Shown here piece after piece: positions 1-64,000 of a DNA stretch of 64,000 bases. The stretch covers positions 9,181,525-9,245,524 of the forward strand of contig JAJEKV010000017.1 of assembly GCA_021234155.1 (NCBI GenBank). Direction: 5' to 3'. Positions within the stretch are counted from its first letter, which is position 1; every line of letters starts with the position of its first letter. The translations under genes and the position numbers were made by a program. Below the pieces are notes generated by a model, which worked only from the letters and a program-made list of their open reading frames with translations, did no database searches and was not told the origin of the DNA. The DNA comes from Isoetes taiwanensis (taxonomy: Eukaryota; Streptophyta; Lycopodiopsida; Isoetales; Isoetaceae).

Positions 1-1
1 G

Positions 2-1179
2 CCTACTCTTTATCAGGCAGCTGAGTTACTTAAACATCCATACTTGCGGCCTTATCTCACTCAATGTGAAATAGAGACGGGGCTCGTTGTATGTTTTTCT
101 CCACCACATCAAATTTTGAGGAATCATTCAAATCATCAAAATGCTATGAGGGCGAGTGGGCAGATGAGGAGCCTTGAAGATGATTCTGACAACAGTGGAA
201 AAGCTTTGGAACGTAATGGTCAACGGATACCACAACACAACCTTCCCCAATGTGGTAGTCCAAACTGGAGCGATTGTGGACCAAATGATGCGTCTCCTTC
301 AACTAATTATGCAAGTTATAACTCTGTTCCAAAAGAGAGAACTAAGTTTTCATGGTCAGAAGAGAAAATAGCTTTACGGCGGAGGTCTGACACATCAAAA
401 AAGTTTCTTACTGATAGTTCTAGTAGTCCCAGAGTGCCATATAAAGTGTCTGCAAAACACACTCATGTAAGTCTTATGTCACTTGCCTAACTATTGTAAG
501 TCTCAACTCACGTGTTTTTTGATCATTGAACTGTTACTTGTGTTCCTTTTAGGGTGTGGTAGCAGCAGAATCTCCTAGGAGAAACAACGAAAAGCTAGGC
601 AAATCTTCAAAGGTGCAGAATCCAAAGGTATCAATGGTTGAGGGGAAAGGTTCAGTCATCACTCAGGCGACTCACATGGATGAAAATAGGCATGAAGCAA
701 TATCTGCACTAATGGGAGGGACGCCAAACATATGTGCCTTTAACGAGAATTCATCTGGTAGTAACAGTACAGGACATGAAGTTTCTCCATCTCAAGCAAA
801 TGGGTCAGCCAATATTAATCATGAGTCTACAGAGGTGTCAACATCGGTAAGCGATGATAAGTTGGCAGAGCACTCGATCCCTTCTGGTTTGACTGTAATG
901 AAAGAAATAGATGGATGCCCAAAAATTAGGCAGATTGGCAAAGATGAGCCCATTGACGTCTCATCATTCAAGCAACGAGCACAGGCTCTGGAAGGCCTTC
1001 TTGAACTTTCTGCCCAACTATTTTGCGAGAATAGGTTGAACGAACTTGCCGTTGTTCTCAAGCCTTTTGGCTGCACAGAAGTGTGTTCCAGAGAAACGGC
1101 GATTTGGCTAAGCAAAAGCCTTAAAGATCAATCTACCAGAAACAGCACATCCCTTGTTGAGTCCAAAAATTACGAATAA
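2..1179 (+). CDS. NEK: NIMA-related (NEK-family) protein kinase, C-terminal part
   Basis: Partial gene whose 5' part lies outside the window. The first codons encode the end of a Ser/Thr kinase C-lobe, with the [14 protein letters not shown] signature, as in plant NEK kinases, which act in microtubule organisation and directional growth. Exon 1 ends at 466 with donor GTAAGT, and exon 2 starts at 553 after a CTTTTAG acceptor in the same frame. A long low-complexity Ser/Asn-rich linker follows. Near the C-terminus (about 960-1130) is the block [18 protein letters not shown] ... [10 protein letters not shown] ... [11 protein letters not shown], which I recognise as the conserved tail of plant NEK proteins. 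TAA stop at 1177-1179. The reading frame is intact. The paralogue number within the NEK family cannot be assigned from this piece. Confidence 0.85.
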
Positions 1180-1800
1180 ACAAAGTCTATGTTAGCAAAA
1201 TTTTAGGAATTGTCAATTTCAACATAAATTTTGGCAAATAGACGTTCAAAATGGTATGAAAAAGCCAATCCTTCTATATATAATAAAAAATAGTGTTAGT
1301 CTCTCCATCCCAACGATGGTTGAGGAGGTGCCATGTGGTGCGACACTTGGATTTGGATTTTAGAAATAGGTATAGAAAATTTTAGAAATTTCTAGAATGC
1401 TCGAGAAACTTTTTTTAGAAAGTTCTAGAAGTTTCTAAAATGCTTTTAAAACTTCGAGAAATTTATAGAAAGTTCTAACAACCTCTAGAAACTTTTAGAA
1501 TGCTCTAGAAAGTTTTAGAATGCTTTAGAAACTTTACGACTATCTATAGGAATCTAAGGGAATTTTATAGCATTTAAAAGAATAGAACGAAATCTAAGGG
1601 AATCTTCATAAAGTCTTTGAGAATTTAGGGAAATTTTGATAGTATCTCATAGAATTTAGAGAATCTAAGGGAATCTTCATAGAATCTATAAGCATCTAGA
1701 GGAATCTTGATTGAATCTTAGAGAATCTAAGGGAATCTAGGCCAATTTAATGGAATCTAGGGGAATCTTCATAGAAACCAAGGGGCTTCTTAAAGGAATT
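1180..1800. repeat. AT-rich 3' flank with two degenerate short-repeat arrays
   Basis: No coding signal. From about 1370 to 1530 the sequence is built from variants of TTCTAGAAACTTTTAGAA. From about 1545 to 1795 it is built from variants of GAATCTAAGGGAATCTTCAT. Both look like decayed minisatellites. The array stops exactly where the LTR begins at 1801. Confidence 0.7.
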
Positions 1801-2717
1801 TGTTACAGGTGCTCCCAAGGGTATAGCCGAAATCGGACCTGACGTCCATGAGCATGGGGGTACCGTTAGTTACAATTGCTGGGTAGTTGTGATTAATGGG
1901 CCATGTTGACTGTAATCAGTCTATGGTGACGGAATGAAGAATAAGGGACAAAGATTTGCTAGGGACAGATATCGGTCACTAGAGGCACTAATATTAGTTA
2001 ATAATATTGGCATGCGATACCAATGGCTGCCGGTACTCACGCTATAAGGGATATAGAAGTTAACATCATGGGCGTTAGTGTTAGTTATTAGCACTAGGGG
2101 TGTTAATGTTGTTGTTAATAAGAAATAACATAAGTTAACAATGTTAAATGTTAATGTTAAAGACACGTGGCATGTTGTGGTTTGGTGGGGGAAAAACCTG
2201 TTGAAGAACAAATTGGGATAATCTGTAACAGGTTGGCGATGGTAGATCTGCAGTCATGGCCAGATTGAAATCAGATTTAGGTCCAGGTGGGTCGGATTTG
2301 GCTGAAGAGAACTGAGGTTAACTTCAATGGTGAGTTTATAAAACCTGGAGGGCGAATTGGCCAGGGATCAATTGGAGTTGGGCTTTTGAGAACGAGACAA
2401 TTCTGAAGTTCTAGATCTCTATTTGGATCGAAACTTGGCTGTGAAGTTTGGTTTAGCAGGGCTACTGCAGCCATAGATTAGGCCAGACCTTTATGTGGTA
2501 GCAATTGGATTTCTATACGGATGATCAGGTAACAGCTCAGAGGAATTGCTGAGAAGAACCATTCATCTGCGGTGTTGGTAACACTACGGTGTTGAAACAT
2601 CAGTTGGGAGCAACGCAACACTAATCAACGAGGGGGATCCGGGATCCGTGATGTAGATGGTAGTTGATTGGCTCACCCCAAGCAGGCAAAATTCGGTTAT
2701 TGAATTTCGCCGTAACA
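1801..2717 (+). mobile_element. 5' LTR of a Ty3-like retrotransposon
   Basis: The 917-bp block begins TGTTAC and ends GTAACA, a perfect 6-bp terminal inverted repeat of the TG...CA type. One base after its end comes a primer-binding site complementary to the 3' end of initiator methionine tRNA, and 16 bases further a gag reading frame starts. No second copy of this LTR was found in the window, so the target duplication cannot be checked. The 3' LTR is presumably lost or lies beyond 64000. Confidence 0.8.
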
Positions 2718-2718
2718 G

Positions 2719-2730
2719 TGGTATCAGAGC
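2719..2730 (+). other. tRNA-iMet primer-binding site
   Basis: TGGTATCAGAGC is the classic plant LTR-retrotransposon primer-binding site, the complement of the 3' terminus of initiator Met tRNA. It sits one base after the LTR end. Confidence 0.9.
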
Positions 2731-2733
2731 AGC

Positions 2734-3420
2734 ATGGTTGAACCTGTGTCAGATACACTAGCAGGACCTATTGACGGAATGCCAGAAGTGCATCCGCATA
2801 AGGATGGCATAATACCCGCCCTCGAGGACATTCATCTGGATGATGAACTGCCCGAGTTTGGGTCTGATAGGGAAGCACCCTTAGATGTTGCTCTTGCAGC
2901 AGCTGCTCATGTAGGTGCTGTCCATACAACTGCTGTAAATGCAGTTAATGCTGGTATTGATAATGTCGGGAACGCTTCGGGAGCAAGTACTGAGCGGGGT
3001 CCGGTACGTGGAAACTTACCTGACAATAATGAGAGTGATATCGACCGTTTGTCTAGGGAACTGAATGAGATAAGAACTGAACAAACCAAGTTCAGAAATA
3101 CCCTGAAGTTGATGCAAGAGAATTTGCAGAAGTAGGCTGCTGAAGGCAATGCTTAGGAACTTCGTTTAAGTAATGTAGTAGAAAAGTTTCTACTTGTGGC
3201 TGGGGTAGTTCCCACTGCTCCAGGGGCAAACCGTGATGTTCCTCACGATATTGCACGTCCGGGACCTAGTGCACTGTCAGGGATGGACGCGGGGCTGCCC
3301 AATGAACCAGTGACTCAAGATGGCGTTGCTCAGCCAGAGGAATCCCTGGGGGAGCTTTCTGGTGAAGAGATTAAGTCTCTGGAGCATATAGAAATGCCGG
3401 ATTTCTATGCCATATCACGC
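2734..3420 (+). pseudogene. gag, 5' half, with two nonsense codons
   Basis: One frame runs from ATG 2734 to the junction with the giant insertion. It is broken only by TAG at 3133 and TAG at 3154, both explicable as CAG to TAG transitions. The N-terminal region is acidic and Ala-rich, followed by a coiled-coil-like stretch (about 3040-3130) and then the segment EHIEMPDFYAIS just before the break. The downstream half of the same gag resumes at 57117, beyond the insertion, beginning TPEQAMRWFNQM. Assignment to a Ty3-type gag rests on that downstream half and on the LTR context. Confidence 0.7.
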
Positions 3421-3465
3421 GGGTCCTCGCACATTACGGTGTCTCATTTTTAGTGTCCTTTTGTC
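3421..3465 (+). repeat. left terminal inverted repeat
   Basis: Begins GGGTCCTCGCAC, followed by ATTACGGTG and CATTTTTAG. Its complement is found at the right end with small indels. The next ~140 bases up to the transposase (AT-rich, with a TCTCGAGG.GAGAGAGA purine stretch near 3545) hold nothing else that I recognise. Confidence 0.6.
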
Positions 3466-3610
3466 CACCCAAATTAGCACTATTTTTTAGTATTATGGGA
3501 AGAGGGAAATTCAAAATTAACGAGAATATCGGGGTATTCCCCTTTCTCGAGGGAGAGAGATCTCGTTTCTTTCTTTCCATCCATTTTTTGTTCAGGCTTC
3601 TTGTGATCCA

Positions 3611-5611
3611 ATGACTAATGACGAAGACAGGAGGCGGAAATGGCGTTTGCAGAAGCAACGACAAAGAACAAGCAAGATGAGGCAACAATTGTCAAATAAA
3701 AATTTAGATTGGAGTGTGACAGGTTCGATGTCTACAGACCAGAAGAAAGAAGTATGGCATCTAGTGGAGAACAGCAAAGTTATCCAGGTTGCAGTGTCTG
3801 ATAAGGAAAAGTTTGTTCACAGTGAATGTGAAATTGTCGGTAGCATCCAAGAAACCATACAGCACGTGAAAGGAGTGGAGTCCAATGACAAATTAGTAGC
3901 AAAAAGAGCAGCACTAATCATGGCACTTGGGAAGGTCAGGCATGGAAGCAAAAGATTAGCTGCCAAGGCTTTAGGAATTCATCCAAGGAATTGTTCTAGA
4001 GCTAAGAAGCACCGTGTTGCAATTAGTAATAAAAACGCATTGTGGGCTCTTGGGGGAAGGAAGAAGAGAAAGGATTCCCTGAACCAAGAAGTGATTGAAA
4101 AAATTGTGGATTATTGGACAAACTACACCAGAGTTTCGCCTATCTTCAAGGACGTTAGATCTGTTAGAGGAAAACATCCTAAGCATCCAACACATTACCT
4201 TGATGTGAGCCAGGTATACTATCTGTAGATCAGTTTTTTACTAAGTCTTTTTTCACGTTTACTAATACTAATATTTTTTTATAATGTTTTAAGTATTGAT
4301 TCTAATATGATCTGCTAATGGAATTAATCTGCACGTTCTTCTCGTGGTAGCAAGTCTTAGTGCTATTGATAGTTGATATAGTATCATCAGCAAACTTGTT
4401 CAGTAGTTGTCTAAACATGGCTTGCTGCCATTTATACCTGAAATTATGCAGTGGCTGACTTTGCAGAGAATTACTCTTTCAAGGAGCAGAATGAAGTCCA
4501 GTCCAAGCATTGGCATAATGAACAGATCACTATTCTTGTGCACCTCACATATAGAAGGGATCCTGAGACACAAGAAATGATCAAGGAAGAACATTTTTAT
4601 ATATCTGATGACAGAAAACATGATTCTTTGTTTGTGCAGCATTGCTTTCTCTTACACAATCATTGGATGCAAGAGAAGGAAATCACTTTGAAGAAGCATT
4701 ATGTCTTCTCAGATGGTGCAGCCTCACAATTCAAAGGTTAAAAATCATTTTACTTTGATGCTAGATTCAAATCTTTAACAGGTTTAGACATGATGTGGAA
4801 CTTTTGGTGCTCTGGCCATGGGAAGGGAGAACATGATGATGCAGGAGCAGTAATAAAGAGGGCTTTGAGAGCAGCATAGTTGAAGGGCAGCAAGATGACC
4901 AATGCACACGAGGTGGTGGAATGGCTAAAGCAGTACATGTCAACAACAGCACCCCCAACATATAAAAAGAAGATTCAAACTGTAAGTAGAACTTTTTGGG
5001 AGGTTGAAATAGGACAAGTGGACAGAAAAAATCAGTGGGAAGCACGTCCTATTGAAGGATCTAGAAACCTTCATTGTTTCCATGGGTCAGGTCAGAAACC
5101 TCTCTTGTTTTTGAACATATTGTTTAGATTTGAATTGGGAATCTTGCCCCAATGTATCATATACTAAGAAGTTTGAACTAGTTGTGGTACAGCCCATCAA
5201 AGCTATTGTTGAAGAAGAAGTACATGATGAAGGAGAAGAAGCATATATTGGCAGCGCTGACTTATGTAGCATGCAAGTATCTATAGGTGATGTCTTTGCA
5301 GTGGTGGCTCCAAATAACAATCACGAGAATGTGAAATTCTACCTTATCCTATGTACCAAAACTAAGTACTTGGTGTTGCAAGACTTTGTAGATATGCAAG
5401 GGCAGGGACATACTATGAGAAGTTGGTGAATTGTAAATCCAGCTACAAGTTTTGTAGAGGAAATAAAGCAATTGTTTATGCCACTCAAGTTGCAAAGAAC
5501 AAAGTCAGGTTGGTTCAAGCAAAGCACGTTGTTAAGCGGGGAGTGGTTTACACTCTAAGTGCCAAAGAAGAACAAGATATTCTAGAGAGGCTTCCCACGC
5601 TGTTGGAATAG
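3611..5611 (+). pseudogene. DDE-type transposase, intron-containing, decayed
   Basis: First exon (ATG 3611 to about 4212) encodes a basic N-terminus with an HTH-like KVRHGSKRLAAKALGIHPRN stretch and the motif FWT/YWTNYTRVSP-type. After an intron, an exon from about 4451 carries DFAENYSF (likely first catalytic Asp) and VFSDGAASQFKG (second Asp). A further exon from about 4782 carries GHGKGEHDDAGAVIKRALR (candidate third acidic residue). It is followed by TAG at 4877 where a Gln codon is likely, then EVVEWLKQY, a PIEGSR.LHCFHGS block, and a small C-terminal domain ending about 5611. From memory, this motif set belongs to an uncharacterised transposase-like family seen in plants and invertebrates. 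Members I recall carry a Cys-rich segment between the N-terminal and DFAEN blocks, and there is no room for it in the 230-base gap here. Likely a non-functional copy. Confidence 0.6.
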
Positions 5612-6461
5612 TGGAAAGAACAATTGTGTAAAGGGTACTGTATAGGTACTTTTATGAATATAAAGAAGTTTCTGTATTTTGCATTCTCATTTTTTATGCT
5701 TCAGTTACAGAATTTTGTACTCGAATGTTGAATGAATTCCAAGGTAAAACAGAATTAGAAATTTACACAAAATTTACACAAGACACAAGGTATAACAAAA
5801 CCACAAATTTACAGAAAGGCACAAGGCCATCATCCACATTAAAGAAGGCACTAAGGCCTGGATAACAGAAGGCACAAGCCCTGGATTACAGTCGGCACAA
5901 GGCCATTACAATTAAAGGCACTAAGGCCTGGATTAAACAAAAGGCACAAGGCCTGGATTACAGAAGGCACTAAGGCACTAAGGCCTGGATTACAGTCGGC
6001 ACAAGGCCATCATATATTAAAACAGAAAATACCAGAATACTTCAAAAACAGAAAATACCAGAATACTTCAAAAAGACACAAAGTCATCATATATTTAAAA
6101 AGGCACTAAGGCCATCATATATTACAAAGAGGCACTAAGGCCTGTGTCATAAGGGGTGAGTTCAAGTAAAGGCACTAAGGCCATCATATATTTCAAAGGC
6201 ACTAAGGCCTGTTTCATAAGGGGGTGAGATCAAATAACGACACTAAGGCCTATATATCATCTGTTTTTAAAAAAAAATACAAAGGCACAAAAGGTTTGTG
6301 GTCGAACTTGATCAAAAGAAAAAAAAAAAGAAAACAAAAGGCGGCTTCCCGGGACTTCAAGCTTCATCTGTAAGAAAAGTGAAGAAAATTAGTTTAGAAA
6401 GCAAAAATTGAATGCATGCATGCTACTTACTCTCTAGAAAATTTTGGAATTCCAAAAATAT
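5612..6461. repeat. GGCACTAAGGCC minisatellite and spacer
   Basis: From about 5775 to 6290, degenerate tandem units of roughly 30-45 bases, each carrying GGCACWAGGCC followed by TGGATTACAG or ATCATATATT. They separate the transposase from the module array. 6300-6461 is A-rich with no gene signal. Confidence 0.75.
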
Positions 6462-6506
6462 TTCTTCTTCTTCTTCTTCTTCTCCTTCTTCTTCTTCTTC
6501 TTCTTC
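6462..6506 (+). repeat. (TTC)n tract 1
   Basis: Short tract with one CC interruption. It is joined directly to the H2 hairpin region of module A1, and no promoter module lies in between. Confidence 0.95.
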
Positions 6507-9427
6507 GAATATGTTCTTACCAAGACTACAGTTACTCTATGCACAAACACATAAAAAATACCTCGTTCATGGTAAAACCATTAATCCAATACCCACCCTG
6601 GTTTTTTACGCCAGGCCACATCAGGCACTCTCCAAACCATAAAATCATGATAATCAATATTCATATAGTCAGAAACCATATTGCCTTGTATATTCAGTAT
6701 GTTTAATTCCATCTATTGTCAAGTTGTAATCTTTAAATCTCTCAAAAAATATTTTTCACGCCATTATCGGAATTTCATAAAAAGTACCTCATTATTTTTT
6801 ATCAGAATGTTATCATATCAGAACTATTAATTTGTCCATATATCCCAAATAGTAACTTATCCATTAATTTATCCATATATCTTAAACACTTAAAACTGCA
6901 ATACAAGTCATAATGATAATCTTCCATTACTTAACTTTCCATATTTAGTCATTCTTCACTATGCAATATAAGACAGATCTCACCACATTTTGTGATGCAG
7001 TATAGAAGCCCATTAGTCTTCACGCATCCAATCCATTTGTAACTCTAACCACTGAAATTAAATCAGGGAGAAGATGTTTTGGTTACCTGCACCCAAACAA
7101 TGCCAATGTTAGCAAATCATGGTAACAAGACAAGGGGCGTCAGGTAAGCTATAAAACATCATGGCTCTTCGCCCTTCACCCTTTAAATTCAGCAAATTAG
7201 CTCATATAATAAGCAAAATATGCTATGTATTAGGGGACAAAAAGTATACTGCTGCTCACCACAGCATGGTTCTCACTAGATTCATATGCCTAAGTGGCAA
7301 ATCATGCAAAATCATGAATTCTTAAACCTCTCATTGCACAAGGTATATTGACAAGGCAGCCCACTGAGTACCAAAACCATAGTAGTTACTCTTTTAGAGC
7401 TAGACCACTAAGCGGTCTTATAACTTGCCTAAAATCCAATATACACAGATTATAGGTCAACATACCATAGCCAAAACAAATGTTCAACTTTGTTTGATCA
7501 GCATAGACCTATGTTAATCATATATCTACCCTATTTTTGTAGCCGGATGCATAAGATGAGCACCCCTAAACTAGGCAACAACCTAGCGAGGAAATTGTAT
7601 GACCTCTATCGCTGACTGCGGGGTTGTTATTCTTAAATATGCCAACTAAGTGGAGACGCAAACACTAAGCAAGCTAAGCAAACCAAGTATGCACATTAAG
7701 CAATTTCTAAGGCAGTAACATATGCAACACGGACTCTAAAACATGAGGAGCATTTTATTGCCTTAGCATTAAATAATCACGCAAGATGTAGAGGCGACTG
7801 CATTGTGCACCTAATATCTACCCAACCAAGAATGAAAGCAACAACTCATGCTAGGTAAGTACCACAATTAAATACCTCGGTCCTTTTAATCTTAAATACC
7901 TCGGTCTTTTTAACGATTAAGCAATATAATGCATATCATCAAGCTTGCCGGCCAAGCACAAAACTCGGCAACAAGTCCGCATGTATGCATTTCCAAGCAA
8001 GCAATAATAGCACAATGATCCTACACCATTTGTACCCTTTCCTTTTAAATATCAAATCCTTACACTACTTAGCCTATTCTTTTTACAATCAGATAAGCGA
8101 GAATCTTAAGAACTTTGATAGCTAAATAGCAAAACGAAATTAGATCTTGCCATGTTTTTACAAGTAGATAGCCATTCAAACCTGTTTGAGAAGGTTGAGA
8201 TATTTAGCTCCGGATACTAACTTCATGCCGATTCTATTTCGTATGGACTTCCCGCCAGGGGTATCGGTTTGGTTCTTGCACTATAAGGCAACAAGCAAAG
8301 ATCACGACCGCGCATCAAACCGTGTCGCATCACCATGTTTAGGCAAGAGGTGCCATTTTCGAAAATGCCAGTTCCAAATATGTATCACAGGTGCGAAAAG
8401 GCCAGAGATAGTCCCTACTATTAGACATGGGCATCCTTTGTATGAAAGCCAACGATTGGCATCATGCAGCATCTGTATCATATAGGCCTCTTGGGGAAGA
8501 TTACAAAAACCATCACAGAATTTAATCCCTCTATGTTTTCCAGAGTAACAGAGTAAAAACATCTAAGGCAAGCTATGAGCATGTAGCAAGCACATAGAAC
8601 TTGTATGTAGCTGTTTGCTCCGAGAAAATACATTCGATAGAGCTTTTTCCATATGCAGATGGCACTAGCCATTGTATTCTGATAGTAGAGAGCATGCCCG
8701 TTACTATAAATGGCCTCCACTATAATATTAGCCAAGAACTTATTCGTTGCTGTGTATGGCCGCCATAGCCATTTTAGGCGCCAACACAAACCTCATCCTA
8801 TAAAAAAGTGAAATTTCCCTTTTGCATGCCGTTACTTAGGCCAATAAAAGGGCATTTTCCCTTGTAAAGTCTTAATGAAATATTTTATACATATTTTCGG
8901 CTTCCAAGGACCAAATCGTAAGCATATAGCTATTGGACCCAATAAAAACTATGTAAGTTGACAAAATTAATTATGAGCACACCTTTCAAAAGCCCAAGTG
9001 CTTTTTGCACATAGCCCATCATTAAATTTCTTGTATAGCAATAAATGCTACATTATTAAGATAAAGTGACGTACCTTTTTGGAAAATGCATTTTACTACA
9101 TGCTACATTTGGCAGACATTTGGCTTTGGCCCACAAAATATGGCTTTGGCCCACCAAATACATTGTAAAAGATAGGTTTTCCTTCATTTTCTTTCCCATT
9201 ACTCATATATTACTCATATTTATCCATATTAGATACCATAACTCCATCATCAATAGAAATTTAGCATATAATAAATTCACAACTTAGGGATTTTGCAATC
9301 CATTAAGCCTCTTATTGTAATTAAATTCCATATATCTTGCTGCCTTAAACTTGTACATATATTTTTCATCTTATCATCAATATTTCATGCCTCTTTTCAA
9401 ACTTTGCAAAACTTTCAAATTTCCAAA
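6507..9427 (-). repeat. array module A1
   Basis: About 2.9 kb, nearly identical to 10105-13007 (offset about 3577). On the minus strand: a GGCGCC motif at about 8779; an exon-like end GGAGC...CAG|GT near 8187; the H1 element at 7071-7180; a donor TG|GTGAGATC near 6980; and the H2 hairpin CCTGG...CCAGG at 6597-6615. A minus-strand reading frame of about 100 codons at 8478-8789 is conserved in A2 but is extended there by an indel. I do not recognise it and would not call it a gene without RNA evidence. Confidence 0.6.
7071..7180 (+). ncRNA. H1 structured element, copy 1 (type A)
   Basis: Outer stem GATGTTTT (7073-7080) pairs with AAAACATC (7153-7160). Inner stem TTACCTG pairs with CAGGTAA. A small ATGCCAATG/CATGGTA hairpin has a GTTAGCA loop. 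The tail GGCTCTTCGCCCTTCACC follows. Which strand is the RNA is unresolved; coordinates are given on +. Confidence 0.55.
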
Positions 9428-9484
9428 TTCTTCTTCTTCTTCTTCTTCTTCTTCTTCTTCTTCTTCTTCTTCTTCTTCTTCTTC
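9428..9484 (+). repeat. (TTC)n tract 2
   Basis: On the minus strand it is (GAA)n, lying immediately downstream of the promoter-like module at 9485-10095. Confidence 0.95.
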
Positions 9485-10095
9485 CTCCTCTTCCCCGTCC
9501 CTCCCTCAGGATGTAGGACTCCTCTGTTTATAAGGGAAGTAGGACCGCCCCTATAAAAAGAGGGGTCCTACTTTCTTACACCAGAAGAAAATAGATACAT
9601 CATTCTATATCATTGCGTGAAAATAATATATTCACATGCAGAATATTGGGTACTTTTTGACATAATGTCTAAGCCATGGCACATTGGGCCAAGGTAAGTT
9701 TTCATTTGGGTATTTGGATAAGGCTCAGTGGGCCAATATCCAGCTCATATCATATGAAGGTCTTATGGCACTATGGACTACAACCTCGTATCAGCACATT
9801 ATGAGCCAAAATGCTCCATGTACAAATGCATGACCACATGTATATTTTCAACTAGCACAATATATTGCCCTAATAATGACACCATGCCACTATGGCATAG
9901 TGGGTCAGCATCTGAAATCCCTAACATGCATGTTATGTGGCATTGTGGATTACAAAACCCAACAAGTCATGACTATTCTCATATCAAAACTTGGCAGATC
10001 CTACTCTATTATAAAAAAGCAGGTAACTTTCAATCTAACCTGGTTTGCAGAAGAGATGCGTTTGCCAGATACCTCCAGCAAGTGGATGTCACAAT
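9485..10095 (-). promoter_or_regulatory. promoter-like module P1
   Basis: The most diverged of eight copies. On minus, a TATAAAC box (plus 9525-9533) and a long inverted repeat, AAGTAGGAC...GTCCTACTT, lie just upstream of the (GAA)n tract. Further upstream are several TGGCAC..TGGGCC-like repeats. It ends at a short TTTCTTCTTC at 10095-10104, where the next H2 region begins. Confidence 0.45.
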
Positions 10096-10104
10096 TTCTT
10101 CTTC

Positions 10105-13007
10105 GAATATGTTCTTACCAAGACTACAGTTACTCTATGCACAAACACATAAAAAATACCTCGTTCATGGTAAAACCATTAATCCAATACCCACCCTGGT
10201 TTTTTACGCCAGGCCACATCAGGCACTCTCCAAACCATAAAATCATGATAATCAATATTCATATAGTCAGAAACCATATTGCCTTCCATCTATTGTCAAG
10301 TTGTAATCTTTAAATCTCTCAAAAAATATTTTTCACGCCATTATCGGAATTTCATAAAAAGTACCTCATTATTTTTTATCAGAATGTTATCATATCAGAA
10401 CTATTAATTTGTCCATATATCCCAAATAGTAACTTATCCATTAATTTATCCATACATCTTAAACACTTAAAACTGCAATACAAGTCATAATGATAATCTT
10501 CCATTACTTAACTTTCCATATTTAGTCATTCTTCACTATGCAATATAAGACAGATCTCACCACATTTTGTGATGCAGTATAGAAGCCCATTAGTCTTCAC
10601 GCATCCAATCCATTTGTAACTCTAACCACTGAAATTAAATCAGGGAGAAGATGTTTTGGTTACCTGCACCCAAACAATGCCAATGTTAGCAAATCATGGT
10701 AACAAGACAAGGGGCATCAGGTAAGCTATAAAACATCATGGCTCTTCGCCCTTCACCCTTTAAATTCAGCAAATTAGCTCATATAATAAGCAAAATATGC
10801 TATGTATTAGGGGACACAAAGTATACTGCTGCTCACCACAGCACACCGTGGACCATTTCCAAATGGTTCCCACTAGATTCATATGCCTAAGTGGCAAATC
10901 ATGCAAAATCATGAATTCTTAAACCTCTCATTGCACAAGGTATATTGACAAGGCAGCCCACTGAGTACCAAAACCATAGTAGTTACTCTTTTAGAGCTAG
11001 ACCACTAAGCGGTCTTATAACTTGCCTAAAATCCAATATACACAGATTATAGGTCAACATACCATAGCCAAAACAAATGTTCAACCTGTTTGATCAGCAT
11101 AGACCTATGTTAATCATATATCTACCCTATTTTTGTAGCCAGATGCATAAGATGAGCACCCCTAAACTAGGCAACAACCTAGCAGGAAATTGTATGACCT
11201 CTATCAGCAGCCTGCAGGGTTGTTATTCTTAAATATGCCAACTAAGTGGAGACGCAGCACTAAGCAAGCTAAGCAAACCAAGTATGCACATTAAGCAATT
11301 CTACAGCAGTAACATATGCAACACGGACTCTAAAACATGAGGAGCATTTTATTGCCTTAGCATTAAATAATCTGCAAGATGTAGAGGCAGCCTGCACAGG
11401 CACCTAATATCTACCCAACCAGCAATGAAAGCAACAACTCATGCTAGGTAAGTACCACAATTAAATACCTCAGTCCTTTTAATCTTAAATACCTCAGTCT
11501 TTTTTAACGATTAAGCAATATAATGCATATCATCAAGCTTGCTTCAGCAAGCACAAAAACTCTGGCAACAAGTCTGCATGTATGCATTTCCAAGCAAGCA
11601 ATAATAGCACAATGATCCTACACCACTGTACCCTTTCCTTTTAAATATCAAATCCTTACACTACTTAGCCTATTCTTTTTACAATCAGCATAAGCAGAAT
11701 CTTAAGAACTTTGATAGCTAAATAGCAAAACGAAATTAGATCTTGCCATGTTTTTACAAGTAGATAGCCATTCAAACCTGTTTGAGAAGGCTGAGATATT
11801 TAGCTCCAGATACTAACTTCATGCCGATTCTATTTCGTATGGACTTCCTGCCAGGGTATCAGTTTGGTTCTTGCACTATAAGGCAACAAGCAGCATCACG
11901 ACTGCATCAAACCAGGTCGCATCACCATTTTTAGGCAAGAGGTGCCATTTTCGAAAATGCCAGATCCAAATATGTATCACAGGTGCGAAAAGGCCAGAGA
12001 TAGTCCCTGCTATTAGACATGGGCATCCTTTGTATGAAAGCCAACGATTGGCATCATGCAACATCTGTATCATATAGGCCTCTTGGTGGAAGATTACAAA
12101 AACCATCACAGAATTTAATCCCTCTATGTTTTCCAAAGTAACAGAGTAAAAACGTCTAAGGCAAGCTATGAGCATGTAGCAAGCACATAGAACTTGTATG
12201 TAGCTGTTTGCTCCGAGAAAATACATTCGATAGAGCTTTATCCATATGCAGATGGCACTAGCCATTGTATTCTGATAGTAGAGAGCATGCCCGTTACTAT
12301 AAATGGCCTCCACTATAATATTAGCCAAGAACTTATTCGTTGCTGTGTATGGCCGCCATAGCCATTTTAGGCGCCAACACAAACCTCATCCTATAAAAAA
12401 GTGAAATTTCCTTTTGCATGCCGTTACTTAGGCCAATAAAAGGGCATTTTCCCTTGTAAAGTCTCAATGAAATATTTTATACATATTTTCGGCTTCCAAG
12501 GACCAAATCGTAAGCATATAGCTATTGGACCCAATAAAAACTATGTAAGTTGACAAAATTATTCAAAAGCCTAAGTGCTTTTTGCACATAGCCCATCATT
12601 AAATTTCTTGTATAGCAATAAATGCTACATTATTAAGATAAAGTGACGTATCTTTTTGGAAAATGCATTTTACTACATGCTACATTTGGCAGACATTTGG
12701 CTTTGGCCCACAAAATATGGCTTTGGCCCACCAAATACATTGTAAAAGATAGGTTTTCCTTCATTTTCTTTCCCATTACTCATATATTACTCATATTTAT
12801 CCATATTAGATACCATAACTCCATCATCAATAGAAATTTAGCATATAATAAATTCACAACTTAGGGATTTTGCAATCCATTAAGCCTCTTATTGTAATTA
12901 AATTCCATATATCTTGCTGCCTTAAACTTGTACATATATTTTTCATCTTATCAGCAATATTTCATGCCTCTTTTCAAACTTTGCAAAACTTTCAAATTTC
13001 CAAATTT
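10105..13007 (-). repeat. array module A2
   Basis: Near-duplicate of A1. H2 hairpin at 10195-10213, H1 at 10648-10757, exon-like end near 11785, GGCGCC near 12370. Differences from A1 cluster at CAG/CTG and CG sites, for example near 11203 (CTATCAGCAGCC against CTATCGCTGAC), which suggests base-calling error rather than divergence. Confidence 0.6.
10648..10757 (+). ncRNA. H1 structured element, copy 2 (type A)
   Basis: Same outer stem as copy 1 (10650-10657 with 10730-10737). Only a GGGGCG to GGGGCA change inside. Confidence 0.55.
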
Positions 13008-13051
13008 TTCTTCTTCTTCTTCTTCTTCTTCTTCTTCTTCTTCTTCTTCTT

Positions 13052-13081
<30 letters not shown>
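13008..13081 (+). repeat. (TTC)n tract 3
   Basis: Joins module A2 directly to the H2 region of module C1 (TTATTTACATTTAC). The promoter module present at 9485 is absent here. Confidence 0.95.
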
Positions 13082-13082
<1 letters not shown>

Positions 13083-13666
13083 TTTACATTTACATCAAAA
13101 CTTCACATTATTATGTTTTTAAAAAACAAAAATAACATTCCATCTATGATGTAAACAATCAAAAAATATCCATCCTAGTTATTCACTAGGCCACAGTTTC
13201 GACCCCTTATTATATTGGCAGAGAACCATGATCCCATTTATTATATCTTCAACTTAGTACCATATCTTAAAAGTAGAGAGTATAGGAATTTATTCTTATA
13301 TGAGATCAAGTAATAATGTAAGCATAAAATGAGACCAGAATGTAAGAAACATTTATTGATTGTTGAACTTTCATTTTTTACAGCAGATGTATTATACACG
13401 GTTCTGATTTTTCAGAAAACATTGAATAAGATCGTTCATGCATCCAAACAAGCATCATATGATTATTTTCAGTAGTATATTTTGAATCCCTGTTGTAACA
13501 ATCCGTATAATTTTACTTATTCATGTCACTATAGGAATGATCTCACCATATCTTCGCAATAATCACAGGAAACAATTGACCGCAGTCATCTTTCGATCTT
13601 CATATACAGCTCCTCCATTAGAGCAGCAAGTGGACCACAACATTAATAAGAAAGAACACCAAGGAG

Positions 13667-13780
13667 AAGATATCTGGGTTACCTGCATCCAACCAGTATA
13701 CTAGTTAGCAATAATCTTGGTAACAGTATAAGGGATGACAGGTAAGCAGTTAGATATCTTGGCTCTTCGCCCTTCACCTT
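13667..13780 (+). ncRNA. H1 structured element, copy 3 (type C)
   Basis: Outer stem AAGATATCT (13667-13675) pairs with AGATATCTT (13752-13760), a different sequence from type A but fully complementary. Next to the invariant TTACCTG/CAGGTAA, CATCC pairs with GGATG. The inner hairpin is ACTA...TGGT around GTTAGCA. Confidence 0.6.
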
Positions 13781-14282
13781 GAGATTTCCCAAAACATTGG
13801 GTCCAGATTAATAGTGAAGTTTAGAGCACATATACATATGGTATACATAAACATTAAGCATAAATATATGCTAGCAAATATCTCCAGCCCATAATTTTTC
13901 AATAAACCCAAAATAAATATGTGAATCCATCCGAAACTTCTGATTCATATGGGCATAAACCAGCGTGACTAAATCAGCTTACTGAAATCAGAAAATCCTG
14001 AGCAAACTCATAACATATTAACTGGCAAGCACACTATCATAACTACACCAACAAATATTTAAAACAACTAATACCCACTATGAATTTAAATGCATGAACC
14101 TAACTATTAGATCAGTAATATACATATCATAGGAATATCCAACATACACAAACTATTATGCATAGTCTGTATGCTTTCTTTAGCACTATCGCTATCTTTT
14201 TCTGGTAAAAGCACATAATATTCGGTATCAATTTATAAGCTATCATTTTTTATTTTAAGCAGCTAAAGCCAAATGTTCAGAC

Positions 14283-14441
14283 CTGATTTGAGTCGCTCCT
14301 ACCACCAGTAGCTTGCTTTTGTGCATTAGGAACTTGCTTCCCGCCAAAGCCTGGCCTAGCATTCTTCTTGAATGGGAGATTTCCGGCCTGTAATGCTTTA
14401 CTTTTCCTTCCAGGATGCCTTTCGTATTTTCCCTTAGGCAT
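14283..14441 (-). CDS. small basic protein, first coding exon (copy 1)
   Basis: On minus, ATG at 14441-14439 opens 53 codons beginning MPKGKYERHPGRKSKAL, with NLPFKKNARPGFGGKQ in the middle, ending GGRSDSNQ at a CAG|GTCTGA donor. The product is strongly basic (Lys/Arg-rich, Gly/Pro), like a nucleic-acid-binding or nucleolar tail, but I recognise no family. The C2 copy (50777-50935) differs by many synonymous third-position changes and few amino-acid changes, concentrated after residue 30, which indicates purifying selection on this frame. A likely second exon starts at the TGCAG acceptor inside H1, where the frame stays open for about 40 codons here but hits a stop after two codons in C2. The true C-terminus is therefore unresolved. 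Confidence 0.6.
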
Positions 14442-15022
14442 GGTGTTATCCGGCAACAAGCATAACGGAACCAACAAGAAGAAGAGAAGAGAATCCTCAT
14501 TTCGTATAAGAACTCAGCATAAATACTCAGCCAACCTCCGAAGCTGCCACGAAACCCTTGTCACTGCAAGTTAACTCAGAGCGGCCATTAACTCCTTGGC
14601 GCCTTAATCGACCGCCCAAGCAAGTCTTTTCATTCAGCTTTAGGTCAGAGAAATCTCAGAATATTTTTGGGCCTTAGCATAAGGCAAATCACGGCCATCA
14701 ATATTAGTTACGAGATAAAGGCTACATTTATAATATCACAAGTCTAAAAAACCTTAGAAATATCATTCCCTAGGTTCAATCTTGCATTATTATGTTACCA
14801 TTAGCAATATTGTTACCACCACCAAATCTCTCAATCATATATTAGAGACAACTTATACACGTCAAGAAGCAAATAGCCAATAAAGCTCATGAGATCCATT
14901 AACAACATGTCTCATATGTCTCATATTGTGTCTCATATCATCCCCCAACATATGTCCTGCACTGCTTTCCTATATGAGGCAGCTGTCATAAAATTCATCC
15001 AAACCACAAAATCCCTTACCAT

Positions 15023-15160
15023 TTCTTCTTCTTCTTCTTCTTCTTCTTCTTCTTCTTCTTCTTCTTCTTCTTCTTCTTCTTCTTCTTCTTCTTCTTCTTC
15101 TTCTTCTTCTTCTTCTTCTTCTTCTTCTTCTTCTTCTTCTTCTTCTTCTTCTTCTTCTTC
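15023..15160 (+). repeat. (TTC)n tract 4
   Basis: Pure tract of about 46 repeats, one of the longest. Flanked on the left by module C1 and on the right directly by the H2 region of D1. Confidence 0.95.
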
Positions 15161-17586
15161 TATGATGTTCTCACAAAGACTATATACAATTAACGTTCAA
15201 AAACAATTAAAAGACTTCGTTCAGAGTGAGTACATATTTCCCAATATCTACCCTGGGTTTTTAGGCCAGGCCACATCAGGTACTCCTACACCCATGTACA
15301 TTTATTTTTATGGAACTTAAAATATAAACTTCCATCAATATATTCAAGAATACTTAGCCTTAAATCATAATGTAATGTATAACCATGCCAATATCTCATG
15401 TTTCTATTCTATAAATCTTGAATGTAAATGTAAGTTTGTTCTAGTGCTCATCTTTATATCTCAATAATTTAATCCTTTATATATCAGCTGTAAACATAAA
15501 TTTCTAGTTACCATCAATAAGGTCATTTCAAAAAATCTTTCCATTAAGTTTTATTTCTCAGGAAAAACAATATATCCGTCCAATGACTATTTATGTCATA
15601 AATTTCAGAATTTGTGCATCACATAGAGCAAACCAAGTTCACTGGTAGCTCACATGAATGCCAGTGTAAAGCATTCAATAATTAATTTGTAACCCATTTG
15701 TTCATTTATCGCCAAAAGGGAAGATCTCACCAAATAGATGTACAACCATAGATTGGGCCGTTATCTTCACATGGTCCCTCGATTGTAGCACATAGCAACA
15801 TGCAACTGAAAATAACACCAGGAGAGATTGTTCTGGTTACCTGCACCCAAACAGACCAATATTAGCATGAAACTGGTAATAAGGAAAGGGGCATCAGGTA
15901 AGCTATAGAACAATCTGGCTCTTCGCCCTTCACCTATAATTTTCAGTTAATAGATGTTTCTAGAAAAATATCTAGAGTTTACAGACTTAGAGGCCAAATA
16001 TTAAAGATACAAGTTAAATCATAATGGGTCATTTCCTTAAGCCCATAACCTGTATCACGCCATAAACCATTAATACATAAATAAATAGGGACTAGTTTTT
16101 CTGGATATGGTATTTTACAGGCCAGCATGGATGTCTCTATAAGCTGCCTTACCATTCAGCATCTAACCCATGATTATGATCACCATAGCAACAGAGAAAA
16201 TAAACCTGTGGTATTACCAAAGCTCCATTTGGCAGTACAAATGTCCATTGGCAGTACAAACGTCCATTCTTAATAGCATCTTAAATGTAGACCACATGTA
16301 AACAGATGCTAGGCCTACAACCAGGTCACCCATAGCCATGCAAAGGCAAAGGAGAACTTACCCATATCACCTTTTAACATGGGCTAGAAACTAGAAAATA
16401 GAATCAAGAACTATTTTGACCGTTAAATAAATGGTTAAACCTGAAAAGAAGAGCTACGTTATAGCTCCTTGTATGCCATTTCGTTTCCAAATCCTTCTTT
16501 TTGATCTTCTTGAAGCAGGCTCAGAGCATTCGAGCTGCAGTTACAGTATCAGGCCAACAATGGCATCATGAATTAGATCTAGGCCAATAATGGCATCATG
16601 AATTAGATCTGATGAACAGAAAATGTACAAAAATAATAGCGCTAAGAGCAGAACAATATATGCCTTCAGCAAAATCATGAGGCATCGAAGTGCCATTCCA
16701 AGTTTGTGCATGTCGTTCAAGGCAAAGCCCGGCGTACTGTATTACCATCACAAGCATAAGCTTCTCTGCATTTAGTAGCAGCAAAAGAATGATTCCAAAG
16801 TACCAAAAGTGCTTGAATCTGCTACCCAACTCTTGAACCGGATATGTCTTTCCTGGTTTTAGCATCAAGACATCCAGGTCCGGCCATTTCTAAGTTAGAG
16901 CATGAAGCTCTTATTAGCGCCTCCATAGCAGCGGTTCTTCACAGAAATCCGTTTTTGCAAACTTAACCTATTTTCTTATGAGAAATATCCAAGGAAACAT
17001 TTCGTATGACATTTTTTGAAGATCTATTTTTCATATGAAAATGGGAACATTATCCCTTCCATTAATCAAATCGGCTCCATAGCCACTTTTCCAGCCCATA
17101 TTAAAGCCCATAATGATGATTTTCAGCTTAGATGTATGCCATCGGCTTTATCATAGCTTTCCAAAAGCAAACATGTGTACAAAATGCCAAAGGGTCACTT
17201 CTCTTGTAAAAATAAGAAAGTTTTCTTGGGGTCATAATGACATATCCTAGGAAATGACGTCCCTTTATTATATCTCTTTAGGAGCCAATATAGAAAAGGT
17301 CCCTATCCACCTACCATACATAATTCTTTAGCATAATAAATGCCAAACCAAGCATTTAAAGACCATAGAATTAAAGTTTTCATTTTCCAACTTTTTATGA
17401 TTGATCATTACTACATATGGCCAAAATTAGGCCATCATTCACCTTCCTTTTAATACGTTCCAACATCCTTGTATTCCTATGCCATTCTAGGCTCATGTTA
17501 AAGCATTAAAATACATAAATCAAATGCCATTAGGTGACCTATTCCATCAAGGAATGCCCTTTCCGGGCTATAATTTTTTGAAGAAT
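15161..17586 (-). repeat. array module D1
   Basis: The most repeated module type, found six times. H2 hairpin at 15252-15270, H1 at 15825-15934, exon-like end GGAGC...CAG|GTTTAACC near 16441. A minus-strand frame at 16596-16868 has a hydrophobic run, YFGIILLLLLNAEKL. That frame is interrupted differently in the sister copies, so it is probably not coding. A duplicated 29-bp motif (AATGGCATCATGAATTAGATCT) occurs at 16559-16610. Confidence 0.65.
15825..15934 (+). ncRNA. H1 structured element, copy 4 (type D)
   Basis: Outer stem AGATTGTTCT (15825-15834) pairs with AGAACAATCT (15907-15916), 10 bp. The inner hairpin is ACCA...TGGT around ATTAGCA. Confidence 0.6.
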
Positions 17587-17656
17587 TCTTCTTTTCTTCT
17601 TCTTCTTCTTCTTCTTCTTCTTCTTCTTCTTCTTCTTCTTCTTCTTCTTCTTCTTC
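17587..17656 (+). repeat. (TTC)n tract 5
   Basis: Preceded by the D-module end (GGGCTATAATTTTTTGAAGAATTC) and followed by promoter module P2. Confidence 0.95.
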
Positions 17657-18273
17657 CACATCCCTCCCTCAGGACGTAGGACGCCTCTTTTTATAAGGGA
17701 AGTAGGATCCCTCATAAAAAAGAGGGGTCCTACTTCCTTACAATCAAGAAAATAGAATAGATTAGGTATCTTGTACCATATTCCAAGGTCAGTGGCACAA
17801 TGGACCAGGTCCGGTTTTACATTTGAGTAGTACTAGAATATGGCACATTGGGCCAATATCAATTCTTAACCTCAGATAGGTCATATGGCACTATGGACCA
17901 TAAACCCTACCTAGTTAAGATGATCTTTAAATCATAATTTCAGCTCAAAGAGCAAAATAGATAACATTCAATCTGACCTGTTATGGCGAAGTGATACCTT
18001 GGCTATATACCTCTTCATTAACTTCAGAATTAACCGTGAATAAAAGTTGCTGGTATTAAAGCATAATGGGATTGGACAGCCCTATCAGAAGCATTTTCCA
18101 CAGCCCCATATTCCAAGTCAACTAGTTGTATCAGCCAACAACCACACTGCTGTAATAAATCATAGTAGCAGTTAGTAATGCCAAAATCAAATACAAAATC
18201 AGCATTATTTTATGATTTCATGGTTTCAGAAACGATGTGTTTGCTGGATACCTCCAACAAATAGATGTCACAG
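17657..18273 (-). promoter_or_regulatory. promoter-like module P2
   Basis: Read on minus from high to low coordinates: a telo-box core (AAACCCTA on plus, about 17909); TGGGCC site-II motif at about 17848-17854 within repeats of ATGGCAC..TGGRCC; a 16-bp inverted repeat GGAAGTAGGA...TCCTACTTCC; then TATAAAAA (plus 17688-17695) about 30 bases before the (GAA)n tract. This arrangement matches a plant core promoter with a GAA-rich 5' leader. No transcript evidence is available. Confidence 0.5.
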
Positions 18274-18283
18274 TTTCTTCTTT

Positions 18284-20323
18284 GATGATGTTCTCACAAA
18301 GACTATATACAATTAACGTTCAAAAACAATTAAAAGACTTCGTTCAGAGTGAGTACATATTTCCCAATATCTACCCTAGGTTTTTAGGCCAGGCCACATC
18401 AGGTACTCCTACACCCATGTACATTTATTTTTATGGAACTTAAAATATAAACTTCCATCAATATATTCAAGAATACTTAGCCTTAAATCATGTCTAAGGC
18501 AGATAAACACTGACTATATGCATCTGCGCCATGAATATACATGTATGCAACAATAGACAAGTCCCGATCCATGCATCTCACTTCCTAACCTATACTAAGA
18601 ACACTACAAAACTAGAAAATGCATCTGCTATATGCCAGCAAAAATGGCAAAACTATGAGTTAGAACACTAGAAGAGCAAACGTCTAAATTTAGCGCACAG
18701 GAGTTAAGCAACCTGCTATCCACTTAGGATATCTTTGACTGAAAGTATTTGTTGTAAGTAGCTCACGTATTTAAGCACTTATGCACATATTATTGATTTC
18801 TCATAAATAAGAGCATTTCAAACAATAATCATCTCGAACCTGATATTAGGCGCTCCTACAGCCAGGATTTGGCATATGAACACTAGCTCCAGTTGTGTTT
18901 TTTATTTCAACAAAGCTCCACGTACAATTTGCAGGCCAGGATTCCATCATACTTTAGCATCTATGTTGTGCAGCTCCAAGCCCGACCTATTTCTCATAAG
19001 CCATTCTGTGGAATGCACAAGTTGTTTTTGCATCTAGCATGATAAGCCTTGCATCAAAAGATCGAGGCTTTCAGAAACTATATCAGATCGGTCAGTGTAC
19101 TTACAGAACCAAGATCATAAGGTTCAGCAGCATCGGCCATGATTCACATAGCATCTTGCATCCAGCAGACAACTCAGGCGGCCATTTGGGCGCCAAACAA
19201 TAAAGTCTCTGTTCCTTATGTGCATTTGCCAGCCGAGCAATTCCAAATGCCTTTATAAGGTCTTAAAAAATCCTTGAAAATTAATATACAAAGGAGACCA
19301 TAGTGCCAAAACCATCCCATTTAGCATAGCTTGTACCAAGCCTCTATTCAACACAATCGGCATCACTAATATACTATTATATGGCATCACTAATATACTA
19401 TTATATGGAAGCCTTACCAAGTCTATACCATGCTTTACGACTTTTTTTCTTTATGCCGAAACATGGCTTCATGCAAACAAACTATTAATTGGAAGCTTCT
19501 CGAAGCATAAAAAGTTCTCTAGGGGTTTTGCCTTTTGCCGCAACATGGCTTTTTGCACATTCTATTGAAAGGAAAGGAGAGGAAATCCCCAAAACGTAGC
19601 ATCATTTTTATGGGGTCCACAAGTTCAACTTAAGAATTACAAGCATAGTAAAATACGTGCCATTTCTGAAGTAAAGTCCAAAATCATCCTTGTGCCACTA
19701 TTAGAATATAGAAACCATGGTAATAATTACCATAATTAATTCTATATCTTACACAATGGTACCCATAGCTTTTAGCCTTCCCACCATAAATGCTTTGGTC
19801 CATGGTGTCATTATTACTAGTACACGTATTCCATAAGATAATACAATGTGTGTACATGAAATACCAATTTCCCATAGGTCAAATAGAGCCTATTTATCCT
19901 TTTAGCACCACCATTGTCTGCACCATTTCAAAATTTTAAAATATACCATGCCTCTATTACACATCTTTAGCCAAGAATTATTCCTTCAAGTTCATGAGCC
20001 ATTTGCAGACTCCCATTATTCAAATATTTTTTACCTTTTACACTTGAACTTAAGCAACTTAACTTGTATATTTTCAAACTTAGGGCCCCTTTAGACCATG
20101 TCTTTCCTCCTTTCAAATTTTCTCGATATAAATGAGCTTCTCAAATCAAATTCATGTATCCGTGGGTATACAAATGTATCATGCCTCTGTGTCTATACTT
20201 TAGATCTTCACCAATTATCCATGTTGAAGTCTTCCAAGATTTCCAAAGTTATAATCTTCTTCTTGTTCCAGCTTAGAGCATAATTTAAACAATATCAACT
20301 TTTCAACCTTGCCAGATTTTCAT
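18284..20323 (-). repeat. array module E1 (lacks H1)
   Basis: Starts with the same H2 region as D (about 18370-18405) but departs from D at about 18492 and contains no H1 copy. On minus it keeps an exon-like end AGGAGCGCC...CAG|GTTCGAG (about 18839-18865) and a GGCGCC/GGCCAT motif at about 19180. Near-identical to E2 at 33636-35642, offset about 15.3 kb. Confidence 0.6.
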
Positions 20324-20449
20324 TCTTCTTCTTCTTCTTCTTCTTCTTCTTCTTCTTCTTCTTCTTCTTCTTCTTCTTCTTCTTCTTCTTCTTCTTCTTC
20401 TTCTTCTTCTTCTTCTTCTTCTTCTTCTTCTTCTTCTTCTTCTTCTTCT
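20324..20449 (+). repeat. (TTC)n tract 6
   Basis: About 42 uninterrupted repeats between E1 and promoter module P3. Confidence 0.95.
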
Positions 20450-21063
20450 CCCACATCCCTCCCTCAGGACGTAGGACGCCTCTTTTTATAAGGGAAGTAG
20501 GATCCCCTCATAAAAAGAGGGGTCCTACTTCCTTACACCGAAGAAAATAGAATAGATTAGGTATCTTGTACCATATTCCAAGGCCGTGGCACAATGGACC
20601 AGGTCTGGTTTTACATTTGAGTAGTACTAGAATATGGCACATTGGGCCAATATCCAATTCTTAACCTGTATAGGTCATATGGCACTATGGACCATAAACC
20701 CTACCTAGTTAAGATGATCTTTAAATCATAATTTCAGCTCAAAGAGCAAAATAGATAACATTCAATCTTGTTATGGCGAAGTGATACCTTGGCTATATAC
20801 CTCTTCATTAACTTCAGAATTAACCGTGAATAAAAGTTGCTGGTATTAAAGCATAATGGGATTGGACAGCCCTATCAGAAGCATTTTCCACAGCCCCATA
20901 TTCCAAGTCAACTAGTTGTATCAGACAACAACCACACTGCTGTAATAAATCATAGTAGCAGTTAGTAATGCCAAAATCAAATACAAAATCAGCATTATTT
21001 TATGATTTCATGGTTTCAGAAACGATGTGTTTGCTGGATACCTCCAACAAATAGATGTCACAG
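20450..21063 (-). promoter_or_regulatory. promoter-like module P3
   Basis: The inverted repeat is especially clear: arms 20493-20509 and 20517-20532 with a 7-base loop and one bulge. TATAAAAA on minus lies at plus 20483-20490, adjacent to the tract. Confidence 0.5.
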
Positions 21064-21070
21064 TTTCTTC

Positions 21071-23510
21071 TTTGATGATGTTCTCACAAAGACTATATAC
21101 AATTAACGTTCAAAAACAATTAAAAGACTTCGTTCAGAGTGAGTACATATTTCTTAATATCTACCCTAGGTTTTTAGGCCAGGCCACATCAGGTACTCCT
21201 ACACCCATGTACATTTATTTTTATGGAACTTAAAATATAAACTTCCATCAATATATTCAAGAATACTTAGCCTTAAATCATAATGTAATGTATAACCATG
21301 CCAATATCTCATGTTTCTATTCTATAAATCTTGAATGTAAATGTAAGTTTGTTCTAGTGCTCATCTTTATATCTCAATAATTTAATCCTTTATATATCAG
21401 CTGTAAACATAAATTTCTAGTTACCATCAATAAGGTCATTTCAAAAAATCTTTCCATTAAGTTTTATTTCTCAGGAAAAACAATATATCCGTCCAATGAC
21501 TATTTATGTCATAAATTTCAGAATTTGTGCATCACATAGAGCAAACCAAGTTCACTGGTAGCTCACATGAATGCCAGTGTAAAGCATTCAATAATTAATT
21601 TGTAACCCATTTGTTCATTTATCGCCAAAAGGGAAGATCTCACCAAATAGATGTACAACCATAGATTGGGCCGTTATCTTCACATGGTCCCTCGATTGTA
21701 GCACATAGCAACATGCAACTGAAAATAACACCAGGAGAGATTGTTCTGGTTACCTGCACCCAAACAGACCAATATTAGCATGAAACTGGTAATAAGGAAA
21801 GGGGCATCAGGTAAGCTATAGAACAATCTGGCTCTTCGCCCTTCACCTATAATTTTCAGTTAATAGATGTTTCTAGAAAAATATCTAGAGTTTACGAGAC
21901 TTAGAGGCCAAATATTAAAGATACAAGTTAAATCATAATGGGTCATTTCCTTAAGCCCATAACTTTTGTATCACGCCATAAACCATTAATACATAAATAA
22001 ATAGGGACTAGTTTTCCGGATATGGTATTTTACAGGCGGCATGGATGTCTCTATAATTTGCCTTTACCATTCAAAGATCTAACCCATGATTATGATCACC
22101 ATAGCAACAGAGAAAATAAAACCGTGGTATTACCAAAGCTCCATTTGGCAAGATTACAAATGTCCATTGGCAAGATAAACGTCCATTCTTAATAGCATCT
22201 TAAATGTAGACCACATGTAAACAGATGCTAGGCCTACAACCAGGTCACCCATAGCCATGCAAAGGCAAAGGAGAACTTACCCATATCACCTTTTAACATG
22301 GGCTAGAAACTAGAAAATAGAATCAAGAACTATTTTGACCGTTAAATAAATGGTTAAACCTGAAAAGAAGAGCTACGTTATAGCTCCTTGTATGCCATTT
22401 CGTTTCCAAATCCTTCTTTTTGATCTTCTTGAAGCGTGCCTCGAGCATTCGAAGCCGCAGCGATTCTGATCGGGCCAACAATGGCATCATGAATTAGATC
22501 TAGGCCAATAATGGCATCATGAATTAGATCTGATGAACAGAAAATGTACAAAAATAATAGCGCTAAGAGCAGAACAATATATGCCTTCTCAAAAAAATCA
22601 TGAGGCATCGAAGTGCCATTCCAAGTTTGTGCATGTCGTTCAAGGCAAAGCCTGCGTACCTGTATTACCATCACAAGCATAAGCTTCTCTGCATTTAGTA
22701 GCAGCAAAAGAATGATTCCAAAGTACCAAAAGTGCTTGAATCTGCTACCCAACTCTTGAACCGGATATGTCTTTCCGGTTTTAGCATCAAGACATCCGTG
22801 TCCGCCATTTCTAAGTTAGAGCATGAAGCTCTTATTAGCGCCTCCATAGCGGCCGGTTCTCTTCACGTAAACGTTTTTGCAAACTTAACCTATTTTCTTA
22901 TGAGAAATATCCAAGGAAACATTTCAGTATGACATTTTTTGAAGATCTATTTTTCATATGAAAATGGGAACATTATCCCTTCCATTAATCAAATCGGCTC
23001 CATAGCCACTTTTCCAGCCCATATTAAAGCCCATAATGATGATTTTCAGCTTAGATGTATGCCATCGGCTTTATCATAGCTTTCCAAAAGCAAACATGTG
23101 TACAAAATGCCAAAGGGTCACTTCTCTTGTAAAAATAAGAAAGTTTTCTTGGGGTCATAATGACATATCCTAGGAAATGACGTCCCTTTATTATATCTCT
23201 TTAGGAGCCAATATAGAAAAGGTCCCTATCCACCTACCATACATAATTCTTTAGCATAATAAATGCCAAACCAAGCATTTAAAGACCATAGAATTAAAGT
23301 TTTCATTTTCCAACTTTTTATGATTGATCATTACTACATATGGCCAAAATTAGGCCATCATTCACCTTCCTTTTAATACGTTCCAACATCCTTGCATTCC
23401 TATGCCATTCTAGGCTCATGTTAAAGCATTAAAATACATAAATCAAATGCCATTAGGTGACCTATTCCATCAAGGAATGCCCTTTCCGGGCTATAATTTT
23501 TTGAAGAATT
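21071..23510 (-). repeat. array module D2
   Basis: Same layout as D1: H2 about 21164-21182, H1 21738-21847, exon-like end near 22360. Differs from D1 mainly at CG/CHG positions around 22015-22170 and 22430-22470. Confidence 0.65.
21738..21847 (+). ncRNA. H1 structured element, copy 5 (type D)
   Basis: Stem 21738-21747 with 21830-21839. Identical to copy 4 over the whole element. Confidence 0.55.
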
Positions 23511-23574
23511 CTTCTTTTCTTCTTCTTCTTCTTCTTCTTCTTCTTCTTCTTCTTCTTTTTCTTCTTCTTCTTCT
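23511..23574 (+). repeat. (TTC)n tract 7
   Basis: Shorter and interrupted by TTTTTC near 23556. Confidence 0.95.
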
Positions 23575-24193
23575 CCCACATCCCTCCCTCAGGACGTAGG
23601 ACGCCTCTTTTTATAAGGGAAGTAGGATCCCCTCATAAAAAGAGGGGTCCTACTTCCTTACACCGAAGAAAATAGAATAGATTAGGTATCTTGTACCATA
23701 TTCCAAGGCCGTGGCACAATGGACCAGGTCTGGTTTTACATTTGAGTAGTACTAGAATATGGCACATTGGGCCAATATCCAATTCTTAACCTGTATAGGT
23801 CATATGGCACTATGGACCATAAACCCTACCTAGTTAAGATGATCTTTAAATCATAATTTCAGCTCAAAGAGCAAAATAGATAACATTCAATCTGACCTGT
23901 TATGGCGAAGTGATACCTTGGCTATATACCTCTTCATTAACTTCAGAATTAACCGTGAATAAAAGTTGCTGGTATTAAAGCATAATGGGATTGGACAGCC
24001 CTATCAGAAGCATTTTCCACAGCCCCATATTCCAAGTCAACTAGTTGTATCAGCCAACAACCACACTGCTGTAATAAATCATAGTAGCAGTTAGTAATGC
24101 CAAAATCAAATACAAGATCAGCATTATTTTATGATTTCATGGTTTCAGAAACGATGTGTTTGCTGGATACCTCCAACAAATAGATGTCACAGT
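23575..24193 (-). promoter_or_regulatory. promoter-like module P4
   Basis: Near-identical to P3, with telo-box core on plus at about 23821 and TATAAAAA on minus next to the tract. Confidence 0.5.
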
Positions 24194-24202
24194 TTCTTCT
24201 TT

Positions 24203-26632
24203 GATGATGTTCTCACAAAGACTATATACAATTAACGTTCAAAAACAATTAAAAGACTTCGTTCAGAGTGAGTACATATTTCCCAATATCTACCCTAGGT
24301 TTTTAGGCCAGGCCACATCAGGTACTCCTACACCCATGTACATTTATTTTTATGGAACTTAAAATATAAACTTCCATCAATATATTCAAGAATACTTAGC
24401 CTTAAATCATAATGTAATGTATAACCATGCCAATATCTCATGTTTCTATTCTATAAATCTTGAATGTAAATGTAAGTTTGTTCTAGTGCTCATCTTTATA
24501 TCTCAATAATTTAATCCTTTATATATCAGCTGTAAACATAAATTTCTAGTTACCATCAATAAGGTCATTTCAAAAAATCTTTCCATTAAGTTTTATTTCT
24601 CAAGAAAAACAATATATCCGTCCAATGACTATTTATGTCATAAATTTCAGAATTTGTGCATCACATAGAGCAAACCAAGTTCACTGGTAGCTCACATGAA
24701 TGCCAGTGTAAAGCATTCAATAATTAATTTGTAACCCATTTGTTCATTTATCGCCAAAAGGGAAGATCTCACCAAATAGATGTACAACCATAGATTGGGC
24801 CGTTATCTTCACATGGTCCCTCGATTGTAGCACATAGCAACATGCAACTGAAAATAACACCAGGAGAGATTGTTCTGGTTACCTGCACCCAAACAGACCA
24901 ATATTAGCATGAAACTGGTAATAAGGAAAGGGGCATCAGGTAAGCTATAGAACAATCTGGCTCTTCGCCCTTCACCTATAATTTTCAGTTAATAGATGTT
25001 TCTAGAAAAATATCTAGAGTTTCTGAGACTTAGAGGCCAAATATTAAAGATACAAGTTAAATCATAATGGGTCATTTCCTTAAGCCCATAACCTGTATCA
25101 CGCCATAAACCATTAATACATAAATAAATAGGGACTAGTTTTCCTGGATATGGTATTTTACAGGCCAGCATGGATGTCTCTATAAGCTGCCTTACCATTC
25201 AGCATCTAACCCATGATTATGATCACCATAGCAACAGAGAAAATAAACCTGTGGTATTACCAAAGCTCCATTTGGCAGTACAAATGTCCATTGGCAAGTT
25301 ATAAACGTCCATTCTTAATAGCATCTTAAATGTAGACCACATGTAAACGGATGCTAGGCCTACAACCAGTCACCCATAGCCATGCAAAGGCAAAGGAGAA
25401 CTTACCCATATCACCTTTTAACATGGGCTAGAAACTAGAAAATAGAATCAAGAACTATTTTGACCGTTAAATAAATGGTTAAACACGAAAAAGAAGAGCT
25501 ACGTTATAGCTCCTTGTATGCCATTTCGTTTCCAAATCCTTCTTTTTGATCTTCTTGAAGCGTGCTCTCGCGAGCATTCGAATGCTAGATTCTGATATCA
25601 GCCAACAATGGCATCATGAATTAGATCTAGGCCAATAATGGCATCATGAATTAGATCCGATGAACGAGAAAATGTACAAAAATAATAGCTTAAGAGCGAG
25701 AACAATATATGCCTTCAAACAAAATCATGAGGCATCGAAGTGCCATTCCAAGTTTGTGCATGTCGTTCAAGGCAAAGCCTCAGCGTATCAGATTACCATC
25801 ACAAGCATAAGCTTCTCGCATTTAGTAGCAAAGAAAAGAATGATTCCAAAGTACCAAAAGTGCTTGAATCGCTACCCAACTCTTGAACCAGGATATGTCT
25901 TTCCGGTTTTAGCATCAAGACATCCGTGTCGGCCATTTCTAAGTTAGAGCATGAAGCTCTTATTAGCCTCCATAGCGGCGGTTCTTCACGTAAACCGTTT
26001 TTGCAAACTTAACCTATTTTCTTATGAGAAATATCCAAGGAAACATTTCGTATGACATTTTTTGAAGATCTATTTTTCATATGAAAATGGGAACATTATC
26101 CCTTCCATTAATCAAATCGGCTCCATAGCCACTTTTCCAGCCCATATTAAAGCCCATAATGATGATTTTCAGCTTAGATGTATGCCATCGGCTTTATCAT
26201 AGCTTTCCAAAAGCAAACATGTGTACAAAATGCCAAAGGGTCACTTCTCTTGTAAAAATAAGAATGTTTTCTTGGGGTCATAATGACATATCCTAGGAAA
26301 TGACGTCCCTTTATTATATCTCTTTAGGAGCCAATATAGAAAAGGTCCCTATCCACTTACCATACATAATTCTTTAGCATAATAAATGCCAAACCAAGCA
26401 TTTAAAGACCATAGAATTAAAGTTTTCATTTTCCAACTTTTTATGATTGATCATTACTACATATGGCCAAAATTAGGCCATCATTCACCTTCCTTTTAAT
26501 ACGTTCCAACATCCTTGCATTCCTATGCCATTCTAGGCTCATGTTAAAGCATTAAAATACATAAATCAAATGCCATTAGGTGACCTATTCCATCAAGGAA
26601 TGCCCTTTCCGGGCTATAATTTTTTGAAGAAT
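24203..26632 (-). repeat. array module D3
   Basis: H2 about 24290-24310, H1 24867-24976, exon-like end near 25485. The region 25480-25980 carries many small indels relative to D1, which disrupt the hydrophobic frame seen there. Confidence 0.65.
24867..24976 (+). ncRNA. H1 structured element, copy 6 (type D)
   Basis: Stem 24867-24876 with 24949-24958. No changes inside, although the module around it has many. Confidence 0.55.
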
Positions 26633-26709
26633 TCTTCTTTTCTTCTTCTTCTTCTTCTTCTTCTTCTTCTTCTTCTTCTTCTTCTTCTTCTTCTTCTTCT
26701 TCTTCTTCT
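26633..26709 (+). repeat. (TTC)n tract 8
   Basis: About 25 repeats between D3 and P5. Confidence 0.95.
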
Positions 26710-27330
26710 CCCACATCCCTCCCTCAGGACGTAGGACGCCTCTTTTTATAAGGGAAGTAGGATCCCCTCATAAAAAGAGGGGTCCTACTTCCTTACACCG
26801 AAGAAAATAGAATAGATTAGGTATCTTGTACCATATTCCAAGGCCGTGGCACAATGGACCAGGTCTGGTTTTACATTTGAGTAGTACTAGAATATGGCAC
26901 ATTGGGCCAATATCCAATTCTTAACCTGTATAGGTCATATGGCACTATGGACCATAAACCCTACCTAGTTAAGATGATCTTTAAATCATAATTTCAGCTC
27001 AAAGAGCAAAATAGATAACATTCAATCTGACCTGTTATGGCGAAGTGATACCTTGGCTATATACCTCTTCATTAACTTCAGAATTAACCGTGAATAAAAG
27101 TTCTTTGGTATTAAAGCATAATGGGATTGGATGACCCTATCGGAAGCATTTTCCTGACCCCCATATTCCAAGTCAACTAGTTGTATCGACCAACAACCAC
27201 TTCTTTGTAATAAATCATAGTAGCAGATTAGTAATGCCAAAATCAAATACAAGATCAGCATTATTTTATGATTTCATGGTTTCAGAAACGATGTGTTTGC
27301 TGGATACCTCCAACAAATAGATGTCACAGT
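26710..27330 (-). promoter_or_regulatory. promoter-like module P5
   Basis: Same elements as P3. Upstream of the core it shows substitutions of the GCTG to TTCTTTG kind (about 27102 and 27200), which recur in P6 and P7. Confidence 0.5.
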
Positions 27331-27338
27331 TTCTTCTT

Positions 27339-29762
27339 TGATGATGTTCTCACAAAGACTATATACAATTAACGTTCAAAAACAATTAAAAGACTTCGTT
27401 CAGAGTGAGTACATATTTCCCAATATCTACCCTAGGTTTTTAGGCCAGGCCACATCAGGTACTCCTACACCCATGTACATTTATTTTTATGGAACTTAAA
27501 ATATAAACTTCCATCAATATATTCAAGAATACTTAGCCTTAAATCATAATGTAATGTATAACCATGCCAATATCTCATGTTTCTATTCTATAAATCTTGA
27601 ATGTAAATGTAAGTTTGTTCTAGTGCTCATCTTTATATCTCAATAATTTAATCCTTTATATATCAGCTGTAAACATAAATTTCTAGTTACCATCAATAAG
27701 GTCATTTCAAAAAATCTTTCCATTAAGTTTTATTTCTCAAGAAAAACAATATATCCGTCCAATGACTATTTATGTCATAAATTTCAGAATTTGTGCATCA
27801 CATAGAGCAAACCAAGTTCACTGGTAGCTCACATGAATGCCGAGTGTAAAGCATTCAATAATTAATTTGTAACCCATTTGTTCATTTATCGCCAAAAGGG
27901 AAGATCTCACCAAATAGATGTACAACCATAGATTGGGCCGTTATCTTCACATGGTCCCTCGATTGTAGCACATAGCAACATGCAACTGAAAATAACACCA
28001 GGAGAGATTGTTCTGGTTACCTGCACCCAAACAGACCAATATTAGCATGAAACTGGTAATAAGGAAAGGGGCATCAGGTAAGCTATAGAACAATCTGGCT
28101 CTTCGCCCTTCACCTATAATTTTCAGTTAATAGATGTTTCTAGAAAAATATCTAGAGTTTACAGACTTAGAGGCCAAATATTAAAGATACAAGTTAAATC
28201 ATAATGGGTCATTTCCTTAAGCCCATAACCTGTATCACGCCATAAACCATTAATACATAAATAAATAGGGACTAGTTTTCCTGGATATGGTATTTTACAG
28301 GCCAGCATGGATGTCTCTATAAGCTGCCTTACCATTCAGCATCTAACCCATGATTATGATCACCATAGCAACAGAGAAAATAAACCTGTGGTATTACCAA
28401 AGCTCCATTTGGCAGTACAAATGTCCATTGGCAGTACAAACGTCCATTCTTAATAGCATCTTAAATGTAGACCACATGTAAACAGATGCTAGGCCTACAA
28501 CCAGGTCACCCATAGCCATGCAAAGGCAAAGGAGAACTTACCCATATCACCTTTTAACATGGGCTAGAAACTAGAAAATAGAATCAAGAACTATTTTGAC
28601 CGTTAAATAAATGGTTAAACCTGAAAAGAAGAGCTACGTTATAGCTCCTTGTATGCCATTTCGTTTCCAAATCCTTCTTTTTGATCTTCTTGAAGCAGGC
28701 TCAGAGCATTCGAGCTGCAGTTACAGTATCAGGCCAACAATGGCATCATGAATTAGATCTAGGCCAATAATGGCATCATGAATTAGATCTGATGAACAGA
28801 AAATGTACAAAAATAATAGCGCTAAGAGCAGAACAATATATGCCTTCAGCAAAATCATGAGGCATCGAAGTGCCATTCCAAGTTTGTGCATGTCGTTCAA
28901 GGCAAAGCCTGCGTACCTGTATTACCATCACAAGCATAAGCTTCTCTGCATTTAGTAGCAGCAAAAGAATGATTCCAAAGTACCAAAAGTGCTTGAATCT
29001 GCTACCCAACTCTTGAACCGGATATGTCTTTCCTGGTTTTAGCATCAAGACATCCAGGTCCGGCCATTTCTAAGTTAGAGCATGAAGCTCTTATTAGCCT
29101 CCATAGCGGTGGTTCTTTCGTAAATCGTTTTTGCAAACTTAACCTATTTTCTTATGAGAAATATCCAAGGAAACATTTCGTATGACATTTTTTGAAGATC
29201 TATTTTTCATATGAAAATGGGAACATTATCCCTTCCATTAATCAAATCGGCTCCATAGCCACTTTTCCAGCCCATATTAAAGCCCATAATGATGATTTTC
29301 AGCTTAGATGTATGCCATCGGCTTTATCATAGCTTTCCAAAAGCAAACATGTGTACAAAATGCCAAAGGGTCACTTCTCTTGTAAAAATAAGAATGTTTT
29401 CTTGGGGTCATAATGACATATCCTAGGAAATGACGTCCCTTTATTATATCTCTTTAGGAGCCAATATAGAAAAGGTCCCTATCCACCTACCATACATAAT
29501 TCTTTAGCATAATAAATGCCAAACCAAGCATTTAAAGACCATAGAATTAAAGTTTTCATTTTCCAACTTTTTATGATTGATCATTACTACATATGCCCAA
29601 AATTAGGCCATCATTCACCTTCCTTTTAATACGTTCCAACATCCTTGCATTCCTATGCCATTCTAGGCTCATGTTAAAGCATTAAAATACATAAATCAAA
29701 TGCCATTAGGTCACCTATTCCATCAAGGAATGCCCTTTCCGGGCTATAATTTTTTGAAGAAT
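27339..29762 (-). repeat. array module D4
   Basis: Almost identical to D1 over 28005-29100 (offset 12180). H2 about 27427-27450, H1 28005-28114. Confidence 0.65.
28005..28114 (+). ncRNA. H1 structured element, copy 7 (type D)
   Basis: Stem 28005-28014 with 28087-28096. Confidence 0.55.
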
Positions 29763-29873
29763 TCTTCTTCTTCTTCTTCTTCTTCTTCTTCTTCTTCTTC
29801 TTCTTCTTCTTCTTCTTCTTCTTCTTCTTCTTCTTCTTCTTCTTCTTCTTCTTCTTCTTCTTCTTCTTCTTCT
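29763..29873 (+). repeat. (TTC)n tract 9
   Basis: 37 uninterrupted repeats. Reading frames here give only homopolymers (Ser, Phe, Leu; Lys, Glu, Arg on minus). Confidence 0.95.
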
Positions 29874-30490
29874 CCCACATCCCTCCCCTCGGGACATGGG
29901 GGGCCTCTTTTTATAAGGGAAGTAGGATCCCCTCATAAAAAGGGGTCCTACTTCCTTACACCAAAGAAAATAGAATAGATTAGGTATCTTGTACCATATT
30001 CCAAGGCCGTGGCACAATGGACCAGGTCTGGTTTTACATTTGAGTAGTACTAGAATATGGCACATTGGGCCAATATCCAATTCTTAACCTGTATAGGTCA
30101 TATGGCACTATGGACCATAAACCCTACCTAGTTAAGATGATCTTTAAATCATAATTTCAGCTCAAAGAGCAAAATAGATAACATTCAATCTGACCTGTTA
30201 TGGCGAAGTGATACCTTGGCTATATACCTCTTCATTAACTTGAATTAACCGTGAATAAAAGTTCTTTGGTATTAAAGCATAATGGGATTGGACAGCCCTA
30301 TCGAAGCATTTTCCACAGCCCCATATTCCAAGTCAACTAGTTGTATCGACCAACAACCACACTTGCTTTGTAATAAATCATAGTAGCGATTAGTAATGCC
30401 AAAATCAAATACAAGATCAGCATTATTTTATGATTTCATGGTTTGAGAACGATGTGTTTCTTTGGATACCTCCAACAAATAGATGTCACA
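29874..30490 (-). promoter_or_regulatory. promoter-like module P6
   Basis: Differs from the others in the segment before the TATA box (CTCGGGACATGGGGGGCC in place of CTCAGGACGTAGGACGCC). TATA and inverted repeat retained. Confidence 0.45.
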
Positions 30491-30500
30491 GTTTCTTCTT

Positions 30501-32927
30501 TGATGATGTTCTCACAAAGACTATATACAATTAACGTTCAAAAACAATTAAAAGACTTGATTCGAGTGAGTACATATTTCCCAATATCTACCCTAGGTTT
30601 TTAGGCCAGGCCACATCAGGTACTCCTACACCCATGTACATTTATTTTTATGGAACTTAAAATATAAACTTCCATCAATATATTCAAGAATACTTAGCCT
30701 TAAATCATAATGTAATGTATAACCATGCCAATATCTCATGTTTCTATTCTATAAATCTTGAATGTAAATGTAAGTTTGTTCTAGTGCTCATCTTTATATC
30801 TCAATAATTTAATCCTTTATATATCATTTTGTAAACATAAATTTCTAGTTACCATCAATAAGGTCATTTCAAAAAATCTTTCCATTAAGTTTTATTTCTC
30901 AAGAAAAACAATATATCCGTCCAATGACTATTTATGTCATAAATTTCAGAATTTGTGCATCACATAGAGCAAACCAAGTTCACTGGTAGCTCACATGAAT
31001 GCCAGTGTAAAGCATTCAATAATTAATTTGTAACCCATTTGTTCATTTATCGCCAAAAGGGAAGATCTCACCAAATAGATGTACAACCATAGATTGGGCG
31101 TTATCTTCACATGGTCCCTCGATTGTAGCACATAGCAACATGCTGAAAATAACACCAGGAGAGATTGTTCTGGTTACCTACACCCAAACAGACCAATATT
31201 AGCATGAAACTGGTAATAAGGAAAGGGGCATCAGGTAAGCTATAGAACAATCTGGCTCTTCGCCCTTCACCTATAATTTTCAGTTAATAGATGTTTCTAG
31301 AAAAATATCTAGAGTTTACAGACTTAGAGGCCAAATATTAAAGATACAAGTTAAATCATAATGGGTCATTTCCTTAAGCCCATAACCTGTATCACGCCAT
31401 AAACCATTAATACATAAATAAATAGGGACTAGTTTTCCTGGATATGGTATTTTACAGGCCAGCATGGATGTCTCTATAAGCTGCCTTACCATTCAGCATC
31501 TAACCCATGATTATGATCACCATAGCAACAGAGAAAATAAAACCTGTGGTATTACCAAAGCTCCATTTGGCAGTACAAATGTCCATTGGCAGTACAAACG
31601 TCCATTCTTAATAGCATCTTAAATGTAGACCACATGTAAACAGATGCTAGGCCTACAACCAGGTCACCCATAGCCATGCAAAGGCAAAGGAGAACTTACC
31701 CATATCACCTTTTAACATGGGCTAGAAACTAGAAAATAGAATCAAGAACTATTTTGACCGTTAAATAAATGGTTAAACCTGAAAAGAAGAGCTACGTTAT
31801 AGCTCCTTGTATGCCATTTCGTTTCCAAATCCTTCTTTTTGATCTTCTTGAAGCGGTGCTCGAGCATTCGAAATGCTGCGATTCTGATATCGAGGCCAAC
31901 AATGGCATCATGAATTAGATCTAGGCCAATAATGGCATCATGAATTAGATCGATGAGCGAGAAAATGTACAAAAATAATAGCGCTAAGAGCAGAACAATA
32001 TATGCCTTCAGCAAAATCATGAGGCATCGAAGTGCCATTCCAAGTTTGTGCATGTCGTTCAAGGCAAAGCCTGCGTACCTGTATTACCATCACAAGCATA
32101 AGCTTCTCTGCATTTAGTAGCAGCAAAAGAATGATTCCAAAGTACCAAAAGTGCTTGAATCTGCTACCCAACTCTTGAACCGGATATGTCTTTCCTGGTT
32201 TTAGCATCAAGACATCCAGGTCCGGCCATTTCTAAGTTAGAGCATGAAGCTCTTATTAGCGCCTCCATAGCAGCGGTTCTTCACAGAAATCCGTTTTTGC
32301 AAACTTAACCTATTTTCTTATGAGAAATATCCAAGGAAACATTTCGTATGACATTTTTTGAAGATCTATTTTTCATATGAAAATGGGAACATTATCCCTT
32401 CCATTAATCAAATCGGCTCCATAGCCACTTTTCCAGCCCATATTAAAGCCCATAATGATGATTTTCAGCTTAGATGTATGCCATCGGCTTTATCATAGCT
32501 TTCCAAAAGCAAACATGTGTACAAAATGCCAAAGGGTCACTTCTCTTGTAAAAATAAGAAAGTTTTCTTGGGGTCATAATGACATATCCTAGGAAATGAC
32601 GTCCCTTTATTATATCTCTTTAGGAGCCAATATAGAAAAGGTCCCTATCCACCTACCATACATAATTCTTTAGCATAATAAATGCCAAACCAAGCATTTA
32701 AAGACCATAGAATTAAAGTTTTCATTTTCCAACTTTTTATGATTGATCATTACTACATATGGCCAAAATTAGGCCATCATTCACCTTCCTTTTAATACGT
32801 TCCAACATCCTTGTATTCCTATGCCATTCTAGGCTCATGTTAAAGCATTAAAATACATAAATCAAATGCCATTAGGTGACCTATTCCATCAAGGAATGCC
32901 CTTTCCGGGCTATAATTTTTTGAAGAA
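30501..32927 (-). repeat. array module D5
   Basis: H2 about 30585-30605, H1 31162-31271, exon-like end near 31780. The GGCATCATGAATTAGATCT duplication is at about 31901-31951. Confidence 0.65.
31162..31271 (+). ncRNA. H1 structured element, copy 8 (type D)
   Basis: Stem 31162-31171 with 31244-31253. The only copy in which the inner stem is weakened (TTACCTA instead of TTACCTG). Confidence 0.5.
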
Positions 32928-33006
32928 TTCTTCTTCTTCTTCTTCTTCTTCTTCTTCTTCTTCTTCTTCTTCTTCTTCTTCTTCTTCTTCTTCTTCTTCT
33001 TCTTCT
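32928..33006 (+). repeat. (TTC)n tract 10
   Basis: About 26 repeats between D5 and P7. Confidence 0.95.
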
Positions 33007-33625
33007 CCCACATCCCTCCCTCGGACGTGGGGGCCTCTTTTTATTAAGGGAAGTAGGATCCCCTCATAAAAGAGGGGTCCTACTTCCTTACAATCAAGAA
33101 AAAAATAGAATAGATTAGGTATCTTGTACCATATTCCAAGGTCAGTGGCACAATGGACCAGTGCGGTTTTACATTTGAGTAGTACTAGAATATGGCACAT
33201 TGGGCCAATATCAATTCTTAACTTTGTATAGGTCATATGGCACTATGGACCATAAACCCTACCTAGTTAAGATGATCTTTAAATCATAATTTCAGCTCAA
33301 AGAGCAAAATAGATAACATTCAATCGACTGTTATGGCTTAAGTGATACCTTGGCTATATACCTCTTCATTAACGAGAATTAACCGTGAATAAAAGTTCTT
33401 TGGTATTAAAGCATAATGGGATTGGGATGACCCTATCGGAAGCATTTTCCACGACCCCATATTCCAAGTCAACTAGTTGTATCGACCAACAACCACACCT
33501 TCTTTGTAATAAATCATAGTAGCGATTAGTAATGCCAAAATCAAATACAAAATCAGCATTATTTTATGATTTCATGGTTTTGAACGATGTGTTTCTTTGG
33601 ATACCTCCAACAAATAGATGTCACA
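33007..33625 (-). promoter_or_regulatory. promoter-like module P7
   Basis: TATA region slightly altered (TTTTTATTAAGGG on plus); inverted repeat kept. Confidence 0.45.
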
Positions 33626-33635
33626 GTTTCTTCTT

Positions 33636-35642
33636 TGATGATGTTCTCACAAAGACTATATACAATTAACGTTCAAAAACAATTAAAAGACTTCGTTCAG
33701 AGTGAGTACATATTTCCCAATATCTACCCTAGGTTTTTAGGCCAGGCCACATCAGGTACTCCTACACCCATGTACATTTATTTTTATGGAACTTAAAATA
33801 TAAACTTCCATCAATATATTCAAGAATACTTAGCCTTAAATCATGTCTAAGGCAGATAAACAATGACTATATGCATCTGCGCCATGAATATACATGTATG
33901 CAACAATAGACAAGACCCGATCCATGCATCTCACTTCCTAACCTATACTAAGAACACTACAAAACTAGAAAATGCATCTGCTATATGCCAGCAAAAATGG
34001 CAAAACTATGAGTTAGAACACTAGAAGAGCAAACGTCTAAATTTAGCGCACAGGAGTTAAGCAACCTGCTATCCACTTAGGATATCTTTGACTGAAAGTA
34101 TTTGTTGTAAGTAGCTCACGTATTTAAGCACTTATGCACATATTATTGATTTCTCATAAATAAGAGCATTTCAAACAATAATCATCTCGAACCTGATATT
34201 AGGCGCTCCTACAGCCAGGATTTGGCATATGAACACTAGCTCCAGTTGTGTTTTTTATTTCAACAAAGCTCCACGTACAATTTGCAGGCCAGGATTCCAT
34301 CATACTTTAGCATCTGTGTTGTGCAGTTCCAAGCCCGACCTATTTCTCATAAGCCATTCTGTGGAATGCACAAGTTGTTTTTGCATCTAGCATGATAAGC
34401 CTTGCATCAAAAGATCGAGGCTTTCAGAAACTATATCAGATCGGTCAGTGTACTTACAGAACCAAGATCATAAGGTTCAGCAGCATCGGCCATGATTCAC
34501 ATAGCATCTTGCATCCAGCAGACATCTCAGGCGGCCATTTGGGCGCCAAACAATAAAGTCTCTGTTCCTTATGTGCATTTGCCAGCCGAGCGCCTTTATA
34601 AGGTCTTAAAAAATCCTTGAAAATTAATATACAAAGGAGACCATAGTGCCAAAAGCATCCCATTTAGCATAGCTTGTACCAAGCCTCTATTCAACACAAT
34701 CGGCATCACTAATATACTATTATATGGAAGCCTTACCAAGTCTATACCATGCTTTACGACTTTTTTTCTTTATGCCGAAACATGGCTTCATGCAAACAAA
34801 CTATTAATTGGAAGCTTCTCGAAGCATAAAAAGTTCTCTAGGGGTTTTGCCTTTTGCCGCAACATGGCTTTTTGCACATTCTATTGAAAGGAAAGGAGAG
34901 GAAATCCCCAAAACGTAGCATCATTTTTATGGGGTCCACAAGTTCAACTTAAGAATTACAAGCATAGTAAAATACGTGCCATTTCTGAAGTAAAGTCCAA
35001 AATCATCCTTGTGCCACTATTAGAATATAGAAACCATGGTAATAATTACCATAATTAATTCTATATCTTACACAATGGTACCCATAGCTTTTAGCCTTCC
35101 CACCATAAATGCTTTGGTCCATGGTGTCATTATTACTAGTACACGTATTCCATAAGATAATACAATGTGTGTACATGAAATACCAATTTCCCATAGGTCA
35201 AATAGAGCCTATTTATCCTTTTAGCACCACCATTGTCTGCACCATTTCAAAATTTTAAAATATACCATGCCTCTATTACACATCTTTAGCCAAGAATTAT
35301 TCCTTCAAGTTCATGAGCCATTTGCAGACTCCCATTATTCAAATATTTTTTACCTTTTACACTTGAACTTAAGCAACTTAACTTGTATATTTTCAAACTT
35401 AGGGCCCCTTTAGACCATGTCTTTCCTCCTTTCAAATTTTCTCGATATAAATGAGCTTCTCAAATCAAATTCATGTATCCGTGGGTATACAAATGTATCA
35501 TGCCTCTGTGTCTATACTTTAGATCTTCACCAATTATCCATGTTGAAGTCTTCCAAGATTTCCAAAGTTATAATCTTCTTCTTGTTCCAGCTTAGAGCAT
35601 AATTTAAACAATATCAACTTTTCAACCTTGCCAGATTTTCAT
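33636..35642 (-). repeat. array module E2 (lacks H1)
   Basis: Copy of E1 with a deletion near 34590 and one fewer GGCATCACTAATATACTATTATAT repeat (single at about 34703, double in E1 at 19363-19406). Confidence 0.6.
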
Positions 35643-35780
35643 TCTTCTTCTTCTTCTTCTTCTTCTTCTTCTTCTTCTTCTTCTTCTTCTTCTTCTTCTT
35701 CTTCTTCTTCTTCTTCTTCTTCTTCTTCTTCTTCTTCTTCTTCTTCTTCTTCTTCTTCTTCTTCTTCTTCTTCTTCTTCT
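35643..35780 (+). repeat. (TTC)n tract 11
   Basis: 46 uninterrupted repeats. The matching tract after E1 has about 42, so tract length changed after the segment duplicated. Confidence 0.95.
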
Positions 35781-36395
35781 CCCACATCCCTCCCTCAGGA
35801 CGTAGGACGCCTCTTTTTATAAGGGAAGTAGGATCCCCTCATAAAAAGAGGGGTCCTACTTCCTTACACCGAAGAAAATAGAATAGATTAGGTATCTTGT
35901 ACCATATTCCAAGGCCGTGGCACAATGGACCAGGTCTGGTTTTACATTTGAGTAGTACTAGAATATGGCACATTGGGCCAATATCAATTCTTAACTCAGT
36001 ATAGGTCATATGGCACTATGGACCATAAACCCTACCTAGTTAAGATGATCTTTAAATCATAATTTCAGCTCAAAGAGCAAAATAGATAACATTCAATCTG
36101 ACCTGTTATGGCGAAGTGATACCTTGGCTATATACCTCTTCATTAACTTCAGAATTAACCGTGAATAAAAGTTGCTGGTATTAAAGCATAATGGGATTGG
36201 ATAGCCCTATCAGAAGCATTTTCCACAGCCCCATATTCCAAGTCAACTAGTTGTATCGACCAACAACCACCTGGCTGTAATAAATCATAGTAGCAAGTTA
36301 GTAATGCCAAAATCAAATACAAGATCAGCATTATTTTATGATTTCATGGTTTGAACGATGTGTTTGCTGGATACCTCCAACAAATAGATGTCACA
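35781..36395 (-). promoter_or_regulatory. promoter-like module P8
   Basis: Same elements as P3, with arms of the inverted repeat at about 35825-35864. Confidence 0.5.
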
Positions 36396-36405
36396 GTTTC
36401 TTCTT

Positions 36406-38850
36406 TGATGATGTTCTCACAAAGACTATATACAATTGACGTTCAAAAACAATTAAAAGACTTCGTTCAGAGTGAGTACATATTTCCCAATATCTACCCT
36501 AGGTTTTTAGGCCAGGCCACATCAGGTACTCCTACACCCATGTACATTTATTTTTATGGAACTTAAAATATAAACTTCCATCAATATATTCAAGAATACT
36601 TAGCCTTAAATCATAATGTAATGTATAACCATGCCAATATCTCATGTTTCTATTCTATAAATCTTGAATGTAAATGTAAGTTTGTTCTAGTGCTCATCTT
36701 TATATCTCAATAATTTAATCCTTTATATATCAGCTGTAAACATAAATTTCTAGTTACCATCAATAAGGTCATTTCAAAAAATCTTTCCATTAAGTTTTAT
36801 TTCTCAAGAAAAACAATATATCCGTCCAATGACTATTTATGTCATAAATTTCAGAATTTGTGCATCACATAGAGCAAACCAAGTTCACTGGTAGCTCACA
36901 TGAATGCCAGTGTAAAGCATTCAATAATTAATTTGTAACCCATTTGTTCATTTATCGCCAAAAGGGAAGATCTCACCAAATAGATGTACAACCATAGATT
37001 GGGCCGTTATCTTCACATGGTCCCTCGATTGTAGCACATAGCAACATGCAACTGAAAATAACACCAGGAGAGATTGTTCTGGTTACCTGCACCCAAACAG
37101 ACCAATATTAGCATGAAACTGGTAATAAGGAAAGGGGCATCAGGTAAGCTATAGAACAATCTGGCTCTTCGCCCTTCACCTATCATTTTAGGTTAATAGA
37201 TGTTTCTAGAAAAATATCTAGAGTTTCTGAGACTTAGAGGCCAAATATTAAAGATACAAGTTAAATCATAATGGGTCATTTCCTTAAGCCCATAACCTTG
37301 TATCACGCCATAAACCATTAATACATAAATAAATAGGGACTAGTTTTTCGGATATGGTATTTTTTGAGGCCAAAGCATGGATGTCTCTATAAGCTGCCTT
37401 ACCATTCAAAGATCTAACCCATGATTATGATCACCATAGCAACAGAGAAAATAAACACGTGGTATTACCAAAGCTCCATTTGGCGGTACAAATGTCCATT
37501 GGCAAGATAAACGTCCATTCTTAATAGCAGCTTAAATGTAGACCACATGTAAACAGATGCTAGGCCTACAACTAGGTCACCCATAGCCATGCAAAGGCAA
37601 AGGAGAACTTACCCATATCACCTTTTAACATGGGCTAGAAACTAGAAAATAGAATCAAGAACTATTTTGACCGTTAAATAAATGGTTAAACACGAAAAAG
37701 AAGAGCTACGTTATAGCTCCTTATATGCCATTTCGTTTCCAAATCCTTCTTTTGATCTTCTTGAAGCGTGCTCGAGCATTCGAAGCTGTAGATTCTGATA
37801 TCGGGCCAACAATGGCATCATGAATTAGATCTAGGCCAATAATGGCATCATGAATTAGATCTGATGAACAGAAAATGTACAAAAATAATAGCGCTAAGAG
37901 CAGAACAATATATGCCTTCAGCAAAATCATGAGGCATCGAAGTGCCATTCCAAGTTTGTGCATGTCGTTCAAGGCAAAGCCTGCGTACCTGTATTACCAT
38001 CACAAGCATAAGCTTCTCTGCATTTAGTAGCAAAGAAAAGAATGATTCCAAAGTACCAAAAGTGCTTGAATCTGCTACTCAACTCTTGAACCGGATATGT
38101 CTTTCCTGGTTTTAGCATCAAGACATCCAGGTCCGGCCATTTCTAAGTTAGAGCATGAAGCTCTTATTAGCGCCTCCATAGCAAATGGTTCTTCACAGAA
38201 ATCCGTTTTTGCAAACTTAACCTATTTTCTTATGAGAAATATCCAAGGAAACATTTCGTATGACATTTTTTGAAGATCTATTTTTCATATGAAAATGGGA
38301 ACATTATCCCTTCCATTAATCAAATCGGCTCCATAGCCACTTTTCCAGCCCATATTAAAGCCCATAATGATGATTTTCAGCTTAGATGTATGCCATCGGC
38401 TTTATCATAGCTTTCCAAAAGCAAACATGTGTACAAAATGCCAAAGGGTCACTTCTCTTGTAAAAATAAGAAAGTTTTCTTGGGGTCATAATGACATATC
38501 CTAGGAAATGACGTCCCTTTATTATATCTCTTTAGGAGCCAATATAGAAAAGGTCCCTATCCACCTACCATACATAATTCTTTAGCATAATAAATGTCAA
38601 ACCAAGCATTTAAAGACCATAGAATTAAAGTTTTCATTTTCCAACTTTTTATGATTGATCATTACTACATATGGCCAAAATTAGGCCATCATTCACCTTC
38701 CTTTTAATACGTTCCAACATCCTTGTATTCCTATGCCATTCTAGGCTCATGTTAAAGCATTAAAATACATAAATCAAATGCCATTAGGTGACCTATTCCA
38801 TCAAGGAATGCCCTTTCCGGGCTATAATTTTTTGAAGAATTATTCTTTTA
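36406..38850 (-). repeat. array module D6
   Basis: H2 about 36490-36515, H1 37071-37180, exon-like end near 37691. Its end is altered: TTATTCTTTTA precedes the tract. Confidence 0.65.
37071..37180 (+). ncRNA. H1 structured element, copy 9 (type D)
   Basis: Stem 37071-37080 with 37153-37162. Confidence 0.55.
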
Positions 38851-38870
38851 TTCTTCTTCTTCTTCTTCTT

Positions 38871-38900
<30 letters not shown>
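38851..38900 (+). repeat. (TTC)n tract 12
   Basis: Followed by TTATTATTCACATTTACATC, the H2 region of module F. No promoter module between. Confidence 0.95.
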
Positions 38901-38901
<1 letters not shown>

Positions 38902-41292
38902 TTATTCACATTTACATCTAGACTTACACTATAAATGCATAAATACAAACTTATAGCTCCATTCAAGATGTAAATTTTTCCCATAAATATCCATCAAGGG
39001 TAAAACCCAAGCCACAGCTGAAAGGTAACCTTTACATGGTTGGAAAAATGAATATGTCTAGCAAAATTATAAAGTTAGTATAGCATTTGCCTTTGAACGT
39101 GATCCAAAAAATCAGACCATCATTTTAGAACACAGTTTTTAGAATTTCAGAAATACGAGTTTTACAAGTTAAGCATGTGGCCATATAATTTCCAAATAAA
39201 TGCATCTTATATCATTATCTCATGTAATATCATTAAAATTTCAGCATATTGTTTTTCAGCTTATAGTACATCAGAATTCTAGATATATAAACCTTCATAA
39301 TAAACACTCTTCAAATTTCAGATTATTGCTAAATACTAAAGTCTTGATCCTTTTGCATTATTTCATGAAAGAATTTCAGTCCAACTAGTCTTCTTCCAAC
39401 AATAATAGCAGTGTTATCATGTCTTTTGCTGACCATATTTTTTGTACACATCAAAAATAGAAGATCTCACCCGATTAAGTCGTGGATCTGAATTTGTTGC
39501 GCATCTTTTTCAAATTATATCTTCCATTGTAGTTGCCTTCATGCTGCAACTATGTAACTTTGAAAGAACAGGAGATAGAGTCTCGGTTACCTGCACCCAA
39601 ACAATGCCAATGTTAGCAAATCATGGTAACAAGACAAGGGGCGTCAGGTAAGCTGTGAGACACTATGGCTCTTCGCCCTTCACCCATTCATATACAAAGT
39701 AGAATGGTGTTATATAAGCAAATTGAGCTCTAATCTTTAGTGCAAAAACGCAGATGTATTAAATACCATTATATTCAAGTAAATGGCTGCCTATCTCAGC
39801 CATATGTCTATGTTCAAAGAGTCAAAATTCTGTAGGCATATGTCTACGATACCATAAAGCAACCAAAATCAAAGTGCATGCTTCAGTCTACTAGTATATG
39901 CACACATATCCAGCATATATACTCACATTTAACATGCATTTTGTCTGCTTACACCAGCCATACTTCAATGCATATCTGTCTAAAAACATCAGGTAAATGA
40001 AACCCTCAGATTTTGTGCATGACAGCAAGTATGTTCCATTACTTTATTCTTATCCAGCCATATCTCTATGCCAGTTATTATCTATCATGCACGAATATAT
40101 TCTCAATCATAACTAGAATGCAATTTCATGAAGCACTCAATTAAATCTCAAATCTCATTGTGTACATTTACCAGCTCGGATATAAACTGGATGTATATTT
40201 ACACGCTAAGATAAAAACCTGATATTTCAACATCTACTTCTAAGAATCGCTTCATCTATATTTTGGGCATGCCTTAGCATGTCGCTGGATCATAAATATA
40301 GATTAGAAAGCTAAAAAACATTGAAAAAACCTGGATATATGCGCTCCTAGCATCCTGCCCTGATCACGTCAAGTATTGGGAGGAAAGTCTTCAACCTTTA
40401 GCTTCAGAAATATGCTCCATCCATAACAAAGTGAGCAACAGAGTAAGCATAAAAGGATCATTCCTTATGTAAACGGCAGTGCAGCCAGCTCTGTGGAAGA
40501 TAAAATATCAAGTATTCAGCACTGGATATCCAGTATCATGCTCAAATGGGCAGATTCGGCGCTCTACTAGCTGGATTAGGCGCCAAGCTTCTGTTAAAGA
40601 CCTCTTCCGGGCACATCCTCTCATGAAATACAGACCTTTGGTAGGTCCTTTTCGATTTCTGGAGCCACCGATATTTAATGAGCCACAACAATTTGCTATA
40701 AAGATGGTCGCTTGTAGGCCATAGATATTAGTTACCAAATGCATGTAAAAATCATGCTATCCATAAAGACTTGGCTTTATAGTAGCCAACTCACAAATAT
40801 CTCACGCGTTTTCTTCATAAAGGAGTGGCCCCACCAAAATATCAAGTATATATGTTATTTTTTAAGCCATCGTACTTCCACATATATCAATTATGTTTAC
40901 ATCCATGCACCACAAGTCAACAAAATAACTTTCGCTAACACTTAAAATTTTCCTTTCTACCTTGGAGATTCAAAAGCCAAATAAAATAGATCGTATGAAC
41001 ATTATATTCCTTAATTTGTTAGCAAATTTTCTAGTTTATGCCATGTAACTTCACAAACCACTTTTTCATAATCTTTATATCTAGAAAGCATGTAACTCAA
41101 TAAATGTTCCATGATTGGCTATTGTAGATTAGAAAGCATGATTCGAAATGGCTATTGTTATTCAAATTGCAAATACTAATGTTATAGACATACCTTATCG
41201 GCCCAAATTGCCTTGATCATTATTGCATGAGCCGCATCATGTGTACAACTTCATAGTTTCCTTGTTGCCTTTGAAAATACGAAGAAAAATAT
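38901..41292 (-). repeat. array module F
   Basis: A single, diverged module. H2-like segment at 38975-39015 (ATATCCATCAAGGG), H1 at 39575-39684, exon-like end AGGAGCG...CCAG|GTTTTT near 40332, GGCGCC at about 40577. On minus near 40475 an ATG opens a very short frame starting MILLCLLCCSLCYG, signal-peptide-like but soon stopped. An unrelated 78-codon minus frame lies at 40508-40744. Neither is recognised. Confidence 0.55.
39575..39684 (+). ncRNA. H1 structured element, copy 10 (type F)
   Basis: Outer stem ATAG.GTCTC (39575-39584) pairs with GAGAC.CTAT (39657-39666) with one A.A mismatch. The sequence is unlike types A, C and D, but complementarity is retained. Confidence 0.6.
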
Positions 41293-41405
41293 TCTTCTTC
41301 TTCTTCTTCTTCTTCTTCTTCTTCTTCTTCTTCTTCTTCTTCTTCTTCTTCTTCTTCTTCTTCTTCTTCTTCTTCTTCTTCTTCTTCTTCTTCTTCTTCT
41401 TCTTC
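41293..41405 (+). repeat. (TTC)n tract 13
   Basis: About 37 repeats, joining F to the H2 region of G without a promoter module. Confidence 0.95.
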
Positions 41406-42073
41406 GTACATGTTCTTACCTAGACTACAGTCACATTTAAAGTACAATTACATTAAAAGAACCTTGTTCAAGGTAAGATCATAATTCCAAATATCCACCC
41501 TGGTTTTTAGGCCAGGCCACATCAGGCACTCTCCAAACCATTAGCCCATATAACTTCCTGGATATAAAAAATAATTCCATAAAGTATAAATCTCAGATTT
41601 TAAAGTGTACACTTGTAAATCTCAAATTTTGAAGTATCAAGTATAAAATATACAATGTAAAGTATTCAATATAAATTCAAGCTTATTTCTTTCTCTATCC
41701 AGTTTTTCCACTTTGTACAACCTCCTTTTCATGCATAAACCATCATATATAATCATTCTTTCCAACTATAATACTTCAACAATTTTTAACATCATTGTGT
41801 CTAACCTCCAATATAATATAAAGTAGTTTATTTCCATGTTACAAGACCCGTCTCATATCTATTTTACTGTCATAATTCAGATTTCAATGTTTGTTTCCAT
41901 ATATACTTCCTCAATCAAAATTAATCCATGAAATTGTGACATTTGGAAGGATCTCACCAAACTTTGAGCAAAATCAGCATTGTACATCTTCAAATGAAGT
42001 AGAAATTCAGCATTCTCCTTCGTCATTTGTAGCTTATTTGTGCTACATCGAACCTTGACAAAAAGAGTAGGAG

Positions 42074-42183
42074 AAGATGTCTTGGTTACCTGCACCCAAA
42101 CAGACCAATATTAGCATGAAAATGGTAATAAGGAAAGGGGCGTCAGGTAAGCTATAAGACATCTTGGCTCATCGCCCTTCACC
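42074..42183 (+). ncRNA. H1 structured element, copy 11 (type G)
   Basis: Outer stem AAGATGTCTT (42074-42083) pairs with AAGACATCTT (42156-42165), 10 bp, a fifth distinct but complementary stem. The tail reads GGCTCATCGCCC instead of GGCTCTTCGCCC. Confidence 0.6.
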
Positions 42184-42619
42184 TAATTTTGGCAAAGTTC
42201 TGGCTGTTTTTTAAGCCAAGTATATTTGGTTCTATGCCAATACCTTTTAAGACTGAAAGTAGCTCGGGGTACAATACCATAAAATAGCAAGCTCCATGCT
42301 GCTTACCCCAGCATTTAACCAAATAATCTTTCTCAAAGATAGAGCTAAATGATGATAGCTTTAAGGAGCATAATCTGGCTTCTACATTAATGTCCATGTT
42401 TTCACAAGACTGCCATACACATTCCAGCATATAGCATATTAATTTCACATGCCATGCAACTTACCGTAGCAACATATCTTTACAAAACAAAAGCAAAACT
42501 AGCCGCAAAAATACCCTTACTAGTCAGTACCGCATCCACGTAATATGTATCATCCACCTAATATGTATCAGAGCTCTACAACCAATTTTTGTTCTTAAAT
42601 CTGCAACCCATTTTGTGCC

Positions 42620-43690
42620 TTATTCTAGAATGGGACTCGCAAGAAACCAACAAACCGCCCGATAGATAGGCTTCTCATTCATCTCAGCAGATTTTCTACA
42701 ATGGTGGACAGTGGGTAGCCGCACACATGCGAACTACCCACGAAAAATAAAGGGAAAATCCAATTATATCATTTGGACCCCAAAAAAATACAATGCTAAT
42801 AGATGAATGGTTGATGTACCGCCGAAAGCTTATCAAGGGATTAAAAAACCTCGCCCTTTTCGGGAGGGAGGGAAAAACCCTAGTGATAACTCAAACCCGG
42901 CAAGGGGCTTAGACAAACGAAGGCATAGAATCGGCTCCCAAAACCCCCGCGATGGAGAAGTCGAAACGGATGCCAATCGCCAACTGTGCACGCACATCAC
43001 CAACACAACAAACGAGAAAACATACCGGAGAATAGCATCACCAAATGGGTGAAAAAAGCATCACCCAAATGGGTGAAAAACATGATAAAACGTAACTTGT
43101 ACAAAATACAATAAACAAAGAAGGGGGAGGGTGGGTTCAAAGAGAATAAGGTAATGGCGAGAGAAGAGGAAACGCCGATGAGACGTGGATGCAGAAACGC
43201 GCCTGAAATAGCGAACTCCCAACCAAAACGGGCATGCGCCGCCCGCATGCATGCATGACATGCATGCTCGTCCCATTCTAGAATGGCGATCCGATGTCTC
43301 GGATCGATGCGATTCTAGAATGGGACTCATAGAAGAAACCAACAAACCGCCGGGACTAAGAGGAGAACTTCCTTACAAACTAGGATCGAGGGAATAAGGT
43401 CACTAAGGACGAGGCCAACGGCCGGTAAAGGATAGCATGAAAGATACGCCAAATTGGATAAACCAGGCAGGAAGAAGCCCCTCCCCTGCCTGGAAACAAT
43501 TCAAAGAGACTAAGGTAACATATTTAGAGAAGAGGAAGCCGATGAGAGGGCGTGGATGCGTAAACGGCGCTGAAATAGCGAACTCCCAACCAAAGCGGGC
43601 ATGCGCACCCGCGTATCATGCATGCATGACATGCATGCTCGTCCCATTCTAGAATGGCGATCCGATGTCTCGGATCGATGCGATGTCTGT
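42620..43690. repeat. GC-richer two-unit repeat inserted in module G
   Basis: Two imperfect units. ATTCTAGAATGGGACTC and the following AACCAACAAACCGCC occur at about 42623 and 43310. A longer block, from GAAATAGCGAACTCCC to GTCTCGGATCGATGCGAT, occurs at 43205-43313 and 43571-43685. Composition is clearly GC-richer than the AT-rich modules on both sides. No protein recognised. Probably a separate nested insertion. Confidence 0.6.
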
Positions 43691-45177
43691 CTAATCATAA
43701 TCTCTTTCCTTCATCTTAGATACCTTCATCTTCATAAATATTTCTAAATTTTCACTTACGAACCTGAATGTGTTCGCTCCTGATATATGCAGCATATGTT
43801 TGATACTTGTTTTATCATCTCGCCAAGTTCGAATCCATACTTCTTATGCAGACGAATCCATGTATAAGAACACCTACCACTGCTTTACAATCAATAGGTA
43901 TCCGTTTAAAGCTTAAGAATATTTCTTAACAAAAAGCATTTATAAATCAACCCTATAAATTGCAAGAGTCCACATCCAGACCTGTATGGTCTCAGTTGGT
44001 ATACCTTTTGGCCATGAACTGTAGCTGGGAACCCATCGTAACAGATAGCAGCATCATAGCATAAGCATTTGTGTGCATCAGAGGAGAAAACCCTGATGAG
44101 ATCGGCTACTGAATATGCAAGATCATTTTTTCTTCACCGGCATTTTTTCTTACATCTTCCTATGGCGCCATAACTGGAAGGATCGGCAGCCATAGTTCAA
44201 AACGAATTTCTCATGGCATATAGACGTTTTGCTTTATTGCCGAAAATCTCATTCTGTTACCTTCTATGGAATAATAAGGTCAAATGGCATTTATGCTTTC
44301 TAAGACCCATTACCAGAATTTTCCTTTAAGGATTTTACCATAAGTGTGGCCACGATGCTTTGCCTCCAAAACTTTACCTTTATTAAATTGTGTCGCTTAT
44401 CTCAAATATCCACGAAACTTTCACCGGCCATAATTTATTAGGCACACTTCCATGCTATATTTTAATGTCTGCAACTTTTAACATCCGTCCAATATAGACT
44501 AGGTTAAAGTATTTCCACGAAATTAGATCCAAAAAGCTATTTTAGCCTCAAAAGCCACAAAATTCTACGTACACAATATTCAAGTGGTTATTTGATCATA
44601 TCCAATAAGAATATTTGGGAAAGCTAAGATATATACCCATTGTGCCTCCTTTATCTTATTCTATTCTGTTGACCAATTCTCAAAGGGCCAAAACACTTTT
44701 CCTCCATTGGAACACGTCCAACATATAGTTTATAAACTCAAGCAACTTAATGTATATTATTTTGTACTTTGAGCACAGCTAGGCCAAATCATCTTTTCAA
44801 TTATTCCCAATTTTTCTTTTCTTTCCAAAATCTTCATACTTTCTCAAATTTTCTAGCTCATTGTCCTTAAGGACAATCATTATCAAGTCATAAATGCCCT
44901 TACATCTCTATGTCTATTATGCCTTCACACTTAAATATTAGTATGTACTTCTAAATATCCATCAATACCAACATAGTTCTTATACATGCATAGAACGTAA
45001 GAATTGAACATCAAGTAATCTTTAAGATATTCCCAAACTTCCAACTTGCAATGTCTTCATTGACAACATATTTCACATCCATTTACATAGAGAATTTTTT
45101 CTATTCACCTTATTTTCTTATTTTTCGTACTTTATATTCTTCTTCTTCACAATTTTCGCATCTTCTCAAAATTTATT

Positions 45178-45298
45178 TCTTCTTCTTCTTCTTCTTCTTC
45201 TTCTTCTTCTTCTTCTTCTTCTTCTTCTTCTTCTTCTTCTTCTTCTTCTTCTTCTTCTTCTTCTTCTTCTTCTTCTTCTTCTTCTTCTTCTTCTTCTT
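45178..45298 (+). repeat. (TTC)n tract 14
   Basis: About 40 repeats. On its right is the X-type 5' module (GGCTGGTCTCGTG) rather than a P module. Confidence 0.95.
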
Positions 45299-45685
45299 GG
45301 CTGGTCTCGTGTTCGTTCCATTCGTTATCTTCAGAATCGATCTGCTCCTCGGAAGAATCGGCATCAAGGAATCGAAATTGGAGGATGAAAGCTCCTCCTC
45401 GAAAGCTTCGGAAAGATCTTGAGCTTTTAAGAGGAGGACTTTCAATTTCGAACTCTCGGCTTCGGGGCTTTTCGGGCTCGGGAGACGAGGCCTTGTCGGG
45501 CTCTGCAAAGGAAAAATTTGGCCAAGATCCTATGCCATAACCGGCAAGGACATGTGCCAAAGGAATGGAAGCGGCGCCCCGCTTGGAAGGGGAAGGGGGG
45601 AGGCAGAGGGGAGGGGAGCGGCGGCCGACATTGTTTGAAGGAATTGGACGATGCTTCTCCCTCACGACCATAGCCTATAAAGGCT
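45299..45685 (-). promoter_or_regulatory. X-type 5' module (copy 1), possible promoter and first exon
   Basis: Shared with 51657-52066. On minus, a TTTATAGGC box at about 45676 is followed within 20-60 bases by Pro/Ser/Arg-rich reading frames, then an acidic/Ser-rich segment running into the (GAA)n tract. In one frame the text reads DADSSEEQIDSEDNEWNE and continues into poly-Glu; in another it continues into poly-Lys. Which frame, if any, is translated is unresolved, because the two copies differ by indels. Noticeably GC-richer than its surroundings. Confidence 0.4.
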
Positions 45686-46959
45686 GGCGTGAAATTAATT
45701 TCTCAGAGGCTACGATTTTAGGATTTCATTACCATTAGTATCTTAATCGTAATAATTTAGTAGGATACTGAATAATTACCTCGAAATGACCATAATTTTA
45801 TTTTCTAAAAACAAAAAAAAAAATATCTATCCCCGAAATGGCCATTCTTTTTTGGACACCAATCATATTATCTTGGCTTGGCACTTGTTTAGTAATTGTA
45901 GTTATAATTAGCTAGTGTAAATTGATTGTTGACTTCAAAATTGTTGACTTACGCTTCACCAAACATGTTGGTCAATGAAAGTCAAACATGTAACAAAAGG
46001 GGGTGATTCACACTTGTTGACTTGAAAATTGTTGTCTTTAACAACGGTGCCTTAACATAATGCATAGAATAGCATAGGTCAAAATTGTTGACTTACGCTT
46101 TACCAAATGCTTGGGGTTTGACTTGGAAATTGTTGACTTACACAATTTATGCCTTAACATAATGCATAGAATATCATAGGTCAAAATTGTTATGCTTTAC
46201 CAAATGCTTGGGGGTGATTCACACCTGTTGATTCATTTGGCATTTGTTGATTTGGCAATTGTTGATTTGGTAATATGTGCAACATTTAATGCATGTGGGA
46301 TATTTGAGGCCATTACTAAAAAAAAGGGTGGACGAGGATTACATCTAGAAAGGTCATGACACTCTGGCCTGTAACTGAAGATTACAAGCCAGAGAGCCAT
46401 TGTTGGGATTATCATGTTATATGATTATTCCTTAAGGGAAGTTGATAGCACTTTGCTCATACCTAAGGGTTATCATGTATTCAGGTTGAGGGACAAGCAG
46501 AAAGGCAGTTTGATCTTCATGAGTAACATAGTTGAAGAATGAAGAATAGAGTTTGCATTAAGTCCAAAGATTACACATGAGGTGAGTTAATTATTAAGCT
46601 ATATTTGTTTCAATGGTTCAATGGTTCGAGGGCATAGAATGATTCAAATGCATGTGGGATATTGATATGCAAAAACCCTGTTGGCCTCGAAAACGTGAGA
46701 ATGCCTGTGGGATATTTTGTTGGGCAGAAAAGAGAAAATAGCAAGACCAAGAATGTCGCCGTGCCGAGCTGGGTACACCGCCTGATCATGCTACAGTAAT
46801 ATAATCATATCCATTTGAACAATGCTGACTATCCATTTGAGCCCACTATAACGGGAACTGCATACCAGAGAATTATAAAGTTCTTTAAACGTTTGTGGTG
46901 TTCATAAACACCAAATTACAATAAAAAAGGGATCTAATATTAAAAAAACATACAACAGT
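45686..46959. repeat. spacer with TTGAC-rich tandem repeats (copy 1)
   Basis: From about 45900 to 46230, tandem units of roughly 90-100 bases repeat the text AATTGTTGACTTAC, CTTTACCAAATGCTTGGGG and CATAATGCATAGAATA. They contain many TTGAC/GTCAA cores (W-box-like). The rest, up to the end of gene X1, shows no gene signal. Duplicated at 52070-53459 with one extra repeat unit there. Confidence 0.6.
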
Positions 46960-49472
46960 TTAGGACAAGTCCATGGTCTTTAGTACCTCCAACACTTTTG
47001 TGCTTTTCTTGTCATACTGATTTCGAAAATGCACAGACCTCTGTACATAAGCAATTACGTTCACTTCTGTTATTAGCTTCTCCAAGTAAGGTACCATAGT
47101 CTTCAACAGATAATCACCGTCATTTATGTCAGGCACGAAGGACCATGATGTGATGCAGAAATCTGCATTATTCTTAAAATTCACGTACCTGTAAGGATCA
47201 ATCAGCAAAGTTGTCCTCATGCTAAATTCTGGACATTTCTCATAAACTTTTGTGAGTTTTTTGATGTAGCAAGAAGTTCCTCCTTTCATTTTCAAAGGTT
47301 GCACCATCCATTTGAACAGAAACTTATCCACTAATGACTGAGGCATGAAAGACCTCGGGCGACTAATCACCGAAAGTGATTGGAAGACCATATACCAACA
47401 AAGCAAAATGTTAGGTGGCTAATTGCATGAACTTGACCTTTACGGCCCGGACAAAGAAGAACCTCTTTTCTTGATGGAAGAAGTTGGACACCTTCCACCA
47501 CATCAGTCTTCGCTTTAACCTTTTTGAAAACCTTGTACAGGAAATCCTCTGGCTCAATAACCAAAAGCTTCTTGCCAACAACACTAGCACGTGCAATGAC
47601 AACTATTAGAGAAATTATATCAAGATAACAAAGTAAAGAAACACACTAGAATCACCTTAGTTTCTTAGTTATTGATTTGGATGGAGCTCGTTTCTTTGGA
47701 GGAAACCTGCTTGGAATTATTTTTAGAAGAAGATTCTCCAACTGATGCCAAATCAGTTTCTTCCTCTGTGATTGTCTTCTCCACAATATCAGCACGTTTG
47801 TCCAAATTGGAAACATAATCATCTACATTCTTCAACACTGCTTCACATTCTTCATCTATTACTTGCACAGCATTGTCTTCAATTCTGTTAGAAATGTCAA
47901 CTATAGAGTTTGAAATATCCAAACTTGAGCCTGCATCATTCAAATTATCAAACTAAATAAGTACTTATAGAAGAAAAATCCAAAGTAGTTATACTTCACA
48001 AGAATAACTTACTTTTCAGTCTTTTACAACTATTACTTTGTTCAGCATTGTCTCTCTTCAAGTTTGGGCTTGTGGAAGATAATCCGTAAGGTTTATGATG
48101 TTACAGCTAGAATCAATGCTGTTCCTAGTCACACGGGGAGGCAAATATGATTCACTACCAACCCCTCCCTTCTGCGCAACCCAGGTGGCAGAGGTAGCAG
48201 TAATACTTTCATCTCTTGGTTTTTTACTGTATTTTTTCCTTAAAAACTCCTCATCTTTTAACATCACTTCACATACCTCAACCAATCTTGTATTTCCAAA
48301 GGTCTGTATTATGTCACAGTTCGGGCTAACAGTCAACTTGCTAGCAATCTTAATCATTGTCTCACGAACATGCATATAGGCTAGCTGTGCCAAAATAGGT
48401 TTCTTGAGATTTTGTCTGATAAAATGCAAGAAGTATGCCATCCTACCAGCAGCTGAATACTTGGGATAAACAATCTCCAGGTGATTAAATAAGTACCAAA
48501 TAGCCTGATCAAACCATCCTTACATGTATCAGGTGGGCAGCTACATTTAATATAAGGACTCCAGCTCCTCCAAATCTTATGTAGGTATGAATATCCTCTT
48601 TCAGTATTCAAATACCCCATATGGGCTTTGACGCATAAAGTGACACCACTATTCTGCCTACATTTCTTATCAAAGACCTCGGTTTGACATGGAAAGTTTA
48701 TTTCAGCTTCATCAATAATCTTAACCATGTTATTTGTCTCATTTATAACATTAGCCATCTCATCTTCTTTAATATCGGCCATCATCATCCAAACTTTAGT
48801 ACTAATAGGTGCTAATGTTCCAAAATTAAGGCTTCTCCATAATCCTTGCTGAAATTCCTCCCCCAACCATTCTATAGCCATTTCAGAAATAATAGGGAAT
48901 CTTAGGCAGTTCCCTAATGTAAGTCTGACCAGATTATCCATATTGCTGTTCTTCAGATTAGCCTCCTTTTCTTTTTTCATGAGATCCATATCAACTTTAG
49001 GGAAATATTTAACAAAACCCTGCGTCTCAGTCTCATCAATACCATAATCTATTTGTTTACCTTTTTCCGTTTCAAACGTGTTATCAGTCAACCCATGTAC
49101 TTTCTCAAGGTATGTGACAGTAGCTTTGCACTCTATTGACAACATGTCATCCAAGTCTGTCCGATCAGCAAGTATCTCCTGAGTTTTTGAGAATAGCTGT
49201 TGTATAATTCCTCTGCATTCTTCTAATATCATTCCTTTCTGATCGAGCATAAGAAATGTCTCGAACCAAGTACTAAAACCAAGATGAATGATAGGTGAGA
49301 ATTGATCAGGAAGCAGTCTTCTATTCAAATCCAGCATAAGAGCATGTATCTCTTCATTAGGTATTAACCCAATAATCGCTTGGACAGCTTTGTTAGGTGG
49401 ATCACCCACACCACCATAGCCCATATCGAATAGATGCATCATCCACTCATTTTTCTGCAAGGTAACATCCAA
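46960..49472 (-). CDS. gene X1: large multi-exon protein of unknown family
   Basis: The biggest coding segment in the array. The main part (about 49450 down to 48500) encodes a 330-residue stretch with QKNEWMMHLFDMGYGGVGD near its start and KCSCPPDTCK near its end. It continues, after a one-base frameshift near 48502, as WFDQAIWYLFNHLEIVYPK...LAYMHVRETM (to about 48070). Further minus-strand exons follow at about 47960-47660 (acidic, then a Lys/Arg-rich end resembling a nuclear localisation signal), 47587-47415 (KKLLVIEPEDFLYKVFKKVK) and 47410-46960, each bounded by AG/GT signals. The upstream end at CTTGCAG may be an acceptor, so a 5' exon may be missing. I recognise no domain. The duplicated 3' half in X2 shows that this was once a unit. 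Probably a cargo gene of the giant element. Confidence 0.5.
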
Positions 49473-50158
49473 TAGGATCAGAACCTTAAATCATACATAT
49501 AATATATTATATAAGGGGTAAACTGTGTTTGTTAGATAGCTCTAACAAATGGAAGTCCCAATTTCTTCTTATTTACATTTACATCAAAACTTCACATTAT
49601 TTTGTTAAAAACAAAAATAACATTCCATCTAAGATGTAAACAAACATAAAATATCCATCCTAGTTATTCACTAGGCCACAGCTTATATCCCATAATATAT
49701 TATATTAGTTTGGAACCACAATCCCAAACATTTTATCTTCTCATATGAAGCTTCTTTTACATGTTTAGAGTCTCAAAATCTGTTATTTTAGGTGATGAAG
49801 TGATGTTATGTAGACATTTAAAGATAACAGTATTAAAGTCCTTTATATTAAAAGTCAAATATTCATCTTTTACATCTGTTACAGTATTCAGATTTTGATT
49901 TATAAGGAAATAAGGAGTGTATCAGTTCAAGATTCAACCCAGTAACATATAATAATCATGATAGTCAATTATTGAACCTTTGTTATATCATAACATATAT
50001 TCTGCTTAATCTTGTCATAATAGGAATGATCTCACCATGTCTTCACAGCATTAATCATATGAAATATTTGACCGCATTGATCTTTCAGTCTTCATCAATA
50101 GCTCCACCAATAGAGCAGCATATGGACCACAACAATAAATTGAAAGAACTCCAAGGAG

Positions 50159-50270
50159 AAGATATCTAGGTTACCTGCATCCAACCAGTATACTAGTTAG
50201 CAATAAACTTGGTAACAGTATAAGGGATGACAGGTAAGCAGTTAGATATCTTGGCTCTTCGCCCTTCACC
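50159..50270 (+). ncRNA. H1 structured element, copy 12 (type C)
   Basis: Stem AAGATATCT (50159-50167) with AGATATCTT (50244-50252), as in copy 3. Conserved although the modules differ at many places outside it. Confidence 0.6.
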
Positions 50271-50776
50271 TCGAGATACCCAAAATATATTGGGTCCAGA
50301 ATAATAGTGAAGTATAAAGCAAATAAGCATATGATTTAGATGAACCTAAGGTACCAATATTAGCTGGCTCCATTCCACAGCCCTTTGATAATCATTATCC
50401 TAAGAAATGTATCCATCTGTCATACATGTCTGATCCATAGAGGCATAAAACAGCAAGTACAAACCTCTAAACCAAGTCACACTAAACCAAAGTGAACTAA
50501 GAACTTATTTTCAGGAACATTTCGTGATCAAATTAAGCCAGCACATATATAAGACACCAAGAATCAACAACAAATACAAGACACAAGCGTAATCTATGGA
50601 CACGAAACCTAACACATTAGAGTGTATTTTTGCATCCACGATTGTTATTTGGATGCTCTGTTAACCAACTTTATTCATATCGCCATTTTTTTCAGAAAAA
50701 ACCTAAGCTGGCAGTTAAGCATGAACTTATAAGGTATCAATCTATGCTAGAAGCAACATAAATTGAAAGATCAGAC

Positions 50777-50935
50777 CTGAAGAGCGTCGCTCCTATCGCC
50801 AATAGTCTGTTTTTGTGCTTTTGGAGCTTGTTTCCCACCAAAGTTTGGTCTTGCATTCTTCTTGAAAGGGAGATTTCCGGCCAGTAAAGCTTTACTCTTC
50901 TTGCCCGGATGTCTTTCATACTTTCCCTTTGGCAT
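50777..50935 (-). CDS. small basic protein, first coding exon (copy 2)
   Basis: Same 159-nt, 53-codon exon as 14283-14441: MPKGKYERHPGKKSKAL, NLPFKKNARPNFGGKQ, ending GDRSDALQ at a CAG|GTCTGA donor. Substitutions against copy 1 in the first 30 codons are nearly all synonymous. If spliced to the H1 acceptor, the frame stops after two more codons (GTA ACC TAG), unlike copy 1. Either the C-terminus is free to vary or a different acceptor is used. Confidence 0.6.
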
Positions 50936-51622
50936 GGTGTAATCAGTCCGCCAGTATAACAGCCCACAAGAGAAGAGAGAGGTATCCCCATTTCGTATCA
51001 GAACATAGCTTAAATACTTAGCCATTAGCCGAAGTTGCCGCGAAATGCAAGTACCTGTATGTTAACCTAATGCGGCCATTAAATCTTTGGCGCCGAATTC
51101 GACCGCCATAGCCAGTTATTTCACTTTACTATAGGGCAGAACATATTCAGACTATCTCTAGGTATTAGCATGCAGCCAAACCCAGCCAACATTAATTAAT
51201 GCAAAATAAATACCGTAATAACAATTTCCCAAAGCATGAAATATAAGATATAATAAGCCAATAGGAGCTATCACCCTCCATTAGGCTTGAAAAACCTTCA
51301 TTGGCTTTGATAATATAACCCACAAGCTTAACAATTAGTATTATCCAATACAATACACAAGACAACATTTGTACATCAAGAAATGCCATATCGAACCATT
51401 GATTGTAGAAACCCAACAATTTTCAAAACCTGTTTTATGTACCATGAATAGGAACCGCTGAGATATTTAGCCATACATTTTGAAATATATCCAGCAGCTT
51501 ATCAGAATAATGCCATAATCCAATTGACCATAAGCTACTATATCACTGATATACTTCATGGGGCAGCCACCACAGGCTTTATCTTATCCCAGAGGCTGCA
51601 AAAAACTTCAATAATATCTTAT

Positions 51623-51656
51623 TCTTCTTCTTCTTCTTCTTCTTCTTCTTCTTCTT
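51623..51656 (+). repeat. (TTC)n tract 15
   Basis: Only 11 repeats, against about 40 at the equivalent junction near 45.2 kb. Confidence 0.95.
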
Positions 51657-52066
51657 GGCTGGTCTCGTGTTCGTTCCATTCGTTATCTTCAGAATCGATC
51701 TGCTCCTCGGAAGAATCGGCATCAAGGAATCGAAATTGGAGGATGAAAGCTCCTCCTCTGAAAGCTCAGAAAGATCTTCAGAGCTTTCAGAAGAGGAGCT
51801 TTGCCTCGGGCCTCGTGCCTCGGGGCTTTCGGGCTTTCGAGGGACGAGGCCGATCGGCTCCTCACCAAGAAGGAAAATTTGGCCAAGATCCTATGCCATA
51901 ACTGGCAAGGACATGTGCCAAAGGAATGGAAAGCAGCGCCCGGCGCTTGGAAGGGCCAGGGGAAGGGGAGGCAGAGCGGGAGGGAGAGCGGCAGCGCTTC
52001 GACATTCTGTTTGAAGGAATTGGACGATGCTTCTCCCTCACGACCATAGCCTATAAAGGCTGGCGT
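51657..52066 (-). promoter_or_regulatory. X-type 5' module (copy 2), possible promoter and first exon
   Basis: On minus, a TTTATAGG box at about 52055 is followed by ATG at about 52005, which opens a frame beginning MSKRCRSPSRSASPSPGPSK (Arg/Ser-rich), stopped after about 48 codons. In other frames Ser/Glu-rich text such as SESSEDLSELSEEEL leads into the (GAA)n tract. Compared with copy 1, differences concentrate in GC-rich runs, so the frame cannot be trusted. Neither copy is recognised. Confidence 0.4.
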
Positions 52067-53459
52067 GAAATTAATTTCGTAGGCTACGATTTTAGGATTT
52101 CGTACCATTAGTATCTTAATCGTAATAATTTAGTAGGATACGAATAATTACCTCGAAATGACCATAATTTTATTTTCTAAAACATAAAAAAAAAAATATC
52201 TATCCTGAAATGGCCATTCTTTTTTGGACACCAATCATATTATCTTGGCTTGGCACTTGTTTAGTAATTGTAGTTATAATTAGCTAGTGTAAATTGATTG
52301 TTGACTTCAAAATTGTTGACTTACGCTTCACCAAACATGTTGGTCAATGAAAGTCAAACATGTAACAAAAGGGGGTGATTCACACTTGTTGACTTGAAAA
52401 TTGTTGTCTTAAACAACGGTGCCTTAACATAATGCATAGAATAGCATAGGTCAAAATTGTTGACTTACGCTTTACCAAATGCTTGGGGTTTGACTTAGAA
52501 ATTGTTGACTTACACAATTTATGCCTTAACATAATGCATAGAATAGCATAGGTCAAAATTGTTGACTCATGCTTTACCAAATGCTTGGGGGTTATTCACA
52601 CTTGTTGACTTGAAAATTGCTGACTTACACAATTTATGCCTTAACATAATGCATAGAATATCATAGGTCAAAATTGTTATGCTTTACCAAATGCTTGGGG
52701 GTGATTCACACCTGTTGATTCATTTGGCATTTGTTGATTTGGCAATTGTTGATTTGGTAATATGTGCAACATTTAATGCATGTGGGATATTTGAGGCCAT
52801 TACTAAAAAAAAGGGTGGACGAGGATTACATCTAGAAAGGTCATGACACTCTGGCCTGTAACTGAAGATTACAAGCCAGAGAGCCATTGTTGGGATTATC
52901 ATGTTATATGATTATTCCTTAAGGGAAGTTGATAGCACTTTGCTCATACCTAAGGGTTATCATGTATTCAGGTTGAGGGACAAGCAGAAAGGCAGTTTGA
53001 TCTTCATGAGTAACATAGTTGAAGAATGAAGAATAGAGTTTGCATTAAGTCCAAAGATTACACATGAGGTGAGTTAATTATTAAGCTATATTTGTTTCAA
53101 TGGTTCAATGGTTCGAGGGCATAGAATGATTCAAATGCATGTGGGATATTGATATGCAAAACCCCATTGGCCTCGAAAAGCGTGAGAATGCCCGTGGGAT
53201 ATTTTGTTGGGCGAAAAGAGAAAATAGCAAGACCAAGAATGTCGTAGTGCCGAAATTTTGGGTACATTGCTTCGATCATGCTACAAATAATATAATCATA
53301 TCCATTTGAACAATCTTGACTATCCATTTGAGCCCACTATAGGGGAGGCGCATACCGGAGAATTATAAAGTTCTTTAAACGTTTGTGGTGTTCATAAACA
53401 CCAAATTACAATAAAAAGGGATCTAATATTAAAAAACATACAACAGATTTTAGGACAAG
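52067..53459. repeat. spacer with TTGAC-rich tandem repeats (copy 2)
   Basis: Matches 45686-46959 closely. The repeat array (about 52290-52720) has one more unit than copy 1, inserted near 52570-52665. No gene signal. Confidence 0.6.
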
Positions 53460-54575
53460 TCCATGGTCTTTAGTACCTCCAACACTTTTGTGCTTTTTCT
53501 TGTCATCTTCGATTTGAAAAATGCATGCGGACCCTCGTACATAAGCAATTACGTTCACTTACGTTATTAGCTTCTCCAAGTAAGGTACCATAGTCTTCAA
53601 CGGATAATCACCGTCATTTATGTCGGGCCACGAAGGACCTTGATGTGATGCGTAAATCGCATTATTCTTAAAATTCACGCACTGTAAGGATCAATCAGCA
53701 AAGTTGTCCTCATGCTAAATTCGGACATTTCTCATAAACTTTTGTGAGTTTTTGATGTAGCAAGAAGTTCCTCCTTTCATTTTCAAAGGTTGCACCATCC
53801 ATTTGAACGAAACTTATCCACTAATGATCGAGGCATGAAAGACCTCAGGCGACTAATCATCGAAAGTGATTGGAAGACCATATACCAACAAACAAAATGT
53901 TAGGTGGCTAATTGCATGAACTGTGACCGCCGTCGGCCCGACAAAGAAGAACCTCTTTTCTTGATGGAAGAAGTTGGACACCTTCCACCACATCGTCTCG
54001 CTTTAACCTTTTGAAAACCTTTGTACAGAAATCCTCGGCTCAATAACCAAAAGCTTCTTGCCAACAACACTAGCACCGTGCAATGACAACTATTAGAGAA
54101 ATTATATCAAGTACAACAAAAAAGAAAAGAAACACACTAGAATCACCTTAGTTTCTTAGTTATTGATTTGGATGGAGCTCGTTTTTTCTGGAGGAAACCC
54201 GCTTGGAATTATTTTTAGAAGAAGATTCTCCAACCGATGCCAAATCAGTTTCTTCCTCTCATGATTGTCTTCTCCACAATATCAGACGTTTGTCCAAATT
54301 GGAAACATAATCATCTACATTCTTCAACACACGCTTCACATTCTTCATCTATTACTTGCACAAAGATTGTCTTCAATTACGTTAGAAATGTCAACTATAG
54401 AGTTTGAAATATCCAAACTTGAGCCCGCATCATTCAAATTATCAAACTAAATAAGTACTTATAGAAGAAAAATCCAAAGTAGTTATACTTCACAAGAATA
54501 ACTTACTTTTAGGTCTTTTACAACTATTACTTTGTTCAAGATTGTCTCTCTTCAAGTTTGGGCTTGTGGAAGATA
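53460..54575 (-). pseudogene. duplicated 3' half of gene X, decayed or error-rich
   Basis: Aligns by eye with 46960-48090 (exons of X1), but carries many one- to three-base gaps, typically loss of a T in CTG/CAG contexts, that break every frame. Homology with X1 stops abruptly near 54573, where the X2-specific 5' half begins. It may be the real 3' end of X2 with sequencing errors, or a true pseudogene. Confidence 0.5.
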
Positions 54576-54599
54576 ATAAAGTGCAATCTTCAATGGATT

Positions 54600-55838
54600 G
54601 CATAATTATATCGAGGCTCCTCCAAGTCACAGTGTGCTTAATGATGGATCTTGAGTGCATTCAATGGACTGCAGACTGCACTATAATTGGGGCAGAGATT
54701 CAGTCTGAGATCTACATGGAAGTCCAATGGACTGAACCAATTATGAGGCATCCGGCTCTCACAAGAGGGACAAGTTGATCTCTTTGAGAAACATATGTAA
54801 GCATAAATTGGATGGCGTGCATGCAATGTGCAACAATGTTTGAGACACAAAGTGGGTCATAGGCATATGTACAGAAAGAACAACTTTGTAATTTTGCAAA
54901 TGCTACGGCAGAGAATGTTGGATGTTCCAAAAATGGAAGGTTGAATTGCAGTCCAGACATCTTATTTAGAGATGAAGCTATTTCATTCAACTTCTCCAGC
55001 CTTGGTTGGAGTCTATGTTCGTCATCTTCTGCCTGTTTAAAAATAAAAAAAATGATGAAGTAGAAAGAATAATTATTGAGCACTATGTAATTGCAAAGGT
55101 CATTAGCAATTACCCCTTTGTGAATTTCCTCCATACTCTTGTATGCTGTTGTCGCCTGCAAAAGTTCCTTTTCCTTGGAAACTAGCATTGACGACAGGAA
55201 TGTAATGACACTGGAGTGCTCACACCTGGCCTTTGCTGCTTCAATTTTTGTTTTTGCAAAGCATCCAACTCAGAATCGCACTTCTTCCACAACTTCCTTT
55301 TTTCCTTCATTTCACTGACTGCACTTTTAACTCTAACATTCAAGTCATCCTTCTGCTTATCTAAGCCAGCAATCAAGGAGTTGATGACAGAATAGTCCAC
55401 TACACAACCAACAACGTTTGTATGAGGAAATGAGGGCTCATACTCACCTTCTTTCTCAACCTTAGCTGTAACACTTTTCTTCGTTTTAACCACAAATGAC
55501 TGCCAGTTAATCTTTTGTCCTCTCACATGCAAAGTGAATGCCCGTGCAAAAAACTTCCCAATCTCTCCAACACAAACATCAGTTCTTTGGTAACATCTTC
55601 TGTAGATGTTCATAAACTGATCCACAAATAGTGGATTCATTCGACTAGACTTATAAATTTGCTTTGTACCCACTAGTTTTATACAGCCAAATATTTTGCT
55701 TATCTCATCTTCAGCCACATCTGCCTTTCTTACATCTGAAAAGGTCATGCCCTCAGAAGGCAACACAGATGTGTCAAACATCCTCCTTGCTTCCTCTTCG
55801 TCTATGGTCACTTTAGGTTGAGTTTTCTTTGTTGCCAT
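54600..55838 (-). CDS. gene X2 5' half: coiled-coil protein with a RING-like Cys cluster
   Basis: ATG 55838 opens MATKKTQPKVTIDEEEARRM. The first ~165 residues are of unknown family. Residues ~165-215 are a heptad-rich, Lys/Glu-rich coiled coil. A one-base slip in an A-run near 55250 moves the frame, which then continues as IEAAKARCEHSSV...KEKELLQATTAYKSMEE to a GGG|GTAATT donor near 55112. The next exon (from about 55032, after TTTTTAAACAG) has EKLNEIASSLNKM, then CSFC...C...HCMH (about 54880-54810), and after another frame slip CPSCESRMPHNWF (about 54772-54740). The spacing resembles a RING-type zinc finger with its second zinc pair damaged. This could be a ubiquitin-ligase-like or nucleic-acid-binding cargo protein, but the assignment is weak. 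Confidence 0.45.
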
Positions 55839-56019
55839 TCTATCCCTGCACCAGCTTTGAAATTATATATCACTGGAAGTTCTTCATTGTGTCTGCAAAA
55901 AACTAAACCAATCCAAATCATAGCACTAAGTATCATGAATAGTACTAACTCTAAGAGCTTAGCAATGAACTGCTACTTTTTCCAAATAATTACTAATTAT
56001 CATGAACACCAATTACCTT
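55839..56019. other. upstream flank of gene X2
   Basis: AT-rich, no clear TATA box or motif. Probably the promoter of X2 on minus, by position only. Confidence 0.3.
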
Positions 56020-56350
56020 GGGCCTACTGTCTGCAAAATAGCAAATGCTTAGCATGTCATGCTAAATAGCAGCTAACTCTTTCTAACTTAGCATTGAACT
56101 TCATCTTCTTAGCAACCGCCGCTAATAACAATTTGAGCCTGCAAGTGTAGCACAAAATTCGCGTTCTTAATGTAACCTGCTACTTAGCAAATGTTGCCTG
56201 CAAACATAGCACGAAATCACTAGTAACTCGGGTACACGGCACATACTAACTAGCAAGTACTGCCTGCGAAACATAGTACCAATATAACCTGTTAGCATAA
56301 TTTGCTAACTGATTGTCTGCAAACATAGTACCAAATGCTAAACTCGTTAT
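56020..56350. repeat. subterminal repeats, set 1
   Basis: About five degenerate copies, spaced 60-75 bases, of a motif around CTGCCTGCAAACATAGYACNAAA (seen at about 56028, 56138, 56197, 56263 and 56317). They lie 0.8-1.1 kb inside the right end of the giant element. Confidence 0.55.
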
Positions 56351-56589
56351 CAACTACTGAACTTGCACGACCAAACATTACTAAGCTGTACTTTCCGCTG
56401 ATACCAAGCCCAAAAAATTCTCCACACCTGGAATGCAATCCTCCACACCTGCTACATTAACCTTTGTCTTCAACATAGAAGCATGAAATATAATAGAATG
56501 AAACCATTTCCACATTATTTACCATTCCCAAAGATTTGTCAACAAAGATTAGATGCTTACCACTAAAACAACTTTTCTTGAGTCTAGGA

Positions 56590-56940
56590 AATTGTTCAGA
56601 TGAGCAATTTGATCCGAGCTCTTTACAAAGCAGTTTAATGGGATCTCGATTGTCTGGCAATTGATTGTTTAGAATGGTACAAATAACCGAATTCGATAAT
56701 TACTGCTGTGGAAGCAGCACAGTCACAGCAATAGCAATTTACTCTGGCCAGTTAACCAAGCAGGGAAATGGGATCTCGATTGGGGATTTTGTTGAATCTA
56801 ATGACTGGCAATTGTTTAGAATGGTACAAATAACGGATTTTGATAATTAGTGCTGTAGGAGTAGTACAGTCACAGCAATTTGATCCGGCCAGTTAACCAA
56901 GCAATGTACGGGGATCTCGATGGGGAGCAGCTATGTTTCT
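56590..56940. repeat. subterminal repeats, set 2
   Basis: Two full copies and one partial copy of a unit of about 150 bases containing GCAATTGTTTAGAATGGTAC (about 56660 and 56810), AGTCACAGCAAT, GGCCAGTTAACCAAGCA and GGGATCTCGAT. Set within 530 bases of the right terminus, where transposases often bind repeated motifs. Confidence 0.6.
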
Positions 56941-57077
56941 GAATCTGATCCAAGAAACTCCAAGAAACTAGGAAAGGGGAAAAGGTTCGACGGTTTAGGA
57001 TCCCATGGGGGGGATTTAGTGCTAAAATAAAATTTAAAAATTCAGTTAAATCCCCTTAATTAGCGCTATTATTTAGG

Positions 57078-57122
57078 GCTAAAAATGGCGTCATTTATGC
57101 CACCCGTAGCGTGCGAGGACCC
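57078..57122 (-). repeat. right terminal inverted repeat
   Basis: On minus: GGGTCCTCGCAC, then GCTACGGGTG, GCATAAATGACGC and CATTTTTAG. Compared with the left end, the first 12 bases are identical and the next 9-10 differ at two bases plus one insertion. The AT-rich block further in (TTTTAGCACTAAATCC) resembles AATTAGCACTATTTTT at the left end. Confidence 0.6.
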
Positions 57123-57775
57123 ACGCCTGAGCAGGCAATGCGCTGGTTTAATCAAATGAAATTGTATTTTGTAGCCACGAAGAGAGTCGAGAATGCTCGA
57201 CTGATGTATGCCACCCTGAAATTGAAGGGATCAGCAGCTGCATGGTAGGACATCCACACGGACAATGGTCAAAAGCTGCGTACTTGGAGGGATTTTTGTC
57301 GCTTGTTCTGGCAAGAGTATGCACCTCACTATGATCGGCGTCATGCGCTCATACAGTTGAAAGAGCTCAATCAGGCAGGATATCTCGGGGATTACGTGAC
57401 AGAGCTTAGGGCACTCTTTTTACGTTTACCTGATATTACTGCTGGGATGCTAGCATTCGTACATATTTATTGCAGGCAGAACCTGCTGATTTCGAGCTAG
57501 CTGTTGAGATTGCCAGGAAACTGGTGGGGAGGGAAGAATCCAAGTTGGCACAAGACTTTGCTAATTGGAAAGCAAAAAGGGCCGGTAGAACCTCTCAAGA
57601 ATCTGCTCCTTCTAAGAAGCAGAAGAATGATTCCAAAGACAAGCCCAATGGGGGCAAGGTCAAGAGGGTGATACCAAAATGGATAAGCCCAAGGGGTGTT
57701 ATCGATGTGGGTAGGGCACTTTGCCCGGGAAAAGGCTTTGGCTAGCACTGCAAAGGTAAATGATAAGTCAGAGGT
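57117..57775 (+). pseudogene. gag, 3' half (continuation of 2734-3420)
   Basis: Frame from 57117 reads GPTPEQAMRWFNQMKLYF, then a Ty3-type capsid core (RLMYATLKLKGSAAAW, TAG at 57247 where the sister copies have TGG, then TWRDFCRLF, QEYAPHYDRR). A small deletion near 57465 shifts the frame to EPADFELAVEIARKLVG and a Lys-rich linker. A zinc-knuckle remnant with CYRCG is split by another shift from GHFAREK and lacks the last Cys. Its first residues abut the right end of the giant insertion. Confidence 0.75.
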
Positions 57776-58240
57776 TAAGGCATTATCAGTTATCTGTGAC
57801 GTTTCTGGTATTTATATGGTATACGTATGCATACCATGACACGTCACCAGTATTTAATTAAACCCTTAAGGGTCAATAGGGGATAACTTAGATTCACTTA
57901 AGATGAATTTTATTAGCTATGCTAAGAAAATTAGAGGAAAGGCATAATTAGTTAAATGTCACCAATAGGAGAATATGTAGCATTATAACAGGGGGTTTTT
58001 TTTTTGTATTTTTGTACAGTTTTTGCTATGGTTTTCATATGATTTGATGGGTGTATTGTGCGAGGCATACTAATCAGTATATCTAGAGCGCACACTGTAT
58101 TCTCATATTCGAATGCCATATTAGCTATGATTTTGCAATGGTTTAGCTTTGAATATTTCTCCATGAAAAAACCAATTATTTTTTAGTCCTCAGAAAACAC
58201 ATGCAAGCATCGAGCTCTCTTATTTTAGGGTTTGTGGAAA
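57776..58240. other. retroelement 3' flank shared with the tandem units
   Basis: 57776-57970 matches 62102-62300 almost base for base (including GGTATACGTATGCATACC, a palindrome). After GTTAAATGTCACCAATAGGAGA the copies part. 57970-58240 holds no gene signal; a T-run is at 57990-58000. Confidence 0.5.
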
Positions 58241-58836
58241 AGAGGGCATGCTTTAGGGTTCTACAGTCCATTTCTTTTTTTCTCTGAATTCGAGATCTTC
58301 GTTTTCGTTTGTTGTATCCTTCTGTTGGTGGACCGAGTTCTCTTGAGGCAGCCGAGTTTCTAAAGCAGAGGTCAGGTTATCTTCAGCGATTTCAGGCCCA
58401 GGCTAACAACCCCATTCAAACAAATTTCGGTGCAGGATTCGGTGGGGGTTTTGCCCACAGATTAATGAACTGGCAAAGTCGGTGAGTTTTGGCAGCCGAG
58501 TTTCTAAAGTACATGTCATCTCCAGCAAACACTTTGATTTGAGCTGCAAGGCTATGGCGTGGCAGAGTTCTAGAGATACAACGACCATCTGACACGATTT
58601 TTGCAACCCTTCTTCATGGTAAGCGGTTTCTTTTCCATTAGAAGATAATGTGCATACCGGTTAAGAACTTTCAGGTGTTTTACAGGTACAGAAGAAGGCA
58701 GCATTTAGTGGATGTTACTGAGATATTTAATCAGCTTGTTTATGAGAAAAAATACCACTTTATAAAGCTTGGCTTTTATCTCTTTCTGCTTTGCATAATT
58801 TTGTACAGGTACATCTTGACATATGGGAGTGAATAA
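58241..58836 (+). other. exon-like fragment of an unidentified plant gene
   Basis: After two TTTAGGGTT (telo-box-like) motifs at about 58226 and 58252, a frame open from 58288 to 58482 encodes GGPSSLEAAEFLKQRSGYLQ and a Gly/Phe-rich end, with donor-like CG|GTGAGT at its end and no ATG at its start. Donor-like ATG|GTAAGC follows at 58617 and acceptors TTTCAG at 58673 and TTTTGTACAG at 58808. It looks like spliced, partly untranslated 5' exons, or a captured gene fragment. No family recognised. Confidence 0.3.
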
Positions 58837-60240
58837 GGCAAATTATTACAGCATATGTTTGTATTATGATGGCGATGATGTTGATGGCCATGATGTTGAT
58901 GATGCAGGCTTGTATCAGACTGCAGTAGCAGAAGAGCCAATTACCCACTAATGCAAGGCCAGCTTGTTATGGACAATCTCCTATATGCATGCAGACTTAA
59001 TCATGAGAAGGGTCCTTGACAACGATGATATGATGACTGCAGGCTTGTACTGTTGAGTGTAGCAGGAGAACCACTTGGTTATGGACAAAGCTCTAACGTT
59101 GGCTATCCACAGATCTTATGATTTAATTCCATGGCAATTGCTAGACAAAGACAGAATGTTGCAGCTCCAAGCATGCTAATGCCATTGGAATGGAATCTGT
59201 TACAATCAGGATTCTTTGGATCCTAAGGAGGTAACATTAGAAATCTGTTTATGTCTTTGAGAGAGATTTGAACCTTACATTCATGAAATTTTGATCAAGT
59301 AATTCCTACTTGGTTTTACGGTGGAACAACAATATGGCAATGTTATAGCCACTGAATTATGAATTGTACTATCTTAGAAGCATCATTCTAATTTAGGAGG
59401 ACTGGGCACCATCTTGTGTGCCTTCAATGATTGGGCATTTGGTTTATCCAAAATTATTTTGAGCTGTTTGGTTTCTATTATTAGGTTGAAATTTGGCGCA
59501 ATCTTGACAAATGTGAAGTCTAATAATGCAAATTACTAAGCAGTATCTCAAATGGGTGGACCAGCAATTTGCTATGCACGAATAGCAAAACAAAGCATAT
59601 TGGTCCCTGTTTTTATGCTAGAAATTCCCATTTGATCCCAATAAAAACCCTTATGCTAGTTTGTGTACACGTTTTCATTTGCATTGTTTTCATGATTTTT
59701 ATATTCTATAGGCCTAAACTTTTTGTTCTTCACAGATCTCACAAACATATAACAATATATAATAATAAACAATGATTATATGACTTTCTTTTTGGTTTAG
59801 ATGCTAGATATTCCCTCAAGGGAGTTGGACTGAGTATATGTTGTATTGTTATAAATTGCTTGTTTGTTTATTTGGTTTTGTTTTCTTTTATTAGGGCCCG
59901 AAGGGCCAAAAAAATTTTTTAGTATAACTACCAATACATAACTACCATTAACATTAATTAATACAAACCATTGCATTCCACATTTAAAAATAAAATTCCC
60001 CCTTAAACCCCCTTTGGTTTGGGTGCATATTCACACGAGGGGTGACTCCGGGCGGCGAGAGCCCCTAAAATTATGTTACACATGTACAAAATCAACACCA
60101 TATAGTACATTATCTTAAATCTTATAGTATTTCGCAAACTGTGTTATACAACATACCGAAACTTGTACAGGCATACCCCACAAATGAGGATCTTTATGTA
60201 CGGTCTAGATCGAGGAATAAAAGGCATATATGCTCATCCA
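58837..60240. other. unassigned sequence
   Basis: No convincing gene. 58860-58960 has GATGATGTTGATGG repeats. GCAGGCTTGTA recurs at about 58906 and 59040, a small duplication. 59895-59915 has AGGGCCCGAAGGGCC. Otherwise AT-rich with only short chance frames. Confidence 0.3.
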
Positions 60241-62312
60241 ACAGCTCTCGACCTAACTCGATTGGCCAAGGGGGACTTGCTAATTTGGGTGGAGGAGAAA
60301 TAGGGGTCCTACCCCCATTTTATCCCAAACTCGAATCGGAAAGAGGGGAGGAGGAGCATCTATCAGTTTTTGCCAGTTCTTGCCAACGGACCCCAGGTAT
60401 GGAGACCTACCGTGATAATGGCTCCAGCCAAGAGACTGGTTAGTCCCTAGATAGCTTCTATCTCCGCTAACACTTGTTTGACTAGATGGAATGGGTAGAT
60501 TCTCTTTCTTATGTTGTTTTGGATAATGATGGATACTTAGATGTTGTTTATATTCTTTCTTTCTGCTCCCTCCGTGTATTGGGATTAAGGGAAGGATAGA
60601 GACCTGAAAGCCTCTTAGAACTAGAGATGTTCCTAGCTACCTTTAATACCCAATATATGTGGCCTGTGCACAAGAGCCAACCTGGCTGAGGATGCTATGA
60701 TGTGGTTCAGCACCAAACAATGGATGGGGAATCGGGGGTGGAGCCTTGTTGAGCATGGCTACTGGGGCTCCTATAGTGTGCTAGGCCTATAGTCGGACAT
60801 TGTGTGTGGGCCGAGTATAGGTCTGACACCTCCTGGGTCGTTGGATATGGCCGTTATGGACGTCCTCGACTTTGTGTAGATTTAAGGGGTAAGTCGGGTA
60901 CAGATACGGGTGCTACAGAGGTGGCAGGTTTCCTCTAGCACACCCAGGGAACCGTTGTGATCCGGGAGGGTGATTTGCCTCATCGGACCGAGGAGATGTA
61001 ACTCGGAGTAGTCTCAAAGGGTGATTCCTTGGGAGCGTCTCCAGAGGGCTACAAGCACGTCATAGCATGATTCAGCCTATCTGCAAAGTGTGCACAGGAG
61101 GGCCGGATGGAGTGGATTACCCTAGCCATTGTCTTATGCCAGCCAATGCCATGTTATACTTCAGAAGGTGCTTAGTTATGCTATCTTATATATTTAGACG
61201 TAGACGCAAGTTAGGTTACTTCTACATGGGATATTTCTGCCTTAATGGAGATATTTAACACCAGTGAGTGACCAGGGGTAAGCAAAATGTGAAAGCTTCT
61301 AGAGACTCAAAAGTCGTTTTAGAACATTGTGTACATTCTGGAAGCTACTTTGTTTACAAAGTATCGACTCTTGAGCATCTAACCTTTTGCATCACTCACA
61401 TGATTTGTAACATGATTTGTAACAAAGCTTCACGCCGGCAGGTCCTTCTACATCACTCACATGATTTGAGCAGGCAACGCGCTGGTTCAATCAAATGAGA
61501 TTGTATTTTGTAGCCACGAAGAGAGGCGAGAATGCCCGACTGATGTATGCCACCCTGAAATTAGAGGGATCAGCAGCTGCATGGTGGGACATCCACACGG
61601 ACAATGGTCAAAAGCTGCGTACTTGGAGGGATTTTTGTCGCTTGTTCCAGCAAGAGTATGCACCTCACTATGATCGGCGTCATGCACTCATACAGTTGAA
61701 AGAGCTCAATCAGGCAGGATATCTCGGGGATTACATGACAGAGCTTAGGGCACTCTTTTCACATTTACCTGAGATTACTGCTGGGATGCTAGCATTCATA
61801 CATATTTATTGCAGGCAGAACCTGCTGATTTCGAGCTAGCTGTTGAGATTGCCAGGAAACTGGTGGGGAGGGAAGAATCCAAGATGGCACAAAACTTTGC
61901 TAATTGGAAAGCAAAAAGGGCCGGTAGAACCTCTCAAGGATCTGCTCCTTCTAAGAAGCATAGGAATGATTCCAAAGACAAGTCCAATGGGGGCAAGGTC
62001 AAGGAGGGTGATACCAAAATGGATAAGCCCAAGGGGTGTTATCGATGTGGGTAGGGCACTTTGCCCGGGAAAAGGCTTTGGCTAGCACTGCAAAGGTAAA
62101 TGATAAGTCAGAGGTTAAGGCATTATCAGTTATTCTGGTATTTATATGGTATACGTATGCATACCATGACACGTCACCAGTATTTAATTAAACCCTTAAG
62201 GGTCAATAGGGGATAACTTAGATTCACTTAAGATGAATTTTATTAGCTATGCTAAGAAAATTAGAATTAAGGCATAATTAGTTAAATGTCACCAATAGGA
62301 GAGTGCCACCTG
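60241..62312 (+). repeat. 2.07-kb tandem unit 1
   Basis: Unit consists of about 1.22 kb of non-coding sequence (from CCTAACTCGATTGGCC), then the gag 3' fragment (about 61465-62110) and about 190 bases of its flank, after which the next unit begins at 62313. The non-coding part shows no protein I recognise. It may be LTR or untranslated retroelement sequence. Confidence 0.7.
61465..62115 (+). pseudogene. gag 3' fragment in tandem unit 1
   Basis: Homology with the split gag starts at TGAGCAGGCA, a few bases to the right of the giant element's insertion point. The capsid core is uninterrupted here (AAAWWDIHTDN). The same two downstream frameshifts as at 57.5-57.7 kb are present (before EPADFELAVE, and inside CYRCG), so the copies descend from one already defective fragment. 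Confidence 0.7.
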
Positions 62313-64000
62313 ACCTAACTCGACTGGCCAAGGGGGACTTGCTAATTTGGGTGGAGAAATAGGGGTCCTACCCCCATTTTATCCCAAACTCGAATCGGAA
62401 AGAGGGGAGGAGGAGCATCTATCAGTTTTTGCCAGTTCTTGCCAACGGACCCCAGGTATGGAGACCTACCGTGATAATGGCTCCAGCCAAGAGACTAGTT
62501 AGTCCCTAGATAGCTTCTATCTCCGCTAACACTTGTTTGACTAGATGGAATGGGTAGATTCTCTTTCTTATGTTGTTTTGGATAATGATGGATACTTAGA
62601 TGTTGTTTATATTCTTTCTTTCTGCTCCCTCCGTGTATTGGGATTAAGGGAAGGATAGAGACCTGAAAGCCTCTTAGAACTAGAGATGTTCCTAGCTACC
62701 TTTAATACCCAATATATGCGGCCTGTGCACAAGAGCCAACCTGGCTGAGGATGCTATGATGTGGTTCAGCACCAAACAATGGACACAACTGGGGAATCGG
62801 GGGTGGAGCCTTGTTGAGCATGGCTACTGGAGCTCCTATAGCGTGCTAGGCCTATAGTCGGTCATTGTGTGTGGGCCGAGTATAGGTCTGACACCTCCTG
62901 GGTCGTTGGATATGGCCGTTATGGACATCCTCGACTTTATGTAGATTTAAGGGGTAAGTCGGGTACAGATACGGGTGCTACAGAGGTGGCAGGTTTCCTC
63001 TAGCACACCCAGGGAACCGTTGTGATCTGGGAGGGGAAGCTTCTCTGATCTGCCTCATCGGACCGAGGAGATGTAACTCGGAGTAGTCTCAAAGGGTGAT
63101 TCCTTGGGAGCGTCTCCAGAGGGCTACAAGCACGTCATAGCATGATTCAGCCTATCTGCAAAGTGTGCACAGGAGGGCCGGATGGAGTGGATTATCCTAG
63201 CCATTGTCTTATGCCAGCCAACGCCATGTTATACTTCAGAAGGTGCTTAGTTATGCTATCTTATATATTTAGACGTAGACGCAAGTTAGGTTACTTCTAC
63301 ATGGGATATTTCTGCCTTAATGGAGATATTTAACACCAGTGAGTGACCAGGGGTAAGCAAAATGTGAAAGCTTCTAGAGACTCAAAAGTCGTTTTAGAAC
63401 ATTGTGTACATTCTGGAAGCTACTTTGTTTACAAAGTATCGACTCTTGAGCATCTAACCTTTTGCATCACTCACATGATTTGTAACATGATTTGTAACAA
63501 AGCTTCACGCCGGCAGGTCCTTCTACATCACTCACATGATTTGAGCAGGCAACGCGCTGGTTCAATCAAATGAGATTGTATTTTGTAGCCACGAAGAGAG
63601 GCGAGAATGCCCGACTGATGTATGCCACCCTGAAATTAAAGGGATCAGCAGCTGCATGGTGGGACATCCACACGGACAATGGTCAAAAGCTGCGTACTTG
63701 GAGGGATTTTTGTCGCTTGTTCCGGCAAGAGTATGCACCTCACTATGATCGGCGTCATGCGCTCATACAGTTGAAAGAGCTCAATCAGGCAGGATATCTC
63801 GGGGATTACGTGACAGAGCTTAGGGCACTCTTTTCACATTTACCTGAGATTACTGCTGGGATGCTAGCATTCGTACATATTTATTGCAGGCAGAACCTGC
63901 TGATTTCGAGCTAGCTGTTGAGATTGCCAGGAAACTGGTGGGGAGGGAAGAATCCAAGATGGCACAAAACTTTGCTAATTGGAAAGCAAAAAGGGCCGGT
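62313..64000 (+). repeat. 2.07-kb tandem unit 2, cut by the window end
   Basis: About 98-99% identical by eye to unit 1, with a few small indels (for example ACACAACT near 62784 and AAGCTTCTCT near 63037). Its gag fragment starts at about 63539. Confidence 0.7.
63539..64000 (+). pseudogene. gag 3' fragment in tandem unit 2, truncated by the window
   Basis: Same core (LYFVATKRGENARLMYATL...QEYAPHYDRRHALIQL) and same frameshift before EPADFELAVE as the other two copies. Runs off the window in the Lys-rich linker. Confidence 0.7.

Follow-up and report, generated by a model that had tools for sequence, protein, structure and literature searches.

A structured RNA domain with splice-like motifs in retroelement repeats of Isoetes taiwanensis

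The 64,000-nt stretch of the Isoetes taiwanensis genome analysed here (the window) contains repeats that are copies of a ~115-nt structured RNA domain. There are 12 copies, all on the minus strand, at the places where the preliminary description had reported them. A covariance model from the window copies finds the same 12 again, and the next match has E = 0.6. The copies, with their outer-stem types and covariance model scores, are as follows.

7066..7180, minus strand, structured RNA domain, outer-stem type A, 131.4 bits
10643..10757, minus strand, structured RNA domain, type A, 131.2 bits
13662..13778, minus strand, structured RNA domain, type C, 122.8 bits
15820..15934, minus strand, structured RNA domain, type B, 130.9 bits
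21733..21847, minus strand, structured RNA domain, type B, 130.9 bits
24862..24976, minus strand, structured RNA domain, type B, 130.9 bits
28000..28114, minus strand, structured RNA domain, type B, 130.9 bits
31157..31271, minus strand, structured RNA domain, type B with one substitution, 126.5 bits
37066..37180, minus strand, structured RNA domain, type B, 130.9 bits
39570..39684, minus strand, structured RNA domain, type D, 130 bits
42069..42183, minus strand, structured RNA domain, type E, 132.4 bits
50154..50270, minus strand, structured RNA domain, type C, 124.1 bits
6498..6640, minus strand, second conserved island, towards the 3' side of the unit: CCTGG/CCAGG hairpin (by eye), GCCACA, then (GAA)n
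10096-10238, 15152-15285 and 41397-41541, islands related to that at 6498..6640
48106..49445, minus strand, remnant of ORF1-like coding sequence in two frames, lying downstream of the 50154 domain

The five outer-stem types described earlier are real, although the window holds only 8 distinct domain sequences because the six type B copies are nearly all identical (five identical and one single-base variant). The copies carry shuffled combinations of inner and outer modules. CAGGTAA and the TTAGCA assigned to a loop are present in 12 of 12 copies. Two other motifs had been given as common to all twelve and are exact in 11: TTACCTG, which is TTACCTA in the copy at 31157, and the tail GGCTCTTCGCCC, which has one mismatch in the remaining copy (shuffle mean 0.05). 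The islands were not taken to be protein-coding, since the units share no long open frame.

The domain folds as a three-way junction. Its parts are an outer helix, a small hairpin with a GAAGA/GAAA loop, and a long irregular hairpin. The outer helix GGUGA/UCUCC marks the borders of the domain. Two of its pairs covary, and it replaced GGAG/CTTC, which had been considered as the closing helix. Among the 8 distinct window sequences, 12 of 38 pairs show two-sided changes and none shows one-sided changes only; 12 of 304 pair cells are broken or gapped. In 28 sequences from across the host genome, hand-picked for diversity (alignment A7), two-sided changes are seen in 22 of 39 pairs, and 95.0% of cells pair, compared with 33-42% for slid partners. 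These changes are spread over four separate helices, including the outer helix. Under a phylogeny-preserving null (60 replicates), 8 pairs of this alignment have E < 0.05, and the 12 pairs at or below E = 0.15 all belong to the structure. Both the null and the pair counts of the 28 sequences support the selected RNA fold proposed in the preliminary description. The absence of covarying pairs among independent copies, named there as the outcome that would speak against such a fold, was checked, and covarying pairs were found.

Fifty-four of 67 domain sources were entered, leaving out same-place loci and near-duplicate copies. For 57 distinct rows, simple counts do not exceed shuffles: the number of two-sided pairs is reached in 194 of 500 shuffles and that of further pair types in 477 of 500. 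The phylogenetic null for these rows (30 replicates) gives 5 pairs at E = 0, and the next at 0.1. About five rows (L014, L026, L032, L051, and the second copy of L042) were kept in the counts; by eye, P2 is broken in them and they look like dead copies. P2 is also damaged in the right-hand copy of L040 (50.3 bits). No two-sided change is seen in P2 or hairpin 1, whose support is therefore their invariance. An alternative fold in which the second UUACC pairs with GGUAA is less favourable by at least 8.3 kcal/mol in all of the 27 sequences compared (L026, the 28th, was dropped as the motif is absent), so that a two-state switch by this route is unsupported.

The functional RNA strand is the minus strand, opposite to the strand first described, because the mismatches become G.U pairs there. 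Read on the minus strand, the 28 sequences have 55 G.U pairs and 9 A.C mismatches; read on the plus strand, the 57 distinct rows have 89 A.C and 14 G.U. Folding energies leave the strand undecided, with the minus strand being more stable in two of four copies folded in both directions. The wobble asymmetry also bears on an explanation without RNA function, namely that DNA-level inverted-repeat conversion made the matching arms. The 8 window sequences without one-sided intermediates and the modules shuffled between copies are compatible with such conversion. The asymmetry is not expected of DNA hairpins and strongly disfavours it, and two-sided changes occur in four separate helices, the outer one included; we consider this explanation scarcely tenable.

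The core pattern of the domain has 1,455 matches in the host genome, the one genome covered by the survey, and 0 matches in IMG/VR. The domain matches no Rfam family, 5S rRNA included. The window gave no match at the gathering threshold, nine stretches from RT loci gave no hammerhead or other ribozyme at E <= 1, and one unit searched at E <= 5 gave weak snoRNA overlaps on the plus strand only (E 1.9 and 2.5). The earlier statement that the repeat lies outside known RNA families agrees with these scans, but the free-standing RNA element it implied is instead a part of retroelement repeats. The long hairpin and the many copies could suggest a stand-alone small RNA or a microRNA precursor. This is very unlikely, given the lack of Rfam gathering-threshold matches, the weakness and plus-strand orientation of the snoRNA overlaps, the location beside RT genes in retroelement repeats, and the three-way junction fold.

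The retroelement encodes a small exon-1-like protein, ORF1, and RT; direct repeats containing the domain flank RT. Of 49 variant-hairpin matches, 28 have one of the 72 listed RT loci no more than 9 kb away (chance fraction 0.0008), and all 28 share the strand of that RT. For a second RT type, the domain is found at 14 of 32 comparable loci, against 0.04 loci expected, and the strands agree in 25 of 25 listed pairs. One domain copy in the opposite strand was seen at L074. At L040, a 3.7-kb stretch is present twice at 97% identity, so that ORF1-RT is flanked by it. This repeat consists of the 3' end of RT, the downstream flank, and then ~3 kb with exon 1 and the domain; its right copy ends in (TA)n. 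There are 13 element pairs 6.6-8.4 kb apart on the same strand, which, with the L040 repeats, fit the direct terminal repeats (pLTRs) that arise from tandem or partial-tandem organization in Penelope-like elements. In the window, the remnant at 48106..49445 aligns with ORF1 of L040 at 27.6% and 30.1% (E 7e-47), and three RT queries found no RT remnants at E <= 0.1.

It is strongly indicated that the domain sits in a presumed intron between exon 1 and ORF1. In 6 of 6 analyst-chosen regions upstream of long RT ORFs (5 families, L083 and L086 being 92% alike), the domain is preceded by a small exon-like ORF and followed by ORF1. The end of exon 1 reads AATCAG|GT in 7 of 7 loci, where the search pattern itself required NQ before V or L. 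TAG|G directly precedes the ORF1 frame in 6 of 7 loci, and was not seen in L082.

The repeats and ORFs of the element resemble those of endonuclease-less Penelope-like elements. RVT_1 matches of the element RT are below the Pfam cut-off, PDB searches by sequence and by profile gave no RT relative, and NCBIfam gave only sub-threshold group II RT matches for two of three proteins. AlphaFold2 on 7 RTs resulted in a pLDDT of 38.7, too low for the model to be usable. The putative assignment of the RT to Penelope-like elements rests on architecture and on the motifs FKxHKxxYRWI, DITKCYENIP, GIPMG, and RYMDD, which look Penelope-like. As the scanned RT, ORF1, and exon-1 proteins have no Pfam match to GIY-YIG, only the endonuclease-less subclass was considered.

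Also strongly indicated is an overlap of the domain with GCUAAY, which resembles a branch point, and with YAG|GUAAC, which resembles an acceptor; a site resembling a donor lies ~95-165 nt further on. In the window, these motifs are at the following positions.

7108..7113, minus strand, branch-point-like GCTAAC, first copy
10685, 13704, 15861, 21774, 24903, 28041, 31198, 37107, 39612, 42110 and 50196, GCTAAC or GCTAAT at the same place in the other copies
7082..7089, minus strand, acceptor-like CAG|GTAAC, first copy, predicted to be buried in helices P2/P3
6976..6984, minus strand, donor-like GGTGAGATC, downstream of the first copy
10553, 13539, 15723, 21636, 24765, 27903, 31064, 36969, 39463, 41950 and 50028, donor-like GGTGAGATC for the other copies

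The branch-point-like sequence is present at the equivalent position in all 12 window copies and in 28 of 28 diverse copies, including 9 rows where the Y base is unpaired. C or T follows GCTAA in 56 of 57 rows, and the remaining row has no GCTAA. The acceptor-like motif keeps its position in every one of the 12 window copies, with TAG in the copy at 31157, and YAG|GUAAC is found in 27 of 28 diverse copies, the exception being L026. The predicted unpaired probability of YAG is 0.001, compared with 0.333 in controls, a difference that is partly circular because the structure was derived from the same sequences. As for burial of the branch-like site, the observed mean is equalled or exceeded in 18% of controls.

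GGTGAGATC follows all 12 window copies and occurs 13 times in the window against 0.25 expected; the thirteenth is at 6223 on the other strand. As sequence motifs, a recursive-type YAG|GURAG-like junction is combined with a downstream donor-like site. In 37 families, selected by a pattern that required the branch-like and YAG|GTAAC motifs, a donor score of at least 6 at +80..180 is reached in 28, compared with 9 and 6 of 37 in the next two intervals and with shuffles of mean 9.9 and maximum 17. The score is below 6 in the other 9 families, five of which have TTG|GTGAGA as the best site. With a cut-off of 7, the counts are 12 of 37 compared with 4 and 1, and the best shuffle is not exceeded (mean 5.6, maximum 13). 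The putative exon varies in length and does not keep a multiple of three. Its inclusion would give an in-frame stop in 7 of 7 loci, which is also likely by chance.

The compact junction fold, the GNRA-like loop, and the location in terminal repeats, a class shared with the hammerheads described in PMC6431247 and PMC11167929, could point to a self-cleaving ribozyme that processes tandem transcripts, as hammerheads may do in other Penelope-like terminal repeats. However, no Rfam ribozyme was found in the RT-locus stretches or in the window at the thresholds above, invariant unpaired bases are few by eye, and the invariant strands resemble splicing signals. A ribozyme is improbable.

With about even chances, the domain acts as an RNA clamp within the intron, through which the element would regulate how much RNA becomes spliced message and how much stays unspliced as template; this role in splicing is inferred. 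The fold would clamp the acceptor-like YAG|GUAAC shut. When closed, it would keep the intron in the RNA, which would then be available whole for reverse transcription; when open, it would let the acceptor be used, probably as part of a poison or recursive exon. The clamp may be controlled by an element-encoded protein. The helices that hardly vary coincide with the splice-signal-like sequences. A lack of covariation in P2 and at the base of the terminal hairpin would then be expected, since the splicing signal fixes one strand and the other must match.

Another possible, though somewhat doubtful, role is that of a cis signal to which the RT/ORF1 proteins would bind on the unspliced RNA of their own element, so as to set an internal start of reverse transcription, the splice-like motifs being incidental or secondary. 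In the anole Penelope element (PMC11167929), the protein-binding motif is placed in the first 172 nt of the ORF, adjoining the repeat-ORF junction, and reverse transcription starts internally. The domain here lies ~300 nt before the microsatellite at the repeat end in the right copy of L040, and 560-672 nt before it in five window units with a long TTC tract. It is common to coding and ORF-poor repeat copies; the splice-like signals are kept in the ORF-poor copies too, which fits such a recognition signal at least as well as a clamp. However, recognition by RT does not predict that the Y of GCUAAY is kept when unpaired, and it predicts neither YAG nor the downstream donor-like site.

The splicing clamp would have wider consequences. 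It is a peculiarity of Penelope-like elements that they retain introns, and as of 2013 it had not been settled whether unspliced sense RNA or antisense RNA serves as their template (PMC3846280). An acceptor-burying domain in the presumed first intron would give a direct mechanism for an unspliced sense template, and a switch of this kind, if real, would explain how Penelope-type elements retain introns while copying sense RNA. The domain would be a structured RNA family outside Rfam, with its core-pattern matches numbering 1,455 in one plant genome, and Penelope-like repeats would then have two kinds of conserved fold, the hammerhead and this one. More tentatively, the domain may define an RNA class of its own, namely a three-way-junction switch carried by a retroelement. 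It would hide a branch point and a recursive-type acceptor, be opened or closed by an element protein, and decide between spliced message and unspliced template.

Two-ORF Penelope-like elements without endonuclease are described in PMC6431247, and endonuclease-less Penelope-like elements of Selaginella and conifers are among those listed in PMC9033089. The element here shares with the Athena/Coprina type the two-ORF RT organization without detected GIY-YIG, direct repeats, tandem copies, and a presumed intron in genomic copies. In contrast to these elements, its copies adjoin (TA)n or (GAA)n tracts, and no hammerhead was found. The domain and the hammerheads of Penelope-like terminal repeats are both conserved RNA folds in the same kind of repeat, but the domain folds differently, has no Rfam match, and overlaps splice-like signals.

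The plant TFIIIA 5S-mimic poison exon is a structured splice-site system. Like the domain, it links a structured RNA with what may be a non-coding exon that would disrupt the reading frame if included; unlike it, the domain is retroelement-borne and has no Rfam match, 5S rRNA included. The RS-exon examples known to us are in long animal introns, and none is embedded in a covarying RNA domain. Recursive splice sites and RS-exons share with the domain a YAG followed directly by GUAAC and a donor-like site ~95-165 nt downstream.

The preliminary description had placed twelve copies of the ~115-nt domain in the window, and their positions were correct. The copies share one orientation, and neighbors are about 2-8 kb apart. 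Repeat units of unlike type have only short islands in common: the domain, a second island close to a TTC tract, and GATCTCACC, a 9-base motif. Thus, the window alone suggests a repeated unit with few constrained parts. In 5 of the 12 units, (TTC)n of at least six copies lies past this second island, at a distance of 560-672 nt from the domain, and may represent an insertion target or a tail. The other features of the window are listed here together with these tracts.

6462-6506, 13008-13079, 15023-15160, 38851-38898 and 41292-41405: (TTC)n tracts
23591-23658, with counterparts in further type B units: inverted repeat of 29 nt with 90% complementarity, immediately following the TTC tract; may be a small insertion element
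45259-48083 and 51617-54577: stretches in the same orientation with 92-94% mutual identity; probably another mobile element
49445..48106, minus strand: ORF1-like remnant (E 7e-47)
61465-61836 and 63540-63911: two almost identical gag fragments of Ty3-type retrotransposons, ~2.1 kb apart (Pfam scan of 61465-61836 only)

The inverted repeat at 23591-23658 is accompanied by USE-like TCCCACATC and a TATA-like sequence.

The genome search covered 1,658,258,908 bases in 1,110 contigs, including the window. The core pattern (CAGGTAAGC, 13 free bases and GGCTCTTCGCCC, with up to two mismatches) showed 748 + 707 matches, and the reversed control showed 0. The matches listed with positions were 100 of these, all with 0 mismatches. 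A second pattern, representing a variant small hairpin of the domain, showed 49 matches against 0 for its reversed control. An exact pattern search of IMG/VR revealed no domain copy. Outer-stem and inner-loop types are found in varied combinations (L020, L030, and window 39570-39684), suggesting the exchange of modules between domain copies.

On the sense (minus) strand, both borders of the domain are formed by the outer helix GGUGA/UCUCC, which contains a U.U. Among the 28 rows, pair 2 of this helix is U-A in 2, and pair 4 is A-U in 3 and unpaired in 3. A small hairpin with the loop GAAGA follows; in L082 and L083 the loop is GAAA with an extra closing pair. Next come P1, with ten pairs that all show two-sided changes, the nearly invariant P2 (UUACCUG/CAGGUAA), P3, with two-sided changes in four of five pairs, and P4, followed by the terminal hairpin, in which UUACC is opposite GCUAA. 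All 28 rows keep two C.C mismatches, one at columns 35/105 and one at 62/75.

Base pairing was observed in 92.4% of cells in 57 distinct rows (68 matches from 54 sources). Read on the plus strand, the non-Watson-Crick cells of these rows, excluding the pair of columns 3 and 126, were 89 A.C and 14 G.U; this A.C excess indicates G.U pairs on the minus strand. The sense alignment of 28 diverse copies contains 55 G.U and 9 A.C cells, with 95.0% of cells paired and two-sided changes in 22 of 39 pairs. Folding energies of four copies on both strands favored the minus strand in two and did not decide the strand. Covariation was evaluated with our own R-scape-like test, in which substitutions are re-dealt along the branches of a FastTree tree with Fitch ancestors. 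With 28 rows and 60 replicates, eight pairs reached E < 0.05, upholding the compensatory stem changes proposed from the window, and each of the 12 with E ≤ 0.15 was inside the structure. With 57 rows and 30 replicates, five pairs had E = 0 and the next 0.1. The domain is a covarying minus-strand RNA borne by retroelement repeats.

The association with reverse transcriptase (RT) genes was observed genome-wide. Within 9 kb of any of the 72 RTs scored, 28 of the 49 variant-hairpin matches were found, involving 19 RTs, and all 28 were on the same strand as the RT (chance fraction 0.0008). For a second RT type, represented by L044, 127 matches were scored of 3,292 candidates, and the comparison included the 32 loci on contigs covered among the core-pattern matches listed. 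Among these matches, at least 14 of the 32 RTs have a domain within 10 kb, against 0.04 loci expected, and 25 of 25 RT-domain pairs have the same sense. Based on this proximity and strand agreement, the domain is part of these retroelements, often flanking the RT on both sides.

In L040, a locus with RT, two ORFs of 516 and at least 605 codons, the latter with RT motifs, lie 3' of the domain on the same strand. In the contiguous region, an exon-1-like ORF, the domain and ORF1 are followed by a 718-codon RT. Two copies of a 3.7-kb stretch, 97% identical, each run through the RT 3' end, downstream flank, (TA)n, and a further ~3 kb that holds exon 1 and the domain; ORF1 and RT are therefore between two domain copies. 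In the right-hand copy, P2 is damaged, and (TA)n closes the copy ~300 nt past the domain. Of 4,278 candidates, 72 were scored, and six further long RT ORFs were picked from these to inspect the region upstream. All six regions contain one domain, on the RT strand, between exon 1 and ORF1; they represent five families, as L083 and L086 are 92% alike. Exon 1 ends with AATCAG|GT in 7/7 loci (with a pattern demanding NQ followed by V or L). The ORF1 frame opens right after TAG|G in 6/7, the site not being seen in L082. Three RT queries against the window found no RT remnant (best E 0.15).

The exon-1 protein (L040 and L081-L086) starts with M(A/SK)GRPEGxxNKGxTR, which by eye resembles an AT-hook. 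Two SAP-like stretches come after it, and the one copy scanned with Pfam gave no match. These features might be tied to insertion beside AT-rich or (TA)n tracts.

Splice-like signals are found inside the domain. The base after GCUAA is C or T in 28/28 rows, including nine in which it is unpaired; in the 57 earlier rows it is C in 33 and T in 23, with GCUAA missing in one. YAG|GUAAC lies 3' of this branch-like GCUAAY, within P3 and P2. The mean unpaired probability of YAG is 0.001 (27 rows) versus 0.333 when the rest is shuffled, with 1.7% of controls reaching the observed mean; for the branch-like site it is 0.263 versus 0.51, with 18% of controls reaching the observed mean. A splicing signal would fix one strand, so that the partner must match, explaining why P2 and the terminal-hairpin base lack covariation. 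Donor-like sites were scanned, with hand-entered score weights, in 37 families whose flanks are unrelated; each family had been picked because it carries the branch-like motif and YAG|GTAAC. At +80..180 the best score was ≥ 6 in 28 families, compared with 9 and 6 for the two intervals that follow; shuffles gave a mean of 9.9 (maximum 17). At ≥ 7, the numbers were 12, 4 and 1, with a shuffle mean of 5.6 (maximum 13), and this stricter cut-off is unconvincing by itself. Donor-like GGTGAGATC is at the donor position downstream of 12/12 window copies.

The domain presumably sits in an intron, and its fold would govern the use of the acceptor. Alternatively, the domain could be a binding site of the RT, and both roles may hold together. 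Its retention in ORF-poor units does not settle either reading, because these units may be recent copies of coding elements.

No such domain was named in the literature searched, which included few subscription papers, and an earlier description is possible. Architecture and Penelope-like motifs would place the RT in the Penelope clade; the results from Pfam, PDB, and AlphaFold2 were not decisive for this placement, and Pfam found no endonuclease domain in the proteins scanned. In L074 (4487-4605), a domain copy antisense to the RT lies past the RT 3' end, the sole opposite-strand copy seen; it resembles the inverted repeat copies that PMC3846280 reports for Penelope elements. According to the same text, Penelope-type elements retain introns, and in 2013 it was still open whether antisense RNA or unspliced sense RNA serves as their template. 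An acceptor hidden by the domain in the first intron would favor unspliced sense RNA. As for binding by the RT, PMC11167929 describes, for an anole element, a protein-binding motif within the ORF's first 172 nt, an internal start of reverse transcription, and a hammerhead that is dispensable in vitro.
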